DNA of 64,000 bases, taken from Pelagomonas calceolata (Eukaryota; Sar; Pelagophyceae; Pelagomonadales; Pelagomonadaceae). Within the stretch, counting starts at the first letter, position 1. Every line of letters begins with the position of its first letter. The stretch is from positions 4,278,001-4,342,000 of the forward strand of contig CAKKNE010000005.1 of assembly GCA_918797485.1 (NCBI GenBank), read 5' to 3'. Of the stretch, positions 1 to 64,000 are shown in pieces. The position numbers and the translations under genes are program-made. Below the pieces are notes generated by a model that did no database searches, was not told the origin of the DNA, and was given only the letters and a program-made list of their open reading frames with translations.

Positions 1-3000
1 TCATCGTCGTTGCCGCGAGCGAGCGCGTGCCGCTCCAAGATAGCCTCCAAGGATCTATCACTCAGAGCCTTCCACTCGTCTCGGTCCAGTTCGCCGTCTG
101 AATTGGTATCACATTCCTTCATCGCGGCTTGCACGCGTGGAGGCACCAAAAATTCGGAAAGGACTGGGTTCCGGCAAGTCTTGATGAACCTCAAAACATC
201 GGGCTTGCCCTTGAGCGCGAGCATGATTTCGGGAAGGCTGAGCGTCCCTGAGCCATCTTCATCTATCAGGTCGAAGATCTTCGCGCAGTTCGCGCGGAAG
301 TCCTTGGCCAGCAGGTCGGCCTGCGGGGAAACAACACCAGTGAGCCGCGCGGGTCTCGAGACGAGAATCGACCGCCACGCCATCGAGCAGACGGCGCGTC
401 GATGGCGTACACGCTCGGCAACAGTAGAAGACCGCCCGTCGAGGTCGAACGAAAGGACCTTTGAGACGCCGCGACCGCGACCTGCTCCTGCGCGTCCCTT
501 TCCCTCTTAGCCTTCAGCCGCCGCTTAATCACGGAATCGTTCGTGTCCATGGTCCTGCTCTTGGCCGCCAACCGCGAGGCGAGCGACTCCTTCTGGACCA
601 CCACTGGCGCGTCCTTGACCCTCTTGCGCCGGGGCGCGCCCTTGGGCTGCGGCGGCTTCAAATCCTCGGGAGTGAGTTCGAGCTCGCCCCGCCGGTAGGC
701 CGCGAGCATGTCACGTAACGCGCGGTCGCGGACGGGTACAATTTTGTCGAGGCCCGGCACGCCCGTCGAGTTGATGTTCCGCGAGTGGTTGAACCATGCA
801 TAAAACTCCGGGAACGACACCGCGCCGGACCGATCGACATCGACCTGCCGGAACGCATCCCGCAACTCATCGCGAGTAGGAGGCTCGTCGACGCCCAACA
901 ATAACCCGTTCTTCATCATCGCGATGAACTCCTGCCGGTCGATCTCTCCACTATTATCAATATCATACATCGAGAACGCGCACTGCAGCACGTCCTTCAA
1001 TTTGTCGTCGCGCGTCGGGAGCTGGGCCGCGGCCTTCATCCGCTCCGACTCCCTATTGTTAGCGGCCTTCTCGAACTCTTTCAGTTCATTGGGATACTTG
1101 TCCTTCAAAACGCGCGAGAGCCAGGCGTCGCGCGCTTGCTGGACCGCACTACTGAGTTCTTGGCGAGCCAGTGCTTGTTTCTGAATCACTTCGCTCCTCT
1201 TGATATTGCCGATCTCTCCACTAAGCCACTCCCTTGCTTCGGTCTGGGCTATTGACGTGTGAATCGCTCGCTCGCCCAAGGCTGATAAATATTTATGTCC
1301 AAGCTCCATCAGTACCCTAGCGCGTTGCAATCGCTCCACTCTGTTCATCAAATGCTCCCTAGCTGCTACTTGACGACGACAGTGCGCCAAGCAACACGCG
1401 CCCACCGCGTTCAGCATATCCACGGCGTTCTCCGTCCTAAAGACCTTCTCGATGGCGCCCCTACCGAGCTTATCCAATGATATGAACATCTTGTCGCGCT
1501 TCTTGTTGGCTATCCTACCCTTCTCGGCCTTGGTGATCAAAATCTTCATGTCTCTTCTCCTTAATATCTGTTGCCGGTGCACGCGCACGGCTAACGTACG
1601 CAATTCGAGTGCCGTGATCGCCCGGGCCTTCTCCGCGGCATGGTACTGCGCCGACACCTCGCGAATGCGTATTAATTCAATCTGCATGATCACCCACGTC
1701 GCGCGCATGTTCTCTCCCCTTTCACTGAGGAAGGTGTGCGCCGCGAGTAGATCCGCGTTCAAGGACAGACACTTCTTGCCGCGCCACGTCAAATATTCAA
1801 AGGCCGCTTTGCGTCTAAAATGCAGCTCCCAGGCCTTGGCCGGGGCGGCCTTGCCTTGGATGAGGGCCGTCTTCTGCTCTCGGGCCGCCCTTGCCCTAAT
1901 CATGAGGTAGCGGTGCGCGTCGTTCCGGTTCTCTCGATGTCTTCTCGCTCGTCCGACGCGCGCCTTGCACCACTGGTAGGCCTTCTGCTTCTTCGTCCAG
2001 TGCTTGTCCGCCGCCTTCGCCAGCACTCGAAAGTAGCAGACGCACGCGGCTCGTTCTCCCGTGAGCTTCAGCCACCTTCCAGAAGCACTCTTGGCTCTCG
2101 CTGTCCTCAAAGCGCCGAAACCTCGCCTCACGAGATAAGCGAAGGCGCCGGCCTTGGCCTCGCGCACCCTCCTCACATGTTCGTCCCAGGTCGTGGGCGG
2201 CCGCTCCTTCGCTACTCTGGAACCTCGATTCCCGTCGGCGCCGCAGCGCAGAGCCCCGGGGATGTACCGGTCGTGCTCCGGCTTCGGCTGCTGCTTATCA
2301 TAGAAGCCCTTGTAAGGCATATCTGCTCGAGGCGCGCCGAACGCCGCGCCCAGTTTCGCGGACGACACAAATAACTCGTAGTCGACGACCGGCTCGGGGA
2401 CCGGGTCAGCTGATTTCTCTGTCGTTGAACGTTGTACAGCAAACCCGCCCGGCTCCTTCCCCACGTCTAATCGATCAACACTGGTAGCGTAGTGGTCCGC
2501 GAGGTGCTGCACTTCATCCTCGGTGAGCGCGTTGCCGGCCGCGACGCGAATAGCTCTTTCAAATTGCGACCGCGCGACCACTCCCGTATTTCTTGGATCT
2601 AGAGATCGCAGCAAAGCCAATAACGGCGTCGGGTCGGCGACCTTCAACGCGTCGGCCTGGGGGCCTTCCTTCGGGCCGTGGACCTGCGCCATACCCATCG
2701 ACATCAATCCAGGCGGCTCTTTCCTTGACGCGGCGTCCTCAAGTAAAGAACGCGCCTTTGCTGCGACATCCTCCTGCTCCTTAATTACGGAAGACGCGTG
2801 GCGCAACCGGTTGGCCTGGGACGGCCGCACCGGCCCCCGTCGCGTCAACAGGCGCGAGTTCGCATCATCCATCACTGGATCGCCGACGCCGTCGCCCAGC
2901 ACACCAGCTAAAGCTCTAGACCAGCCCCTTGCTACTCCTCTTTCCCGCAACCGATCGCCCTCCTCCGCTCGAGCTGCCGAGATCATCTCGCGCTCGCGTC

Positions 3001-4117
3001 GACCTAGATCTAAAGCCGAGAGGAACCTGGCCTCTTCCACGTTGATCGTGCCGACGGGCGGCGCGAACAATCTTTCTAAAAGTCGCACGGTGCGCTTCCT
3101 TCGCGTATTCTGGGGCAGGCCGTGGGCGCTCAGGAACAATTCCGCGTCCACATCCATGTAGGGCGCGCCCATGTCCCTTGTCAAACCGTCCACTTCTCTT
3201 TCTACCGCTGTGGGTGGCAAGGTCACGGTCTCGTCGTCCATGATCAATTCACTGGTCTCCCGTAGCTTCGCGGTCTCCCTTCGTATATCCAACACGGCCG
3301 CCTTGTCTATATCCCTGTGAGGTGAACGCCGCCTTCTACGTCTCCTGACTACTGAAGGCGAGTCCACGGTCTTCGGGCTCCGCGAGTCGTCAGTTCGTCG
3401 CCTCCGCCTCACGACGGACGGCGAGTCGGCCGACGCGGTCCGCCGCGAGTCCACGGAGTTCTCCGGCTTTAGAGTTGATAAAGAATCGGCGTCGTCCCGC
3501 GACGACTCGAACAAAGCGTCTGACTTACGTTCAGGAGACTGCGACCGATCCCTCACAAAAGACGCGGCAAATTCCCGCCGCTTCCCCACCGGCGATCTTT
3601 GATTCGAATCGGGCGGGAACATCTGGAGTAATTTAGTGGCGTTCTCATCCGAAATGGCGTAGGACTGGAAGAGCGCCGAGTCCCTTCTTATATCTTCACG
3701 GAGCTTCTCATTTTGCCGACTCTTGGACGTCGTCGTGACGACGGTCGACGCGTCGTCCCGCTCATCTTCGGGCAGCTGTATCGACGAAGCCAGGAGTCGC
3801 TGAGAGACCTCGCGGCACTTATCGGCGACCTCATGATTATCACAGAAGCGCGCCGCGGCCCGCTGCACCACGGCCGCAGCCCCGGCATCTAACGCCGCGT
3901 CGACGCGCGACGGCACGCTCGTCGCCAATACTAGAGCCTCTAAACCAGCCTGCTGCGCTTTGCTGTCATTTGGCCGCTTCCGCATGAGCCGCACGGCGGC
4001 GGCCGCGGCATTAGCTGCTGCTTTGGTGGCAAGCTCAGGCTCTTCATAATTACGCTCCGCCCGCTCCAATTCATCTAAAGCCCGGGCGAGGCCGGCGCGG
4101 GCGCCCGGCTTGGCCAT
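1..4117 (-). CDS. Large EF-hand calcium-binding protein (3' end beyond left edge)
   Basis: Reads leftward from an ATG at 4117 and is still open at base 1, so the C-terminus is missing. Residues 1-330 are low-complexity, with Arg/Ser-rich stretches. Residues 480-560 hold a degenerate EF-hand-like segment. Residues 640-1010 are a long helical, Arg/Lys-rich region with Trp/Leu-spaced repeats. Canonical EF loops follow near residue 1051 (DIDNSGEIDRQE) and 1089 (DVDRSGAVSFPE). Two more follow after a short intron (DEDGSGTLSLPE and DTNSDGELDRDE), giving four good Ca2+ loops. The coding frame crosses the intron at 321-412 in phase 0. It shares a promoter region with the divergent EF-hand gene at 4686. 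The family is not recognised. A Ca2+-regulated cytoskeletal or ciliary scaffold would fit the helical repeats, but that is inference. Confidence 0.85.
321..412 (-). other. 92-bp intron, degenerate introner copy
   Basis: The intron begins GTGTACGCCATCGACGCG and ends CTCACTGGTG...CCGCAG on the minus strand. The EF-hand frame on the left is only reached by removing it. It carries the hairpin core shared with other introns here (ACGCCATCGA ... CTGCTCGATGGCGT). Its 3' end resembles the ends of the introners at 25.9 and 49.8 kb (CTCACTGGT followed by TGATTTCC-CACAG). Flanks show an imperfect direct repeat, GCCGAGC/GCCGACC. The exact donor is inferred from frame. Confidence 0.65.
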
Positions 4118-4685
4118 CCTCTACTGCCTCTGGGTTCTGTGTGCTGCCCTTTTGGTACCGGACGAAGCTGTGGGTTCGCAGCCCTCGCGGAGGACCTGTT
4201 TGGTCGGTCTACGAGAGTTGAGGGTGGCCTGCGGCGCCTGCTCCTCGCGGCGTTGTTGCCGCACAGAGCTATTTTACGGGTTTTCGCCTGCGATCGAGGA
4301 GCCATAGTCCACGCCAGTCGATGCCTCTGACGCCTTTCCTGGCCCGTCGTGGGCAAAGGAACGCGACGGCCTGGCATGCCAAGATGATCCAGCGCCTCTC
4401 ATGCTCTCCCGCGCGGTCGGCCTAAAAGCTGCCTCTGCGATAGATACGCCTCCGCAGCGACGCGTCGAGTATCTCGCGCGCATCTTGGCGTGTTCCTCGT
4501 GCACGGCTTGTGTTATAGGCTGCCTACCCTGCCTCCCAAGAGGCGCCGCCTTTGTCGACACCACGCCGTCGGCGAACGACCCCCGGGCTGCCCGAGCATC
4601 CTCTACGCCATCGACGCGACGCCTGCTCGACGGCTTGTCATCACTCGATTCGGTCAGCAGCGTTAGCTATCATTGCACAGACAAC
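4118..4685. promoter_or_regulatory. Divergent intergenic region with possible 5'-UTR introner core
   Basis: The stretch separates two divergent EF-hand genes. At about 4601-4635 it contains the same core as several introns here (ACGCCATCGACGCGACG followed by CTGCTCGACGGC). It ends CATTGCACAG six bases before the ATG at 4686, which looks like a 3' splice site. A 5'-UTR intron in the downstream gene is therefore likely, but the donor cannot be placed. No copy of the GCTAG hairpin element was seen here. Confidence 0.4.
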
Positions 4686-5327
4686 ATGGGCGCCGGCTGG
4701 CCCAAGCCGAATTTGGTAGAACCCTTCGATGTCTTCCAGGCCTGGGACCACGGCAAGGCGTCGGAGGTCGTCTGCGTCTTCAAGGACAACGAATTCGACT
4801 TCGGCGTCGATGTGGATATTGTGGCCGCTTTATTGGAAGGAGACCGGCAGACAGCAGAGAAGGTAGTAAAGAAGCTCGCGCCGGACGGATCCATCATCAA
4901 CGGGCTGGCCTTCCTGGGTATACTAGCCTTCTTCTCGCGAGCGCCGGACCGCGGCGACGCGCTCCGCGCGAAGGTGGGATTGGCCTTCGACGCCTTTGAT
5001 CTCGAGGACACGAACGATTTATCAAGGGACGAGTTCACGATCGCCCTCTTGTCGTGTTTGCGGGCGCTGACCGTGGCGCTGGGTCGCGGCGTGCCGCCGA
5101 CCGATTCCGATTGCGAGCAGATCGTGAACAAGGCATATACGGACCGGGGGAAGGACTACTCGACGTCGGTCTCGAAGCACGAGTTCTTCGACTTCGTCGC
5201 CGCCGCCGTCGAGGGCTGCGCGGGCTTCGAGGATGTGTTGAGAGGCTTCGGGGTCTCGGGGCTCGCATCGACGCCGGCAGGCGTCGAGGCGGCGCCGGAG
5301 TTGTTTGCGTCGCCGGTAAAGGACTAG
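4686..5327 (+). CDS. Small EF-hand-like protein
   Basis: 213 residues starting MGAGWPKPNL. The ATG at 4686 is preferred over the in-frame one at 4401 because the upstream segment is low-complexity and contains an intron-like core. Residues 95-120 form a degenerate EF hand (FDAFDLEDTNDLSRDEF). A second degenerate loop may lie near residue 160, where a serine-rich loop is followed by HEFFDF. The general layout recalls calcineurin-B/NCS-type proteins, but loop acidic residues are incomplete, so Ca2+ binding is uncertain. It is divergent from the large EF-hand gene, which may indicate co-regulation. Exact family not recognised. Confidence 0.75.
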   Translation: MGAGWPKPNLVEPFDVFQAWDHGKASEVVCVFKDNEFDFGVDVDIVAALLEGDRQTAEKVVKKLAPDGSIINGLAFLGILAFFSRAPDRGDALRAKVGLAFDAFDLEDTNDLSRDEFTIALLSCLRALTVALGRGVPPTDSDCEQIVNKAYTDRGKDYSTSVSKHEFFDFVAAAVEGCAGFEDVLRGFGVSGLASTPAGVEAAPELFASPVKD

Positions 5328-5396
5328 TTTTTATACGTGGGGGGTAGCAAAGGAGCTATGTGCACTTCGGCCGCGGCAGAGTAGGGTGGGGCTCGT

Positions 5397-5708
5397 TCAG
5401 AACTTACATTTCGGTAAGCCCGCTCTGTTGCACTGGAACCCGGCGCAGCACGCGTCGAGCTTCTGCTTCACTTCGTCCCCAACGATGCACTGGGATTGTG
5501 TGGCGGTGGACGATACGCCGCACCAGCCGGCGCAAAGTTTCGTGCGCGTGATATCGAACATAAACTCGCCATTCTTCACAAACGGCATGCCGTCCATGCA
5601 GATTGGATTCGTCCAAGCCTTCTTGTCTGGGTTTCCCGGGCAGCCGGACGCCTTCACTTTGACCGAGGGGACCTTCCTCACGGTCTGAGGAACCACGTTG
5701 CCGTCCAT
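5397..5708 (-). CDS. Small cysteine-rich ORF, possibly an exon or relic
   Basis: 103 codons with nine cysteines clustered in the C-terminal two thirds, including CAGWCG and ACCAGFQCN, which suggests a small disulfide-bonded extracellular module. There is no signal peptide, and the proposed ATG has open frame upstream, so it may be the last exon or remnant of a longer secreted protein. It lies tail-to-tail with the EF-hand gene ending at 5327 and beside a sulfotransferase fragment on the other strand. No family recognised. Confidence 0.35.
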   Translation of the reverse strand: MDGNVVPQTVRKVPSVKVKASGCPGNPDKKAWTNPICMDGMPFVKNGEFMFDITRTKLCAGWCGVSSTATQSQCIVGDEVKQKLDACCAGFQCNRAGLPKCKF

Positions 5709-5713
5709 CTTGA

Positions 5714-5869
5714 CCGTCGCGCGAGAACCGCGGCAACCGGCTCGTGCCGCTGCTGGCGGACGACGTCGTCGCGTCGGTCCGTCGAATGTACGCGGAAGAC
5801 TACGCGCTCGTCGAGCGCCTCGCGGGACTGGGCCTCGACGACCTGCTCGCGAACGCGACGAGCGCCTAA
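5714..5869 (+). pseudogene. C-terminal fragment of a sulfotransferase-like protein
   Basis: Fifty-one codons are open from just after a TGA at 5711 to TAA at 5867. The segment contains NRLVPLLADDVV and RRMYAEDYALVERL. This arrangement (basic residue, aromatic, 'EDY') is typical of the last helix of Golgi-type sulfotransferases. No upstream part of such a gene is visible on this strand; the preceding 300 bases read as the cysteine-rich ORF on the other strand. The simplest reading is a relic of a host gene. A terminal exon with a distant 5' part is less likely. Confidence 0.4.
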
Positions 5870-5887
5870 CCTAATTAAATTTACTCC

Positions 5888-7504
5888 TCATGCGGGAATG
5901 AGATGCGGGTTCCGGTGGAGCAGCGCCTCGATGGGGTTGAAGAAGCCGCAGACCAGCGACATGACGTAGATGGCTAAAGTCAATTTCAGGACCCGCCACT
6001 GCAGCCAGTGGGTCAAGTAGATCAGCTTCGCGAGAACGATCCCAAACAACGCGTAGAACAGGAAGTTGCGCAGGCGCCGCCGCCACGGCGGTATAGGAGT
6101 ATGCGCGAAGTGCTCCGGCCGGAAGCCCGGCGAGCACGGCGCCGCCGTTAGAATCGCGTTGATCTCGTTGACCCAGGCCAGCGCGTCCTCGGTTTTCTCG
6201 CAGCGGAAGCCCCGCTCGTGGCCGAACGGCGTCTCTATGATAAAAGTGTGCGAGCCGGGCCGCCGCAAATCACATTTCGCGACGGCGACGCTCGTGATGG
6301 ACCCGCTCTTGCGCGACCACGCGAGGCGCCCCGGCGCGTACAATATTAATTCGACGTGGTTCGGGTTCACGGCGTTGGTGCGGCGGCCGCGCTTGCAGAC
6401 GCGGCCCCTTTTTAAAATGGTTGGGCCTCCATTTGAACCGTCGAGGACGTCCCCGTCGTCACCATCACGGCGGAGCCGCAGCGACGTCTCCTGCGGTAAT
6501 GATGAAGTACCGGCCTCGATGGCACGCACGTAGTCCTCCACAGATACACCAACATGCTGGCCCTTCAGTTTTTGCTTGGGCACGGCCATCCAGCTCGGAA
6601 TTGAAGACAAAGGGCAGCCCGCGCTGATCATCTCCGGTAAAAATTCCTTGGCGCCGCCACAAAGATGGACCCGGGCCAGAACCTCGGCGGGCAGCATGGG
6701 CTTGATGATCCGCCACGCGATCTGGAAGACGACGGGCGTGTTCGTGACATACAGCGTCTCCATCGCTCCCGGGTAGTGGTCGAGCGACAGGCCGACCATA
6801 TCTCTGATGGCGTTCAGCGTTTTGAGTCCTAGATCCCTCCTCCGCAGACCGCTCAAATCAAACACGTGGACGTGCTCCGTGCGGTCGGGCGTGCCATGCT
6901 TCGCCGACGCTCGAGCTTGTAAAGCTTCCACAATTTCCAGGGTCTGGGCCCGGTTTCTTCTCATGTCGTCCCTTGAGACCTCTTCCAGGAGTTGGGGGAC
7001 GTCCATAGCGCCAAATCGCTCGCACACAACTAAACGGCCGTTCTCATCCTTCCCGTGGACGACACAGGGCCAGAGCCGCTGGTAGGCCTCCCAGGCCGGC
7101 GCCGGCTTCGTGAGCGCGGCGTCGACGTCGTACTCGCGCCGCCACGCTACGGTCTTCTCGAGGACCTCGGCGACCTTCGGCGGCGTGTCGGACGCCGCGG
7201 CGTAGCCGCGCACGACGCGCACGGCCAGGCCCTGGCCGACACATTGTCTTGTCTCATCTGATAACGCCTCGCGGATCGCCGGCCAGCGTAAAGCTTCGGC
7301 CTCGGAGAACGCGTTTGGTGGTGGCGGCACGACGCGGCCCTTTGGTTGTGGTTCCTCCTCCACGTGCTCCGGCTCCTCCGGCTCGAAGTGGCTGCCCAGG
7401 AGCGGGGTCTCCGCGACCGGCGCTCGGGTGGCATCCTCCTCCTCCGGCAGCATCCGCATCGGCGCGGCCTCCATCTGCCTCGGGGGATACTGCTGCTGCT
7501 GCAC
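5888..7504 (-). CDS. SEC14-type (CRAL-TRIO) lipid-binding protein with PH domain and C-terminal membrane anchor
   Basis: 538 residues. Residues 1-65 are Gln/Pro/Glu-rich. Residues 70-130 match a CRAL-TRIO N-terminal helix region (RWPAIREALSDETRQ, then KTVAWRREYDVD). Residues 140-300 match the lipid-binding lobe (VHVFDLSGL, HYPGAMETLYVTNTP, VVFQIAWRIIKPML). Residues 355-455 form a PH-like domain (KRGRVCKRGR to AWVNEINAIL). Residues 470-520 hold two hydrophobic helices (LFYALFGIVLAKLIYL and LTLAIYVMSLVCGFF). A phosphoinositide or lipid exchange role at a membrane is the family expectation. Combining a membrane anchor with SEC14 and PH modules in one chain is less common. It is divergent from the ABCC gene. 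Confidence 0.85.
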   Translation of the reverse strand: MQQQQYPPRQMEAAPMRMLPEEEDATRAPVAETPLLGSHFEPEEPEHVEEEPQPKGRVVPPPPNAFSEAEALRWPAIREALSDETRQCVGQGLAVRVVRGYAAASDTPPKVAEVLEKTVAWRREYDVDAALTKPAPAWEAYQRLWPCVVHGKDENGRLVVCERFGAMDVPQLLEEVSRDDMRRNRAQTLEIVEALQARASAKHGTPDRTEHVHVFDLSGLRRRDLGLKTLNAIRDMVGLSLDHYPGAMETLYVTNTPVVFQIAWRIIKPMLPAEVLARVHLCGGAKEFLPEMISAGCPLSSIPSWMAVPKQKLKGQHVGVSVEDYVRAIEAGTSSLPQETSLRLRRDGDDGDVLDGSNGGPTILKRGRVCKRGRRTNAVNPNHVELILYAPGRLAWSRKSGSITSVAVAKCDLRRPGSHTFIIETPFGHERGFRCEKTEDALAWVNEINAILTAAPCSPGFRPEHFAHTPIPPWRRRLRNFLFYALFGIVLAKLIYLTHWLQWRVLKLTLAIYVMSLVCGFFNPIEALLHRNPHLIPA

Positions 7505-7600
7505 CGATGTGTATCCCTTTGATTCGTGCTGTCTGCTGCGTTGCGGGCTGCCCCAAGCGCCTGTGGTGCAGTGATTTCCAAGCGAGAGCCCTGGCTTCTG

Positions 7601-7624
7601 GCTAGTGTCTTACATGCCGCTAGC
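7601..7624 (+). promoter_or_regulatory. Copy 1 of the GCTAG hairpin promoter element
   Basis: Stem GCTAGTG, loop TCTTACATGC, stem CGCTAGC. It lies between the divergent starts at 7504 and 7833; in its orientation it ends 208 bp before the ABCC start codon. The stem pairs over 7 bp if one U-G pair is allowed in RNA. Confidence 0.7.
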
Positions 7625-7832
7625 TTTCATGAGGATTATTCTCGCAGGCGTGTTATCGTGAGTCCAGAGGACACACGGGAGAGCCACTGGTCCTGTTACT
7701 GACAGCAGGAAACAGCATACAGTGTGCAGCACAGGAGTGCGGTACCCAACGACCGAACGAGGACTGCGAGCGGCGGACTGCAGCGCTGACAGCACAGCAG
7801 AGAGCAGCAAGCCAGCGCGGGGGCGAGTAGCG

Positions 7833-10800
7833 ATGAGTAATCGTAGCAATGCGCTAGATGGCAAGCCAGCAGAGACAGCAGAGCACACAGCCTGGCCGGA
7901 ACGCGCGTCGAGCTGCTGGAGCCAGCTCACTTTTAGTTATGTCACGCCGCTCCTAAGGAAAGGTGCCCAAAAGACGCTCGACCCCGACGACCTCTGGCCG
8001 GCGTCTGACGAGGAGCGCGTGCGCACGCTGCGGGGCGGCGGCCGCGGCCTCCGTGCGAAACTCAGCGCGGCGTGCGGGGGGCTGATGCGGCGCGCGGGCT
8101 GCTGGCAGGCCGTCGTCTCCGCGGGCCAGCTCGTCCAACCTCTAGTCGTGCGCGCGTTGGTGCTTGCCGTCTCTGAGGACGGCGCGAGGGCCAAAAACGC
8201 CGCGCTGCGCGTGACGGGCTACATCGCGGCCCTCACGATCATCGTGGCCTTCGCGCAGCAGCGGCAGCTCCACCTCGCGACGCGGGCCGGGACGCGGCTG
8301 CGGGCCCTGGCCATCGCGGAGGTCTACGCCGCCGCGGTGCTGCGGAGACGGTCGGACGCGCCCGGCGACGTCGGGACGTTGGTCGGCGTCGACGCGACGA
8401 AGCTCATGGAGGCGTCGCTCGAGCTGCATTTGGTGTGGGCGGCGCCGCTGCAGATCGTCATTGTGTCCGTGTTGTTAGTTTTTTTTGTCGGCGGCGACGG
8501 CGCGGCGGTCGCGGCCGGCATCGTGTGCCTCGTGGCCGTGCTGCCGGTGGCCAAGTGTTTAGGACGGTGGATGATCGCGATCCGCAAACGGCGGATGCCG
8601 GTGACGGACGAGCGCGTCCGCGAGGTCGGCGAGGTGCTCGGAGGCGTCCGCGTGGCCAAGTACAACGGCTGGGAGGCGCTCTGGAGCGCGCGCTGGCGCG
8701 CGCTGCGGTCCATAGAATTGCACCACGTGCGCATGGAGATGTTCGTCTATGGCCTGTCGATGCTCCTCATGGTCACGTCGCCCGTCGTCGCGACGATCGC
8801 GCTCTTCACGACGCACATGACGTCGTCGTCGGATAATTACCTGACGCCGGCGAACGCGTTCACGGTGCTGGCGCTGATCGGGGCTTTGCGCTTCCCCATC
8901 AACAAGCTCGGGACGCTGCTGGGGCAGCTCGCGCAGGCCATCGAGAGCTTCCACCGCATCGAGCAGTTCGTCGGGATGAGTGACGAGGACGATGACGAGG
9001 AGTCGAAGCGCGACGACGACGTTCTCACGGGTGAGGCGCTGGTCGTCGAGCGCGGCGCGTTCCGTTATGCTGAAGGCGCCTTCGTCGCGTGTTCGAGCCG
9101 CCTGGACCTCGCGCTGCGGCCGGGCGAATTGTGTTGCGTCGTGGGCCCCGTCGGGAGCGGCAAGTCGACGCTGATCGACGGCATCCTGGGCGACGCGGCC
9201 GCGTTGGACGGCACGACGGTCCGCTATGATCGGGCGCGCGTCGCGCTGGCGGCGCAGCGGCCGCGCGTGCTGAACGCCTCGGTGCGCCGGAACGTCACCG
9301 CGTTCTCGTCCGAGGGCTTCGACCCGGGGCGCTACGAGCGGGCCCTGGCGGCCGCGCAGCTCGACCAGGACGTCGCGCAGCTGCCGGCCGGCGACTCCAC
9401 GGAGATCGGCGAGCGCGGCGTCACGCTGAGCGGCGGGCAGAAGGCGCGCTTGGCCCTGGCGCGCTGCGTCTACGCGGCGCCCAAGTTGTGTTTGTTGGAC
9501 GACCCGCTGTCCGCGTTGGACGCGTCGACGGGGAAGCGGTGCTTCGACGCGCTGCTGGGCGACCGGGGCGTTTTGAGAGATGCGGCCGTCGTCCTCGTGA
9601 CGCACGGCACGCACTACCTTAGAAGGGCGGACCGCATTATTGTACTGGATGTCGACGGCGGCGTGGCCTTTCAGGGCACGTGGCCCGAGGCCGAGCGCGC
9701 GGCCGCGACGCGGCCGGACGATTCTACAATAGCGCCGCTGGTCGCCGCGCGGGCGCGGGGCCTGTCGCAGGACGACGTCGTCGTGGAAGAAGAAGTTGTT
9801 GTTCCTACAACGAGACGGAAGAGCGACTCGGCCGACGCCGCGCTCATGACGGCCGAGGCCCGCGAGGCGGGCGTCGCCCGGGCGGGCACCTGGTGGGTCT
9901 GGGCACAGAGCGCCGGGGGCTGGTGGTTTTTGTTGGGGCAGGTCCTCACGCTGGCGTTGGATCGGGCTTGTTACGTGGCGACGGAGTGGTGGCTGGCGAA
10001 GTGGGCCGACGCTAGGAGACATCCGGTGGACGTATTTGGATTGGCGACGTTCCCGGCCCAGAACGAGGGGGGCTTGGCGGCGCGCTGGCGCTGGGCGCGC
10101 GTTTACCTGTCGCTGGGGGCGGCTTCTGTGGTTTTTTGTTTCCTACGGACGCAGTGGGGCTTCCAGGGCGGGGTGCGCGCCGCTCGGAAACTCTATGAGG
10201 GCGTCTCGGCGCGGACGCTGAATGCTCCGATGTCCTACTTCGACACGACGCCCCAGGGCCGCGTCGTGAGTCGCTTCACCTTCGACACCGAGCAGATCGA
10301 TGTTTTATTAACTCAGAGAGCCGTGATGTTCATGATCTCGGTGGGCTGGACCATCACGGGCGTGTGCGTCATGATGGCGCTGACGCGGGGCACTATCATC
10401 GTGGGTCTCGTGCCGGCGTTCGGCGTCTACTTTCGCATCCTCCAGTTCTACCGGTCGTCGGCCGTCGATCTACAGAGATTGGATGCTTTGTCGCGGAGTC
10501 CTTTGCAAGCTCTTGTGTCGGAGGGCGTGGACGTCGCGGCGACGCTGCGCGCGTTTGGGGTGGGCAAGGCGTTCGCCGATAGATTTGAGAGAGCGGTGGA
10601 CGGGAACACGTCGGCGTTGCTCGCGTGGACGGCGGCGCAGCGGTGGGTGTCCTTGCGCTATGATCTCTGTGCCGCCGTGATTGCGGTCGCGGGCGGTATT
10701 GCGGCTTCCTATAGGGAGGAGATCGGGATCTCGCCGGCCATGGTCGGTTTATTGATCACGTGGTGCTTCCACCAAGCGATCTCGTTCTACTTTTTGTGCC

Positions 10801-11681
10801 TCACATTTAGCGAGGCCGAGATGGCCCTCACGTCCGTGGAACGCGTCACCGAGGCCGTGCCGGCGGAAGACGACTCGGGGCACGCGGCCCCGCCCAAGGA
10901 GTGGCCGTCGCGGGGCGCGCTCGAGTTCCGCGACGTGCGCATGCGCTACCGACCCGGGCTGCCGCTCGCATTGGATGGGCTGTCGTTCTCCGTCGCCGCG
11001 GGGGCACGGTGCGGTGTTGTTGGAAGAACGGGCGCGGGCAAGTCGTCGCTCGCCGCTGCGCTGTTTCGGTTGACGCCCTTGAGCGGCGGCGCGGTGCTCG
11101 TCGACGGCGTCGACGTGAGCACGCTGCGCCCGCTCCGCGAGTGCCGGCGCCGGTGCGCCCAGATCATCCCCCAAGATCCCGTATTGTTCTCGGGAACGAT
11201 CAAGTCGTGCCTCGACCCCTTCGACCAGCGTTCTGAAGATGAGGTGCGGGAGGCGCTCGATTTGGTCCTGCCCGGCAGAGCGCCGCCCTTGGACGCGGAG
11301 GTGAGTGACGGCGGCGCCACCTACTCGATCGGCGAGCGCCAGCTCCTCGCCATGGCGCGCGCTCTGCTCGAACGCCCACGCGTTCTTGTTATGGATGAAG
11401 CTACCAGTTCGGTAGACGGCGACACGGACGCCCGCGTCCAAGCCATGCTCCGCGACCTGCCGCAACTCTCGTCTACTACGACGCTCACGGTCGCGCACCG
11501 GCTCCACACGATCATCGATTACGATCAAGTCGTCGTCTTGGACGCCGGAAAGTGCGTCGAGGCCGGCGCGCCGCGGGATCTGGTACAGCTGCCGAACGGG
11601 TGGTTCTCGGCGCTCGTCGATTCGACGTCGCCCGCGACCGCGGCGGCGTTGCGGCGGGCGGCGCTTGCCTCCTCGTCCTAG
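7833..11681 (+). CDS. ABC transporter, subfamily C (multidrug-resistance-associated type)
   Basis: 1282 residues with no intron. The start MSNRSNALDG is preferred over the in-frame codon at 7722, because an ABCC-type N-terminus (WSQLTFSYVTPLLRKG) follows closely. Order: TMD1 (about 75-330); NBD1 with Walker A GPVGSGKST (about 436), signature LSGGQKARLALAR and Walker B LCLLDDPLSALD; TMD2 (about 690-1000); NBD2 with Walker A GRTGAGKSS (about 1064), signature-like YSIGERQ, Walker B VLVMDEATSSVD and H-loop TVAHR. NBD1 has Asp in place of the catalytic Glu, the usual ABCC asymmetry. The NBD2 signature differs slightly from the common SVGQRQ. Expected role is export of organic anions or conjugates across the vacuolar or plasma membrane; the substrate cannot be told. 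Confidence 0.95.
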   Translation: MSNRSNALDGKPAETAEHTAWPERASSCWSQLTFSYVTPLLRKGAQKTLDPDDLWPASDEERVRTLRGGGRGLRAKLSAACGGLMRRAGCWQAVVSAGQLVQPLVVRALVLAVSEDGARAKNAALRVTGYIAALTIIVAFAQQRQLHLATRAGTRLRALAIAEVYAAAVLRRRSDAPGDVGTLVGVDATKLMEASLELHLVWAAPLQIVIVSVLLVFFVGGDGAAVAAGIVCLVAVLPVAKCLGRWMIAIRKRRMPVTDERVREVGEVLGGVRVAKYNGWEALWSARWRALRSIELHHVRMEMFVYGLSMLLMVTSPVVATIALFTTHMTSSSDNYLTPANAFTVLALIGALRFPINKLGTLLGQLAQAIESFHRIEQFVGMSDEDDDEESKRDDDVLTGEALVVERGAFRYAEGAFVACSSRLDLALRPGELCCVVGPVGSGKSTLIDGILGDAAALDGTTVRYDRARVALAAQRPRVLNASVRRNVTAFSSEGFDPGRYERALAAAQLDQDVAQLPAGDSTEIGERGVTLSGGQKARLALARCVYAAPKLCLLDDPLSALDASTGKRCFDALLGDRGVLRDAAVVLVTHGTHYLRRADRIIVLDVDGGVAFQGTWPEAERAAATRPDDSTIAPLVAARARGLSQDDVVVEEEVVVPTTRRKSDSADAALMTAEAREAGVARAGTWWVWAQSAGGWWFLLGQVLTLALDRACYVATEWWLAKWADARRHPVDVFGLATFPAQNEGGLAARWRWARVYLSLGAASVVFCFLRTQWGFQGGVRAARKLYEGVSARTLNAPMSYFDTTPQGRVVSRFTFDTEQIDVLLTQRAVMFMISVGWTITGVCVMMALTRGTIIVGLVPAFGVYFRILQFYRSSAVDLQRLDALSRSPLQALVSEGVDVAATLRAFGVGKAFADRFERAVDGNTSALLAWTAAQRWVSLRYDLCAAVIAVAGGIAASYREEIGISPAMVGLLITWCFHQAISFYFLCLTFSEAEMALTSVERVTEAVPAEDDSGHAAPPKEWPSRGALEFRDVRMRYRPGLPLALDGLSFSVAAGARCGVVGRTGAGKSSLAAALFRLTPLSGGAVLVDGVDVSTLRPLRECRRRCAQIIPQDPVLFSGTIKSCLDPFDQRSEDEVREALDLVLPGRAPPLDAEVSDGGATYSIGERQLLAMARALLERPRVLVMDEATSSVDGDTDARVQAMLRDLPQLSSTTTLTVAHRLHTIIDYDQVVVLDAGKCVEAGAPRDLVQLPNGWFSALVDSTSPATAAALRRAALASSS

Positions 11682-11719
11682 TTGGTTGTTGTTCTAAACT
11701 CTTGGATGTTGTCTTATCT

Positions 11720-12934
11720 TTATGAGCCACCTAAGGGGTCGCGTGTGTACGCAATGTGTGCGCGCGTGCGCTCGGGCGACCCCTCCCCGGCGGCGACCGC
11801 CTCCTCCCAGAAACCGAGATCGAGCTGCATCACCCCAAAGATACTTTGTGCCATTTGGTCACTGGAATCCCAGCGCTCTGCAATCTTGCAAATATTTCTT
11901 AGCGTTGTTATGGCTTTGCACTGGTCGGCTGTGGTCCCGTCGTCGTCAAAAAAGAGAACTTTTGCGTACTGGTAGCGTAGCTCGAGCGTGAGTGTGGCGT
12001 CAGGTCCAACCAAGCGAATCGCCTCGCGGATCCGTGGGATCAGAAGCTTCTTCGCCTCGGGGTATTTAGATTGCTTGATTAGTGCTTCGGCTAGGTCGAG
12101 GGCCGCCGCAAGCTCGCCCTCACAGTATGATGGATTATCACGGCTTCGATCCAAAAGTGCGGCATGCACGGAATGGTACATCTCGAGCGATTCCTCAGTC
12201 CGACCAAGTCGTTCGCAGCTAACCGCAATAGAGCGTCGAGCTATCCCAATCATACAAAATTGATCATTGTCCGGCCCTGCGACGCGCTGGCGAACAGCTA
12301 TTTCGGCCTCATAAACCGCAATTGCGGCTTCATACATATCTATGTAATGCATGGCGTCCCCAAGTTTGTTCATCGCATTCATCCGAAACTCATCCCCTTC
12401 CGGCCGCCCCAAGTACGTCTTCCAGCACGCCCATCCGAGCGCGAGACGTACGTGACTTTTGAGAAACGCTCCGCACAGACTACATTCAGACCACCGATCC
12501 CACGCGTCGTCCATCTCCGGGACGTCCGCCAAAGAACCATAGAGCCGTTCTACGTCGTCCCCTTTAATCTCCGCCGTCCTGACGAGGCACGACATGTGCG
12601 CGAAGCCCGCCGGGCCGACGCAATTACACCCCCCGTGCACGAGGCCCTCCGACGTCGCCGTGTCGCAGATGTAGCAGGTGAAGCCCCGGGTCGCCGGGAG
12701 GTAGTCGTCCGCGGTCGCCGCGACCGCGGCCGCGACGGCCTCCTTGTATTTTTTGTCGGCGTGGTATTTTTCTGCGTTGCCGCCGCGGTGTATTTTCTTG
12801 CAGATCTGCTTGTGGCCGCGGCGCCAGTGGTCATGCTGGCAAGTTTGATTGCAGTATCTCGTGTGGCATCTAATACAACGCGGCGCGTCGAGGGACAGAG
12901 GGGCGGCGCAGGCGGCGCAAGTTGTGAGGATCAT
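11720..12934 (-). CDS. MYND zinc finger + RING-variant + TPR protein
   Basis: 404 residues from MILTTCAACA; the start at 12934 is chosen because the MYND finger follows at once. Residues 6-45 form a MYND finger (CAAC, RCIRCHTRYC, HDHWRRGHKQIC). Residues 80-150 match a RING-CH/RINGv pattern (CYIC, GGCNC, GFAHMSCL, CSLC). The rest is kinesin-light-chain-like TPR repeats (AIAVYEAEIAVRQRV, LEMYHSVHAALLDR). RINGv domains are often E3 ligases, MYND fingers bind proline-rich peptides, and TPRs bind partners. An adaptor or ligase is plausible but unproven. Three related genes or fragments lie in this window (17.5, 52.2 and 52.6 kb), so the family is multi-copy. Its 3' end faces the ABCC gene. Confidence 0.88.
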   Translation of the reverse strand: MILTTCAACAAPLSLDAPRCIRCHTRYCNQTCQHDHWRRGHKQICKKIHRGGNAEKYHADKKYKEAVAAAVAATADDYLPATRGFTCYICDTATSEGLVHGGCNCVGPAGFAHMSCLVRTAEIKGDDVERLYGSLADVPEMDDAWDRWSECSLCGAFLKSHVRLALGWACWKTYLGRPEGDEFRMNAMNKLGDAMHYIDMYEAAIAVYEAEIAVRQRVAGPDNDQFCMIGIARRSIAVSCERLGRTEESLEMYHSVHAALLDRSRDNPSYCEGELAAALDLAEALIKQSKYPEAKKLLIPRIREAIRLVGPDATLTLELRYQYAKVLFFDDDGTTADQCKAITTLRNICKIAERWDSSDQMAQSIFGVMQLDLGFWEEAVAAGEGSPERTRAHIAYTRDPLGGS

Positions 12935-12986
12935 TTTTGATTGGTTCAGTCGCGTAGGTGTGTTGTTTTGGCGAATTTTGATGATT

Positions 12987-13010
12987 GCTAGTGTCTTACT
13001 GGACGCTAGC
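12987..13010 (+). promoter_or_regulatory. Copy 2 of the GCTAG hairpin promoter element
   Basis: Stem GCTAGTG, loop TCTTACTGGA, stem CGCTAGC. It lies between the divergent starts at 12934 and 13137, ending 126 bp before the glycosyltransferase start in its own orientation. Confidence 0.7.
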
Positions 13011-13136
13011 CAAAAAAAGTGAAGCAAGCCGCGGCGGGGGGCATCGGTGCAGCAACTGAGCAGAGCACACAGCCGCACTGCCTAGGTACAATAAAAAAAG
13101 GCCTGCACCAAATAGGAGCTGCGGCTGAGCACACAA

Positions 13137-14306
13137 ATGCCCGCAGGAGCAATGCGAGCAGCGCTGGCCCTGCTGCCGCTACTGCACGCCGCCGAAGCCG
13201 AGGGCATGACGCGCCACATACTCCCAAACTATCGGAGAACGCACCCGCCGGGCTACTGGCGCGTCGTCGCGCAGGAGCTGCGCAATTACTGCGAGTGCCG
13301 CTGCCACGAGAACCAACGCGAGTCCGACGCGAAGAGTGTAGGGCTCAACCCCTTGCTATTTGAAGAAGGGAGCTGCAAGGTCAACCGCCAGGCGTTATTA
13401 GCACATGCGAAGCGGCCGGAGCGTTTGACCGTCGTGGTCATGGCCTACATACCCGAGCAGAACGAGAGGCTCGACGCTCTAGTTTGCGGCTACGCCGACG
13501 CCGACATGGTCCAGAAGGTGCTAGTGCTGTGGAACGGTCTGCCCGAGCACCGTCCGATAATAAGCTGCGCGACGAACTGGCGGTCGAAACAACAAGGGTT
13601 TTATCGGGGCATCCTCAACCCGACGACCGAAGTCGAAGTGATCGTCGAGCCGACGAACACGTTGTTGAATAGATATAGACACGCTAAAAGAGTACCAACA
13701 CAAAGCGTAGTCCTGCAGGACGACGACGTCTTCCACCACGCCGAAACTTTAGATGCTTTTGCGTGGGGCCGCATGGCGGCGCCGGACCAAATTTTGGGCA
13801 CGTACCCCGAGCGCAACTTTCGCTTAGATGCTGCGACGGGCGAGTACGAGTACGTCTTCCACCCGCGCAAGACGGCCTCGAAGCAGTATTCTTTTTTACT
13901 GGGACAGACGTCCGTGGTCAGGCGAGATACCATCGACGGCTTCATACACACCGCGCCGCGCCAGGCCCTGGCGTTTATCATTTCTCATAAACCGACGTGC
14001 GAGGACCTGACCTTCCACTTTTATAATGGAAACGCCACGGGCCTGCCGCCGATCGTTTTTGAAGATCTCGCGCCCGTGCTGGTGCTGGGCGAGCGCAACG
14101 ACCAGATGCACAAACAAAATAAAAAGCTTTGGAACGCGCGGCGCCAGCGGTGCTTAAATAGGCTCGCGGAGGAGTTCGGCGGCATGGCGCTGGTCCGGTC
14201 GAAGTGCCGGCTTCGGGGCAACGTGACGCGTCTCTTGGAGCGCGAGGCGGATGGGGAGCGGTTGTGGAAGTACCGGGACAGGGCCGTCGCGGCGGCTTCT
14301 TTGTAG
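13137..14306 (+). CDS. GT64-type (exostosin-like) glycosyltransferase
   Basis: 389 residues. An N-terminal hydrophobic stretch (MRAALALLPLLHAAEAEG) acts as signal peptide or anchor; a start at the second Met (13152) is equally possible. Residues 96-330 resemble the GT64 domain of exostosin/EXTL proteins: TVVVMAYIPEQNERL, KVLVLWNGLP, a metal-binding triplet in VVLQDDDVF (about 194), GTYPERNFR, YSFLLGQTSVVRRD and the late CEDLTFHFYN. The family transfers GlcNAc or GalNAc in the Golgi/ER lumen onto glycans. The natural acceptor in an alga is unknown. It is divergent from the MYND gene and has a hairpin promoter element upstream. Confidence 0.85.
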   Translation: MPAGAMRAALALLPLLHAAEAEGMTRHILPNYRRTHPPGYWRVVAQELRNYCECRCHENQRESDAKSVGLNPLLFEEGSCKVNRQALLAHAKRPERLTVVVMAYIPEQNERLDALVCGYADADMVQKVLVLWNGLPEHRPIISCATNWRSKQQGFYRGILNPTTEVEVIVEPTNTLLNRYRHAKRVPTQSVVLQDDDVFHHAETLDAFAWGRMAAPDQILGTYPERNFRLDAATGEYEYVFHPRKTASKQYSFLLGQTSVVRRDTIDGFIHTAPRQALAFIISHKPTCEDLTFHFYNGNATGLPPIVFEDLAPVLVLGERNDQMHKQNKKLWNARRQRCLNRLAEEFGGMALVRSKCRLRGNVTRLLEREADGERLWKYRDRAVAAASL

Positions 14307-14352
14307 TTGTATGTAATTAACTTTGTTAGAAGTGAACACAACAATACACTTA

Positions 14353-15702
14353 CTAAGACATACTACCCGCCTGCTCGGCACAAAAGAACCCGCGCACGCC
14401 CGGCGCGCTCCGCTCCTGCGCCTCCCAGTCCTTCACGGTTCTAACGATCGCGCCCGTTGTGCCGGCTATCGTGAGGACGACCGTGAATAGAACGAGGCTA
14501 ACGACTCCCTTCCTCCGCCGCTTGACGTCCGAATCGCGCGTGGCGAGATCGAAGAGCAACGCCGGCATCGCGAATCCGAGAGGCCCTGACGTGAGAGCCC
14601 CAATGATAGAGACGAGGTCGGAAAAGACTGGCACGAGCACCGCGATGAGCAACGACGACAGCGTTAACGCGGCGGTCATCAGCGCCCAGCCGCGCCTCGA
14701 CAGCGCATGCCCGAGGTAGCGCTCGAGCGTTCGCGCGAGCACGTTCTGGTTGATCGCGTAGGATACCGCCACGTGCGCAAACAACAGGCCGGCGGCGATG
14801 CGCCCGTCGGTGCCATGGTGCACCGCGTCCAGCAGGAAGCGCGGCGGCTCCGGGCCCGACAGGAAAACAACGACAACATAGACACAAGTAAACGCAGCGA
14901 TGCCGTATCGAAGCGTCTTCCGCGCCTCGCGCGGGTCCCGCATCTCGCGGCGCACGTTGAGGAACAGCTTGGACGTTATCATCGCGAACGTAACAGTTGT
15001 CAGCGACGCCGCGACGGCGGCCGCGCTCGCGTCCTCAACAACGACGGGCGGCGGGCCGGTCGGCGTATGCTTGGCACAAATAGCGAGAATTGCGACTACG
15101 GACGCGAAGCTCAATTGGGCCGCGCCCTTCCCTAGAGCATCGAGCGTCGGCAGCTGCGCAATCAACCAAGCGGTGAGTGCCGCGATTAAGAGCGATACCA
15201 CAACCGCGCAGCCCGGCAACGGAAACGCGACGCGCAACGACCGCGCCATCACGACGAGGTACTGAGCCAGTATCAGTACGAGGTTCCCGTACCACGCGCT
15301 CGCGACCAGTGCCCGCAGCGGCCGGCCGGCATCAAGTCCCTGAGCCAATTCAAGCATGTCGCGCGGGCGCGTCGTCGGGGACTTGGGCTCGCCCGTGTCC
15401 CAGTCGATGTTGTCCGTGTCGTCGACGAAGTCCCACAGCGCCGACGTTGTGCTCCGGCAGGCCTCGTAGTTCGTTCTTCGTTCCGACATTTCTGCCGCTG
15501 TCGCGAGCAGTTCGCCGGCGTACAAGTTGAGCGCCACTTGCACGGCGACGAAGAGCAGGAACGGACCGGTGCCCAGCACCGATGCGACGTACGGCAATGC
15601 TAACACGCCCGTACCCACGCACTCAGCGACGAGGATGGTAGCGGCGCGGCCGGCGCCGTAGCCCTCGGGCTGTGGGCCGTCGTCTAGCTCCATTGGCTGC
15701 AT
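14353..15702 (-). CDS. Amino-acid transporter of the AAAP (SLC36/38) type
   Basis: 449 residues with about eleven hydrophobic helices. The first helix carries the family hallmark (RAATILVAECVGTGVLALPYV). Later segments include LSFASVVAILAICAKHTP, TVTFAMITSKLFLNV, FACVYVVVVFLSG-like and SIIGALTSGPLGFAMPALLF. These fit the amino acid/auxin permease fold, which moves neutral amino acids with H+ or Na+ across plasma or vacuolar membranes. Substrate cannot be inferred. It converges with the GT64 gene (47 bp apart) and is divergent from the gene at 16064. Confidence 0.85.
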   Translation of the reverse strand: MQPMELDDGPQPEGYGAGRAATILVAECVGTGVLALPYVASVLGTGPFLLFVAVQVALNLYAGELLATAAEMSERRTNYEACRSTTSALWDFVDDTDNIDWDTGEPKSPTTRPRDMLELAQGLDAGRPLRALVASAWYGNLVLILAQYLVVMARSLRVAFPLPGCAVVVSLLIAALTAWLIAQLPTLDALGKGAAQLSFASVVAILAICAKHTPTGPPPVVVEDASAAAVAASLTTVTFAMITSKLFLNVRREMRDPREARKTLRYGIAAFTCVYVVVVFLSGPEPPRFLLDAVHHGTDGRIAAGLLFAHVAVSYAINQNVLARTLERYLGHALSRRGWALMTAALTLSSLLIAVLVPVFSDLVSIIGALTSGPLGFAMPALLFDLATRDSDVKRRRKGVVSLVLFTVVLTIAGTTGAIVRTVKDWEAQERSAPGVRGFFCAEQAGSMS

Positions 15703-15904
15703 TTCTAGGGGTTATACTGCAGTGGTATGCGCACGGACGCGCGCGGTGCGCACAGACTGTGAAGAGGCTGCACTCAGTGCAATCTCCCCGTGGGTCCGAT
15801 GCGCTGCCTGTGATCAATCCTGGCTGGCTGTAGTAAGCCAGAAAGACCACCAATGCGATCGCTAGCTGCCGATGCGATGCGTGTGCGTTTTGCCCTGGCA
15901 GATG

Positions 15905-15927
15905 GCTAGCGGCGTTGACACACTAGG
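15905..15927 (-). promoter_or_regulatory. Copy 3 of the GCTAG hairpin promoter element (diverged loop)
   Basis: Read on the minus strand it gives CCTAGTG, loop TGTCAACGC, then CGCTAGC. It sits between the divergent starts at 15702 and 16064 and, in its own orientation, 202 bp before the amino-acid transporter start. The loop is the most diverged of the eight. Confidence 0.55.
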
Positions 15928-16063
15928 AACCTCAGCCGCACTTGCGCAACAAGGCCGCTGAGTGCGCATCGCTGCAAGCGCACATCTAAAACATGCATTA
16001 TTGCTGCAATTAAGCCAGCGCAAGCAAAAGAAAGCGCGTAGCGGCACCCTGGCCACAAAAAAA

Positions 16064-17470
16064 ATGCCGCCACCAGCTTTGCGCACAACAATCGCCATAG
16101 CCCTCGCCCTGGTGACCATCATCCAGCTCTGGCAGCAGCACGCCCACGTGGAGCAGCGCCACCGGCACCAGTTCTCGCGCGACCGGCCCAGGACGCAACC
16201 AAAGCCGGCGGCACAGGACGCGGCGCCGGCGGCGACGTTGGAGCTCGTGTGCGCCGGGTCCGGCGACCGCGGCCGGTCGCTCTACTGCCAGGCGGGCGGC
16301 GAGGCGCGCTGTGGTGCCGACGCGACGGTACCCCTTCATTTGCGGGCCTGGGAGCGCGACGACGGCCGCCTGACGATCGACGGTGGTGATGGCGAGCGCA
16401 AGCGCCTCGCGGTCCGAGACGACGGCCGCGTGGTTTGCGTTGATGTCAACGGTGGTGAAGACCGGTGGAAGTTCTTGCGACGTGGTGGTCATAGGGCGGG
16501 CCTCGTGCACGAGACGCAGGGCCGCGTCCGAGTTTTTGACGATTTGGACTTCGAGGGCCAGCAAGGTGTATTAATAGCGAGGAAGCGCCACAAGCCGCGC
16601 GCGCCGTTCCAACCCAAAAGGCTTGATGCGGCGCACGTCGCGCGGAGTCGAGCCGAGGCGTCGGTCGCGGCGGCGGAGGAGGCGAGGCAAGATAATGAGC
16701 AGCGGCTCGAGCTGAAGCGCCGATTCGCTCCGACGAAGGAACGCCGCGTCATCGCCATGGCGCTGTACGGAGATGATCCGAAGTACGTCGAGGGCTGCAT
16801 CGAGAACGCTAAATTGGTCGAGGCCTACTTCCCGACGTGGCGGTTGAGGGTGTATGCCGATTCTTCAAGTGTCCCTTCAGAAAAGTTAAGGGAGCTCGAG
16901 GCGCTCAAGGCGGAAATCCACTTAGACGACTGGAGCGCGGAAGGTGCAAGCCACGGCATGTTCCGGCGCTTCTTCGTGGCCGACGACGTGACTGTGGATC
17001 GATTTATCATTAGAGATTCGGACTCGCGATTGAACGCGCGGGACGCCTTCGCGGTCGCGGACTGGGTCGAGTCTGCGTATGAGGTGCACACGGTCCGGGA
17101 CCACCCGAACCACCAGCGCCTCCTGAACGGCGGCATGTGGGGCGCGACGCGACGTTCTCAGATCCATGGAAAGGTGGAGATGCTGGCGCGCCAGTACTTC
17201 GACCATGACGCCTACGGCGCGGACCTGGACTTTCTTGCTGCTGATATTGCGCCGCTCGTCGAGCAGGAGGTCCTGGCGCACGACAGCTACTCGTGCGAGC
17301 TCTTCGCGGGGTCGCGGCCCTTCCCGACGCGGCGGCCCGCAGACTTCCAGCACGTCGGCCAGGTCTTCGACGCGGCCGGGCGGACGCGGGGCGACGATAT
17401 CGACTCGTTCACGCGCGGCGTCGCCGTGCCGCCGGCGTGTCGCGCGAATCCGGACTGGACGTATGGGTGA
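16064..17470 (+). CDS. Type II membrane protein with glycosyltransferase-like domain
   Basis: 468 residues from MPPPALRTTI; an in-frame ATG at 15962 would add a basic segment before the same anchor. Residues 5-22 are a single signal-anchor helix (TTIAIALALVTIIQLW). Residues 60-170 form a beta-rich Cys-containing stem. Residues 225-468 look like a nucleotide-diphospho-sugar transferase fold: RRVIAMALYGDDPKYVEGCI, a DxD-like motif in FIIRDSDSRLN (about 317), then VHTVRDHPNHQRLLNGGMWG. Orientation and layout suggest a Golgi-lumen enzyme. The CAZy family is not recognised and activity is inferred only from the DxD context. Confidence 0.75.
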   Translation: MPPPALRTTIAIALALVTIIQLWQQHAHVEQRHRHQFSRDRPRTQPKPAAQDAAPAATLELVCAGSGDRGRSLYCQAGGEARCGADATVPLHLRAWERDDGRLTIDGGDGERKRLAVRDDGRVVCVDVNGGEDRWKFLRRGGHRAGLVHETQGRVRVFDDLDFEGQQGVLIARKRHKPRAPFQPKRLDAAHVARSRAEASVAAAEEARQDNEQRLELKRRFAPTKERRVIAMALYGDDPKYVEGCIENAKLVEAYFPTWRLRVYADSSSVPSEKLRELEALKAEIHLDDWSAEGASHGMFRRFFVADDVTVDRFIIRDSDSRLNARDAFAVADWVESAYEVHTVRDHPNHQRLLNGGMWGATRRSQIHGKVEMLARQYFDHDAYGADLDFLAADIAPLVEQEVLAHDSYSCELFAGSRPFPTRRPADFQHVGQVFDAAGRTRGDDIDSFTRGVAVPPACRANPDWTYG

Positions 17471-17505
17471 GTGTTTGTGTGTTTGTTTTGGTAAATTATT
17501 GTGAT

Positions 17506-18072
17506 TTATGACTTCTCACGCGATTCGAACTCTCTCTCGAACTCCTCGACGTGTGCCTTGAAGTGTCTGGCGAAAACCAACTTTTCCTCCGTGTGTTTCG
17601 TATCGGGATGGGACTCGCCAAATACGCGTCGAAAGCGTCTGTGAACATCCTCGAGTAAGGTCTCGGCCTCAATCAAGTAACTAATGTCGGTCTTGACCCG
17701 CGCGTTTGCTATGAGGGAACTTCCGAGGGTCCTTCTGAGACAAAGCGTTAACTCGTGGTCGGGCCCAAGCGTGCGCTGGGCCCAGGGCGCTCTTTCACGC
17801 AGGAGCTCTAACGCCTCAGCATAGTTCTCAGTTCTTGTCAGAGATGAGGCAAGTTGAAACGCTGCCATGAATGCATTTTCGTGGTTCGGTCCATCGAGGT
17901 GCTGCATTCCAGCGTATATCTCACGATGCATGGTGAGCGCATCTTTCTCACGCCCGATTTCTAAATAGCAACTCGCTATGTTCCCTTTGAGTGTGAGTAT
18001 CTGATATGCTGGATAATTATAGCGTAGAGCAATGCTTCGGAAGGCACCGCCCGCGACATTCGTGGATGAGAC
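17506..18072 (-). pseudogene. 5'-truncated fragment of a MYND/TPR family gene
   Basis: The minus frame is open from just after a stop at 18073-18075 to TGA at 17506. It encodes kinesin-light-chain-like TPRs (NIASCYLEIGREKDAL, EALELLRERAPWAQRTLGPDH, RRVFGESHPDT). The first Met in frame is at 17931, inside a repeat, and the MYND and RINGv modules of the intact relative at 11.7-12.9 kb are absent. Upstream DNA is gene-free. The best reading is a decayed host paralogue; a short expressed TPR protein of 141 residues from 17931 remains possible. Confidence 0.6.
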
Positions 18073-19380
18073 TTACGGGTCGCCAAATTACACCAGCGAT
18101 TGACGGTGCCTTCTACCGTCCAAATGGTACATTATATCAACTCCAGCCCAGTTTTCATACATAATCGACGGAACCGGAGCCGACGGCCCGTGCTCGGAGG
18201 GCGGGAGAAGAGTTCTACTAGACAACTCCCGAGTTTATGTTCGTTTCCTTCCGTTTGTTGGTGGTAGAGTCCATCTAACCCGCATCAGCGGCCACTGAGC
18301 TATTTTAGATGCCCCGTTAGAGCCGCGCGAAACGACGAATCCGCGCCCTCGCGTTTATATATAAAAGAGCTCAAGAGCTAGATATGCGAGTATCAGCGAC
18401 GCCACCATCCAGATGGACCATAACGCCGTTGTTCTATTCACAATCGACTAACTTGCCCGTTCTCCGCGGACGACGGTACGTTGACGGAGCACCGGAAAGG
18501 CCCCATATCCGTGAGTTGTGAAATAAATTTGCATTTGAGGCGCTTCGATTATAGGACGGGCCATGCGAACCGCCTGAGCGGTCACACATTTGATTTACCG
18601 TTCCGAAGGCTCCCGGCGGCTCGTCGGTCTCTCGGGCCCACGATCTCGCTTAAATTGGCTCGACACGTAGACCTGGGACCATCAGCCCGTGTACCATGAC
18701 CATGGACCATGACGCTATCATTTGTTCCATGATCGATTGACTTGCGCGAGGTCCAGATCAAGATGTTCACGTCCCGAGCGTGGGAAGCCAAAAGTACCCT
18801 TCTCGGCGTGTAGATGTCATATACTTGTAGTTGACTATCGGTGGGGTAGTATGGGGCCCGGAGAGACCCCTACGGCGACTACTGGGGGCCCTCGGGTAAT
18901 TGACGTTTTTTACGGGAACGGGGCGCCATCGGGTCCAAATTGCACAGTTTTTTCGGGGGCAGATCGGCTCCTGGAGGTCTCTCGAGGTAGGTCTGGTGGC
19001 GGGTAGTTGCCTGTACCGCATACGCCGTCGATGCAGCCGCCTAGTGCTCTCGGAGAGCCCTGGAAGCAAACCATGGCCAAAAGATGGCTAAACCGAGTGG
19101 TCTGCTGAGAGAAATCGGTTGAAAATGCTGGAAGCGGCGGCGCATGCGGCGTAGGCGCGTGCACGTGTATAGTACCGACCCTAGGCGACCCCAGGGAGAC
19201 CTGTTTGGCAGGGATTGACAGGATTAAACCGGTGCGGCCGCCCTGTGGCCTCGTCCCCCTCGGCGCCGCGAATTAAAAAAATTAGTTTTTCGGTCCCCAG
19301 TACGTGTCCCATCGATCTCTTTGGACCATTAGCGAACGGAAGGATACTCAAACGGCTGCATGTGCGTTCCGAGTTTGCTT
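18073..19380. other. Gene-free stretch with a diverged tandem duplication
   Basis: About 1.3 kb without a credible ORF, and visibly less GC-rich than its neighbours. Two segments near 18411-18457 and 18703-18749 align without gaps over 47 bp at about 70% identity. Both begin ATGGACCAT and end near CGAYTRACTTGC. Weaker similarity continues on both sides, so an old duplication of roughly 290 bp is likely. A TATATATAAAAG sequence lies at about 18355. A short inverted repeat (GGAAGGCACCG and CGGTGCCTTC) lies at 18042-18116. No tRNA, snRNA or transposase was recognised. Confidence 0.5.
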
Positions 19381-19405
19381 GCTAGTGTCTCACAGGCCCG
19401 CTAGC
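19381..19405 (+). promoter_or_regulatory. Copy 4 of the GCTAG hairpin promoter element
   Basis: Stem GCTAGTG, loop TCTCACAGGCC, stem CGCTAGC. It ends 131 bp before the PGS1-like start at 19537. The upstream neighbour is gene-free DNA, so only the + strand gene can be its target. Confidence 0.7.
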
Positions 19406-19536
19406 TAATTCACGCTCGACGCTTTTGCGACGCGACACGGGCGCACTATGCAAGCCTGAGTCGTGATTCGTGCAGCATTGCACTAGGCGCACGCGGTCGC
19501 AGCGATAAACCGATGCATAAAACCGCAGACTAGCTG

Positions 19537-20766
19537 ATGTCGGCCCACCAGCTCCACCGGTCCCTCGCACGGCTCAACCTGCGCTGCTTTAATGTAAGGC
19601 CACAACGCGTGCAGATCTTGCGAACGCCGACGGCCTTTTACGAGTCACTCATCGAGCGCTGCGACCACGCGACGACTCGCGTGACGCTCAGCGCCTTATA
19701 CTGGGGCACGGGCCCGCTAGCTTTGAACCTAGCGGAGGCCGTGGCGCGCGCGGCGAGCCGCGGCGTCGCCGTCAACGTGACCCTGGACGCGGCGCGGGCC
19801 GGGCGGCGTGATAAAGACGGGCGGACGTCCGTCGACGCGCTGGCCGCCGTTGAAGAAGCCGGCGGTGACATACACCTCGTCGACGCGTCGGGGCGCTCGG
19901 GCTTGATCGGCGAGATCCTGGGCGTCTACCACGCCAAGGCCTGCGTCTTCGACGACGCGGCGCTGCTCACGGGCGCGAACCTCAGCGAGGAGTACTTCCG
20001 CTCGCGCCAGGACCGCTACGTCGTCGTGCGCGATAGTAAAGTTGCGGACTGGTACGACCGCGCCGTGCGCGCGGCCGCGGCGGCGCCGGACGCGGGAGAA
20101 CGGGCGCGGGCGCTCCGCGAACTCTGCACGGGGCCCGCGCCGGCGCCGCCGCCGCGGCGCCGCCGCTTCCACCGGTCGCGGCGGCGGCCCGCGGCGACGC
20201 TCTTCCCGACGGCGCAAGTGCGCGACCTCTTGGATCTCGACGCGCGGGCGCTGTCCGCCGTGCTGGCCGCGAGTCCGCGCTGCGGCCTCTCCACGGCCTA
20301 CGCGAACCCGCCGCCCGCCGTCGTCGAAGCGCTCGGGCGGGCGGCCGCGACGGTCGTCGTGCCCTCCCCCGACACGCACGGCTTCGCCGGCGCGACGGGC
20401 GCCAAGGCTTTCCTGCCGCTCGCGCACGCGCGCTTCGCCTGGGACCTCGCGACGAAGCTCAAGGGGTCGGGCGACGTGCGCGCGTGGGCCGCGCCGCGCG
20501 AGACCTACCACGCCAAGGGCTGCTGGGCGTTTTCGGCGGGCGACGAGCGGCGCGTCGGCGCGACGGTCGTCGGGTCCTCGAACTGGAACGTGCGGTCGCA
20601 TCGGCGCGACGTCGAGCTCGGCGCAGCGTTGGTCGTGCGCGACGGCGCGTTGCGGCGCCGCCTCGGCGACGAGTGGCGCCGGTTGCGGTCGCGTGCCCGC
20701 GATCCCGTGGCGGCGCCGCCGGCCTGGACGGCGTTGTTGCGTTTTTTTTTGCGGCCCTTTGCCTAG
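19537..20766 (+). CDS. PGS1: Phosphatidylglycerophosphate synthase, phospholipase-D-type
   Basis: 409 residues with two HKD half-sites. The first is near residue 131 (YHAKACVFDD followed by LLTGANLSEEYF and QDRYVVV). The second is near residue 323 (YHAKGCWAF followed by VVGSSNWNVRSHRRDVELG). The N-terminal VQILRTPTAFYESLIE, LSALYWGTG and the spacing match eukaryotic CDP-diacylglycerol-glycerol-3-phosphate 3-phosphatidyltransferase. This is the committed step to phosphatidylglycerol and cardiolipin, normally in mitochondria. The N-terminus (HRSLARLNLRCFNVRP) is basic and could be a short mitochondrial presequence. The stop at 20764-20766 is followed by a duplicated copy of the gene's own tail. 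Confidence 0.88.
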   Translation: MSAHQLHRSLARLNLRCFNVRPQRVQILRTPTAFYESLIERCDHATTRVTLSALYWGTGPLALNLAEAVARAASRGVAVNVTLDAARAGRRDKDGRTSVDALAAVEEAGGDIHLVDASGRSGLIGEILGVYHAKACVFDDAALLTGANLSEEYFRSRQDRYVVVRDSKVADWYDRAVRAAAAAPDAGERARALRELCTGPAPAPPPRRRRFHRSRRRPAATLFPTAQVRDLLDLDARALSAVLAASPRCGLSTAYANPPPAVVEALGRAAATVVVPSPDTHGFAGATGAKAFLPLAHARFAWDLATKLKGSGDVRAWAAPRETYHAKGCWAFSAGDERRVGATVVGSSNWNVRSHRRDVELGAALVVRDGALRRRLGDEWRRLRSRARDPVAAPPAWTALLRFFLRPFA

Positions 20767-20880
20767 TATGTGCCGCACGCGCACCACTGCCACCAGCCTG
20801 AGGTGTCGGAGCCGGCGTCCGAGCCGCCGGCCTGGACGGCGTTGTCGCGAGGGGTCTTGCGGCCCTTCGCCTAGTTATGT
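20716..20880 (+). repeat. Direct repeat duplicating the 3' tail of the PGS1-like gene
   Basis: Two copies of about 56 bp occur at 20716-20771 and 20824-20880. Each runs from CCGCCGGCCTGGACGGCG through GCGGCCCTT to GCCTAG-TATGT, so both contain the stop codon. Copy 1 has a long T run (about ten Ts) where copy 2 has CGCGAGGGGTC. The second copy lies in the 3' region and may encode nothing. Confidence 0.75.
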
Positions 20881-20977
20881 CTGTTGTAAACTTACTTTCT
20901 ATGTACATATGGGACAGGAACGAGAGCGGGTATGTCGATATTCTTTCTTCTTTTTTTCTTTCTTGCGAATTGGACGG

Positions 20978-22444
20978 CTATACGTGTGGTACGGCCGTCG
21001 ATATGGCATGCGCGGCATCGCCCAAGCCGGCGGAGACGACCATGGTGGCGGCCCCGCTTCCGAGCGCGGACAAGCTATATCGGCCGCCGGGCAGGATCTC
21101 GTCGCCGGCTTCCGCGGCCTCGCGGTGTTTCCACGCGAGCAAGCACGGCAGCAGGCCGAACAGATACGTGTTCGCGTAGCCGCCCGTCAAACTGAGCAGC
21201 GGGAGGAACACGTTCGGCCCGGACAACGCCAGCGCGAGCGGCGGGAGGAAGCACGCCGCCGCGACGATGGCCTCGTTCGAGGAATCGTCGTCGTCATCGC
21301 CGCCGACGAGGCCGCGGATCTCCTCGAGCTGGCCGACCGCGGCGCCCGTGAAGGACGTCGCGACGGCGGTCACCGAGAAGACGGCGAGCGCGGCGCAGGC
21401 CGGGCCGCGCAGTTCGTCGGGCAGGCCCCGCGCGGCGTCGAGCAGTTCGCCGGGCGCCGCGGCCTCGCCGGGCCGGCCCAGGACCGACGCGCAGAAGGCG
21501 ATGTAGGCGACGGCTGGTGCCGCGGAGCCCAGAACCACGGACTCGCGGATCTTTTCTGTATCACCTTTGAAGCGCTTCGCGATGATCGGCACGACGTTCT
21601 GGAAGACCAGCGCGCCCAGCAGGATCGGCGCCGCCGTCATCAGGGCACTGCCAGGTTCCGACGCCGTCCCAGGTTGGGCGAGTAGCGACAGGTCGACAGA
21701 CGGTGCTGCTAAGACGAGGAGCGCCCCCAACGCGCCGACCATGGCCACGACTAGTCCCGAGTTCGCGGCGTCGGCCAGAACTGATGGCGCTCCCGCGAGC
21801 AGTGTCGCCGCGAGGAAGAAGGCGATTCGGTGGCCGACGTAGCCGTCCGCGCTGCCCAAAGCGTCGCCGCCCGCGGCGACGTAGGCGCCCATGAGCATCA
21901 GATTCGTGACAACGAAGAACGCGCTCGTGAGCTGCGCGCCGCTCTCGCCGAGGGCGTCGCGGCTCAGCGCGCGCAGCGAGACGTCCTCGTCGCCGCGGCG
22001 CACGGCCGCGGCCGCGACCTCGCCCAGGAGGAGCCCCGTGCCGACGTTCGCGGCCCACAGGCAGATCGTCAGCGCGGCCGCCGGGTAGAAGCCCGGCCCG
22101 GCGCAGACCGTCGGGATCGCGAGGATGCCGCCGCCGACCATGTTTCCTGCGGCTAGGGCGGCGGCGCCGAAGACGCCGCCGTCCGTCGCGGCGGCGTCCG
22201 GCTCGGCGTCGGGCGCCGCGGCGAGGCGGAGGCGCTGGGAGCGGGGTGCGGCGGCCGCGGCAGCGTGACCTGACCGACTCCGGTGAGCCAACGCGCTGTG
22301 TGCCGTGCGGGAGACGTCAGAATTTAACAAATTCGTTGCTCCAGTTTTTGTAAGGGTGAAGCGTCCGGAGACCGTCGTTCGTAGGGACATGACATTGTCG
22401 AATATCAGAAGGCTTATGAGCCAAACGAGACAGCGCGACGCCAT
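20978..22444 (-). CDS. Tryptophan/tyrosine-permease-like transporter, possibly plastid-targeted
   Basis: 488 residues. Residues 1-22 resemble a signal peptide (CLVWLISLLIFDNVMS), followed by a Ser/Thr/Arg-rich, acid-poor stretch to about residue 75. That is a plausible bipartite plastid leader. From residue 88 come about eleven membrane helices, opening with the hydroxy/aromatic amino-acid permease hallmark (FGAAALAAGNMVGGGILAIPTV). Then follow LTSAFFVVTNLMLMGAYVA and ILLGALVFQNVVPIIAKRFKGD. Bacterial relatives are H+-coupled aromatic amino-acid importers; plastid-type homologues occur in algae and plants. An acidic loop (GGDDDDDSS) lies near residue 397. It is divergent from the cyclin gene. 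Confidence 0.8.
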   Translation of the reverse strand: MASRCLVWLISLLIFDNVMSLRTTVSGRFTLTKTGATNLLNSDVSRTAHSALAHRSRSGHAAAAAAPRSQRLRLAAAPDAEPDAAATDGGVFGAAALAAGNMVGGGILAIPTVCAGPGFYPAAALTICLWAANVGTGLLLGEVAAAAVRRGDEDVSLRALSRDALGESGAQLTSAFFVVTNLMLMGAYVAAGGDALGSADGYVGHRIAFFLAATLLAGAPSVLADAANSGLVVAMVGALGALLVLAAPSVDLSLLAQPGTASEPGSALMTAAPILLGALVFQNVVPIIAKRFKGDTEKIRESVVLGSAAPAVAYIAFCASVLGRPGEAAAPGELLDAARGLPDELRGPACAALAVFSVTAVATSFTGAAVGQLEEIRGLVGGDDDDDSSNEAIVAAACFLPPLALALSGPNVFLPLLSLTGGYANTYLFGLLPCLLAWKHREAAEAGDEILPGGRYSLSALGSGAATMVVSAGLGDAAHAISTAVPHV

Positions 22445-23166
22445 CTTGGCGCCGCTCAGCGGCCGCTATTTGGGCAGCGCTGCTGGTATGACAAGAAATG
22501 CCTACTAGCTTCGCCAGATCAGTCCGCCCATTGCTAGACACGTTCCCGACGCGTATCTCAGCGCCAGGAAGCAAAGAGCAGAAGTGGAGGTCATTCTGTC
22601 ATTATCGCGCGCGGTAGGCGCGTTTACTCAGGAGCCTTCAGATCTCGCACCGCCCGTCCTTCACACCAGTCGAGTACGCGAGCGAACGTCCCAGTGCCAC
22701 GAGCGGCGCCGGGCGCGCGATCCCGAACCTTCTCTCATGAGCGTCGCGCACCGTCCGCGCCTACGGTATGGCCCTGCAAGACTCGACCAAGACCACGCGG
22801 AGCCAGGCAGGCTTCCTCGTGGGCGGCGGAGAGCAGTCAGAGGGCTGCTTCGAGCCATAGGCGGCGCACCAATGAGACTCGACCCTCGAAGACTTTCAAT
22901 TTACGCCGGCCTGCTCGTTCAATTTTGTGGCTGCTAACGAGGCGCACAGATCACCTCCTGCCCTAGCACTTGACACAGCGCTTCAGCTACCTTAAACCGC
23001 GCGCTGCAGCAAGTTTCCCCGCTGCGCCGCACGATAAACACGCTGCGCTGCTTTCAAAAGCACCTCAAACCGCACAGCGCATAGCGCGCGCCGGCCGCCT
23101 CTATAGCGCCGCAAAACCCCCCACCCTTGCCGCGGCCAACCCCCGCGCCCGCGCCAGCAAAAAAAA
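22445..23166. promoter_or_regulatory. Divergent intergenic region, permease / cyclin
   Basis: 720 bp between two start codons. No copy of the GCTAG hairpin element with a proper loop was found; CTACTAGC and GCTAGACAC occur separately at 22500-22545. A CTCTATAGCGCC sequence lies about 60 bp before the cyclin start. No additional ORF or RNA gene is supported. Confidence 0.4.
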
Positions 23167-24261
23167 ATGGTCCGCACGCGCCGCGGCGCGACGACCGGCG
23201 AGGCGGACGACAACGCGAGCGACGGCGACGTCGAGATCTTCGACGAGCGGCCGCCGGCGCCGCCGCCGCGGCCGCGGCCCGCCGCCGGCCGCGGCCGCCA
23301 GGCCTTTGGGGCCGTCGACCCGAACCAGGGCCGAAAAAGGAAGGCGCGGCCGCCGCCCGACCAAAGAGACGATAAGAGGCCCAAGAAGCAGAGGGAGACG
23401 GTGCCCTACGATGTCGATGTCGACAACGCCCACGACGAGCAGCAAGTTACCGAATATGTGGTGGACCTCTACAAGCACTACAAGTCCGTGGAAAGTACGT
23501 GGCCCATCGAGGCGTACATCGAGTTCCAGCAGGACATCAACGCCAAGATGCGCGCCGTTTTAGTCGATTGGCTCGTCGAGGTCCACCTCAAGTTCAAGAT
23601 GCTCCAGCCCACGCTGTATCTCACGGTCCAGATCATCGACCGCTACTTGTCGTCAAAGCAGATCCACCGCAAGAAGCTCCAGCTGCTCGGCGTGTCCGCT
23701 TTATTTGTAGCCTGCAAGTACGAGGAGATCTACCCGCCCGAGGTCGCCGACTTCACGTACATTACTGATCATGCTTATGCCGCCGAAGAGGTCCTGGACA
23801 TGGAGATGAAGATTTTGTTGGAGCTCGACTGGAAGATCACGGCGCCGAACGCGCACCTGTGGATCGAGCGCTTGTGTGCCGTGTCTAGGGCTTCCTCGCG
23901 CGTCAAGCACCGCGCCGAGTACTACTCGCAGCGGACGTTGCAGGAGTACGCCCTGCTCGACTTCAAGCCGTCGCAAATTGCGGCGGCGGCCGTCCACTTG
24001 TCGCTGGTCGCCGAGGCGCGGGAGAACCGTGATAATAGGGAGTGCTGGCCGCGGCCGTGCGAGCGGCTGACGGGCTACACGCAGCTCGAGCTCTACGCCT
24101 GCGCCAAGGCCATCTCCTTCCACGTGAACGGCGGCGTCGACTCCAAAAGGAGGTTGGTAGCGTGCAAGAAGAAGTTCGGCCGCCACGACTTCGCCGAGGT
24201 TTCTTCATCAGGCAAGTGCCCGGTGCTGAAGCGGCCGCGCGAGCTGGCGCTGGAGTCGTAG
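23167..24261 (+). CDS. B-type mitotic cyclin
   Basis: 364 residues. Residues 100-235 form the N-terminal cyclin box, including the hallmark MRAVLVDWLVEVHLKFKM and LYLTVQIIDRYLS, GVSALFVACKYEEIYPPEV. Residues 236-345 form the C-terminal box (LLELDWKITAPNAHLW, YSQRTLQEYALLDF). The MRAxLVDWLVEVH signature places it with A/B cyclins, which activate CDK1 at G2/M. The N-terminus is basic and low-complexity. Residues 43-52 (GRQAFGAVDPN) resemble a destruction box with Phe in place of Leu, which would allow APC/C-mediated turnover if functional. Confidence 0.92.
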   Translation: MVRTRRGATTGEADDNASDGDVEIFDERPPAPPPRPRPAAGRGRQAFGAVDPNQGRKRKARPPPDQRDDKRPKKQRETVPYDVDVDNAHDEQQVTEYVVDLYKHYKSVESTWPIEAYIEFQQDINAKMRAVLVDWLVEVHLKFKMLQPTLYLTVQIIDRYLSSKQIHRKKLQLLGVSALFVACKYEEIYPPEVADFTYITDHAYAAEEVLDMEMKILLELDWKITAPNAHLWIERLCAVSRASSRVKHRAEYYSQRTLQEYALLDFKPSQIAAAAVHLSLVAEARENRDNRECWPRPCERLTGYTQLELYACAKAISFHVNGGVDSKRRLVACKKKFGRHDFAEVSSSGKCPVLKRPRELALES

Positions 24262-24639
24262 TGGTGCCCGGTCGCTTCGCCTAACTCACGTTTAGTGTTA
24301 TTCGCTCGCGTCGACGGCGTCGGGGCGTCCTTGGTCCGCGGCGCGCGGGCGCGATTTGCACTCCGCCAGTTACGTTCGCTGTCTTGAGAGTCGTACAGAG
24401 TCGTCCAGGGACGCATCCCGAGGCGTGCGTCGCAGCCGCCGCCCCGAACGCCAGATTTCCTCAGCTGTCCCACACCTTGGCCGCATCCATCTCGGACGCG
24501 CCGCGACGCCCAATCGGCAGCCCGGCGCGCGCAAGCGACGCATTAGTGTGTACATTGCTGCCTCGGAGCAGCAGTGATAAGCAGTGTAGCTGCCCCCAGC
24601 ATCTGCCATCGAGGAGGGGAGCAGCACAGCAGCAGCAGC

Positions 24640-26331
24640 ATGTCGTCGAAGGAGACCGAGGGCCTCCTGGCCGGCTCGGTCGAGCAGGCCTACCTCGAGA
24701 ATCGGAGCGCGGGCGGCAAGCGGCGGACGGAAGCGCTCGGGGCCCTGCAGGCCATGTACGTCTTCCAGTTCTGCGGGAGTCTCGCGTACGGCATGTGGGC
24801 CGTGATCTCGCCCTATTTCCTCGAGGCGCGCGGTTACAGCACCGTCGGAGCGGCGAACATGTACACGATGGCCTGGGTGGCCTACAACGTCGGCCAGATC
24901 ATCATGAGCCCGATCGCGGGAGACATCGCGGATGGCCACGGGAGACGACCGGTCTTCCTCGCGAGCGCGTTCGTGGTCACGATTTTCTTCCTGACCTTTG
25001 TGTATCCGGCCTCCTGGTGGTGGATCACGGGGTCGTTCTTCCAGGGCGCCGCCGACGTGTCGTGGGGCCTGGCTAACGCTGTCGTCGTCGATTGCGTCGG
25101 GCAGGGCGTCGTGCCCGGCGGCGCCGAGGACTGGGCGCCGATCCGCGCGTTCCGCGCCGTCGCCACGGGCCTGCGCCACGACACGCTCGACGACAACGTG
25201 CGGCAGGAGCTCGCCGTCGCGATGGAGAGCGTCTGGATCCTGGGCGGCGCCGGGGCGCTCGTCGGCTCCGCCTTGGCGTACCCTGTGTGGACCTACTTTA
25301 ACGATGGCGCGGCCATGGCCTTCCCGGGCGTTTTTTATGCCACACTCTTGTGGTTCGCGTACGAAAAATTCCCGGAGACGAGACCCGACCAGGCCGCGGC
25401 GCAGCGCCTCGACTCACCCGCGGCCGTCGGCGCGGCAATAAGGGACGGCATTGCGTCGCAAGCGGAGGCGATTCCGCTCGTATTGAGGGATAGAAGAGCG
25501 GCGTGGCTTGTCGGCAGCTATTTCACTCTGTACGTCGTGATGACGGGCCTGCTCAACATTGGGATTTATTGGGGCCAGGCGACGTTTGGCTGGGGCATCG
25601 AGTCCGGCACGGTGTTTACTTGTTTGTCCATCGCGGCGCCGTTCGTCGGCGCCGTCGCGGCCTCAGCAGCATTATTTCCCTCGTCGCTGCGCTACGCGCG
25701 GTCCGTCGCGCTCCTCCTCGCGCTGTCGATCGTCGGCTCCCTCGCGGTGGGCTTCCTCGACGACTCGGCCGCGGCGCTCACTCTGGTGCCCCTCGCGACG
25801 GTGGGCTGGGGCGTCTTCCCGACGCTCACGGCGCTACTGACGCCCGAGGCGTCCGGCGACCAGCAGGGGCACTTGCAGGGCACGCTCCTGTGTGGAAATC
25901 AAATTTCGGGCGCCCCACGCCATCGGCGCGATGCTGTCTCCGTAGCTGCGTCTGCTCGACGGCGTGGAGTTTCCAGGCCATCGACGCGACGTATCCCCGT
26001 GAACGCGTCGGCTCGATGGCGTGGAGGTTCACGAAGGTCCACGCAATATTACTCAGGATAACCTAACTCACTGGTTGATTTCAACACAGGCGCGCTCTGG
26101 GCGACGACGAACGTCGGCGGCCTGGTCGGGCTAGGGCTCTACTTGTTAGTCTACAACGCCACGGCTGGTGCCGCGCCGCCGACTGGCAGCGCGGTCTGGC
26201 TACTGTCTGCCGGGGGCATGGCCATCGCGGCGTTGTGCGCGCTCGCGGCCGGTGAACCGGAGCAAGAGGCGTTCTCGCTCGTCAAATTCGTACGGTCGGG
26301 GCGCGTATCCGTGCCGGACGCGAATATATAA
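24640..26331 (+). CDS. Major facilitator superfamily transporter, two exons
   Basis: Exons 24640-25891 and 26090-26331 give 497 residues. The start MSSKETEGLL is chosen because the upstream in-frame part is low-complexity. The first half shows the MFS pattern: helix 1 (ALQAMYVFQFCGSLAYGMW), helix 2 and loop (MAWVAYNVGQIIMSPIAGDIADGHGRRPVFL, the DxxxRR-type loop). Exon 2 supplies the last helices (NVGGLVGLGLYLLV, AVWLLSAGGMAIAALCALAAG). Between helices near residue 220 there is a longer polar loop. Removing the 198-bp intron joins the frames in phase 1. Substrate unknown; the layout is close to tetracycline-resistance-like or organic solute MFS carriers. Confidence 0.85.
25888..26089 (+). mobile_element. 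Introner (intron-forming short DNA transposon) in the MFS gene
   Basis: A 202-bp element with terminal inverted repeats CTGTGTGGAAATCA and TGATTTCAACACAG (one mismatch). It is flanked by the 8-bp duplication GCACGCTC/GCGCGCTC (25880-25887 and 26090-26097). The intron is 25892-26089, GTGGAAATC...AACACAG, so the first four bases of the element stay in the exon. Duplication plus these four bases add 12 nt to the mRNA, keeping the frame. The interior carries CCATCGACGCGACG and an inverted partner GCGTCGGCTCGATGGCGT. The same family forms an intron at 49.8 kb. Confidence 0.85.
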
Positions 26332-26399
26332 CAATTCATTAACAGTATTCAACCTCGGTCTCTTGCTCGGTCCTGTAGACCTCTCATTTTGAGACTTTG

Positions 26400-26422
26400 G
26401 CTAGTGTCTTACAGGCCGCTAG
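26400..26422 (+). promoter_or_regulatory. Copy 5 of the GCTAG hairpin promoter element
   Basis: GCTAGTG, loop TCTTACAGGC, CGCTAG-A. It lies between two genes on the same strand and ends 199 bp before the Zn2Cys6 factor start at 26622. It is therefore tied to a 5' end, although it is also close to the MFS stop. Confidence 0.7.
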
Positions 26423-26621
26423 ATAACATGCTCTGCGCCGTAAAAAAGCTAGCCTAGATTGACAGTCTGGCCCTCATCTTCACCATTTAGATCCTCAAAG
26501 GCCGATCTGTGCAGCGGAGGCGACATCTCGCAGCGCCTCGCAGCCGAAACTCTAATCTGGGCCACTGCATCTTCAAGGAGCTTTCGACAGAGAAACAACC
26601 AGCGGCGCGAAGTCACAGATC

Positions 26622-27851
26622 ATGAGCGAACCCACACCAGAAACGCAACCAAAACTACTGCGCCAGACGTGCCTCGCGTGCCGGCAGAGCAAGGTCAAAT
26701 GCGACCGCGCCTCGCCGGCGTGCGGCCGCTGCGTCCGCCTCGGCATTGCGTGTATTGATTCGGCGCCGTCGCGGCGCGGCCGCGGCCGCTCGGTCGGCAA
26801 GAAGACGGCCGCGCTCCAGCAGCTCTCGGGCAGCGCCCTGGACTCCGTGAAGAGCGGTCCGGACCACACGACGCGAGATATACAAGATACGGCGACGCGC
26901 GGCGGCGCCGTCTCGATCGAGCACGTGCGCGAGTGGCTCCTCGTCGCATTGGCGCGAGACTCCTCGACGCTCTTCGCGCGGGCCTCGCTCATGGCGTCCC
27001 AGGGAAAACTCAAGCTCTCGGACGTCTTCGCCGTGCCCGCCGTGAACGGCGCCTGCTGCGCGGTGCGATCCGAATGCTGCGCGTTCCACGAGCGGCTCCC
27101 GCCCGGTAATCCCTTCTCGCGGCGCTTTGCGGGACCAGCACCGGTGACGCCGCAGCTCTCGCCGGAGCACCCGCCGTCGACGCTGGACGGCGACGGTGTT
27201 GACCCCCCTGCGACCAAACGCGCGCGGGCGGGCCCGATCCCCGACGCGCCGACGGCGAGGGCGGTCGGCACCGACACGCGCGCCGACGACGCTGCCGCGC
27301 AAGCCGCCGAGGCGCTCGCTTCGAGCTTTCCGGTCGCGCTGCCGAACGCGGCGAAGGCGCTACTGAGAACTGCGTATAACGAGACGTATGTGTGGTTCCG
27401 CGTGTGCGTCGACGGTGCGATCAGCTTTGGCGCCTCGGCGGCCTTCGATCACCAGATCTGTAGCCGTCAAGCGATGGCCGCGCACTTTTCGCTGAACACC
27501 ACGCCGGTGCCGTCGCTATACCACGACGCGGCGGGCCTCGGCAGTCACGCGGACGCCATCGGTCGGCTCCACGCCGAGCTCGCCCTCAAATCACGCGCCG
27601 CGCCGGGCTCGAAACATATCGACTGCACGACGAAGATGGGTCGTACGATGCTGAAAGGACGGACTGGCGACATTCCGTGCGATGTCGAGCTCTCGCTCAG
27701 CGTGTACCACGGCGGCCGCATCACGGTCATCGCCCAGGTCTACCACCCGCTCTCCGAAGCGGACCGGCCCGTCTGCCCGGCCACCGCCCACAGCAAGGAC
27801 GCGCCGCTCTTCGACGAGGACCAGCTCTATACCCTCGCCGAGCTCATCTGA
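26622..27851 (+). CDS. Zn(II)2Cys6 binuclear-cluster transcription factor
   Basis: 409 residues. Residues 17-44 give the complete cluster with spacing C-x2-C-x6-C-x6-C-x2-C-x6-C (C17, C20, C27, C34, C37, C44) and the basic loop RQSKVKCDR. The family binds CGG-type DNA sites, usually as dimers. Residues 60-230 are variable. Residues 230-400 contain a compact alpha/beta region (ALLRTAYNETYVWFRVCVDG, CDVELSLSVYHGGRITVIAQVY) that resembles a PAS-like sensor domain of some fungal cluster proteins; that assignment is tentative. Zn2Cys6 proteins occur in stramenopiles as well as fungi. Composition matches neighbouring genes, so recent transfer is not indicated. Confidence 0.88.
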   Translation: MSEPTPETQPKLLRQTCLACRQSKVKCDRASPACGRCVRLGIACIDSAPSRRGRGRSVGKKTAALQQLSGSALDSVKSGPDHTTRDIQDTATRGGAVSIEHVREWLLVALARDSSTLFARASLMASQGKLKLSDVFAVPAVNGACCAVRSECCAFHERLPPGNPFSRRFAGPAPVTPQLSPEHPPSTLDGDGVDPPATKRARAGPIPDAPTARAVGTDTRADDAAAQAAEALASSFPVALPNAAKALLRTAYNETYVWFRVCVDGAISFGASAAFDHQICSRQAMAAHFSLNTTPVPSLYHDAAGLGSHADAIGRLHAELALKSRAAPGSKHIDCTTKMGRTMLKGRTGDIPCDVELSLSVYHGGRITVIAQVYHPLSEADRPVCPATAHSKDAPLFDEDQLYTLAELI

Positions 27852-27920
27852 TTCTGCGCCGCCGTTCCTCCTTTGAGAAGGCGTGGTCTCCCCTTGTGCC
27901 CTAAGTATACTGACAAAATC

Positions 27921-28800
27921 TTAGAGCCCCTCGATGTCCGCGAGGATCGCTCGCTCCGCCGCCGAGAGCTCTCCGTCGTCGACGGACTCGTCCTCGGCCT
28001 CGGCGCTGCTCACGACGGCGCCGCTCATGTCGTATTCGACGACCTCGCCCGTCCAGGGGTCCGCGTGGCGCCCGTCGACGGTGCGCGGCGACGGCGGATT
28101 CACCCAGTAGCTCCCCGGCGTGTACAAATCATCGAACGTGACGGCGTCCCAGTCATCGTCGAGCTCGTCGAATAATACGTCCGCGGCGCCTGAGATCAAT
28201 CAGTGAGTCGTAATACTCTCTATGCCATCGAGCGGATGCATTTTGAAGTTTGATTCGTGCGCCGCGCCGCGCCGTCGAGTGTCACCTCGGCCTCGGAGCA
28301 CAAGCCTACTACCCTCATCCCGGCGCTCCGCCCCGCGATCGCCGCCGCGCGGCTCGGCGCGATGACGACGCACCGCGCCGGGAGCGGCTCGCGCTCCGGC
28401 ATCTTCCGGCCCCGCGTGCCTGTGGGGATTATCGGGTGGTGAGTGACGTCCAGAATCGCCACAGACGCCATCGACGCGACGCCTCCTCTGAGGACACCGC
28501 ACGCGTGCCGCCGGCGCCACCCATGCCGCCGCCGAAGCCATCTGGCTCGATTTCTATCGACGCGCGCGCGTCTTGCAGTGCTTGGGGGCAGGGTAAGGAA
28601 GGCGCGTTTGGCCAGGGCGTCGGTTTTAGGTCACCGACCGGCTTCGGGTCATCCTCGCAGATCCACAGCGACGGCGTCCCCGCGTCCGCGGCTTCAGCAA
28701 CCAGGCGCTCGACGCCCGGCCGCGCGCTGCCGTCGGTCCAGCGCGCGGCGTTGGCAGTCACGAAGAGGAGCAGCTCGGGGCGGTCCTGGTTGCGCAGCAT
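27921..28800 (-). CDS. CbbY/HAD-like protein lacking the catalytic N-terminus, three exons
   Basis: Exons 28800-28503, 28419-28261 and 28189-27921 give 241 residues, both junctions in phase 1. The product aligns by motif with plant CbbY-type HAD phosphatases from the second motif onward: WTDGSARPGVERLVAEAADAG, ARCVVIAPSRAAAIAGRSAGMRVVGL, then AADVLFDELDDDWDAVTFDDLYTPGSYW. The first HAD motif (DxD nucleophile) is not present, and the usual cap domain is replaced by a short loop, so phosphatase activity is doubtful. An upstream extension in the same frame reaches 28962 without recognisable motifs. The second intron uses a GC donor in this model, which makes that junction less certain. Confidence 0.6.
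28190..28264 (-). mobile_element. Degenerate introner forming intron 2 of the HAD-like gene
   Basis: A 75-bp element. Its start CGGCGCACGAATCA is a degenerate form of CTGTGTGGAAATCA. The next bases AACTTC match the MFS copy's AATTTC, and the 3' end ACTCACTGATTGATCTCAG matches ACTCACTGGTTGATTTC-ACAG. It is flanked by GCGCGGCG/GCGCCGCG, an 8-bp duplication with one mismatch. The predicted intron is 28190-28260 (GC...AG). Removing duplication and scar restores LDGAADVLF, close to the usual HAD sequence. Confidence 0.55.
28420..28502 (-). other. Intron 1 of the HAD-like gene, with the shared introner core
   Basis: 83 bp, GTGCGGTG...ATCCCCACAG, phase 1. It contains GCGTCGCGTCGATGGCGTC, the core found in other introns of the window, in opposite orientation. 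Flanks are GCACGCGT/GCACGCGG, an 8-bp duplication with one mismatch. Here the donor GT is the last two bases of the left duplication, so six extra bases remain and the frame is kept. Confidence 0.6.
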
Positions 28801-29571
28801 CGTTGGCCTCTTTGGTTGGCGATTCTTCCTCCGTAAGAGTTTCCGCAAGTGGACCCGACGAGGGCTGAAATTGAGGCTGTTGGCGCATGCGATGAGTAAC
28901 AGGGCGGGTGGCCGCATTGCTGAAGGGCAGCCTCCAAACACGTCGGCAGCGCGAGATGACAAGCGGCCGAGCGAGATACAGCCAAGAACTTGCTAGAATC
29001 AATTCGTTTCTGATCTGTGGTGCGCCGCAAGCGCCCCAGGGTGTCAGAGCCTGTTGTTGCAAAAACGTCTGGCGCGCGGGTTTTCAACGAGTTTGCGCAG
29101 GAGTACTGGCCTAGGCGTAATGCAGGACGTCTCCTCTGCGGATCTATGGATGCCATAAGCCCACGGCAGCCCCGCTCGGGGTCCCTATCGGACCGGCCAA
29201 AAGGCCGGACGCTGCCCTTGTGCATTTTCACCGGCTAAAACACCGTCCACCGTGCACCTTCAGCGCCATAAATCATCGTTTGCCTCCCGCGCGCTCTATA
29301 GCGAAAACTTTGCAGCAACGCGCGATATTGGCTGCCCTTGTGGCACGACTGGCTAGGCACCAATAGCAAATCGCTGCGAAGCAATCGTCTAGAGGCCGGC
29401 AAGCCACGCGAGCCGGCCTTCGTTGACCGTTCTTGCCCGCGCGCGGGGGGACACATCGTTAAACCCCCGTTTTTCTGACCGCCGCGACACGCGGACCACT
29501 ACATCGCGCAGGCAAACACTCAAGCAACCATAGGGTCGTGTAGCTCAAAGAAAGTAATCAACACCGCCACG
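28801..29571. promoter_or_regulatory. Divergent intergenic region, HAD-like / WrbA, with hairpins
   Basis: 770 bp between two starts. It holds a short perfect hairpin at about 29193-29208 (CCGGCC AAAA GGCCGG). A second lies at about 29391-29418 (AGGCCGGC, 11-base loop, GCCGGCCT). No GCTAG element or convincing ORF was seen; short frames inside lack any known motif. Confidence 0.4.
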
Positions 29572-30180
29572 ATGCCGAAACCGAAGATAGCGATCGTCTA
29601 CTACTCGATGTACGGCCACGTCCGCACGCTCGCGCTCGCGGAGAAGGAGGGCCTCGAGGCCGCCGGCTGCGAGGTGACCCTGCTCAAGGTTCCCGAAACG
29701 CTCTCGGACGAGGTCCTCGGAAAGATGGGGGCGCCGGGCGTCGGCCAGGCTGACGAGGAGGCGTCCGCGGCCAAGCTCGCCGACTACGACGGCTTCCTCT
29801 TCGGCCTCTCCGCGCGCTTCGGCATGGCGTCGGCCCAGGTCAAGGCCCTCCTCGACTCGACGGGGGGTTTGTGGCAAAGTGGAGCGCTCGTCGGCAAGCC
29901 CGCCGGCGTCTTCTTCTCCACGGGCACCCAGAACGGCGGCCAGGAGACGACGGCGCTCACCTTCGTCACGCAGCTCGCGCACCACGGCATGGTCTTCGTG
30001 CCCCTCGGCTACTCCACGCCCAAGCTCTTCGACCTGTCCGCCCCCCACGGCGGCTCGCCCTACGGCGCGGGCACGCTGGCCGGCCCCGACGGCTCGCGCC
30101 AGCCGTCCGCGCTCGAGAAGGACATCGCCGAGGCCCACGGCAAGCACTTCGGCACGATCGCCGCCAAGCTCGCGAAGTGA
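29572..30180 (+). CDS. wrbA: NAD(P)H:quinone oxidoreductase, WrbA/FQR type
   Basis: 202 residues, the usual WrbA length. The flavodoxin-like FMN phosphate loop is YYSMYGHVRTLA (about 9-20), followed by GLSARFGMASAQVKALLDSTGGLW. The family signature STGTQNGGQETT lies near 117, then LAHHGMVFVPLGY and the C-terminal GGSPYGAGTLAGPDGSRQPS. The enzyme is a tetrameric FMN protein reducing quinones by two electrons, protecting against oxidative stress. It is single-exon and cytosolic by sequence (no leader). The 3' end converges with the PRP6 gene. Confidence 0.95.
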   Translation: MPKPKIAIVYYSMYGHVRTLALAEKEGLEAAGCEVTLLKVPETLSDEVLGKMGAPGVGQADEEASAAKLADYDGFLFGLSARFGMASAQVKALLDSTGGLWQSGALVGKPAGVFFSTGTQNGGQETTALTFVTQLAHHGMVFVPLGYSTPKLFDLSAPHGGSPYGAGTLAGPDGSRQPSALEKDIAEAHGKHFGTIAAKLAK

Positions 30181-30288
30181 GCCGAGGCGCAGATCGACGC
30201 GCTCTGAGGAGGCGCTACGAAGATAACACCCCCTCCCCCAACCACCCCACGAGATTCTAATCTGGACAAAATATTTGAAAACCCTTAC

Positions 30289-33200
30289 TCATGCGAGCGC
30301 CTCCTCGTCCTCCGCCCGCTTGAGCTTCTCCGCGCACAGCCTCAATTTCTGCGCGACGTCCAACCTAGCGTTCTTCGGGTCCTTCGCGACCGACGTCCAG
30401 AGCTCGCCGTGCGCCGGCTCCGCCGCGACGCACCTATCCACAAGGTCCTGCCTTGTTTGATCCGTGCCGTCTTTGACCTCGAAGAAGTAAGCGTGGGCCC
30501 AGGCGTCGCCTAAGTCCGGTTCTAGAGCAGTGGCGCGTGCGAACCATTTCCGGGCCTTGTTGTGCTTCCTCTCGGAGACGAACAAGTTCGCCACGGCCAC
30601 GATCACCCGAGCGTCGTTGTCGCACCGTTTCAAGGCTTCTAGCGATTTCCCCTTCCTTGCGGGTCGCGGCGCGGTAGAAATACAGTCGGCCCACAACTCG
30701 CCCGACGACTCGCACTCCTGGAGCGCTTTGGCTTGCAAATTCTCGGCTAATTTTTGGTGGCCATGTCGCCGTTCCAACCGCATCGCCGCCAACCACAGCG
30801 ACGGCGTGCCCTTGTTTCGAGACCGAGCTAACTCCAACACCGATCTCGCTCGAGTAGCACCAAACGCCTTCTCCTCAAGCGCCGCAGCGCCGATCCACAG
30901 TGCCGCGCACTTCGGGCACTTCTTCAAACCTCGCTGGTAGAAGTCTCTGGCTGCTTTCATGTCGCCTAACCTTTTATCTGAACCTTTATTCTCTGATTCA
31001 CAAGCTTGCGCCGCCATCAGATAAAACTTGTGGAACGAGGGATACGACGTAATAGCTTCATCTAGTAATTGCAATTCGGCATCAAAGTCCTCGCACTCCC
31101 TCTCCAATAATGCTGCCTTCAACCACACGCGAGCCGACGGCGCCGTCGACCGAGCCCTCGCGAGCAACGCTCGTGCCCGTTCCCTTTCATCATTTTCCCA
31201 TTCTAATTTAACAGCGGCCAACCAAACAGGCTCCGAATCGGGATTCGCCTCGAAGGCATCACCTAAAGTTTCGCGCGCGCCGTCGACGTCGCCCGCGAGC
31301 CACTGCTCCTTCGCGGCCATGAGCCACAGCACCTCGGCCTGGGGGCAGCACTCCACGGCCTTCTTCAGCGTTTCCTGGAGTTGTTGCGGGCTTCCAAACT
31401 TCTTTTCTAGGGAACACGCCCGTTTCCAGATTTCTTTTTTATTTGGGTATATGGACAGAGCGTGGGCGTAGACCGCGCGCGCCGTCGCTATGCTACTTCG
31501 AGCCAAACAGGCGTCGGCGTCGTCGAGCCACGTCCGTTTTCGGTCCTCGACCTCCACGCCCAAGCCAATCGTATGCCGCACGACAGCCGCACACGTGAGG
31601 GGCGCCTGGGCCTGCTCGGCGCTTTCCGCTTCTTTGAGCCAAGCTTCTCGGTCAATCACGACCTGATAGGACGCTAAAGATCGCACCGCTTTCGAGACAA
31701 TGCGATCAACTAAATCAGCACCGTGGCCGTGGGCCTCTTCAAGCTTCGCGGCCGTGAGCCAGATCGCTGGCTCCGTGGGGATGGCCTCGCGCGCTTGGTT
31801 TAACACGCGACGAGCGTTCTCGTACGTTTCCAACCTCGCAAGAGCGAGCCACATGTCCACGGAGTGAGGCACACATTCGACGGCCCGTCCCAACAGTATC
31901 CTAGCGTCCTCGACGTCTTCCAACTCCACAGCAACCCTCCATAGCTTGACCGAGGACGGGATCAGCTCCAACGCTCGCCTCAACACCGCTTTCTTCCTAT
32001 TGGCGTCGGGCTCGAGCTCCGCCGCTCGCAGCCACAGCTTCGTGGACGTCGGCAAGCGCGTCACCGCTCGTTGCAAGACCGATCGACCATTCGCATCCGA
32101 ACTTTGTAGTCTAGCAGCTTCCAACCACACATCCTCGGCGTCGGGGCACGCCTCACATCCCAATTGGATCAATTTCCGGGCAGCAATCGCCTTCCCCGCG
32201 ATCTCCTCGACGCGCGCGGCAGCGATCCAGCCCGGCGCGTGCTTCGGGTTGGTAGTAGTAACTGACTTCAACAGTAACCGAGCCTTCTTGATGTCTCCGA
32301 CTTCCGACGCGGTATTCACTTTGATAGAGTTGAGATCCGTCAGATACCCTTGCGGGTCGACAACGGTCTGACCCGCTACGGAATCACTCATCTTATCGAG
32401 CTTCAAGCCGAGCACCGTACCGCGCGCCGCAGCTAGTCCAGACGTCAAGGACGACGACGTACCGGCCACGGAAGTAGTCCCACCACCCAGCATGGGCGTC
32501 TTCCAGCCGCCCATGGGCGTGCGCGCGCCGGACATGGGCGTCTCGAAGCCCCCCGTCTTCTGTTGCCGCGCATCCAAGGCGCCCGTATGCCCCGTGTTGT
32601 CGAGACCCGCGGCCATCGACGACAGGACACTATCGGTCATTGGTGTGAGTCGGTCCGGCCGCTTCTTCTGTTTCAACCTCAAACTATGATCACCGATGTC
32701 GGGGATGCCCTCCCACTCCTCCCGCGTCACGTCCTTGAGCTCCCGTTTCAAGTCAGCAAATTGGTCACTAATTTTCGGCCGTTCTTCCCGGAACCGCTTC
32801 ATCGTCTCCACGAGTTTGGCCTCTCTCGCTCGTTTACGCCGAGAGTCCATCCTCTCATCGACGGCTTCATACACCCGATCCGCCTCCGCGTCGTCATTTT
32901 CATACGGCGTACTGTCGCCAAATATAGAACCCCCATAGCCGGAAAACTGGTCGAAATTCCTCTCGTTCAAGTCAGCGGTCTCTCTCGCTAATTTCTCTTT
33001 GATGGGATTCGTCTCGCCCTGCTCAATAGCTTTGTCGCCCATGCCTCGACCCATGCCCGCGACATACCCTTCGGGCGCCTGGCCGTAGTCCGTTCTCTCG
33101 GGGCCGTGCTGGCCGGGACCCAAGCCTTGCATCCCAGGCATAGGAGGCGGCGGGGGCATGGCGCCGGGCCCCTGCATGCCCTGGAGCCCGCCGCCCGGCG

Positions 33201-33330
33201 CGGTGTTCGCCGCCTCGCGCGCGGGGCCGATGTCGCTCCGCGTCGTGAAGCCGACGGCGCCTCTGCCCAGACCGGCGACATAGTTCGTCGGCTTCACGGT
33301 CGGTGGCACGCGGCGGCCGAAGGAGTCCAT
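30289..33330 (-). CDS. PRPF6: Pre-mRNA splicing factor PRP6 (U5/tri-snRNP)
   Basis: 1013 residues, near full length for the family, with no intron. Residues 1-150 form the PRP1 N-terminal region (FGRRVPPTVKPTNYVAGLGRG, GYGGSIFGDSTPYENDDAEAD). Residues 150-330 form the linker with RxTPMTDSVLSS. Residues 345-1000 contain about 15-19 HAT repeats (PGWIAAARVEEIAGK, CPDAEDVWLEAARLQ, VKLWRVAVELED, PSLWLAAMRLERRHG). PRP6 bridges U5 and U4/U6 in the tri-snRNP. Its presence agrees with an active spliceosome, needed for the introner introns here. Confidence 0.95.
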   Translation of the reverse strand: MDSFGRRVPPTVKPTNYVAGLGRGAVGFTTRSDIGPAREAANTAPGGGLQGMQGPGAMPPPPPMPGMQGLGPGQHGPERTDYGQAPEGYVAGMGRGMGDKAIEQGETNPIKEKLARETADLNERNFDQFSGYGGSIFGDSTPYENDDAEADRVYEAVDERMDSRRKRAREAKLVETMKRFREERPKISDQFADLKRELKDVTREEWEGIPDIGDHSLRLKQKKRPDRLTPMTDSVLSSMAAGLDNTGHTGALDARQQKTGGFETPMSGARTPMGGWKTPMLGGGTTSVAGTSSSLTSGLAAARGTVLGLKLDKMSDSVAGQTVVDPQGYLTDLNSIKVNTASEVGDIKKARLLLKSVTTTNPKHAPGWIAAARVEEIAGKAIAARKLIQLGCEACPDAEDVWLEAARLQSSDANGRSVLQRAVTRLPTSTKLWLRAAELEPDANRKKAVLRRALELIPSSVKLWRVAVELEDVEDARILLGRAVECVPHSVDMWLALARLETYENARRVLNQAREAIPTEPAIWLTAAKLEEAHGHGADLVDRIVSKAVRSLASYQVVIDREAWLKEAESAEQAQAPLTCAAVVRHTIGLGVEVEDRKRTWLDDADACLARSSIATARAVYAHALSIYPNKKEIWKRACSLEKKFGSPQQLQETLKKAVECCPQAEVLWLMAAKEQWLAGDVDGARETLGDAFEANPDSEPVWLAAVKLEWENDERERARALLARARSTAPSARVWLKAALLERECEDFDAELQLLDEAITSYPSFHKFYLMAAQACESENKGSDKRLGDMKAARDFYQRGLKKCPKCAALWIGAAALEEKAFGATRARSVLELARSRNKGTPSLWLAAMRLERRHGHQKLAENLQAKALQECESSGELWADCISTAPRPARKGKSLEALKRCDNDARVIVAVANLFVSERKHNKARKWFARATALEPDLGDAWAHAYFFEVKDGTDQTRQDLVDRCVAAEPAHGELWTSVAKDPKNARLDVAQKLRLCAEKLKRAEDEEALA

Positions 33331-33814
33331 CTTTTAGTCGGCGGCGCCGCGGAGAGCTCCTGTGGTGATTGAGTGCTTCGCACGCTCGGCGATGGCGTTT
33401 CGTTGTGTCCGCAGCGATGCGCAGCGATGGCTCGAGAATCCGCAACCGCCGAGCACACAGCAGATAGCGTCGCGCTACTCTCGCGGCGCCTGCCAGCATG
33501 CTAGACATAGAGGTACTAGAGGTGAAATTTATGGGTCGTACGGCGTCTACGGCGCATCTACAGGGTACCTGCGTGTCCGCGACATCGTGGCGAGTGCGCG
33601 TGCGGGTCATGCGCCGCGGGCGGCCGGCAAAGCGCCGGTTGGCAGCGCTACGTCTTGTAGCGCACCACCGAAGGCTAGAATTCGTACAGAACGGAGATCA
33701 TACGCAACTGATACGTGCGCATACGCCAGACGCGCAACGGAGGCAGCCTCGCCAGGGAAGGAACCCACCCCTGGGCAGGGGGCAGCAGCAGCACGCCACC
33801 GCCGCGAAACAACG

Positions 33815-36798
33815 ATGGACGACGACTTCAACAGGTCCATGCGCGAGTGCGAGGACCTGATCGGGAGATTGGCCCAGTTCGGCACGCATTCACCGCTCAT
33901 CGAGTCGACGAACACGTTTCGCGAGAAGACCCAAGAGCGCCTCGCGCAGCTGCGAGCCAAGTTCCCGCGGCCGCCCGTCCAGGAACAACGAGCGCCCACC
34001 CCTCCACCTCCTCCATCAATAAGGAGCCGCCCGGACTGGCTCGCGCAGGCTACGGAACGAACCGCGCAATCGCCGGAGTTCCGACAACTATGCCGAGAGT
34101 TACTGTGGCGCGTGGAGTCGTCTTCAGAAGATTTCGGGGATCAATCATCCATCCAAAGATGCGCGACGTTGGACGACGCCTACGCGAAACTACAAAGGGA
34201 AAGTGCGGTCGCGGGCCAATTCGAGGCCTTCGCCGCCGCGACGCTAGACAACGCGTTAGCCGAAAGAGCAGCTATATATAGATTGGATGGGGCCGAATCT
34301 TATGTGGATGCTTGTGAAAGGGAGGCGTCGGGGGCGATCATGGGCTTGCTCGACAGTCTACCGGGCGACGACGCGCCGGGAGCGCTTCGAGCGTTGGTGG
34401 GAAGAGCCCTACCGCAAGCTTTAAGAGAGCGATTGTGGGCTCGAAGACTCACAGATGTCAAAGTCGAACGCGAGTTCCGAGAATCAAGAGGCGACTGGTC
34501 CGTGAGATCCCCGCACGAGGCCGACATCACAGCTTTCTGCGTGAAGGTGCTCTCGGACACGGACGGAGACAAGTTGTGTGTTGCGCGTTCATCTTTCTCG
34601 TTTTTGGATGCGAAGGCCCGCGAGTCTGGTGGCCCTTTGCCTTCGGACGTGTATTGGTTAGCAAGACCGTTGCTCGAGGTGCTCGCGCTGGACGACGCCG
34701 TGCTCGCCTCGGCAGTTTCCAGTACACTAGAACGGGGCCTGGAGCCCGCCACCAAGCCGGAAGGCACGCTCGCCTTCGGCGACGAATCGACAGATAACCA
34801 ATCGGTGCTCGAGGGCGGCGCCGGCGCGGCCGCTTTAGCTTTGCGACTGGGCGTGCAGCGCAAGAACACGCAACGGTGGTGGGTTCCTAGAGATTGGCTC
34901 CAGAGGTGTCGTTCTTTGCTTGTCGACTTATGTCCCTCATTAGCAAAGGCACTTCGCGTAGAGGAGGACACGGACGACGCGGAAAATATAGTAGCGAGGG
35001 CCATCGGACGGTCCATGCGCCGCGGGTTGAGTGACATCCTGGCCACGGGCGTTTTACTGTTTGTCTGGGACCAGTGCGTTCTGACCTCATTTGATTTAGT
35101 AATTCCGTACGCCGCGGCTTGTGTCTTAGCTCTATTAGATGAGCCGTTGCAGTTCTTTCTGCGCGACAACGACGACCCGCAAGTGCACGAGGCCCTCATG
35201 CGCCTCGGGAAGGACCTGCCATTGGTGGATGTGGAGACGTGTTTCCGAAGAGTCGTCCCGAAGATCGCGCCCGACGCGCGCGAGCTCACGGACGCTATTA
35301 GTGCAAGACCGCCGCCCGGGTTGCTCGTCGAGGCGTCGCTGCCGGGCGCCGCCGCCTTGGGCGGCCTCGCGGACGTCGTCGTCGACGCGCTGGCGGACGG
35401 CGCGGGCTTCAGCATGCACGGTATCGTGTCCGGGTCCCGTTTGTTTACGTCGCGTCGATGGCGTCTGAAACACGTCACGGAGGACGCTCACGCGGTCGCG
35501 ACGCGAGCGACGACCCGCGACGATGGCGTATGCGCTGTACCGCCATCGCGGCGACGATCACACACCTACCCCACCGGCACGCCATCGCCGCGACCACCGA
35601 CACGCAGCACCCACGCCGTCGCCGCGCAGGCACGCTCCACTGTTTTTTGAGGAACCTGGACTGCCGGCTCGAGTGGTGCGAGGTCTTCCCGGCCAAAGAC
35701 TCGTTACCGGACGTCGTGGATCGGTTATTGGCTTTACCGGCCAATCGGAAGCGTATCTTGAAGGCGCGGCAACAATGGGGGGACCAGGGCGGCTTCGACT
35801 CGAGTTTGAGGGAGGCCTGCGCCGTCGCCGCCTGCCGCGCGCTGCCTGGATTAGCCGCTTTATATGCGGGGAGCTACCCGGCGACGATCCAAGAGTCACT
35901 GAAGGACATCATGAAAGAGTGCGTTCGGTTTTCATTGCCCGTAAGAGCCGACGACGACGACAGGGACGGCGACGGCGTGAAAGATGAGGTAGAATACGAG
36001 CCCACGACGGGCGCTTTACTGGGAGAACACGTGCCGCAGGTTGATGTACTACTAAGAAAGAACTCGAAGCCCCAGGACCCCGGCCTGGGACCCGGCTCGG
36101 CGCTGCTCCAAGCGGCGGGCATCTTTGCCATCAGGGCGGCCCCCGGTAGCTTGTGGCCCCACTACGCCCCGGGCCTCATGCATCTTGTGTATCTCGCCTA
36201 CAATTCCCTAAGGGAGCAGCACCACCTCGCCGGCATCGAGGAGTCGAAGCAGAAGGAGATCGCCGCCGCCGAGAAGGCCATCGACAACTGTCGGCGGGCC
36301 GAGGCGAAGAAGAAGGAATTAGCACAGAAGGAAAGGGACTCCATGAATGCCCAGGAGCAGGCTAAGTTGGATGAGCAATATAGAAAGGAAGCTCGGGAGC
36401 AGCAGAAGAAACGTATTGAAGCTGCGGACGCCGCCGACGAGAAGGTCAAGGACGCGTTCCTGGCCTGCGTGAACGCGGCGAAGGAGTGCGGCGACACGTA
36501 CAAGAAGTGTAGGGAGGCCTTCGAGGCCAAGGAACGATGGCGCAAACAGCTTATTGATTCGTTGGTCGAGAGGGAGCAAAAGGCCGCGTTCAAGCAGGTC
36601 TTTGCGTCGCCGGCGGACGTCGCGGAGTATTGCGCCGACGCTAAAAAAGCCAAGGCCTACGCGAAGAAATTCGCGAAGTTCGAGAAGAGTATCAGGAAGG
36701 CCTGGGGCAAGTCGCCGGACCTCAAGGATCCGTACGTGCTGCCCGACGCGGGTGCGGTCGACGCGCTGATTGATCGGTGGCGGGGGCCGGGGGCGTAA
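33815..36798 (+). CDS. TBC-like (Rab-GAP-related) coiled-coil protein, two exons
   Basis: Exons 33815-35420 and 35630-36798 give 924 residues. Residues 1-60 are an N-terminal helix (MDDDFNRSMRECEDLI). Residues 180-460 have features of a diverged TBC domain: ALVGRALPQALRERLWARRL, then LATGVLLFVWDQCVLTSFDLVIPYAAACVLALL. The canonical catalytic Arg and Gln fingers are not obvious, so GAP activity is doubtful. Residues 535-700 form a second helical region. Residues 715-830 are a charged coiled coil (KQKEIAAAEKAIDN to RIEAADAADEKVK). The architecture recalls large ciliary TBC-like proteins, but the exact family is not recognised. Splicing is required to reach the second half; the phase-1 junction reads MHG|TLHCFLRNL. 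Confidence 0.75.
35421..35629 (+). other. 209-bp intron built of repeated introner-core units
   Basis: GTATCGTGTCC...GTCGCCGCGCAG, phase 1, required by frame. It holds ACGTCGCGTCGATGGCGTC, as in HAD intron 1, and several degenerate copies of the core (GCGACGATGGCGTATGC, ACCGCCATCGCGGCG, CACGCCATCGCCGCG, CACGCCGTCGCCGCG). It looks like internal expansion of the hairpin unit. Flanks share GCACG on both sides. Confidence 0.7.
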
Positions 36799-36902
36799 AG
36801 GGTCAGTGTACTTTGTGTGTTTGAACGGGACATCTGCGAGGCGCTCCGAGGGCATAACTTTGCCGAGTTGCATCGCCCGGCCAGTGGACCGAGCTCTCCT
36901 GC

Positions 36903-38318
36903 ATGGGGCACGGATACGCTGCAGCGGCTCGAGAAGATCAAGATTGTAGGCAGCGGACCACGGCCGAGATCGTCGCGGAGCTGTCGGGCGGCCCGAGCTG
37001 CAAGCTCGGCGCGAAGGCGCGCGCCCTTCTCGCCGCGTCGACGGCGCCGCACGCCTATGTGCGCTTCGAGGTCGTCGATTTCAACGGCAAGTCGCTCAGC
37101 AAGACCGTGCCTGCTCGCCACGCGGGCGATCCCGTGGACCTCTACTCCGGCGCCATCTCCATGGGCGCCAACGCGCGCGTGCAATGCTTCCCGGAGAAAG
37201 TGCGGGACGGCTGCCCGAACTGGCGCCTCCGCCCCGACTGGGCGACGTTGCAACGTTTACCGTGGGCGTCGTCCCCGGAGCGGGACGTCTTCCGCGTCTG
37301 CTGCGAGCAGGCCGCCGCGCCTACGCCGCGCTTCGTATGCCGCGGGGCGCTCGACGCGCTCCGGCTCGACCACGGCCTGGAGCTCCTGGCCGCGTCCGAG
37401 CTCGAATTTGTAGTGGCGGACGCCGAGAGGCGACCCTTGTTCGACGGCGTCGACATTTTTGCTACTTTGCAATTAGCAAAGACAGACTTCGCCTACGCCG
37501 TCGCCGAGCAGATAACAACCGTCGACGTGCGAACGATGAATTGCGAGTACGGCGCCGGCCAGCTCGAGATCACGTTCAAGCCCAAACGAGGCCTTGCCGC
37601 GGCCGACTGCGCACATACCTTCAAGACGGGCGTCAAGGAACTCGCCATGCGGCGGGGCCTCGCCGCGACGTTCGCGTCGAAGCCCTTCGGCGGGCCGCGC
37701 GGCGTCGGCAACGGCGGCCACCTCAACGTGAGCCTGTGGCGCGGCGAGGACCCGGCGACGGGCGGTGACGAGGACGGCCTCAGTCCTACAGCGAGGCATT
37801 TCATCGCCGGCGTCCTCGCGCACGCTCGCGGCCTCGAGGCGCTGGCTGCCCCAACGCCAGGATGCTACGCGCGGCACGGCAATTGGGCGCCGACACGGGC
37901 GGATTGGGGCCATGAGGACCGCAACGTGTGTATAAGAGTGAAGTCTCGCGACTGCGCGCCCGGCGAGGCCTACGTCGAGTACCGCGCGCCGTCCGCCTCG
38001 GCGAACACCTACCTTGTGTTAGCTGGTCTCGCGGCGGCCGGCGCCGATGGCGTAAAGCGGGAACTCGTGCTTCCGCCGGCCAGGGACGACGAGGCCGTCC
38101 TGTTGCCGACGTCGCTGCCCGAGGCTCTCAGCGCGTTGCGCGCCGACGAGGTCCTGGTCGACGCGCTCGGCAAGGACTTCGTGGAGTGGTACACGCTCGT
38201 GAAGGATGCAGAGCTCGCAGACGTCGCCGCGTCGACGGCGAAATTTGCGGCGACAGGTCTTGACAACGACGCGGCGGTCCAGGAGGCGTGGAACTCGCTC
38301 TATTTCGAGTTTGTGTAA
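36903..38318 (+). CDS. Glutamine-synthetase-like protein (type I/lengsin-like), probably altered active site
   Basis: 471 residues. The GS catalytic barrel is recognisable: SELEFVVADAERRPLFDG, NCEYGAGQLEITF, PFGGPRGVGNGGHLNVSLW, WGHEDRNVCIRV and YVEYRAPSASANTYLVLAGLAAAG. In classical GS-I the H-x-H pair ligates metal and contacts ATP; here it reads HLN, keeping only the first His. The Lys-containing YKRL segment is replaced by YARH. Lengsin-type and glutamate-putrescine-ligase-like relatives show similar changes, so glutamine synthesis is not assured. Start uncertain: residues 1-20 are unusual and a short upstream exon is possible. It follows the TBC-like gene by 104 bp on the same strand. 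Confidence 0.8.
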   Translation: MGHGYAAAAREDQDCRQRTTAEIVAELSGGPSCKLGAKARALLAASTAPHAYVRFEVVDFNGKSLSKTVPARHAGDPVDLYSGAISMGANARVQCFPEKVRDGCPNWRLRPDWATLQRLPWASSPERDVFRVCCEQAAAPTPRFVCRGALDALRLDHGLELLAASELEFVVADAERRPLFDGVDIFATLQLAKTDFAYAVAEQITTVDVRTMNCEYGAGQLEITFKPKRGLAAADCAHTFKTGVKELAMRRGLAATFASKPFGGPRGVGNGGHLNVSLWRGEDPATGGDEDGLSPTARHFIAGVLAHARGLEALAAPTPGCYARHGNWAPTRADWGHEDRNVCIRVKSRDCAPGEAYVEYRAPSASANTYLVLAGLAAAGADGVKRELVLPPARDDEAVLLPTSLPEALSALRADEVLVDALGKDFVEWYTLVKDAELADVAASTAKFAATGLDNDAAVQEAWNSLYFEFV

Positions 38319-38363
38319 ATATACTCATAATATAGCTCTACCAAGACGAGGGTATTTCTGCTT

Positions 38364-38385
38364 GCTAGTATCTTACACCGCTAGC
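38364..38385 (+). promoter_or_regulatory. Copy 6 of the GCTAG hairpin promoter element (short loop)
   Basis: GCTAGTA, loop TCTTACAC, CGCTAGC-type stem. It lies between two + strand genes and ends 192 bp before the ROD-like start codon. Confidence 0.65.
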
Positions 38386-38577
38386 TGAATTATATTTGGC
38401 CGCGGCATTTTGGTCTTTTGAGGCTGGGGCCGTCAAAATTCACAGCTGCGACCACAGCGCTGAGCATAAGCAGCCAGCGCTCAAGCGCGTCGAACTCAGC
38501 GCTTTCCCGGGCTCCAACCGGTGACGCGGGCGGCATAAAACCGCCTGTGCGCCCTCAGCCCGTTTCGCAGCGGAGCG

Positions 38578-41500
38578 ATGGCGCAACAGTACGATGAACA
38601 AATTCAACACGTTGCGGAAGGAGAAAGGATCCTATGCGCCGTCGACGGCTGTACCATAGTCCAAACAGCGGATGGTGCTGTTGCCCTAACAGGGGAGGCG
38701 AGAATCGCCCTCGGACCGGCGACGCACGCTGCCTGCTGCTGGCGAGATGTACCCCGAGCCTGCGCTGTCGCCCTCACGGACGACCAGGCCGACCAGGGCT
38801 CGCCGCGCCACCGCGTGGCCTTCCTCACGACCAAGGGCCTGGTCGACACCGTCGAGTGCGGCCCGAGCGTGGCCCCATTCTCTCACGTCGTCGGCGCTGC
38901 CTTCCGCGCGGGCGACGGCGCGCTCGGCGTGTTGTACGGCGACGGCGCGCTGCGCGTCGCGCTGCTGGGCCTCGACGGCGGCCGCGTCGTCGAGGAGGCG
39001 GCCTGCGTGTCGACGGCCGCCGCGGGCGGCACGGCGCTCGCCGTCGTCGGCGACCGCTTCGCCGTGGGCGCGGCGGACGGGAGCTGCGCCGTCGTCAAGG
39101 CGCGGCTCTGCGCCGTCCTCGGCCAGGCGGCGATCGCGCGGGACCTCGACCTGCCCGCGAGCGAGGCGGGCGAGCCGGTCACGGCGCTCGCGGCGACGGA
39201 CCGCTGGCTCTTCGTCGCCGCCGGGCGCGCGCTGCGCTGGTGGGACGCGCGCACCGGCGCGCCCGTGAGCGCCTTCCGCGCGCCGGCTCCGTTAAGATCG
39301 CTCGCCGTCGTCGTCGCCGCGCCCGACGCGGCGGGCACGACCTGGGTCCTCGCCGCGTGCGCCGACGACGGCGCGACGGCGACGCTGCGCTACGACCGGC
39401 GGAGCGGCATGGCCTGCGCGGCGGCGCCCGCCGGCGGCTGCGCGGGCGTCGCTACGGCGAAGGACGGCTTCGTGGCCTTTGGCGCGACGGCCGTGTGCAG
39501 GTTAACGGCACGCAAGGTCGTGACTCAAACGCGACCATTAACGCCGCCGTCGAAGCCCCTGGAAGATCATGGTGATGCTCTAGAAGCGACCCTCCGAAAC
39601 GTCGTAGACGGGAAATCGGCGGAGCCTTTATCCTCCATCTTTGCGGCCGCGCCCTCAGACACGATCCAGAAGGCCGCGACCGCCGTCATCGCGGCGCCCT
39701 ACGCGTCTTCTACACAAGCGCGCTCTGCACTCGACGCGGCCATTGAGGGCCTCATCGAAGAGACGGACGACGAGCAAAAGGTCAACGCCGAACGCCTCTT
39801 GCAAACGACGCAACGTCGATTAGACGTCTTCGCCCGGGTCCTGGATGCGGCGGCCCGGTGCGGGTCGACGTTGGATGATGGCGCATGGCCCCGGGCCTGG
39901 GCGCGGTTTAGGGATGGCGACGCGGGGGCGCACGCCAAGGAGGCGTGCGAGCGAGGTCATGCTTCCGTGGCCGCCGTGCTATGGCGCGAACTGCGGTTCG
40001 ACGATGGCGATGCACGAACGCGCGGCGCCGCGGCGCGTTCTAGAGCGGATGCGCGAGCCGTGAAATGTGTCGAAGGATTACCAGTGGACGCGCCCGTGGC
40101 CACTTATGTATCGTGGGTCTTCGGCGAGGTGGCTCCCTCGTTAGCGGGCGGCGCGCTTGGCAGATTGGCGGCCTGGGCGGCGACAAGGGCGAGAGCGTTG
40201 GAAGCTGATGGACGGTTAGATGATGCCCTCCTCATAGCGAGGGAGGCCCACGACAGCATCGGCGATCGCTGCGGCGCGGGCGCCGTGGCGTGTGGTAATG
40301 ACGGCGACGCGTGGCTCGCGGATAGCGAGGCGGCCGACGCGCAGAAGGACATTGCGGAGCTACGGTCGGCGCTGGAGCGAGTCGCCGCTTTGAGAGATGC
40401 ACACGGCGTCGACGCGCAGCTGGGCGAGTACGAGGCGTGCGACAAGGCTTCCTTAGCTCGTAGATTATTGGATAGAGTGGAGGCCGTCAATGATGTAGCT
40501 TCCCACGTCGAGGAACATGTAAGACCAGTTTGCAGAGAACACGACGTCGACGCGGACGACATCCTGACGGCCTATATTTCAGCAAGGGCCGAGAAGCACA
40601 CGCAGCTGCGGAACTCTCGTCGTAGAAGAAGGGACGAGGCCGCTTCCGAAAATGACGACTTGGCCTTTGCGGTTGCTGCCTTAGATGAGGTGGACGACGA
40701 CGCCAAGAGAACCTCTGCAGCATTGACCATATTGACGGCGGCTCGAGCCCCCTTCTCGGACGGGGTCATCGCACTCGCTCATAGATCCGACCTGCTGGAT
40801 TCCGACGCGTCCGTGGACGAAAAGAGGCGCCCTCTGGCGGACGCCGCGCGTTTAGTTAGGCTGGCGCATTTGGCGCACCGGCACCGCGTCAGAGGCTTCG
40901 ACGCTGGCGACGCCGCGCACGCGCGCTTTTTGTTGAGGAGGATTGCGTCGGGCGCCTGGCGGTTGAGGAGGATGGCACCTAGAGATGCCTTGCGGGACGC
41001 CACGACTTTGGCTCGAGCGTATCCGGCCACCTTATCACGAAGAGATGCCGTCGTGGCGTTTGCCAGAGGCGCGACGCGGCCGGAATTCTATGATGATGAG
41101 TCGCAAGCTACGGCCGTGAACGAGGCGGCGGACGCCGCCGTCGGTGTCGCGCGGCGCGCGCTGCGAGACGCGTGCGCGGCCGGGGCCGAACGGAGAAGTG
41201 CGAGGCGGGAAGTCGTGGCCTATTGCCTCCGCGTTTTAGATGGAGGCGACGACGGCGCCCAATTAAAAAGAAGGGAGCTGGCCGCGTGCGCCCAGCTGGG
41301 CGCGGGCGTGGCCGCGGACTTGGCGGATGACGTGGGCGGGTCGAGGAAGGACGACGACTCGTCGCTGCGAGATGCGGACGCCAAAGCGCGCAAGTGCCTG
41401 GACATCGTCGACGCTTGTCAAAGATCGCTGGACGTCTGGGACTGCACGTCGTTTGATCTGCGGGACGACGCGTCTGCCCTGAAGCTATTACAGAGAGTGG

Positions 41501-44500
41501 CGGACCGGACGTTCGGCGAAAAGGAGCCCTCGGAACAAAGCGTGGCGAAGATTGAGAAACTTGCCGACTTGTTGGGGGCGCCGCCGGGCTGGACTTCTTG
41601 CCGAGTGGCTCTACAGGCTGCTGTTGATGACACTCGAGTTGCTGAAAGTCTCAAGCAGGCCGACGCGGCCGCATCCAAATGGCGAAGTGACCCGGACGCG
41701 CTGCGGGATGTGGCGGAAAAACTAGCCACAAATTTAGCTGCGGTGGACTTGAACTCCAACGCGGGCGACGCTAGAAGGGCGGCGGCGTATCGACTCCGAG
41801 CGAGATGTGCCGCGGAAGCGGCAGATAGTTCGAAGGACTGCGCGGCCATGGAGGTTTTGCGATTTGTGGATGCGGTGCGGTCGCGGTGCGCGGGCGCGCC
41901 GGCGTTGATATCGAGTGGCGGAAATGATGATGGGTTACTCCTCAAGGCCGACGAGGCGAACCTACCTCTGAGGAAGTTCGTGCTTTGTCTAAGGGAGGCC
42001 CACGCTTCTGCAACAAGTGAGAGTATCGCGGTGAAAGTGGACGAGGCCACGGATTCACTCGTAAGTGTGTTCCGGAAAGCCGCGGCGTGGAGACTGGCCG
42101 CGCGGGCGTTAACTTTGAGGGACGCCGCCGTCGCCAAGCATCGAACGAACGACGAGCCCGGCGCGAAAAGGAGAGGACACGTCGCCCTTGGAAGACTAAA
42201 AGCTTTACTGGACGCGGCCGAGCCAGACGCGGAGCTCTGCGTGGCCTGTGCGCTCGCGGCCCCGCCGAAGAAGGCTTTTGATGCGTATCGAAGTGCGGTC
42301 GGGACGTGCGGCGGCTCGGCGGCGGAGCTCGATCGTTTAGCTTTGTTGGCCACGGTGGGGGAGGCCGTCGCCGCGAGACTCGATGACGGCGCTTTGGAAC
42401 ATGCCTCTCGATCACTCGCCCACGACGCGGTCTGGTGGCGCTTCTTGAAGAGAAGAGGCGTGGCCTTCGACCACGCTCGATTATGTTTGCAGGCTTCCGC
42501 CACTACTGTGGATGTCAGAGATATCCTTAGACGTTCAGCAAGTCATGCTACGGAGCTCTTACCGGCGGTCCTGGACGCGCCGGACCCCGACGATCTTATG
42601 AAGTTGCAGGAGGAAGGCGATTGTAGGAGACCCGTGTCCTGCTCATTAATCAGGCAGGTCCTCGAGTTCTGCGGTCGGTTTGGCGTCGAGGACGACGTCG
42701 CCGGTGCCGCGATCGCTACGAGGGTCTTAGCACGAGGCGTAAGCGGAGACGGCGAGTCGTTGAGTGACGCGGCGCGCGACGCGCTCGATCTCGTGCGAGA
42801 TCCTGAAAGAAGAATTCGGGTCTTACGAGCTGCCCTCGCGACGGCCGACGCCACGGCCTACGATCGACTGGATCTGATCTTGAGGATGCTCGTCGAGGAG
42901 AAGGAAGAGGACGAACCGAGAGTCGCTCTGTCTCCCGTCGACGAGAACACATCCAACCAAGTGGCCAAGGTCTCGGACGCCGAGAAGCGAAGGGCGGCGC
43001 TGTTACGAGCGTGCGTCATCGACGCGCAGAGAGCTGCGCGAGCGGCGGGCGGGTCGGTGGAAGCTCGAGATGATAGAGCCTTCGCGGCGCCGTCGGAAGC
43101 TACTCTCAAAAAGTGGATCCGCTGCGTCGCCTGGCTGCGGCAGGTGCGCGACGACGCGGCGACGCATTTAGGCGCGGCGGGCGCGAGAGCGCTGGGAGCG
43201 CGGAAGCTGCCCTTCCACGAGCTCGTGGTAAGGCCCCTGGAGACTTTAGCTCCGCTCCTCTCGGAGCAGTCGGCGCCGTTTCTGGCGCGCATCTCGCAGG
43301 TCGTGGATAACTTGCCGAAGGGCGCGGAATGGATCGCGTGTGCGGATTTGGTGGCTGAGGACGGCGTGCCCCGGCCCCGGTCAAGGGCGGAGGTCGACTT
43401 CTACCGGAGGCTCGACAAGTGCCCGAACGCGCGGTTGGCCTACAAGCGAGCCGACGCCTTGGCCGACGCCTTCGCCGAGCGATTACAGGCGGCACCGACC
43501 GATAGGGACGGCCTCGGCCACCTCAAGGCGGCGCGCGAGGCGGCGAAGTACGCGTCGCGCTGGGCCGACCGGGAGAACACGCCCGCAGCCCTGGACGCGC
43601 GCGCCGCGGCCGTCAAGCGCGCGGACGCCGCGGCGCGACGAGCCGCTGCGGTCCTGTTCGGCGGCGGATCGATACAAGACGACGACGTTTCAAGATCGGG
43701 TTCCGCGGGATTACTGAGAAGATTGTACGCGCGGGCCGCGGACGCCGCGGCGGACCAAGCACTAGCGACGCGCGGCGCGACGGACGCCTTCGGCCAGGCG
43801 GCGGCGAGAGCGCATCGCGCCGCGGCGGCCGTCGCCGCGCGGGAGAACGACCCCGGTAGTGCGGAGGTCGCGCGGCGCGAGCTCGCGAGGCGGTGGTTGT
43901 TTGATGATGACGACGGCACCGACGATTTATCAGGAGACGACGCTTTGTCTCCGTCACCGTTGGAGAAGAGAGATAGGGCGCTGGCGCGCGCCGCCGTCAA
44001 GGTCGCGTTCGTGTTGAGCGCGCGGGACGGCGTCACGTTGAGCGGCGGCGACCCGATCCAGGCGGCCCTCCAAAAGGCGTTAGATGGCGACTCGGCGGCG
44101 GACGTCGTGCCTCGGTCCGACGAACGGGGTGCGGTCGAGCTGTTAGTGGAACTCGCGGCGGCGACGGGCGGCCCGGGCGACGAGGCCGACCACCAGGACG
44201 CCGACGAGGTCGACGCGCCCTGGCTGGATTCTGATGATGACGACCAGGGCTCGGAAGTGCTGGCTAGAAGGGCGGAGACGGGCGAGCGGCGGCGGTTGAC
44301 GGCGCGGGCGCGCCTGCGCGCGTTGCGGGCGGCCGCGGTGCTCGCGCGCGGCGACCGGAGGCGGCTGGAAGATGCGTGGCGGAATGCGGCAAAGGCCGAG
44401 GACGCGCCTCCCACATTACTGGCGTTGAGTCGGCGGCTGCGCGTCGTGGCCGAGCTGTCGGCGGCGCGCCTGCCGCACGCTAGAGTGGTCGCCAAGCACG

Positions 44501-45153
44501 GCGTGGCCTGCGGCGTCGGCGCGGCGCGCTTCGTCGAGACGTTGCTGCGGGACCGCGGCGGCGACGCGAGGCTGGCGCCCACTTTATTGCCGTTGCTGTG
44601 CGCCGTCCTGCTCGAGGCCGACGACGACGAGGCCGTCGAGGAGTCGTCGTCGAGCAGGGACGCGCGCCTCGACGCGGCGGACGCGGCGCGGGCGCCGCTC
44701 TGGGCGGCGTTGTTCGACGCGCTGGCGGCGCACGAACAGTGGCGTCCTTTATTAGCGACGGCGGCGCGGTTGGCGCCGCGACCGTGGTTCCGGTCGTTCC
44801 GGGCCCGGCTCTGCGACGGCGCCGTCAAGCGGGCGCTCGCGGCGCCCTGCGCCGCGCTGGCGCAGCGCGCCGTGGCGCGGCGGCGCGCGCGGGCCGCGGC
44901 GTCGTGGGACGAGGATCAAGGTGATCAGGCCGTCGACGACTCGGACGCGCGCGCGGTCCTCGACGACGTCGCGAGCGTCGCGCGGGCGCGGCCGAGCGCC
45001 GTCGACGCGGCCCTGCTGGCCTCGATCCGCGACGCGTTACGAACGTTCCACCCCGCTGCTCTGGCGGCGTTCGACGGCACGGACGCGGCGCCGGCGGCGC
45101 GGTCGTCGAGCTTCGGGGGGCGGCGCATTTCCCTCGGTCCCTCTCCTGAATAA
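38578..45153 (+). CDS. ROD/KNTC1-like kinetochore protein
   Basis: 2191 residues in one uninterrupted 6.6-kb ORF. Residues 1-320 look like a seven-bladed beta-propeller (HRVAFLTTKGLVDTV, FAVGAADGSCAVVKARLCAV, WLFVAAGRALRWWDART). The remainder is an extended alpha-solenoid. Residues 450-560 resemble the ROD region after the propeller (GHASVAAVLWRELRFDDGD, VDAPVATYVSWVFGEVAPSL, LARLAAWAATRARALEADG-like). ROD pairs with Zwilch and ZW10 in the RZZ complex that recruits Mad1-Mad2 and dynein to kinetochores. The assignment rests on architecture and this mid-region; Sec39/NBAS, a related ER-tether protein, is the main alternative. Composition is strongly Ala/Asp/Arg-biased, which weakens motif reading. 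Confidence 0.6.
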   Translation: MAQQYDEQIQHVAEGERILCAVDGCTIVQTADGAVALTGEARIALGPATHAACCWRDVPRACAVALTDDQADQGSPRHRVAFLTTKGLVDTVECGPSVAPFSHVVGAAFRAGDGALGVLYGDGALRVALLGLDGGRVVEEAACVSTAAAGGTALAVVGDRFAVGAADGSCAVVKARLCAVLGQAAIARDLDLPASEAGEPVTALAATDRWLFVAAGRALRWWDARTGAPVSAFRAPAPLRSLAVVVAAPDAAGTTWVLAACADDGATATLRYDRRSGMACAAAPAGGCAGVATAKDGFVAFGATAVCRLTARKVVTQTRPLTPPSKPLEDHGDALEATLRNVVDGKSAEPLSSIFAAAPSDTIQKAATAVIAAPYASSTQARSALDAAIEGLIEETDDEQKVNAERLLQTTQRRLDVFARVLDAAARCGSTLDDGAWPRAWARFRDGDAGAHAKEACERGHASVAAVLWRELRFDDGDARTRGAAARSRADARAVKCVEGLPVDAPVATYVSWVFGEVAPSLAGGALGRLAAWAATRARALEADGRLDDALLIAREAHDSIGDRCGAGAVACGNDGDAWLADSEAADAQKDIAELRSALERVAALRDAHGVDAQLGEYEACDKASLARRLLDRVEAVNDVASHVEEHVRPVCREHDVDADDILTAYISARAEKHTQLRNSRRRRRDEAASENDDLAFAVAALDEVDDDAKRTSAALTILTAARAPFSDGVIALAHRSDLLDSDASVDEKRRPLADAARLVRLAHLAHRHRVRGFDAGDAAHARFLLRRIASGAWRLRRMAPRDALRDATTLARAYPATLSRRDAVVAFARGATRPEFYDDESQATAVNEAADAAVGVARRALRDACAAGAERRSARREVVAYCLRVLDGGDDGAQLKRRELAACAQLGAGVAADLADDVGGSRKDDDSSLRDADAKARKCLDIVDACQRSLDVWDCTSFDLRDDASALKLLQRVADRTFGEKEPSEQSVAKIEKLADLLGAPPGWTSCRVALQAAVDDTRVAESLKQADAAASKWRSDPDALRDVAEKLATNLAAVDLNSNAGDARRAAAYRLRARCAAEAADSSKDCAAMEVLRFVDAVRSRCAGAPALISSGGNDDGLLLKADEANLPLRKFVLCLREAHASATSESIAVKVDEATDSLVSVFRKAAAWRLAARALTLRDAAVAKHRTNDEPGAKRRGHVALGRLKALLDAAEPDAELCVACALAAPPKKAFDAYRSAVGTCGGSAAELDRLALLATVGEAVAARLDDGALEHASRSLAHDAVWWRFLKRRGVAFDHARLCLQASATTVDVRDILRRSASHATELLPAVLDAPDPDDLMKLQEEGDCRRPVSCSLIRQVLEFCGRFGVEDDVAGAAIATRVLARGVSGDGESLSDAARDALDLVRDPERRIRVLRAALATADATAYDRLDLILRMLVEEKEEDEPRVALSPVDENTSNQVAKVSDAEKRRAALLRACVIDAQRAARAAGGSVEARDDRAFAAPSEATLKKWIRCVAWLRQVRDDAATHLGAAGARALGARKLPFHELVVRPLETLAPLLSEQSAPFLARISQVVDNLPKGAEWIACADLVAEDGVPRPRSRAEVDFYRRLDKCPNARLAYKRADALADAFAERLQAAPTDRDGLGHLKAAREAAKYASRWADRENTPAALDARAAAVKRADAAARRAAAVLFGGGSIQDDDVSRSGSAGLLRRLYARAADAAADQALATRGATDAFGQAAARAHRAAAAVAARENDPGSAEVARRELARRWLFDDDDGTDDLSGDDALSPSPLEKRDRALARAAVKVAFVLSARDGVTLSGGDPIQAALQKALDGDSAADVVPRSDERGAVELLVELAAATGGPGDEADHQDADEVDAPWLDSDDDDQGSEVLARRAETGERRRLTARARLRALRAAAVLARGDRRRLEDAWRNAAKAEDAPPTLLALSRRLRVVAELSAARLPHARVVAKHGVACGVGAARFVETLLRDRGGDARLAPTLLPLLCAVLLEADDDEAVEESSSSRDARLDAADAARAPLWAALFDALAAHEQWRPLLATAARLAPRPWFRSFRARLCDGAVKRALAAPCAALAQRAVARRRARAAASWDEDQGDQAVDDSDARAVLDDVASVARARPSAVDAALLASIRDALRTFHPAALAAFDGTDAAPAARSSSFGGRRISLGPSPE

Positions 45154-45255
45154 GAGCTCCCCTTTCCCTACTATTTACGAACGTCTTGTGTTAGGCAGCG
45201 CGCGCTAGACCGCTCTTCTTGGGCGCGGGCGGCGAGCGCTGCGTTTTTCGCGGTC

Positions 45256-46317
45256 TCACGGCGCCACGCACATGAAGCGAGCCCCGGATGTCGTGTCGCA
45301 CTTGGTGCACGAATTGTCGCCGCCGAGCCACGAGCACTCCGAATCCTTGCCAGAAGGGCAGGCCTTGTTGCAGGCGCCAGACGGCGGCGGCGACGGCGCG
45401 TCGCCGATCTGCCACTGCTGCGTCTTATCTCCTTCCTTGCCCTTGCACTTCTCCATTGTGAGCTTGCCCTCGTGGTCGGTCAGGCACATGTCTCCGTTGT
45501 TTGCGTTATCGTACACCCTAATCGTAGTCCCGTCGTAGTACAAATTGCCCTCGTTTGACTCGAGGTACTTGCAATCCCAGAGGATCATGTCACACCCGGT
45601 CTTCGGGTTACACCATTGAAGGCTGGCGGAAAGGCACCGGTTGGCGCTGTTCGTCTTATCAATGATATCGTGGTCATAGACGATCCTTCCCTCCCCGTTG
45701 ACCTTTTCGCTGCCAGTCTCGTAGCTGTACGTGAACTGCTGGAGCGAAAGCCGGTGGCCGGCGCCGTCACCGCCTCCGCATTTGTCTACTATGAGCGTGT
45801 CATGAATACGGAAATCCGCCGCGGGGGAGAACGTCACGCACTTGGTCGGGTCCGACTTAAGCCGGATCTGCGCGTCCTTGATCGTGAGGCTCGGCGTGTT
45901 CGGCGGCGCGACCGGCCGCGTACCGCGGTCGCACTCCATCGAGGGGTTCTTGCCCCAGTTCTGACACACGCCGCACTCGTTGAACTCCGGCCACCTCGTG
46001 GCGCAGTCCGCGTCGGTGGTGCACTTCCGCTCGCAAGCGTAAGTTTCGATGCCGTCATCGGGAAAGTCGTCGTCGTCCCAAAAGTAGGGGTGCGGCCCTT
46101 CGTCGTCCACCTCGGTCGTCTCGTGCTTGTGCTTGCTGTGTAGGTTCGACGCGTGGCGCGGCCCGGGAGAGGTCCGCACCGCCGTCGCGGCGAGGACGCC
46201 GATGACAAATGAGACTAGAGCGGCGCCGACGACGACGCGCCTGATGCCTATGGTCTTGGGCTTGCGAAGGAGCGTCGCGCCCTCCTCGTCGACAGGGATG
46301 GTTTCTTCGAGAGTCAT
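45256..46317 (-). CDS. Type II membrane protein with ricin-B-like lectin domain (copy 1)
   Basis: 353 residues from MTLEETIPVD; a further in-frame ATG at 46377 is less likely. Residues 26-50 form the membrane helix (GIRRVVVGAALVSFVIGVLAAT). Residues 88-130 hold a Cys-rich module (CERKCTTDADC). Residues 140-320 form a beta-trefoil with QxW-type signs (LQQFTYSYE, LSASLQWCNPKTGC, GDKTQQWQIGD). A final Cys module follows (CPSGKDSECSW, CTKCDT). Beta-trefoils of this type bind sugars at secreted or cell-surface sites. A paralogue lies at 47851-48738, sharing the C-terminal module and 3' flank. It converges with the ROD-like gene. Confidence 0.8.
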   Translation of the reverse strand: MTLEETIPVDEEGATLLRKPKTIGIRRVVVGAALVSFVIGVLAATAVRTSPGPRHASNLHSKHKHETTEVDDEGPHPYFWDDDDFPDDGIETYACERKCTTDADCATRWPEFNECGVCQNWGKNPSMECDRGTRPVAPPNTPSLTIKDAQIRLKSDPTKCVTFSPAADFRIHDTLIVDKCGGGDGAGHRLSLQQFTYSYETGSEKVNGEGRIVYDHDIIDKTNSANRCLSASLQWCNPKTGCDMILWDCKYLESNEGNLYYDGTTIRVYDNANNGDMCLTDHEGKLTMEKCKGKEGDKTQQWQIGDAPSPPPSGACNKACPSGKDSECSWLGGDNSCTKCDTTSGARFMCVAP

Positions 46318-46507
46318 GTTATCTCGGCTTATTTGCACTGTTACTGGGCACGACGAGGGTTTTAGGGGCTCTCTCACTCGCCGCTCCTGGGTTGCTGAAT
46401 AAGCTCAGAGCGCTCCGCAGAATCCATCTGTGCGCCCGCCGCCGATGAATCGGTGTCTATGTACAGATCCAAACCGGCCTTTGAGACCTCTAAAAACCGT
46501 GGCGTGA

Positions 46508-46530
46508 GCTAGCGGCCTGTAAGACACTAG
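46508..46530 (-). promoter_or_regulatory. Copy 7 of the GCTAG hairpin promoter element
   Basis: On the minus strand it reads CTAGTG, loop TCTTACAGGC, CGCTAGC, identical in loop to copy 5. It lies between divergent starts at 46317 and 46696 and, in its orientation, 190 bp before the lectin start. Confidence 0.7.
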
Positions 46531-46695
46531 GCAACCAAAAAATTTAATATTAGCTGAGAGAAACACAGTAGATGCGCGTGCCACATCTTGACCAAAAATC
46601 CAAGTTGGGCTGCTTCGCGCTCGCCAGATCAGCGGCGTCGTGCGATCGGCTGCCCTCGGGATCGGCTGCCTCCAGACAATCCCGTCCTCGATGAG

Positions 46696-47742
46696 ATGCT
46701 GCGCCGCGCTCTGGTGAGTCTGGTCGCTGCCGCGGTCGTGGGCTCGGACGCGGCCGCCGCTCCATCATCATGCATAACCAACACGACGAATGCGACGGCG
46801 GACGAGAGGGTCTATGCGCTGAGCCGCAAGTTCCAATGCCCGGACGTCGACGACGTGCCCATGGCCTGCGCCTGGACGACGGCGTGGCAGCGGCGGGTGT
46901 TCCATCTCCACATGTCGAAAATGGCCGGACGGGAGGTGCTCGCGCGCGCGCCGGCGGCCATTGACGTCCAAAAGTGCCCAGGCGAAGTTCCCGGCAGCCT
47001 CGCGACGTTTAGGGGCCACGTCCGGCCGCCGGTCGCGCCGTGTTTCTATAGCTATGAGACGACGTGGGATAATGCTGTCGCGGCCTATGCGAGCAGACCG
47101 CCGCCGCTCGTCGTGACAATGATCCGCGAACCCATAGCGTGGGCGTTCTCGAAGATCACGCACAAGAAGAATCGGCGCGTCGAACCCATGGTCGCGCAAG
47201 GCTGCATCGAAGCGCCGTCGCCATCGATTGAGTGCGCAAAGATCAATTTTGCTCGCTTCGCGCTCGAACACCTGGGCTCGCCGCTAGGGCCAGAATGCGA
47301 CGCGGTGGCCCAGGCGGCGCTAGCGCGTCAGCGACTCGATGCTTCGGTCGTCGGCCTCGTGGAGGATCTGGACGCGTCGCTGTGCCTCTGGGAGTACCAG
47401 TTCGGCCACCACCGCGCCAACGCGACGGACTACGCCCGGCGCTGCGACTGCCGCGGCGATGTGCGACGGGCTGCGGCGGCGGCGAGCGCGGCGGCGCTCC
47501 GGGGCAACGCTCACGTGGTGGGCATCACCGGAGGTCCGAAACACGCGGGAAAATACGAAGAACAAGTCTCGTTGCGCGCGGTCCTGCGCATCGAGGCCGC
47601 GCTCCGGCCCCACGCGCGGCTCTACGACTACGCGGCGGGCCTCTTCCGGCGGCGCGCCGATGTTGTCGCGCGCACGACGGGCGTGCGGCTCCTATGCGAC
47701 GACGACGCGCCGACGGGTTATTCCGGTGCCAAGCCAGCATAA
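46696..47742 (+). CDS. Golgi-type sulfotransferase
   Basis: 348 residues from MLRRALVSLV, with a signal anchor at residues 4-20. FHLHMSKMAGREVL matches the 5'-phosphosulfate loop region (fH.pKtagt in the family), although the usual Lys-Thr pair reads KMAG. LVVTMIREPIAWAFSKITHKK matches the 3'-phosphate-binding segment with Arg-Glu-Pro. A C-terminal basic helix follows (RIEAALRPHARLYDYAAGLFRRR). Such enzymes use PAPS to sulfate glycans or proteins. The degenerate first loop leaves activity uncertain. It lies between two lectin paralogues on the opposite strand. Confidence 0.75.
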   Translation: MLRRALVSLVAAAVVGSDAAAAPSSCITNTTNATADERVYALSRKFQCPDVDDVPMACAWTTAWQRRVFHLHMSKMAGREVLARAPAAIDVQKCPGEVPGSLATFRGHVRPPVAPCFYSYETTWDNAVAAYASRPPPLVVTMIREPIAWAFSKITHKKNRRVEPMVAQGCIEAPSPSIECAKINFARFALEHLGSPLGPECDAVAQAALARQRLDASVVGLVEDLDASLCLWEYQFGHHRANATDYARRCDCRGDVRRAAAAASAAALRGNAHVVGITGGPKHAGKYEEQVSLRAVLRIEAALRPHARLYDYAAGLFRRRADVVARTTGVRLLCDDDAPTGYSGAKPA

Positions 47743-47850
47743 GATACGAACGTCATGTTAGGCAGCGCGGGCGGGGGCGAGGGATCATCGCCTAAGGGGA
47801 GACCCGCTCTTCTTGGGCGCGGGCGGCGGGCGCTGCGTTCTTTCGCGGTC

Positions 47851-48738
47851 TCACGGCGCCACGCACGTGAAGCGAGTCCCGGGCGTCGTGTCGCACTTGG
47901 TGCACGAGTTAGCGGCGCCGCCGAACCACGAGCACTCCGAATCCTTGCCGGAGGGGCAGGGGTGGTTGCAGGCGCCGCCAGACGGGTGCGGCGACGGCGC
48001 GTCGCCGATCTGCCACTGCTGCGTGTTGTATCCGTCGTGGCACGTGTTCCACGTGATCTCCTGGTTGCTTTGGACCATCAAGCAGAGGTATTCGCCGTTA
48101 CTATTGGGAACCTTGATCTGCTTCGAGGTTTGGTCCCAGTGGACGTTCTCACCGTTCTCAGACTTCGAATCCGACTCAGGCCACCACAGGAGAGCTTGGC
48201 ACTTTGTCGTCGTGTCCCAACACCCCCACATATCGAGGGAGAGCGTGGAGAGCCCGCCGCTGTCTTGATGGTCTCTGAGTTCGATCCGCCCCGAGCTAGC
48301 GTGCCCCGAGCCGAACTTGTACTGATAGTTGAACCGCTGCTTCGAGTGGTGGCCCTTGCCAGTGCCAGTGCCGCAGTCGGCGAGGACCAGGTGCTGCATG
48401 TTCGCCGTGGCCGTGAGGCACTTCTTGCCCTTGGAATGGACGAGGCTGATGTGGGCGTCACTGATCTTCGTAGAGTGGAGGTCCATGGCGCCGGGCGTCG
48501 AGGTACTACCGACCGCCGTCGCGGCGACCACGCCGAGGACGAACGACAGCGCGGCGGCCTGCGCGGGGCGACGCCGTCGCGGAACCGTTTCACAGCACGA
48601 TCGTCGATCGCCGGCGATTCGCCGCGCGCGTCGGGGACGCTGGGTGCGCACGGCGACCACGACGCGTCGGAGACCGGTCTTAGGCTTCTCGAGGAGCGCG
48701 TTCTCCTCCGCTGGGATGGTCTCGAACTCAGTAGACAT
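47851..48738 (-). CDS. Type II membrane protein with ricin-B-like lectin domain (copy 2)
   Basis: Unspliced ORF 295 residues; with the 93-bp intron at 48559-48651 removed, 264. After removal the anchor reads RRVVVA|AALSFVLGVVAATAV, matching copy 1 (RRVVVGAALVSFVIGVLAAT). This is the evidence for the intron. The trefoil includes GRIELRDHQDSGG, STLSLDMWGCWD and YNTQQWQIGDAPSP, and the shared tail is CPSGKDSECSWFGG, CTKCDT. The N-terminal Cys module of copy 1 is absent. Its last 290 bp and 3' flank match those of copy 1, showing tandem duplication with the sulfotransferase between. Confidence 0.78.
   Translation of the reverse strand: MSTEFETIPAEENALLEKPKTGLRRVVVAVRTQRPRRARRIAGDRRSCCETVPRRRRPAQAAALSFVLGVVAATAVGSTSTPGAMDLHSTKISDAHISLVHSKGKKCLTATANMQHLVLADCGTGTGKGHHSKQRFNYQYKFGSGHASSGRIELRDHQDSGGLSTLSLDMWGCWDTTTKCQALLWWPESDSKSENGENVHWDQTSKQIKVPNSNGEYLCLMVQSNQEITWNTCHDGYNTQQWQIGDAPSPHPSGGACNHPCPSGKDSECSWFGGAANSCTKCDTTPGTRFTCVAP
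48559..48651 (-). other. 93-bp intron without stops in lectin copy 2
   Basis: GTGCGCACCC...CCCCGCGCAG, phase 0, a multiple of three with no stop. Retention would insert 31 mostly basic residues into the membrane anchor. Comparison with copy 1, which lacks it, supports splicing. It has no clear introner core. Confidence 0.65.
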
Positions 48739-48936
48739 AATGAATGGATGGCCTGTGTTGAAAAGGCTTATTTATTGCTCTATGCAGGTGAACGACAAGG
48801 TTTCAGGCGCGCTGTCGTTTCGGCGCAGTGGTAGGCACGAGACTTAGTTGAATTGTATAGAGATTGCGTCGCTACAAAGCTTCAAAGTCGTGCTCTGAGT
48901 GACAAAAACCCGTACTAAAGGGAGGGGTATCGGCGA

Positions 48937-50876
48937 CTAGGTATAGATCTTAGCCGGCTTCTGCGACCGAAAACTACCAGAAGAACCGAGCCGCCGCCGC
49001 GCCGACGAGTACTCGGGCAGCGCCTCGTCCAAAGCGTCGTCGAGCGCGGACCCCGATCTTTGGAGAGGACGCGGCGCCTCGCCGTCGTCGCGGGCCCGCC
49101 ACCGGTCGCCATCATCCGGCCGCCTTCTAGGAGGCGTCCGCACTCTTAAATCTTGGTCGAACTTCGCCGGCACAAAAGCCGCGGATAGAGCGTCCCCGAA
49201 AGCCGCGGCCTCCTCTCTGAGTTTTGAGACGCGCTCCGTGATGGCCTTCGCTACTTTCCCAATCTTCCTTATATGATTCCGCTCGAACTCGTCGTCGACC
49301 CTCAAACGCCTTCTACCACTGGTCAGAATGTCGAAGTCGCCTGGAACTTTTTTGTCGTCGAAGGAGTCGCGGAGAGGCGGCGCGCCGATGGCGTCGGACC
49401 GTCGAGGCCTTCTCACACGTTCCGTGTCTCTTTGGAACCAGCCCCTGGACGTGTCCTTGCCACCCAGCGCGTACAACGCAACTAACCCAGCCTGGCCCAG
49501 GAAGAAACACGTCGCTTCGCCGATCTCGAAGATTTCTCGTCGGTAGGGGTCCTCGGCCATGTGCGCGACGAATATTACGATAGGTGTGGCCAGCAACCAC
49601 ATCGCGCCTAAGACTCTAAGTACCCTACAAAAAGCCTGCTTCTGGGGGAAATGTTTTATGGTATCCGTCACGGCCTTGAGGAACCAGGCGCACGCTACTA
49701 ATCGTAGAACGGCTAAAAAGATACCTGTCGAACCGGCATAGGCGAATTGTACTTCGACGTCGTTTCTGACGCGTTGCGACCAGGCCAGGCCTGTGTGGAA
49801 ATCAACCAGTGAGTTAGGTTCCGACGCGGCCACGGGGCCAACGTCGCGTCGATGGCGGGGGGCGCCCGAATCTGATTTCCACACAGGGCCAGACACGCGA
49901 AGGATGCCATGGCGTACGTCGCCGCAAAGGCCGCGAGCTTCATGCGCGACGCGACGCGTAACTTGTGGCGTACGATCGTCCAGCCCTTGCCCAGTAACAC
50001 GAGGAGTATGACAATTTCCACATCGGCGACGCCGTGGCAGACTCGCGACAACGTGTCCAACCACAAGGGCGCCTGGCCCTTGCCCTGGTACCTCAAGTAG
50101 AAGCACATCCTCAGGAGTAGGGCGACCCACTCGAAGGCCACGGCCTCGGTCAAAACTCTAGTTGTTAAATGGAGTTTTTTCCCGCCCGCCTCCAACCTTA
50201 CGCGTACTCGATAAGCTGCCACTAAACAAAGTGTTTGCAGACAGAAGAGTAGGATGGACGTAACGGGCAGTGCATCTTCATCGGCAGAAAATTCCTTGCC
50301 CCACTCGTTCCCGTTCCACAGGTGGAATTCGTATTCGATCTCCGTCGGACCCATGCACCTATTCTTATACTCCAAGTCACACGAGATTAATTGCGCCTGC
50401 TGGGCGATTGACAAACTACCGTTCTGAAAGTCGGAAGAGCACTTCTCGTTGCACCTCGTGTTGTAGTTGCTCCACACTAAGTAGACAAATCTGGGGCTTC
50501 TTGAAATCAAGTACGACTTCTTGGTGGACGTCGTCTCCTGCCCGTCGACCATGAGGAAGTCGTAGGCGACCGTGGCTTTGGCATACCTCTCTTCGAGACT
50601 GAGCTCGGTGAAAGTTTTATTGGCGATCGAAGGAAAGGCGTTGGCCCCCTCTTCAAAGTACATCAAGAGTGAACCGCCCCGATGCTTGACCTTCAGCTCG
50701 AAGTTCGCGTGGAGCTCGAGGACTGGAGGATCACCTGTTTTCTCCTCTTGATCATCAGGCGTTGCGGAGAAGCAGAAGCGTTCCAGGTAGGTCCAGCTCG
50801 TCGGTTTCGAGACGGTCTTCTTCGTCTTCATGGCTTTGATGGTGGGGAGGAGGAGGAGGAGGCGGCGCGCCATCAT
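48937..50876 (-). CDS. GPR180/TMEM145-like seven-transmembrane protein, two exons
   Basis: Exons 50876-49883 and 49790-48937 give 615 residues. The N-terminus has a basic hydrophobic leader. Residues 30-205 are a luminal beta-rich domain (LELHANFELKVKHRGGSLLMYF, EYEFHLWNG). Residues 215-430 contain seven helices, with the intimal-thickness-receptor hallmark VALLLRMCFYLRYQ, then HGVADVEIVILLVLLGKGWTIV. The C-terminal 190 residues are a basic cytosolic tail (RKIGKVAKAITERVSKLREEA). The family is linked to secretory-pathway signalling or sorting in animals and occurs widely in protists; ligand unknown. The introner junction lies between helices 4 and 5 and leaves four extra residues. Confidence 0.82.
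49791..49886 (-). mobile_element. Introner in the GPR180-like gene
   Basis: A 96-bp element with perfect 14-bp inverted ends, CTGTGTGGAAATCA and TGATTTCCACACAG, and an 8-bp duplication GTCTGGCC/GCCTGGCC with one mismatch. The intron is 49791-49882 (GTGGAAATCAG...CCACACAG), phase 1. It shares with the MFS copy the segments ATTCGGGCGCCCC, GCCATCGACGCGACG and AACCTAACTCACTGGTTGATT. It is effectively a shortened copy of that 202-bp element. Confidence 0.9.
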
Positions 50877-51041
50877 GGGCTGCCCCCAACAGCTTCTGAC
50901 CTACGAGGAGAACCGGCGACGCGGAACGGCGCGCCGCGTATCACCCAGGACGGGCAGCTGTTGCGTCTCGTCTCGTAGCCACGAACCGGGCAGCCCTTGC
51001 GGTGCAATGCAAGCCGTTGGGCGCACGCGCCGGGGCCAGTT

Positions 51042-51063
51042 GCTAGCGGTGTAAGACACTAGC
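51042..51063 (-). promoter_or_regulatory. Copy 8 of the GCTAG hairpin promoter element (short loop)
   Basis: On the minus strand it reads GCTAGTG, loop TCTTACAC, CGCTAGC. It lies between divergent starts at 50876 and 51109 and is 165 bp before the GPR180-like start. Confidence 0.65.
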
Positions 51064-51108
51064 AAAAATCTCGATCGACAGCAAAGAGCGTAAAAAGGCA
51101 GCCCGAGC

Positions 51109-51321
51109 ATGCCCCTCGGCGCCAAGGCAGCGGCGGCGGCCGAGCCCGTGGTCATCGTCCAGGCTTCCGGCTTCCACCTGGTGAGCTTCCTACTGGGCAT
51201 CCTCGCCGCCCTCGCGGCCGTCGCGTGCTACTCGATCCAGACGGACGCGGACCCGTACATGTTCGACGCGCCGCTCGGCGAATGTGTTAGAGACAGCGCG
51301 CACCGCAAGAAGAAAGCGTGA
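51109..51321 (+). CDS. 70-residue single-helix ORF overlapping the next start codon
   Basis: MPLGAKAAAA followed by one hydrophobic helix (HLVSFLLGILAALAAVACYS) and a short basic tail (HRKKKA). Its TGA (51319-51321) overlaps the ATG (51321-51323) of the transporter ORF in the arrangement TGATG. It could be a separate micro-membrane protein, an upstream ORF, or the N-terminal part of the transporter joined by an unseen splice or frameshift. No family recognised. Confidence 0.5.
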   Translation: MPLGAKAAAAAEPVVIVQASGFHLVSFLLGILAALAAVACYSIQTDADPYMFDAPLGECVRDSAHRKKKA

Positions 51322-52199
51322 TGGTCGGCTACGCCTGCTTCCTGGCGACGGGCTACTCGCTCAACAGCGCGACGATGGCCATCGCCAACAAGTGGGCCCT
51401 CACGAAGTTTCCCCACTCGGGTACTTTGACTTGTCTGCAATTTGGCTTTTCCGCGGGCATGGTGTTGTTGCTCAAGTGCTGTCGGGTCTTGGACGCGGAC
51501 GCTCTACAACTGACGAAAGTCAAACAGTTCGCGCCCGCGGTCGTCATGTTCTACATCTCGATAGCGTGCAACATGCGGTTGTTAGCTCGAGCTACTGTAG
51601 ACACTTTTATAGTGATTAGATCCGTCGCGCCGATCTTAACCCAAGTCGGCGAGGTGTTTTTGCTGGGCGCCGACTGGCCGAACCGCGACGCTTGGTTAGC
51701 CTTGTTAATAATAAGCATGGGCGCTCTCGGATTCGCGCACAATAACCTATCGCAAATGTCGGACCCGGTCGTGCTGTTCTGGGCGTCGACGTACTTGTTA
51801 TGCATCACGGCGGATATGTTGATCGTCAAGCGCGTCATCACGGCCATCAAGCTCAAGCCCTGGGGTTATGTTTATTACAACAACCTGCTGGCTTTATGTG
51901 TCTACCCATTTTGGTCGTTGCTGACGGGCGAGGAAATCGGACGGACGGACGGTTTGGATGATTCTACAGTGATGGTCGCCGTCGCGACGAGCTGCGTCCT
52001 GGGCCTGGGCATCTCGTTCTTCGGGCTGAACACGCGGCTGGCCCTGTCGGCGACGGCGTTCACGGTGCTCGGCGCGGCCTGCAAGTTCCTCTCGATATTC
52101 TTAAATATGGCGGTGTGGCACCATCACGCGCCGCATCCGGCGCTGCCCTGGCTGCTGCTGGCGCTGAGCGGGTCGCTGTTCTACCAGCGGGTGACCTAG
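51321..52199 (+). CDS. Drug/metabolite-superfamily transporter, nucleotide-sugar or triose-phosphate type
   Basis: 292 residues from the ATG at 51321 with nine or ten helices. Helix 1 carries the family sign SLNSATMAIANKWALTKF (NK-W). FPHSGTLTCLQFGFSAG, VIRSVAPILTQVGEVFLLG, LCITADMLIVKRVIT and WGYVYYNNLLALCVYPF follow, as in GDP-mannose-type carriers. SATAFTVLGAACKFLSIFLN is the late GALNK-like segment. Golgi import of a nucleotide sugar is the likely role, in keeping with Golgi enzymes encoded nearby. The substrate-specific motif is not decisive. Confidence 0.82.
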   Translation: MVGYACFLATGYSLNSATMAIANKWALTKFPHSGTLTCLQFGFSAGMVLLLKCCRVLDADALQLTKVKQFAPAVVMFYISIACNMRLLARATVDTFIVIRSVAPILTQVGEVFLLGADWPNRDAWLALLIISMGALGFAHNNLSQMSDPVVLFWASTYLLCITADMLIVKRVITAIKLKPWGYVYYNNLLALCVYPFWSLLTGEEIGRTDGLDDSTVMVAVATSCVLGLGISFFGLNTRLALSATAFTVLGAACKFLSIFLNMAVWHHHAPHPALPWLLLALSGSLFYQRVT

Positions 52200-52232
52200 G
52201 TGTTGCTCGCGGTGTGACTAATCGCATCTATC

Positions 52233-52692
52233 TTAGGCCTCTAGCGTTTCGCGGGCGCGGAGCACGGCTCGCGCCGTTCGCAAAGACCTCTCAATCCACA
52301 CTGTTTCCGGGTGCGCGCCGCCGAGCACGCGCCGCGCGATCCGTCCCGCGTCCTCGAGCGTCGTCACGGCCTCGCGGAGATCGTCGAGGGTGGCGCCGTC
52401 GGCTCTGCAGAGTGACTCCGCGTAAGCCCGCCTCATCCTGAGCGTCCTACTATCATTTTCTCCGAGGGCGCGTCGCGCCACGGGTGTCGTTCTGCGCAGC
52501 AGCGACCTCGCTTCTGCGTGGCGGTGTAGATCGAGTAGGGACGTCGCGTAGTTGTAGCCTGCATCAATGGTGTCTCCATGTTCATCGCCGAGGAGCTTCA
52601 ACCATCCGGAGTACACGTCTCGATACATATTTGACGCTTGTTCCCGACGTCCAACCTGTTCATACGTGATTGCAAGATTGCTTTGCAAGCCA
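52233..52692 (-). pseudogene. C-terminal TPR fragment of a MYND/TPR paralogue, inverted
   Basis: On the minus strand it encodes SNLAITYEQVGRREQASNMY, SGWLKLLGDEHGDTIDAGYNYATSLLDL, PVARRALGENDSRTLRMRRAYAESL and RRVLGGAHPETVWIERSLRTARAVLRARE. This matches the C-terminal third of the gene on the opposite strand at 53.3-53.7 kb. Homology stops at about 52690, where the opposite-strand MYND sequence begins. The minus frame stays open further to 53093, but only as the antisense of that gene. A host paralogue broken by rearrangement. Confidence 0.7.
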
Positions 52693-53771
52693 GGTGCCAT
52701 ACGAGGTACTGTAACAAAACTTGCCAGCACGACCACTGGCGCCGCGGCCACAAGCAGATCTGCAAGAAGATACACCGCGGCGGCAACGCAGAACAATACT
52801 ACGCCGACAAAAAATACAAAGAGGCCGTCGCGGAGGCCGTCGAGAAGTGCGCGGACGACACGAAGGGCCAGACGTGCTTCATCTGCACGCAGGCCCTCCA
52901 CTGGAAGACAAAGGAGGGTCTCGTGCGCGGGTGCTCGTGCCGCGGGACGGCGGGTTTCGCGCACGTGTCGTGTTTGGCGGAGCAGGCGAAGATTTTGGTC
53001 GCGGAGGCTGAGGAGAACAATTTGGACTACAAGGTCCTGAATGAGAGGTATCAACGGTGGCACAGGTGCAGTCTGTGCGAGCAATACTACCACGGCGTCG
53101 TGGCGTGCGCGCTCGGGTGGGCGGCCTGGAAGACGTACGTGGGGCGGCCGGAAACAGATTCTCTTCGGTACACGGCGGTAAAACAGCTTGGGGGCGGTCT
53201 ATCCGAAGGAGGTCACTACGAGGCGGCGGCGTCCGTACAAGAGGCCGATTTGTCTAGGATGCGGCGCATTGGCGCACCAGAAGGACACTTACTCCTCGCG
53301 CAGACCAATCTTGCAGTTATGTATGGAGAGCTAGGAGACCTTGAGAGGGCCCTAAGCATGGAGCAAGATGTATACTCTGGATGGCTGAAGCTCAATGGTA
53401 TACAACACATCAATACCCTCCGAGCGGCAATAAACTACGCGTCGTCCCTTGTTGCTCTCCAGCGCTTTGAAGAGGCAAAATTACTGATGCGCAAAAGCCT
53501 GCCCGTGGCGCGACGCGCCCTCGGAGAGAGTGATGAAATCACGCTCAAGATGAGGTGGATGTACGCGCTGGCGCTCTACAGAGACTCCGGCGCCACGTTC
53601 GACGACCTCCGCGAGGCCGTTGAGACGCTCGAGGAGACGGAACGGACCGCGCGACGCGTCTTGGGAGGCGCGCATCCGAGCGTCGCGGGGATTGAACGTT
53701 CCTTGCGAAGCGCGCAAGCGGTGCTCCGCGCCCGCGAAGAAGGAAAAACAGTGGTCATAACTTACAAGTAA
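52638..53771 (+). CDS. MYND (N-truncated) + RING-variant + TPR protein
   Basis: 377 residues from the first ATG at 52638. Residues 1-18 come from the antisense of the inverted TPR fragment. From residue 19 it follows the intact family: RCHTRYCNKTCQHDHWRRGHKQICKKIHRGGN, lacking the first zinc-binding Cys pair of MYND. Then come RINGv CFIC, RGCSCRG, GFAHVSCL and CSLC, and TPRs (QTNLAVMYGELGDLERAL, NYASSLVALQRFEEAKLLM). It may be expressed as a chimera under a new start, or be a young pseudogene. The open frame over 1.1 kb favours the former. It ends 66 bp before the VPS35 stop. Confidence 0.7.
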   Translation: MFPTSNLFIRDCKIALQARCHTRYCNKTCQHDHWRRGHKQICKKIHRGGNAEQYYADKKYKEAVAEAVEKCADDTKGQTCFICTQALHWKTKEGLVRGCSCRGTAGFAHVSCLAEQAKILVAEAEENNLDYKVLNERYQRWHRCSLCEQYYHGVVACALGWAAWKTYVGRPETDSLRYTAVKQLGGGLSEGGHYEAAASVQEADLSRMRRIGAPEGHLLLAQTNLAVMYGELGDLERALSMEQDVYSGWLKLNGIQHINTLRAAINYASSLVALQRFEEAKLLMRKSLPVARRALGESDEITLKMRWMYALALYRDSGATFDDLREAVETLEETERTARRVLGGAHPSVAGIERSLRSAQAVLRAREEGKTVVITYK

Positions 53772-53837
53772 ACCCTACAAGTAAATCCTTCGGGGGACAG
53801 AATACCCCTAAAAAGACCAGCTACTATGTACCAACCC

Positions 53838-56234
53838 TTAGTCCAGCTCGATGACCCCCCGCGCCTTGATGAGCGCGCGCGTGTTCGCGTAGTGCCGCTC
53901 GACGGCTTCCCGCGCCTCGCCGGCCTCCATCGTCTCGACGTGCTCCGTGATCAGCGCCACGAGGCCCGCGATGTACTTGGGCGTGATCAATGGATTTCCC
54001 GCTTCTAAGTGAGCCAGGTAGTGGTCCAGGATCTCGACGAACAAAGAAATGGGCGGCTGCGCGCTCGTCATGCAGGCGTCGGCCGTCTTGAGGGACCGCT
54101 GGAGGCACTCGAGGACGCGCTTGGGGTCGCGCTTGCGGCCCTCCTTTTTCGGCGCGGGCGGCGGCGGCGGCGCGTCCTCGACCGTCGCCGCGTCGTCGTC
54201 CTCAGCGGCAGGGGCGGGCGGCGGCGCCTCGACCGCCTCGACGCGTTGTGGAGGCCAGAACAGATGCGAGCACGCCGCGACCATCCGACACTGGTCCGGC
54301 TTCCGAAACAGCTTCGCCGCGTATTGAGTAGCTTTCGCAGCTAAGGCGTCGTAGTCCGCGGCGTCGCAGTTCTCCGCCGCGAGGAGCGTCCCGACCATGC
54401 TCCTTAAGGCTTTGACTTGCGCTTTGGAGTCTGGCAACTCGTCCTCGTACAAGATGAACGCTTGGGAGACAAATTCATAAGAGATCGCGCCTAGGCATTG
54501 GGCGTCGGCCTCCAAGGCTGCTGCTAAGAAAACACGTAGAGCGCGAGCGGGCGCCACGCCAGCCAGCGCCGTCGCCGTCTCGTGGACGAACTGGAAGACC
54601 TTCCTTGCCGAAAACTCGGGCCCGTTCGCCACCCTTGCTAATTCTAAACCTCGGTACGCTAATGCTGGTAGTGTATAAGCTGTCCTTCGCGACCCGCCCT
54701 TGCCCAATGCTCTCCTCAGCGTGCCCAGCACCCGGAACACATCATCCGTCGATTCTGAACGACACAGATGAGCTAACGATGCTACAGAAGTTTGCTCCTT
54801 CTCCAGGGCTTCGTCATTCATACTAGAGTCGTCGCCACATAATAAAGGTTCGAGGATCGCGCAGAGCTTGACGACGGCTTCTGGTGAGTCCAACGCGTCG
54901 TCACCATCCAACACTCGACGCAAACACCTCCTGGCAACATTCTTCCTTTGTTCAATAGGTAATCGCCTCGTCAACGGCGCAATATCATCTAATGTCAGTA
55001 AAGACGCGAGGGTCATCTGTTGTGACGAGACCGGTGCCAACAGCAACGTTTCCAACTCCATGGCGTCGTCGCCAACGACATCATTCATAATAGCGGCCGA
55101 CGTCTGAGCTAGGCACCTTTGGACGTACTCGAGCTCGCCGGGATAGCACTCGACGGCGAACTCTAGGAGAGCCGCTCGCAGTTGGATCAAATCCGCTACT
55201 TTCAGAGCCTCCTTCTTCTCCTCTACTAAGCGAGACGCACACGCGTCAAAGGCGTCGAACGCCCCGGGCGGCCCGAGCACCTCACTATCCTCTTGCCGAG
55301 CACCATTAGCTAATCTACGCATCATCGCCTCCAGTATGGATCGGACGCAGACCTTATCTCTCAATTGCGTGCAGCACGTCAAAAAACTATCGAGTGTCGC
55401 GAGGTGGAACTCGTCCGGAAAAACGTTAATGATGCAATCCAACAGATAAGGCTGCGCGATGGCGTCCCGGCAGTTCACGACTTGTTCTAACAGTGGTGGT
55501 AACACATCGGAGGCGTATCTACTCTCATCAACACCTTCTAGCTGACTTAATCGTACTAGATTCGTCCCGACCAATATCTTGAGCTGTTTGCGCTCTTCCT
55601 CCCTCCTCTTCTTCTGAGACGCGGGGCCCTGGTTCTGCATCCTCACCCACAACCTATTAGTCTCGCCGAAGTTGCGCAAAATAAAGTCGACCGCATGACT
55701 AACATCCCCGCCGTCTCCTTCAAATTTCGAACCCGTATCCGGTAGGGCGTCCTTACAAGCTTGCGCGAGATAATGCCTCAGGAACAGCCCGCGCATGGGG
55801 TGCTGCACGCCCTTGGCCATCTCCACTAAGTCGTGGAGTATGTCCCTAGCCGGCGCTTGCATGGTTTTCACGTATACCGCTCCTGCCGTGATGAGTAGGT
55901 ACAATCTCGGTAACACGTCGCCGCAGGCCTGGGCGCGCTCGTAGATATCGGCCGCGGGTGTCCCGTCCGCTACTAACTGCTGGAAGAACTGGTCGAGGTG
56001 TCGTAGTTCGTCGCACACTTTCATGTAGAGCTCGTAGTAGTTCCTCGGTGTGAGTAGAGAAGTTCGTAGTTCTCGAAGCATGTCGGACGAATGCCTTAAT
56101 GCGCCAGGTAAGTCTCGCGCGCCACACGCCTTCTTCGCGTAGAAGCCCTGCTCTTGCACGCGGCGCGAGGCCTCGGCCAAGTATCTAGGTTGCTGCTCGA
56201 CGGAGGGCGCGCCGTTGCTTTGGCGCAGGGCCAT
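53838..56234 (-). CDS. VPS35: Retromer subunit VPS35
   Basis: 798 residues, the usual length, intronless. The N-terminal helical solenoid starts QPRYLAEASRRVQEQGFYAKKA. The family hallmarks are DVLPRLYLLITAGAVYVKT (about 110) and HPMRGLFLRHYLAQACKD (about 150), followed by LWVRMQNQGP. A Pro/Ala-rich acidic insert (APPPAPAAEDDDAA-like) lies near residue 670, before the final repeats (RDPKRVLECLQRSLKTADAC). VPS35 scaffolds retromer with VPS26 and VPS29 for endosome-to-Golgi retrieval. Confidence 0.95.
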   Translation of the reverse strand: MALRQSNGAPSVEQQPRYLAEASRRVQEQGFYAKKACGARDLPGALRHSSDMLRELRTSLLTPRNYYELYMKVCDELRHLDQFFQQLVADGTPAADIYERAQACGDVLPRLYLLITAGAVYVKTMQAPARDILHDLVEMAKGVQHPMRGLFLRHYLAQACKDALPDTGSKFEGDGGDVSHAVDFILRNFGETNRLWVRMQNQGPASQKKRREEERKQLKILVGTNLVRLSQLEGVDESRYASDVLPPLLEQVVNCRDAIAQPYLLDCIINVFPDEFHLATLDSFLTCCTQLRDKVCVRSILEAMMRRLANGARQEDSEVLGPPGAFDAFDACASRLVEEKKEALKVADLIQLRAALLEFAVECYPGELEYVQRCLAQTSAAIMNDVVGDDAMELETLLLAPVSSQQMTLASLLTLDDIAPLTRRLPIEQRKNVARRCLRRVLDGDDALDSPEAVVKLCAILEPLLCGDDSSMNDEALEKEQTSVASLAHLCRSESTDDVFRVLGTLRRALGKGGSRRTAYTLPALAYRGLELARVANGPEFSARKVFQFVHETATALAGVAPARALRVFLAAALEADAQCLGAISYEFVSQAFILYEDELPDSKAQVKALRSMVGTLLAAENCDAADYDALAAKATQYAAKLFRKPDQCRMVAACSHLFWPPQRVEAVEAPPPAPAAEDDDAATVEDAPPPPPAPKKEGRKRDPKRVLECLQRSLKTADACMTSAQPPISLFVEILDHYLAHLEAGNPLITPKYIAGLVALITEHVETMEAGEAREAVERHYANTRALIKARGVIELD

Positions 56235-56725
56235 GGTGTTTTTTTTTTATATGTTCGCGTCGGCGCCTGAAACTCTCCTGACCTCCGCCGCTCTCTGGTC
56301 ACGTGCTGTTTCACGACGCCGCGACGTCGCCAGCCGTTTCTACGAAACGAAGCTGTCGCTGCGTAGCTATGAGAGCTATAAGTAACGATGCCAGCACTCC
56401 AGCGCGCAGCGCGTCTCGTGGTGCCCACAGCTTTGGCAAGAGACTGCTTTTGGCCTAGAGTGTGTCGATACGCTAGCCCGGTTTGCGTTTCGTGCGATGC
56501 ATCCGTCATAGCACGACGTTTTTTACCCTCCAGACGGCTCCTGCTGCGGTGCGGCTCTCTTGCTTTCTGCAGCATCCAGGCTGATGACAGGGACAATCAG
56601 CCTCTGCGCGGAGCCGCTGGGCATTCATTTGTAAATCGGAAGCGCTGGACAGCACCTTTGCATAGCGTGCGCCTGAGCAGGCGCGTTGCAACCAGCTATT
56701 ACAAGCGACAGGACCCAGTTTTGCA
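56235..56725. promoter_or_regulatory. Divergent intergenic region, VPS35 / plastid-type gene, with weak GCTAG-like copy
   Basis: 490 bp. At 56454-56477 it has CCTAGAG, TGTGTCGATA, CGCTAGC, a possible degenerate hairpin element 248 bp before the + strand start. The loop does not keep TCTTACA, so it is a weak candidate. A run of ten or more Ts lies next to the VPS35 start codon. No further gene seen. Confidence 0.35.
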
Positions 56726-58447
56726 ATGAGGCTTGCATCGCTGTGCGTACTTGTCGCGCAGGCCGCAGCGCTGTCCGCGCCGCGCCCGCGCGTCGCCGTG
56801 GTAGGGCCGGCCGGCGACACGGTGGCCGACGCCGTCGCCGTCCGTTTAAATGATGCGGACGTGACGCGCTGTACGGACGGTAGCGCGGGCTACGTCGACG
56901 CGGCGGTGGTCTGCGCCGACGGCGGCGAGGAGAAGCTGAGTGCACTCGCGGAGCGCTGCGCGGGCGCGCGGGCGATTGTGCTAGTGGCGCCGGCCGGCGC
57001 CGCGGACGAGGACGACGGCTTTTCGTTGCCAAACCCTTTGAAGCTGTTGGACGGCGCCGCCGAGACGAATGATGTTGATGAAGTGGCGGAAAGATGTCGC
57101 AATGGCGGTGCAAGAGTCGCCGTCGTGCGGCACGGCCCCCTGTTCGGCGCCGGCGCGCGCGATGCCGACGTTGTGGCTTTCAGTCAGGGGTTAAGAAGAG
57201 CCCCAACTTTAGTTGATGATTTCGGTCGAAGAGGCGCTAGAGTAGTAAGCGTCCAGCAGAACGAGGACAAGCAGGACCAGTTCCTCTCGACTGGTACTTG
57301 GTTAGGATTAGGTGACATGGACGCGGCACGGTCCGACGTCCAAGCGCGGGAAGGCAAGGCCGAGCCCCAGACGCCGGCGCGGCGAGGCGCCGTGGCGGAC
57401 GCGGCCGCCGCGACGATCCGAAGGTTCCAGGACCTGCCTGGCACGGTCGAATTCGAAGTACGGAGCGGCTCGGGCTCAACGTCGCCATCTCCCGAGGAGT
57501 GGGACGCCATGGTCCTGGCCGTGTGTCGCGAGAGGTCTTCTCCGGAGGCGATGGCCAAGCAACTACTCTCCACAAAAATCTGGGACCCGGCGCAGCTCGG
57601 TGATTGGTTGCGAACCGAGTGGGGCCCGAAGGCGCTCATGTCGGTGGACGCGACGCTAGCTATCCGAGGCGCGCGGCCCGTGGCCTTCGAGGCGCCCTCC
57701 GTCCAAGCGGAGGCTTCGGGGCAGTTGGGTGCCTTGCGGTGGGAGACGCTGGAAGACGACGGCATCAAAATCGCGGGGCGGCTGACCTTCACGCTATCGG
57801 ATAACGTGCTGCGCGCGACGCGGGACGGCGGGCGGGAATTGAGTGGAGAGGCCGAGCTCGTGGACAACTTGATCGACGCCGTCGACGACTTTGGGAGAAG
57901 TAGATGTGCTGATGTTCAAGTGAAGGCCATGGAAGAAATGGCGCCCGAGGTCTTCGCGGCGCAGGAGGCGGCGCTTGTTGAGGAGGCCGCGCCCGCGCCC
58001 GTTGTCGAGGCGCCTGCGCCCGCGCCTGCGCCCGCCGCCGCGGCGCCTGTTGCCGCGGCGCCCGCCGAGGTGGCGCCGGCGGCGCCGAAGAAGCGGCGGC
58101 GCGCCGTCGCGAAGAAGACGGGCGCCGCGCCTTCGGCCGCCGCGCCCGCGCCCGCGGCTCCTCCGGCGGCCGCGCCGGCTCCTGTTCCGGCTCCGGCTCC
58201 GGCTCCTGCGCCTGCGCCCGCTGCCGTAGCTCCGGCGGCTCCGGCGCCGGCGCCCGCCCCGGCACCGCCGGCCGTCGAGGCCGCCCCGGCCGAGGTCAAG
58301 GCTGCAGTCGACGCCGCGGCGGCGGCCGCCCAGGCGAAGGCAGCGGCTGCTGCGCCGGCGCCGCCGCCCGCCGGCGCGGCGAAGAAGAAGAAGAGGCGGT
58401 CCGCAGTGAAATCGCGCACGAAGAAGAAGGGTGGCGCTAGTCCGTAG
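56726..58447 (+). CDS. Plastid-type NAD(P)-binding-like protein with Ala/Pro/Lys-rich tail
   Basis: 573 residues. Residues 1-16 are a signal peptide (MRLASLCVLVAQAAAL) followed by SAPRPR, resembling the cleavage context of heterokont plastid leaders. Residues 20-225 look like a Rossmann-type fold of the atypical SDR kind (RVAVVGPAGDTVADAVAVRL, VAVVRHGPLFG). Residues 230-400 are an alpha/beta region without recognised family (LGALRWETLEDDGIKIAGRLTFTLSD). Residues 415-573 are almost only Ala, Pro and Lys, with KKRRRAVAKK and KKKKRRSAVKS, like histone H1 tails. A plastid nucleoid or thylakoid-associated role is possible but unproven. The GC-rich tail creates long false frames on the other strand. 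Confidence 0.75.
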   Translation: MRLASLCVLVAQAAALSAPRPRVAVVGPAGDTVADAVAVRLNDADVTRCTDGSAGYVDAAVVCADGGEEKLSALAERCAGARAIVLVAPAGAADEDDGFSLPNPLKLLDGAAETNDVDEVAERCRNGGARVAVVRHGPLFGAGARDADVVAFSQGLRRAPTLVDDFGRRGARVVSVQQNEDKQDQFLSTGTWLGLGDMDAARSDVQAREGKAEPQTPARRGAVADAAAATIRRFQDLPGTVEFEVRSGSGSTSPSPEEWDAMVLAVCRERSSPEAMAKQLLSTKIWDPAQLGDWLRTEWGPKALMSVDATLAIRGARPVAFEAPSVQAEASGQLGALRWETLEDDGIKIAGRLTFTLSDNVLRATRDGGRELSGEAELVDNLIDAVDDFGRSRCADVQVKAMEEMAPEVFAAQEAALVEEAAPAPVVEAPAPAPAPAAAAPVAAAPAEVAPAAPKKRRRAVAKKTGAAPSAAAPAPAAPPAAAPAPVPAPAPAPAPAPAAVAPAAPAPAPAPAPPAVEAAPAEVKAAVDAAAAAAQAKAAAAAPAPPPAGAAKKKKRRSAVKSRTKKKGGASP

Positions 58448-58718
58448 GTGCTAAAAACTAGTCTCGACTCGGAAACCACCACCTGCGCCTCCGAGCCCAC
58501 AGTGCCAACACCCGGGGCGACGGCGTATGAGGCGTACGGCCTCGCGTCGGCTCCGCGGCTAGGTGGGAAAATCACTGGCAAGGCAACCGTGGCAGGTACT
58601 AGTAAACATAGCCCGAGCGACGGCCCGGTAACGGGGGAGCAATATCTCGCGGTGCTGTGAACGAGACATCCCCAACTAAGAGAGAGCAATAAACCCGCCA
58701 AGAAGTTACACACGGCGC
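58448..58718. other. Short 3' intergenic stretch between convergent genes
   Basis: A 70-codon frame (58448-58660, +) starts at the stop of the preceding gene, at a non-ATG codon, and has no recognisable motif. I see no convincing gene here. The stretch carries the 3' ends of both neighbours. Confidence 0.4.
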
Positions 58719-59222
58719 CTACTTCTTGGGCGCGTCCGCCGGCGGCTCGGCCGGCTTCGCGCCGAGGAACGGCGTCGTCTCGCCCATCGGTAAACCGGAC
58801 AGGGCCGAGTAGAGGCCCGGGTACGTCTTCGCGTAGGTCTCGAAGTTGCCCGCCGGCGCGAGGTCCTTGCGCGCGACCGGCGACTTCTTCTCGAGGCGCA
58901 GGCGCTTCTCGGGGTACAGCGTGTTCCAGTTCGTCTTGGGGGCGAACTTGGCCGTCGACGTTTCCAAATCTTCCCAGGGCATGTTCGTGTACGAGTACTT
59001 GAGCTGGGTCGTGGACGACTCGTCCGCGGCCTCCTTGCGCGCGACGGGCTCCGTGCGCCGGATCGAGTCGCCGGCGGCCGCGAAGGCGGGTACACTGGAT
59101 AGCGTCATGGCGGCACCTAAAGCTGCGGCGCCGGCGGCCTTGGCCGCGACCTTGCCCGCGACCTGCGGCTGGTTCGGCGCGAGCGCCGCCGCGCCCATCG
59201 CGAGCGCGAGCACGACCTTCAT
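58719..59222 (-). CDS. Thylakoid-lumen-type small protein
   Basis: 167 residues from MKVVLALAMGAAALAP; the longer frame from 59387 is low-complexity. It shows a tripartite leader: signal peptide (1-14), transit-like Lys/Ala region (KVAAKAAG), then a lumen-targeting hydrophobic stretch ending in AxA (GAAMTLSSVPAFAAAGD, about residue 46). The mature part of about 115 residues has MPWEDLETSTAKFAPKTNWNTLYPEKRL and GNFETYAKTYPGLYSALSGLPMG. It resembles in size and leader the extrinsic photosystem or lumen proteins of heterokonts, but I cannot name the family. Confidence 0.8.
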   Translation of the reverse strand: MKVVLALAMGAAALAPNQPQVAGKVAAKAAGAAALGAAMTLSSVPAFAAAGDSIRRTEPVARKEAADESSTTQLKYSYTNMPWEDLETSTAKFAPKTNWNTLYPEKRLRLEKKSPVARKDLAPAGNFETYAKTYPGLYSALSGLPMGETTPFLGAKPAEPPADAPKK

Positions 59223-59821
59223 CCTGTGCTGCCTGCGCGGTTTTTTATTGTGAATTGGCTGCGCGGCCAGCGCTGTCGACGGCTTCGGCGTAGCGTCACC
59301 GCTGGCGGCCTCGTTCCCGCGCTCTGCGCCTCCTGCTGGAGCAGCCCAGAGAACTGGGCTCCAGCTCGGCGTGTAGCGATGCACCACAGATTTCGGCTCG
59401 CTGCGGCAGAGATGGGATAGTACAGAAGTCCCCCGACAGTCGAACTAGTCAATTAATGCTCCGTAGCGCACGTATAGGCCACTCTTGCGCCAAGTTGGCT
59501 CAAGATCACGCATAAATTGGTACGGGTACGGTGCGATCGACGTTATTTCTCCTCCGCCCGTCCCAGAGCGCTGCTCCGAACACCAACCGACGCGTCGACG
59601 GGTGATCTAAATTTGAAGCTAGAGCAGAGCCCCTCTAGAGCCACAAACTTGGTTTTGCGGCCGCCGGCGTTCTAATCGCGGCTAGCAGGCACCACACGGT
59701 GCCAGGGACGTCTCCGAGATAGCATCGGACCCCTGAAGCCCGCCGCCAGCCCACAAGCGCCGCCCGACACGCGAAATCACCGAGAGAGAGCAGACAGAGC
59801 CAGAGCGCGGCAGAGATTAAC
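59223..59821. promoter_or_regulatory. Divergent intergenic region, lumen protein / kinase
   Basis: 600 bp between two starts with no ORF of note. GCTAGCAGGCACCACACGG at about 59683 has one half of the hairpin element but lacks the second stem, so it is not counted. No other signal recognised. Confidence 0.35.
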
Positions 59822-61573
59822 ATGGCCGCCGCAGCCTGCGCCCGACCAACACTCACGAGCCTCTGGCTCCCTTTGCTAGCCAGCTTCGGCCAAGCCGAAA
59901 CCGATAAACCTAGATCACTAAGCCCAGCACAACGTCGAGGCTTAGCGTCCATAATAGCACTAACGTCCGAAGACCACGACGGCTGCGACTTGGACGAGAT
60001 CGTCGCCGCCGCGGACCGAGCCTTCTCGCAAGAAGCGTCGGACGAGGAACGACGGGCCATGTGGTCCATCGACGAAGGTATAGATATAAGTGACGTGCGG
60101 AACCTGCGGAAGCGGGTCCTGCAGCGACTCGAGAGGGACGACTGCTCGGATCGACGGGAACGGGCCGCCGTGGCCATCGCGAACGCCTGCCTCCAAGGTA
60201 GTTCCGCCAGATTCCAGCTCGAGGCTTCAGTCGCGGATCAGTTCGCCGAGGCGTTCGGCGCGACGTGGTGCTATGTTGTTGGTGTGGCTATCCTCGCGTT
60301 GGCCGCGATTGGTGCTTCTTCGTCCATCGATAGGTTCGTGGCCGAGCCTCTGTTAGGTTCTAGAACAGAAAGAGTCCCGTGTGCGTGTCGCATCTGCGAC
60401 GGGCGGTTAAACCTAGACGACAAGGTGGGAGAAGGCGGCTTTGGAAGCGTGTGGCGGTGCAAAGGAGAAGGAGTGGTAGTAAAACTGGTCCGTGTCGACT
60501 TGGAGAGAGACGTCAACGCCCTCAAAGGGGTACTAGATGAGGCCAGACACTTGCTAGAATTGCGGCATGACCACGTCGTCGCGTATTACGATACCTTCGT
60601 CCACAGGGCCGTGAAGGGATCACCTTTGATAGATGATACGAGTACAATCGCGGACTTTGCGTGCATCGCCATGGAGGACTGCGAAGGGGGGAGTCTGTTG
60701 GACCATGTGGCGGCTTCTGGTGTCCCGTTTCCATTAGACGTCGTAGTAGAAGTAACAAGGCAATGTACCACCGCGCTAGCATACGCCCACTCCCAAGGTG
60801 TGACCCACCGAGACGTCAAGCTCGAGAACATCTTCGTCAAGAGTAGCGAGGCGCGGTGCAAATTAGGGGACTTCGGCCTGGCCGTCAAGTCGGCGGTGCA
60901 CACGCCGCGGCGGGGCCGGTCCCATTCCTTCGACGACGCGTCATCGTCCAGTTCTGTCGGAGGCACGGAAGTGTATCAACCCCCAGAATGTTTTGAAGGT
61001 AATGAGGACGTCTTCGGGGCCGTCGACGCGTGGGGGCTCGGGTGTGTGTTATTTGAGATGGCCACGTCGCAGTCCTTGCCGACGGATCCTCCTTTTCTCG
61101 GGCAGTTATTACTTGAGGATGATCGTGCGAAGCACTCTAGAGCCATCGCCGACAAGTTCTCGGCCGCGTTAGCGGCGGCCGAGCACGCGGCGGCGCAGGC
61201 GCGCGACGATGATGCTGATTCAAAGGCGTCTCGTTCATTATGCGTCGCCGGGCTCTCGTCCCTGCTAGATGGCTTGCTGAGCGCGGCTCCGTCCGAAAGA
61301 CCGCTCATGCGCGACGTCGAGAAATTACAATGGTTGAATGCCTATAGGACCACGAATCTCGCGCGCTTTTTCAGATTTGTGGACTTTGATGACATGAAGT
61401 CGGAGCGGACGGAGCGAAGTCGTCGAGCTAGAGCGTTCCGGGCCAAGTCGCTCCCGAAGACGCCGGACGCGCGGCGGCGGCATCTGCAGAGGCGGTCGCC
61501 GGACAGCCCGGCCGCGGCGGCGCGCCAGCTCGAGTTTGAAAAGAGACCGCGGTCGAGCGGGCGGCTCTGGTAG
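59822..61573 (+). CDS. Transmembrane serine/threonine protein kinase
   Basis: 583 residues. Residues 5-25 are a signal peptide (LTSLWLPLLASFGQA). Residues 26-145 form an acidic helical luminal or extracellular domain. Residues 150-166 form the membrane helix (YVVGVAILALAAIGA). Residues 196-500 form the kinase domain: GEGGFGSVW loop (about 202), VVVKLV lysine, HRDVKLENIF (about 330), GDFGLA (about 349), and GTEVYQPPE activation segment. The Cys pair CRIC lies just before the kinase. A basic tail follows (RSRRARAFRAKSLPK). The topology is that of a receptor kinase or an ER sensor kinase (PERK-like layout), but the luminal domain has no recognised beta-propeller. All core catalytic residues appear present. 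Confidence 0.88.
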   Translation: MAAAACARPTLTSLWLPLLASFGQAETDKPRSLSPAQRRGLASIIALTSEDHDGCDLDEIVAAADRAFSQEASDEERRAMWSIDEGIDISDVRNLRKRVLQRLERDDCSDRRERAAVAIANACLQGSSARFQLEASVADQFAEAFGATWCYVVGVAILALAAIGASSSIDRFVAEPLLGSRTERVPCACRICDGRLNLDDKVGEGGFGSVWRCKGEGVVVKLVRVDLERDVNALKGVLDEARHLLELRHDHVVAYYDTFVHRAVKGSPLIDDTSTIADFACIAMEDCEGGSLLDHVAASGVPFPLDVVVEVTRQCTTALAYAHSQGVTHRDVKLENIFVKSSEARCKLGDFGLAVKSAVHTPRRGRSHSFDDASSSSSVGGTEVYQPPECFEGNEDVFGAVDAWGLGCVLFEMATSQSLPTDPPFLGQLLLEDDRAKHSRAIADKFSAALAAAEHAAAQARDDDADSKASRSLCVAGLSSLLDGLLSAAPSERPLMRDVEKLQWLNAYRTTNLARFFRFVDFDDMKSERTERSRRARAFRAKSLPKTPDARRRHLQRRSPDSPAAAARQLEFEKRPRSSGRLW

Positions 61574-62091
61574 TCACATTTGTCCCCTCTCCTCCCCGTC
61601 GTTTTAAGTTTGATCGAATTGATAACGTCGACCTAGGTCCGCTACGCCCCTTCCAAGCCTCTGTGCCTCTATATAGAGGCCCCACGGGGCCAGGAAGGCT
61701 ACGCGGCGACTCGTAGGATAGGTAGGGGCAGCCTGGGGCAGCCTGGGGCAGCCGTCGTCGAAGTCAGGTCCTCGCAGACGTCGAATCTGTGCCGGCGAGG
61801 CCCGGCCCGGGTCCCGGGCTTTGCTCTTAGCCCTCCGAGGGGTCTTAATTCAAAGACTTACCCTAGTACTTTCAGTGCCGCTGCAGCGCCAGACCCCGCG
61901 ACCACATCGAGGCGACACTGTTCCGGTGCGCGCACGATGGGAGCGCCCTTCTAAGGCTGCCCCCGGGCCAGGAGAGCGCCGCCGCTGCCTCAGCACCCGC
62001 GACCCCAGCGGCCGCGGCTGGAACCTAGTTGATTCAACCCGAGCACGAGCCCTTGGCTGAAAAGGATAGCCGCAGCGCTCTAACAAGAACC
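61574..62091. other. Intergenic stretch with palindromes and a 10-bp tandem repeat
   Basis: It holds a perfect 16-bp palindrome GCCTCTATATAGAGGC (61665-61680) running into the inverted repeat GGCCCC-AC-GGGGCC. Three copies of GGGGCAGCCT follow at about 61727-61756. These sit in the 3' region of the kinase gene and upstream of the last gene. The role could be 3'-end formation or promoter structure. No ORF is supported. Confidence 0.5.
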
Positions 62092-64000
62092 ATGGCCACG
62101 GCCGCCCAACAAAACCCCCTCGAGACGCCTAGAACGAGGGCAAGACGCCTGAACCCGCCGACCATACGGGCCGGCTCCGCGCGCGGCCACGGGAGAAGAC
62201 CTGACGCCTACTCCGGCCAGCCGGACAGCGCCCGCTCGACCCGCAGCCAGGGGCCTAGGCGCGAGCCGCCCTCGGCCATGGCGAGGGCCGGGCGGAATTC
62301 GTTTGATACGACACCGAGGCAAGGCGGCCTACCGTCAGGCCTCGTCAAGCCCCCGCCGATCGACACGGAGCCGCCGACGCCTAGACGCGGAAGCCGTGCG
62401 CGTTCCAAAGATGAAGATGACGACAACCGGAGCGATGCCGGTTCCGTCGCGAGCATGGCGTCTGTCAGAAGTACACGAAGTATGAGTGGTAGACCGCGGC
62501 AGTACCGGTGCATTCGGAGTGGTTGCGTCAATCCCGCGGGACGGGACGGCTTCTGCCGGAACTGCGCGCCCAATAGTCAGTACTGGGGCGAGCGCAGCGA
62601 CTCCGAGTCGAACTTCAGTGTGGCGTCGACCGCGACGACGGCGGTCGAAGCGCGGCGGCCCAATTCCGGTCGGGTGGGCTACAACCCCACAAGGCCTCGA
62701 GTGTCGTCGAACGCGTCGTCGGGCGGCAACAATAGTGATGATGCATCTTCTGTAGCGTCTTATGCTTCAGTAGGACCGCGACCCGGCAGCTCCCAGAACC
62801 AGAGGCAGAGGGACCCCTGGGCCCGTATTAAGCGAGAGACGAACAAGGGGCCCGACCGACGGCCGTCTGATGAAGTGAGTGAGTATTCCGAGTACGGGGG
62901 TGGGAGAGGCTCCTTACACTCCGCGAGGTCCGAATACAGCGAGTACGGCCCACGGTCAGCGAGAGGCGACGCTCCTAGATCCGCAAGAAGACGTTATGAG
63001 CCGCAAGCACCGCCCCGAACGCCGCGAGAAACGGCTCTGGAGGATGAAAATGAATATCTCAGAGAGCAGCTCGCGGCGGCGGAGGCGCGCGGCGTGAAGT
63101 TGCGGGAGGAGTCCTATTCTCCTCGCAGACGGCGTTCTCGGCGCGACGACCGCGATCGGAGACGTTCTAGACGCGATCGAGACTATGACGACGATCGTCG
63201 TCGAAGGCGTTCCCGGCGCGACTATGACGACCGGGACGATCGTCGTCGACGTCGGAGTCGGTCCCGAGATTACCGGGACGACTATTCGAGGCAAGGTACG
63301 GCCGGCACTCACAGAGATTCAAGGGAATATAGGAGACGTCGACCGCCCCCCTCGTATGACGACGAGGACGGGCCCACGGCGGCCGAACTAGCTTATGAAC
63401 AATCTTTAGAAGACTACAAGCGCCAGACGGGCAAAACGCCGAAGAACGCGGACACGTCGCGCCATCGGAGCGAACGAACGCCGAACCGACGGCCGAGACC
63501 CCAAGATCGGAGCGGCGGTCGTAGGCCGCCTCCGAGAGAGAGATCGAGATCAAAGAGCCGCCAGGACATCCTCGATGCCGAAGCGCGGTCGGCGAAGGAC
63601 TGGGAAAGGGCGAAAACACCAGACTCCCCAAAAACAGCAGCTTCGGCCTTCTTTCAACAAGATAGACCTGGCTCTTCCATGTCCCAGGCCGGTTCTCCGC
63701 CGAAGCGACGGGCGCCGCCGCCGGCTCGCAAGTTCGTCGCGCCCCCGAACACGGATTCGACCTTGTGGGCCCACGGAAGCGACTCGCCGCAGCGCACGGA
63801 GCCGCAGATCGCGACGCTCGTGGATACGGGCGACGACGACTCGGAAGATGACGACGACCAGCCGGGCGCGCCGCCGATCCATGTTATTTGCAGGACCCCG
63901 ACCGGAATGACGATTCCCGTGAATGCTCGACCGGGCTGGCGCTGCGAGGCTATCGTGCGACGTGTCGGCAAAGCGGTCGGGCTGGAGTCTGATGTCATTA
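62092..64000 (+). CDS. Arg/Ser-rich protein with Cys motif and possible ubiquitin-like domain (runs off right edge)
   Basis: Open from ATG at 62092 (MATAAQQNPLETP) to the window end, 636 complete codons without a stop. Residues 1-140 are basic and Ser-rich (SMASVRSTRSMSGRP). Near 143-165 lies a Cys motif C-x4-C-x9-C-x2-C (CIRSGC, GFCRNC), perhaps a small zinc site. Around residue 315 is a short coiled coil (ALEDENEYLREQLAAAEA). Residues 340-400 are RS/RD-rich (RRRRSRRDRDYDDDRRRR-like), as in splicing regulators. The last 40 residues (HVICRTPTGMTIPVNARPGW, then AIVRRVGKAVGL) resemble the first half of a ubiquitin-like fold. An RNA-processing or condensate scaffold is possible; family not recognised. 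Confidence 0.75.
   Translation, partial: MATAAQQNPLETPRTRARRLNPPTIRAGSARGHGRRPDAYSGQPDSARSTRSQGPRREPPSAMARAGRNSFDTTPRQGGLPSGLVKPPPIDTEPPTPRRGSRARSKDEDDDNRSDAGSVASMASVRSTRSMSGRPRQYRCIRSGCVNPAGRDGFCRNCAPNSQYWGERSDSESNFSVASTATTAVEARRPNSGRVGYNPTRPRVSSNASSGGNNSDDASSVASYASVGPRPGSSQNQRQRDPWARIKRETNKGPDRRPSDEVSEYSEYGGGRGSLHSARSEYSEYGPRSARGDAPRSARRRYEPQAPPRTPRETALEDENEYLREQLAAAEARGVKLREESYSPRRRRSRRDDRDRRRSRRDRDYDDDRRRRRSRRDYDDRDDRRRRRSRSRDYRDDYSRQGTAGTHRDSREYRRRRPPPSYDDEDGPTAAELAYEQSLEDYKRQTGKTPKNADTSRHRSERTPNRRPRPQDRSGGRRPPPRERSRSKSRQDILDAEARSAKDWERAKTPDSPKTAASAFFQQDRPGSSMSQAGSPPKRRAPPPARKFVAPPNTDSTLWAHGSDSPQRTEPQIATLVDTGDDDSEDDDDQPGAPPIHVICRTPTGMTIPVNARPGWRCEAIVRRVGKAVGLESDVI

Follow-up and report, generated by a model that had tools for sequence, protein, structure and literature searches.

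Pelagomonas is a tiny and abundant ocean alga, and the DNA considered here raises the question of what a short sequence with the look of a hairpin does at the eight places where it precedes a gene. I will refer to the whole 64-kb stretch (C5:4278001-4342000) as the window, with positions counted from its first letter. All eight copies lie at the positions and on the strands that an initial sequence-only reading had given them, and the distances it gave from the end of the element to the ATG in the element's own orientation hold, except for one that was off by 1. The copies span 22-25 nt.

Five of the eight stand between divergent genes (the distance in the element's own orientation is given first). 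The copy at 7601..7624 (plus strand) separates a minus-strand gene for a CRAL/TRIO protein (5888-7474) from a plus-strand gene for an ABC transporter (7833-11681), 208 bases from the ATG at 7833 and 126 from that at 7474. The copy at 12987..13010 (plus) lies between a TPR gene (11720-12934, minus) and a GT64 gene (13137-14306, plus), 126 bases from the ATG at 13137 and 52 from that at 12934. The copy at 15905..15927 (minus), the most diverged of the eight with 4 left-arm mismatches, lies between an Aa_trans gene (14353-15702, minus) and a gene at 16064-17470 (plus), 202 bases from the ATG at 15702 and 136 from that at 16064. Those at 46508..46531 and 51042..51063 (both minus) separate, respectively, 45256-46317 (minus) from 46696-47742 (plus), with 190 bases to the ATG at 46317 and 164 to that at 46696, and 49713-50876 (minus) from 51321-52199 (plus), with 165 bases to the ATG at 50876 and 257 to that at 51321. 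The other three copies, all on the plus strand, each precede a single gene and are oriented toward it: 19381..19405, 131 bases from the ATG of 19537-20766 (plus; PLD-like domain); 26400..26423, 198 bases from that of 26622-27851 (plus; Zn2Cys6 domain); and 38364..38385, 192 bases from that of 38578-45153 (plus; 2191 aa). A scan of the window with the 13-letter left arm, allowing at most 2 mismatches, found 8 places, as compared to 2.37 expected from shuffled sequence. Seven of them are copies already named, and the eighth, at 35117, was not recovered by a scan with both arms, which did recover the copy at 15905 (minus strand) that the one-arm scan had missed.

To place these eight copies among others, 58 copies were collected, of which 56 entered the flank table (without L017, a poor match, and L006:3002, at a locus end) and 55 the distance counts (L038:738, the second copy in one promoter, being also dropped). 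The 55 comprise 22 unbiased copies from a 164-kb stretch, 5 from chromosome ends and 28 strict matches, the last made up of L001-L008 from a strict genome scan and the hand-picked L037-L056, which are 20 chosen among 100 listed places of the 235 where one 24-mer occurs. Genes were called as ATG-to-stop open reading frames with a codon-position GC score and without introns. In the 164-kb stretch, 85 reading frames of at least 120 aa were called first, and the 80 of at least 150 aa were used for counts.

The consensus is approximately TGCTTG-CTAGTGTCTTAC-(variable gap)-CGCTAGC-TAA, a conserved span of some 30 bp with its flanks. The gap between the arms is as a rule 4 variable bases, and 2-5 in most copies. 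A splice-site reading of TCTTACAG is out, since the gap letters, including AG, are not conserved. The inverted CTAG arms are present in all 56 tabulated copies; their inner letters are invariant, which says nothing about pairing because half of the copies were selected as strict matches. No described element of this form was found in the literature searched.

The element is abundant. The strict pattern matches 1,293 times in the genome (32.4 Mb), the letter-reversed control not once. The 164-kb stretch holds 22 copies at a score of at least 15 and 24 at a score of at least 12 (reversed sequence, 0), from which roughly 4,300 copies per genome may be extrapolated. Chromosome ends are duplicated in this genome (PMC9481584), and some copies are therefore counted twice in whole-genome counts; C1:301227 and C5:301191 are such a pair.

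Finding some 4,300 sites would take 13.9 bits of information. The element carries 30.6 bits, or 36.0 with its flanks, more than one ordinary factor requires, and the excess counts to this extent against a protein-binding site. The excess instead favors a second explanation, that a mobile or copied sequence of very small size has invaded promoters and been retained there, as do the tightness of the family, with few half-degenerate copies in the 164 kb, and the 235 identical 24-mers. I nonetheless regard this explanation as quite improbable. Homology between the flanks ends about 5 bp out (across 120 bases, those of 55 copies have a mean pairwise identity of 0.256), and repeats of at least 3 bp abutting the element, as a target-site duplication would leave, occur in none of 55 copies; on these two results a MITE or SINE-like mobile repeat with a longer unit was rejected. 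Words shared between the two borders number 3.2, as compared to 3.04 +/- 0.12 in shuffles. A viral origin, or a viral promoter element, was rejected, as CTAGTGTCTTACN{1,6}CGCTAG has no exact match in the viral_contigs collection.

The positioned placement of the element also speaks against free spread. It had been proposed that the copies are intergenic and mark gene starts, and the larger sample upholds this: none of the 24 copies with a score of at least 12 starts inside a called gene, though 80% of the 164 kb was called coding. The equal scatter over coding and intergenic DNA that had been named in advance as a refutation is thus absent from that sample. Divergent promoters are frequent hosts (14 of 26 divergent intervals hold a copy, 7 of 24 tandem ones), and 35 of 80 genes have the element within about 350 bp upstream. 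The further claim that no copy lies between convergent genes is true of the eight in the window but fails in the 164 kb for one of 24 copies (at 114879 of that stretch, outside the window), a weak one with a score of 12.8.

The distance from the end of the element to the ATG peaks at about 185 bp in the element's own direction (median 185, interquartile range 151-199, n = 49) and has a median of 194 in the other (131-247, n = 36). The unbiased 22 copies alone give 192 (167-200, n = 21) and 176.5 (121-248, n = 14). Where the element is upstream of just one called gene, it points toward the gene in 19 of 25 cases and away in 6 (p = 0.015), and among the unbiased 22 in 8 cases and 1, respectively. 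An orientation that always matches the gene, as had been claimed, is thus what the three one-gene cases of the window show but not what is found beyond it. Such directionality, in peak and orientation alike, is more than a symmetric architectural site would call for. It would suit a directional core-promoter element, one that itself recruits the initiation machinery and fixes how far away, in its own direction, transcription starts; in a divergent pair the second gene would be served weakly or by another element. The distances are indeed tighter in the element's own direction, with 63% falling in 150-220 bp as compared to 33% in the other (Levene p = 0.03). I consider this explanation possible but unlikely, in view of the 6 copies that face away, of an inverted copy at one orthologous promoter, and of a sister contig (L012) on which the 3 strong copies face away from the plus-strand gene that comes next, though divergent genes may have been missed there. 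Nor did a convincing initiator emerge among words that recur at a set offset from the element: TTTT at about +15, GGGG at +22, TTC at +61 and AAAA at +129, with p of about 1e-7 to 1e-6, are stronger than a rotated control (6e-5), but the region of the TTC is, by eye, unlike an initiator. When the 164 kb were scanned for further long promoter words, mainly short simple or GC-rich ones came up.

The hairpin is the part of the original claim that does not survive. At the outermost pair of the stem (pair 1), 78 copies vary on both sides (gaps of 1-6 allowed, 1-8 in the other three counts). Independent variation of the two sides would give 77.3, and 27 of the 78 form Watson-Crick pairs, as compared to 31.1 expected. 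At pair 6, variants on the left are 17 helix-breaking A (the duplicated pair of copies mentioned above among them) and 2 helix-perfecting C, and those on the right are 13 T, 11 A and 3 C, so that pairing is not favored; double variants number 0 with about 0.4 expected and are hence uninformative. Covariation of the kind expected of a structured RNA leader is thus missing from pair 1, and pairing is conserved neither there nor at pair 6. At pair 7 the only 2 double variants, both A-T, keep the pairing, a result that speaks for a hairpin and against a protein site but is too small to weigh much. The conserved flanks do not lengthen the helix, their commonest letters being T opposite T.

Two kinds of hairpin may be considered. 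An extruded DNA hairpin or cruciform, recognized by its shape, would account for inverted arms in 56 of 56 copies and has a predicted energy of -3.6 kcal/mol, but that energy is the same as in shuffles (z = -0.04), the loop letters TCTTAC are conserved nearly as well as the arms, and in the stem a constant T faces G, which in DNA is a mismatch. Few copies carry a change that restores pairing there (2 have C at left 6 and 11 have A at right 2, as compared to 1,293 unrepaired), and the cruciform is hardly credible. The 5' leader could instead fold as an RNA hairpin that controls translation or stability. This would agree with the position upstream of start codons, with the pair-7 variants and with a predicted stem of -10.4 kcal/mol (z = -1.2), but 23 of 200 shuffles fold equally well, pair 1 shows no covariation, pair 6 prefers the A that breaks it, and the transcript would carry the opposite strand of the 6 one-gene copies that face away. 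Rfam gave no match in the window at gathering scores, and at E<=1 on 5 loci it gave 2, both far under the gathering score. I consider the RNA hairpin very improbable. Both readings were dropped on the variation at pairs 1 and 6 and on the comparison of their folding with that of shuffles. The pattern of variation suggests that the element is read as double-stranded DNA, despite its appearance.

The position of the transcription start bears on the same point, and may be judged indirectly from the depletion of upstream ATGs around called genes, themselves open reading frames without introns. Relative to control words, ATGs number 29:465 at 3-120 bp from the start codon and 88:682 at 150-320 bp (p = 0.001). 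Choosing the first in-frame ATG as the start inflates this depletion, and out-of-frame ATGs alone give a weaker result (23:298 vs 62:458 in the same two zones, p = 0.026), so that as an argument against an RNA leader it is moderate. The ratio, in all frames, dips again at 180-260 bp (0.57, 0.60). Of the ATG tables drawn up around the collected copies, the first two leave out L017 only and the third includes all. Since the depletion lies mainly within 120 bp and the element, with its median of about 185 bp, mostly beyond, the element is probably outside the 5' leader. Of the two options offered at the outset, RNA in the leader and DNA in a bidirectional promoter, the data favor the second.

Comparison with a sister lineage shows the element at four orthologous promoters, whose near flanks diverge; in one of the four it is inverted. 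All 4 strong orthologous sites are occupied, which argues against a mobile sequence, with the limit that the sister contigs were found through their holding the pattern; the one inversion, or replacement, is a point in favor of mobility. It also permits a distinctly unlikely suggestion, based on that one promoter: that the element is a promoter module, some 30 bp long and more specific than its copy number calls for, that serves a large share of the genes and can turn over without moving, by a flip between its inverted arms; lineages would then differ in its orientation but share its site and spacing.

The explanation that I consider probable, if well short of certain, is that the element is a long bipartite site in duplex DNA for a putative sequence-specific factor, organizing promoters that work in one or two directions. 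I infer that an abundant nuclear factor would bind the site, which probably precedes the transcription start by some 50-60 bp, and would keep the promoter open for the gene on one side or both, perhaps in the manner of the general regulatory factor sites of yeast. The inverted CTAG arms would then be two protein contacts rather than a nucleic-acid hairpin. The Reb1 and Abf1 sites of yeast are, in the available portions of PMC9481977, PMC11069190 and PMC12305957, sequence-specific promoter sites tied to nucleosome-depleted regions and promoter directionality, and the spacer of the Abf1 site (CGTNNNNNRNGAB; PMC12305957) parallels the bipartite form seen here. The Pelagomonas element differs in its length of about 30 bp, its more than 30 bits, its variable inner gap and its unrelated letters. 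Vertebrates, too, have long asymmetric sites that number in the thousands, such as the motifs of ZNF143 or CTCF, and some of these stand at divergent promoters or vary in their inner spacing; letters and lineage differ, and the likeness says nothing about the class of protein.

The core motifs INR, FPR and DPEP of Phytophthora infestans (YCAYTYY, MWTTTNC, SAASMMS), as given in the available text of PMC3599244, are likewise promoter motifs of a stramenopile, peaking at certain positions and present in a minority of the genes. The element does not belong with them: by inspection, none of the three is present in its consensus on either strand, and its median distance is 185, as compared to the 50-100 nt from the start codon within which their matches are commonest. 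Bidirectional promoters (Ribi, VCP2) are in use in the ochrophyte alga Nannochloropsis (PMC5785352), but they were found via co-expressed divergent pairs, and no such common element is apparent in the accessible part of that account. For AaV, a virus of the pelagophyte Aureococcus, the portion available of PMC5917014 describes an early promoter motif, the octamer AAAAATGA, but this is viral and AT-rich, with letters unrelated to those of the element.

As 35 of the 80 genes in the 164-kb sample have the element upstream, it provides a handle on the promoters of this alga, as bait for the factor, as a landmark for annotation and as a design rule for transgene promoters. With 30.6 bits carried where 13.9 are needed, it also poses the question of which second constraint holds so long a site so exact.

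All eight copies of the 22-25 nt sequence proposed by the sequence-only reading (at 7601, 12987, 15905, 19381, 26400, 38364, 46508 and 51042) were recovered by a scan of the window, each in the claimed orientation, and their own-direction distances to a start codon (208, 126, 202, 131, 198, 192, 190 and 165 bases) agree with the proposed figures to within one base. The names given to the target genes fared less evenly: Pfam domains match for the ABC transporter, GT64, amino-acid carrier, PLD-like and Zn2Cys6 genes, but the other three were not confirmed. The 13-letter left arm by itself, allowing up to two mismatches, occurs at eight places in the window, as compared to 2.37 expected from shuffles. 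Seven of these are real copies, the place at 35117 was not recovered by a scan with both arms, and the minus-strand copy at 15905 was missed by the left arm and recovered by both. With 32 occurrences vs 46.6 predicted from shuffles, the word CGCTAG is scarce in the window, though eight of the 32 sit in elements; there may be avoidance of CTAG words away from the elements.

The window (C5:4278001-4342000) belongs to a genome assembly of 32,445,274 bases in 8 contigs, six of them 3.9-6.3 Mb long and the other two of 90,574 and 39,373 bases. The genome paper of Pelagomonas calceolata (PMC9481584) gives six nuclear contigs that sum to 32.4 Mb, a plastid contig of 90 kb and a mitochondrial one of 39 kb, and counts 16,667 genes with an average of 0.45 introns each. 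The pattern GCTAGTGTCTTAC-N(1-8)-CGCTAGC has 1,293 matches in the whole genome (634 + 659), and the same pattern read backwards has none. Changing the outermost letter adds 463 matches (left arm), 216 (right arm) or 78 (both), bringing the total to 2,050; the 24-mer with the gap AGGC occurs 235 times. A gapped weight matrix, applied to 164 contiguous kb that include the window, found 22 copies at a score of at least 15, 24 at 12 and 27 at 6, and none at 6 or better in the reversed sequence. Scaling the 22 copies from this one sample gives about 4,300 per genome. Copies may also lie close together: one divergent promoter (C1:575887-575947) holds a tandem pair in the same orientation, with starts 37 bp apart, and two identical 24-mers lie at C2:5954927 and 5955056.

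No viral contig matched the core pattern, and contigs filed as prokaryotic gave eight matches. Six come from marine bins (L009-L014): L011 and L012 are of algal origin, as is part of L010. The two others, in Halovenus (L015) and Palibaumannia (L016), are presumed to be chance matches. The words motif, promoter, hairpin and palindrom do not occur in the main text of PMC9481584, and no description of the element was found, among the matches listed, in the open-licence literature on Pelagomonas, on stramenopile core promoters, on bidirectional promoters of Nannochloropsis or Pelagophyceae, or (15 of 31 matches) on Aureococcus promoter motifs. The 13-letter string was found in one paper, on diphthamide in yeast.

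Tabulating 56 copies gives a conserved core of GCTAGTGTCTTAC, a gap (4 letters in 39 copies, 0-5 in the rest) and CGCTAGC. The CTAG of either arm shows no variation in this set, 28 members of which were chosen as strict matches, and conservation is weak beyond the core (TGCTT on the left, TAA on the right). In the unbiased 22 copies from the 164 kb, and with gap entropy subtracted, the core carries 30.6 bits (36.0 with flanks), as compared to the 13.9 bits needed to find about 4,300 sites in the genome. No shared flanking unit was found over 120 flanking bases (mean pairwise identity 0.256, maximum 0.41), nor any target-site duplication: in none of 55 copies do repeats of 3 bp or longer abut the element, and shared border words average 3.2 vs 3.04 +/- 0.12 in shuffles. 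Five copies (L011:1064, L059:1239, L012:2198, L035:1948 and window 46508, including two orthologous pairs) begin the core with C and read TGC-CTAG rather than TTG-CTAG, as if one base had been inserted before CTAG, perhaps marking a second tolerated spacing point. Two further copies (window 15905 and L012:461) begin with C and lack TGC-CTAG.

Placement was judged against 80 called ORFs of at least 150 aa in the 164 kb, where the called coding share is 79.9%. None of the 24 copies scoring at least 12 starts within a called gene. They occupy 14 of the 26 divergent intervals and 7 of the 24 tandem intervals (8 copies); a single weak match (score 12.8) falls in the 25 convergent intervals, and one copy lies beyond the last called gene. 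Copies scoring at least 15 are found within roughly 350 bp upstream of 35 of the 80 genes. Flanks were available for 55 copies: 30 sit between divergent starts, and those upstream of one gene point at it in 19 cases and away in 6 (p = 0.015); the corresponding figures for the unbiased 22 are 13, 8 and 1. The distance from element end to ATG has a median of 185 (IQR 151-199, n=49) in the element's own direction and 194 (IQR 131-247, n=36) in the other, a difference in spread with Levene p = 0.03. A peak in position and a preference in orientation are thus upheld, but not a strict orientation rule. This bias, and the tighter spacing in the element's own direction, would be compatible with a role as a directional core-promoter element.

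Upstream of the 80 genes, ATG is depleted relative to its own letter permutations in the four bins to 120 bp (0.35, 0.53, 0.34 and 0.27) and less so beyond (0.63, 1.02, 0.57, 0.60 and 0.94). Pooled ratios of ATG to control words are 29:465 at 3-120 bp and 88:682 at 150-320 bp (Fisher p = 0.001, the same with the 120-150 bin included). Because taking the first in-frame ATG as the start inflates the depletion, the comparison was repeated with out-of-frame ATGs only (23:298 vs 62:458, p = 0.026). Directly downstream of the element, ATGs per 30 bp number 10, 9, 4, 5, 3 and 2, with the drop near +60. A depletion strongest to 120 bp suggests, on average and with moderate strength, that leaders are mostly shorter than about 130 bases, which would put the element farther out.

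The arms had been read as the stems of a hairpin, an idea that their variation does not bear out. At the outermost pair (G-C in the strict matches), the 78 double variants compare with 77.3 expected under independence, and 27 are Watson-Crick, as compared to 31.1 expected from column letters (p = 0.64). At pair 6, a T opposite G, 17 of 19 left variants are A, breaking the pair, and 2 are C, perfecting it; the 27 right variants are 13 T, 11 A (perfecting the pair) and 3 C. The lack of double variants there is uninformative, since only about 0.4 were expected. Pairs 1 and 6 count against pairing, pair 7 gives it weak support (two double variants, a very small number, both A-T), and the CTAG pairs are silent. 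The flanks do not prolong the stem: just outside it, T is the most frequent letter on one side (40 of 56) and on the other (30 of 56). Folding energies are unremarkable, with z = -0.04 as DNA and, as RNA, z = -1.2 for the strand of the element and -0.8 for its complement.

Two contigs of a sister lineage, L011 and L012, are filed under a marine Spirochaeta bin. They align to P. calceolata at roughly 70-91% over aligned pieces, and in the 6 kb compared L012 has the same order of genes. Four strong orthologous sites were comparable. Three have the same orientation: L012:2198/L035:1948 (one inserted and two changed letters), L012:4290/L057:2120 (an unusual TTGC in both, one gap letter changed) and L011:1064/L059:1239 (one gap letter changed, the adjoining upstream DNA hardly aligning). 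The fourth, L012:5352/L057:786, is inverted relative to the gene; its copies occupy overlapping MAFFT columns, 148 and 168 bases upstream of the first candidate ATG. Inversion in place would fit, the gap letters (GAC/GGAC) being compatible. The flanks are too diverged for BLAST alignment, and loss followed by independent gain keeps some probability. In yeast, inversion of a spacer flanked by short inverted repeats has been documented (PMC8604942), though there only for arms >9 bp. For the weak site L012:461 no counterpart was found in L036, and another weak one, L012:7635, lies outside the stretch compared. L010 (CAJWEZ010000013.1, filed as Spirochaeta) is probably a chimeric assembly holding P. 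calceolata DNA itself, because about 950 bp (L010:2043-2991) beside bacterial genes are 96% identical to C1:2154808-2155754.

Between the ends of genes and the promoters that follow there is a dispersed, GC-rich repeat some 125-155 bp long (L012:299-455, L012:2050-2172 and L036:1482-1637). Scoring 40 of 181 candidates gave at least 39 places in P. calceolata at 77-91% identity. The first L012 copy is present at the orthologous place; the second is absent near C6:2244520, so the repeat moves or gets lost.

An element that stays in place between lineages, is limited to promoters in the sample, is spaced from the ATG and varies independently in its outer arms is best explained as a putative protein-binding site in duplex DNA. 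Its nearest functional likeness is to the Reb1/Abf1 sites of yeast (PMC9481977, PMC11069190 and PMC12305957), a class of which it is at most a candidate member. Lying centrally between divergent starts and occurring in either orientation, it fits a promoter-organising factor that would serve the genes on both sides.
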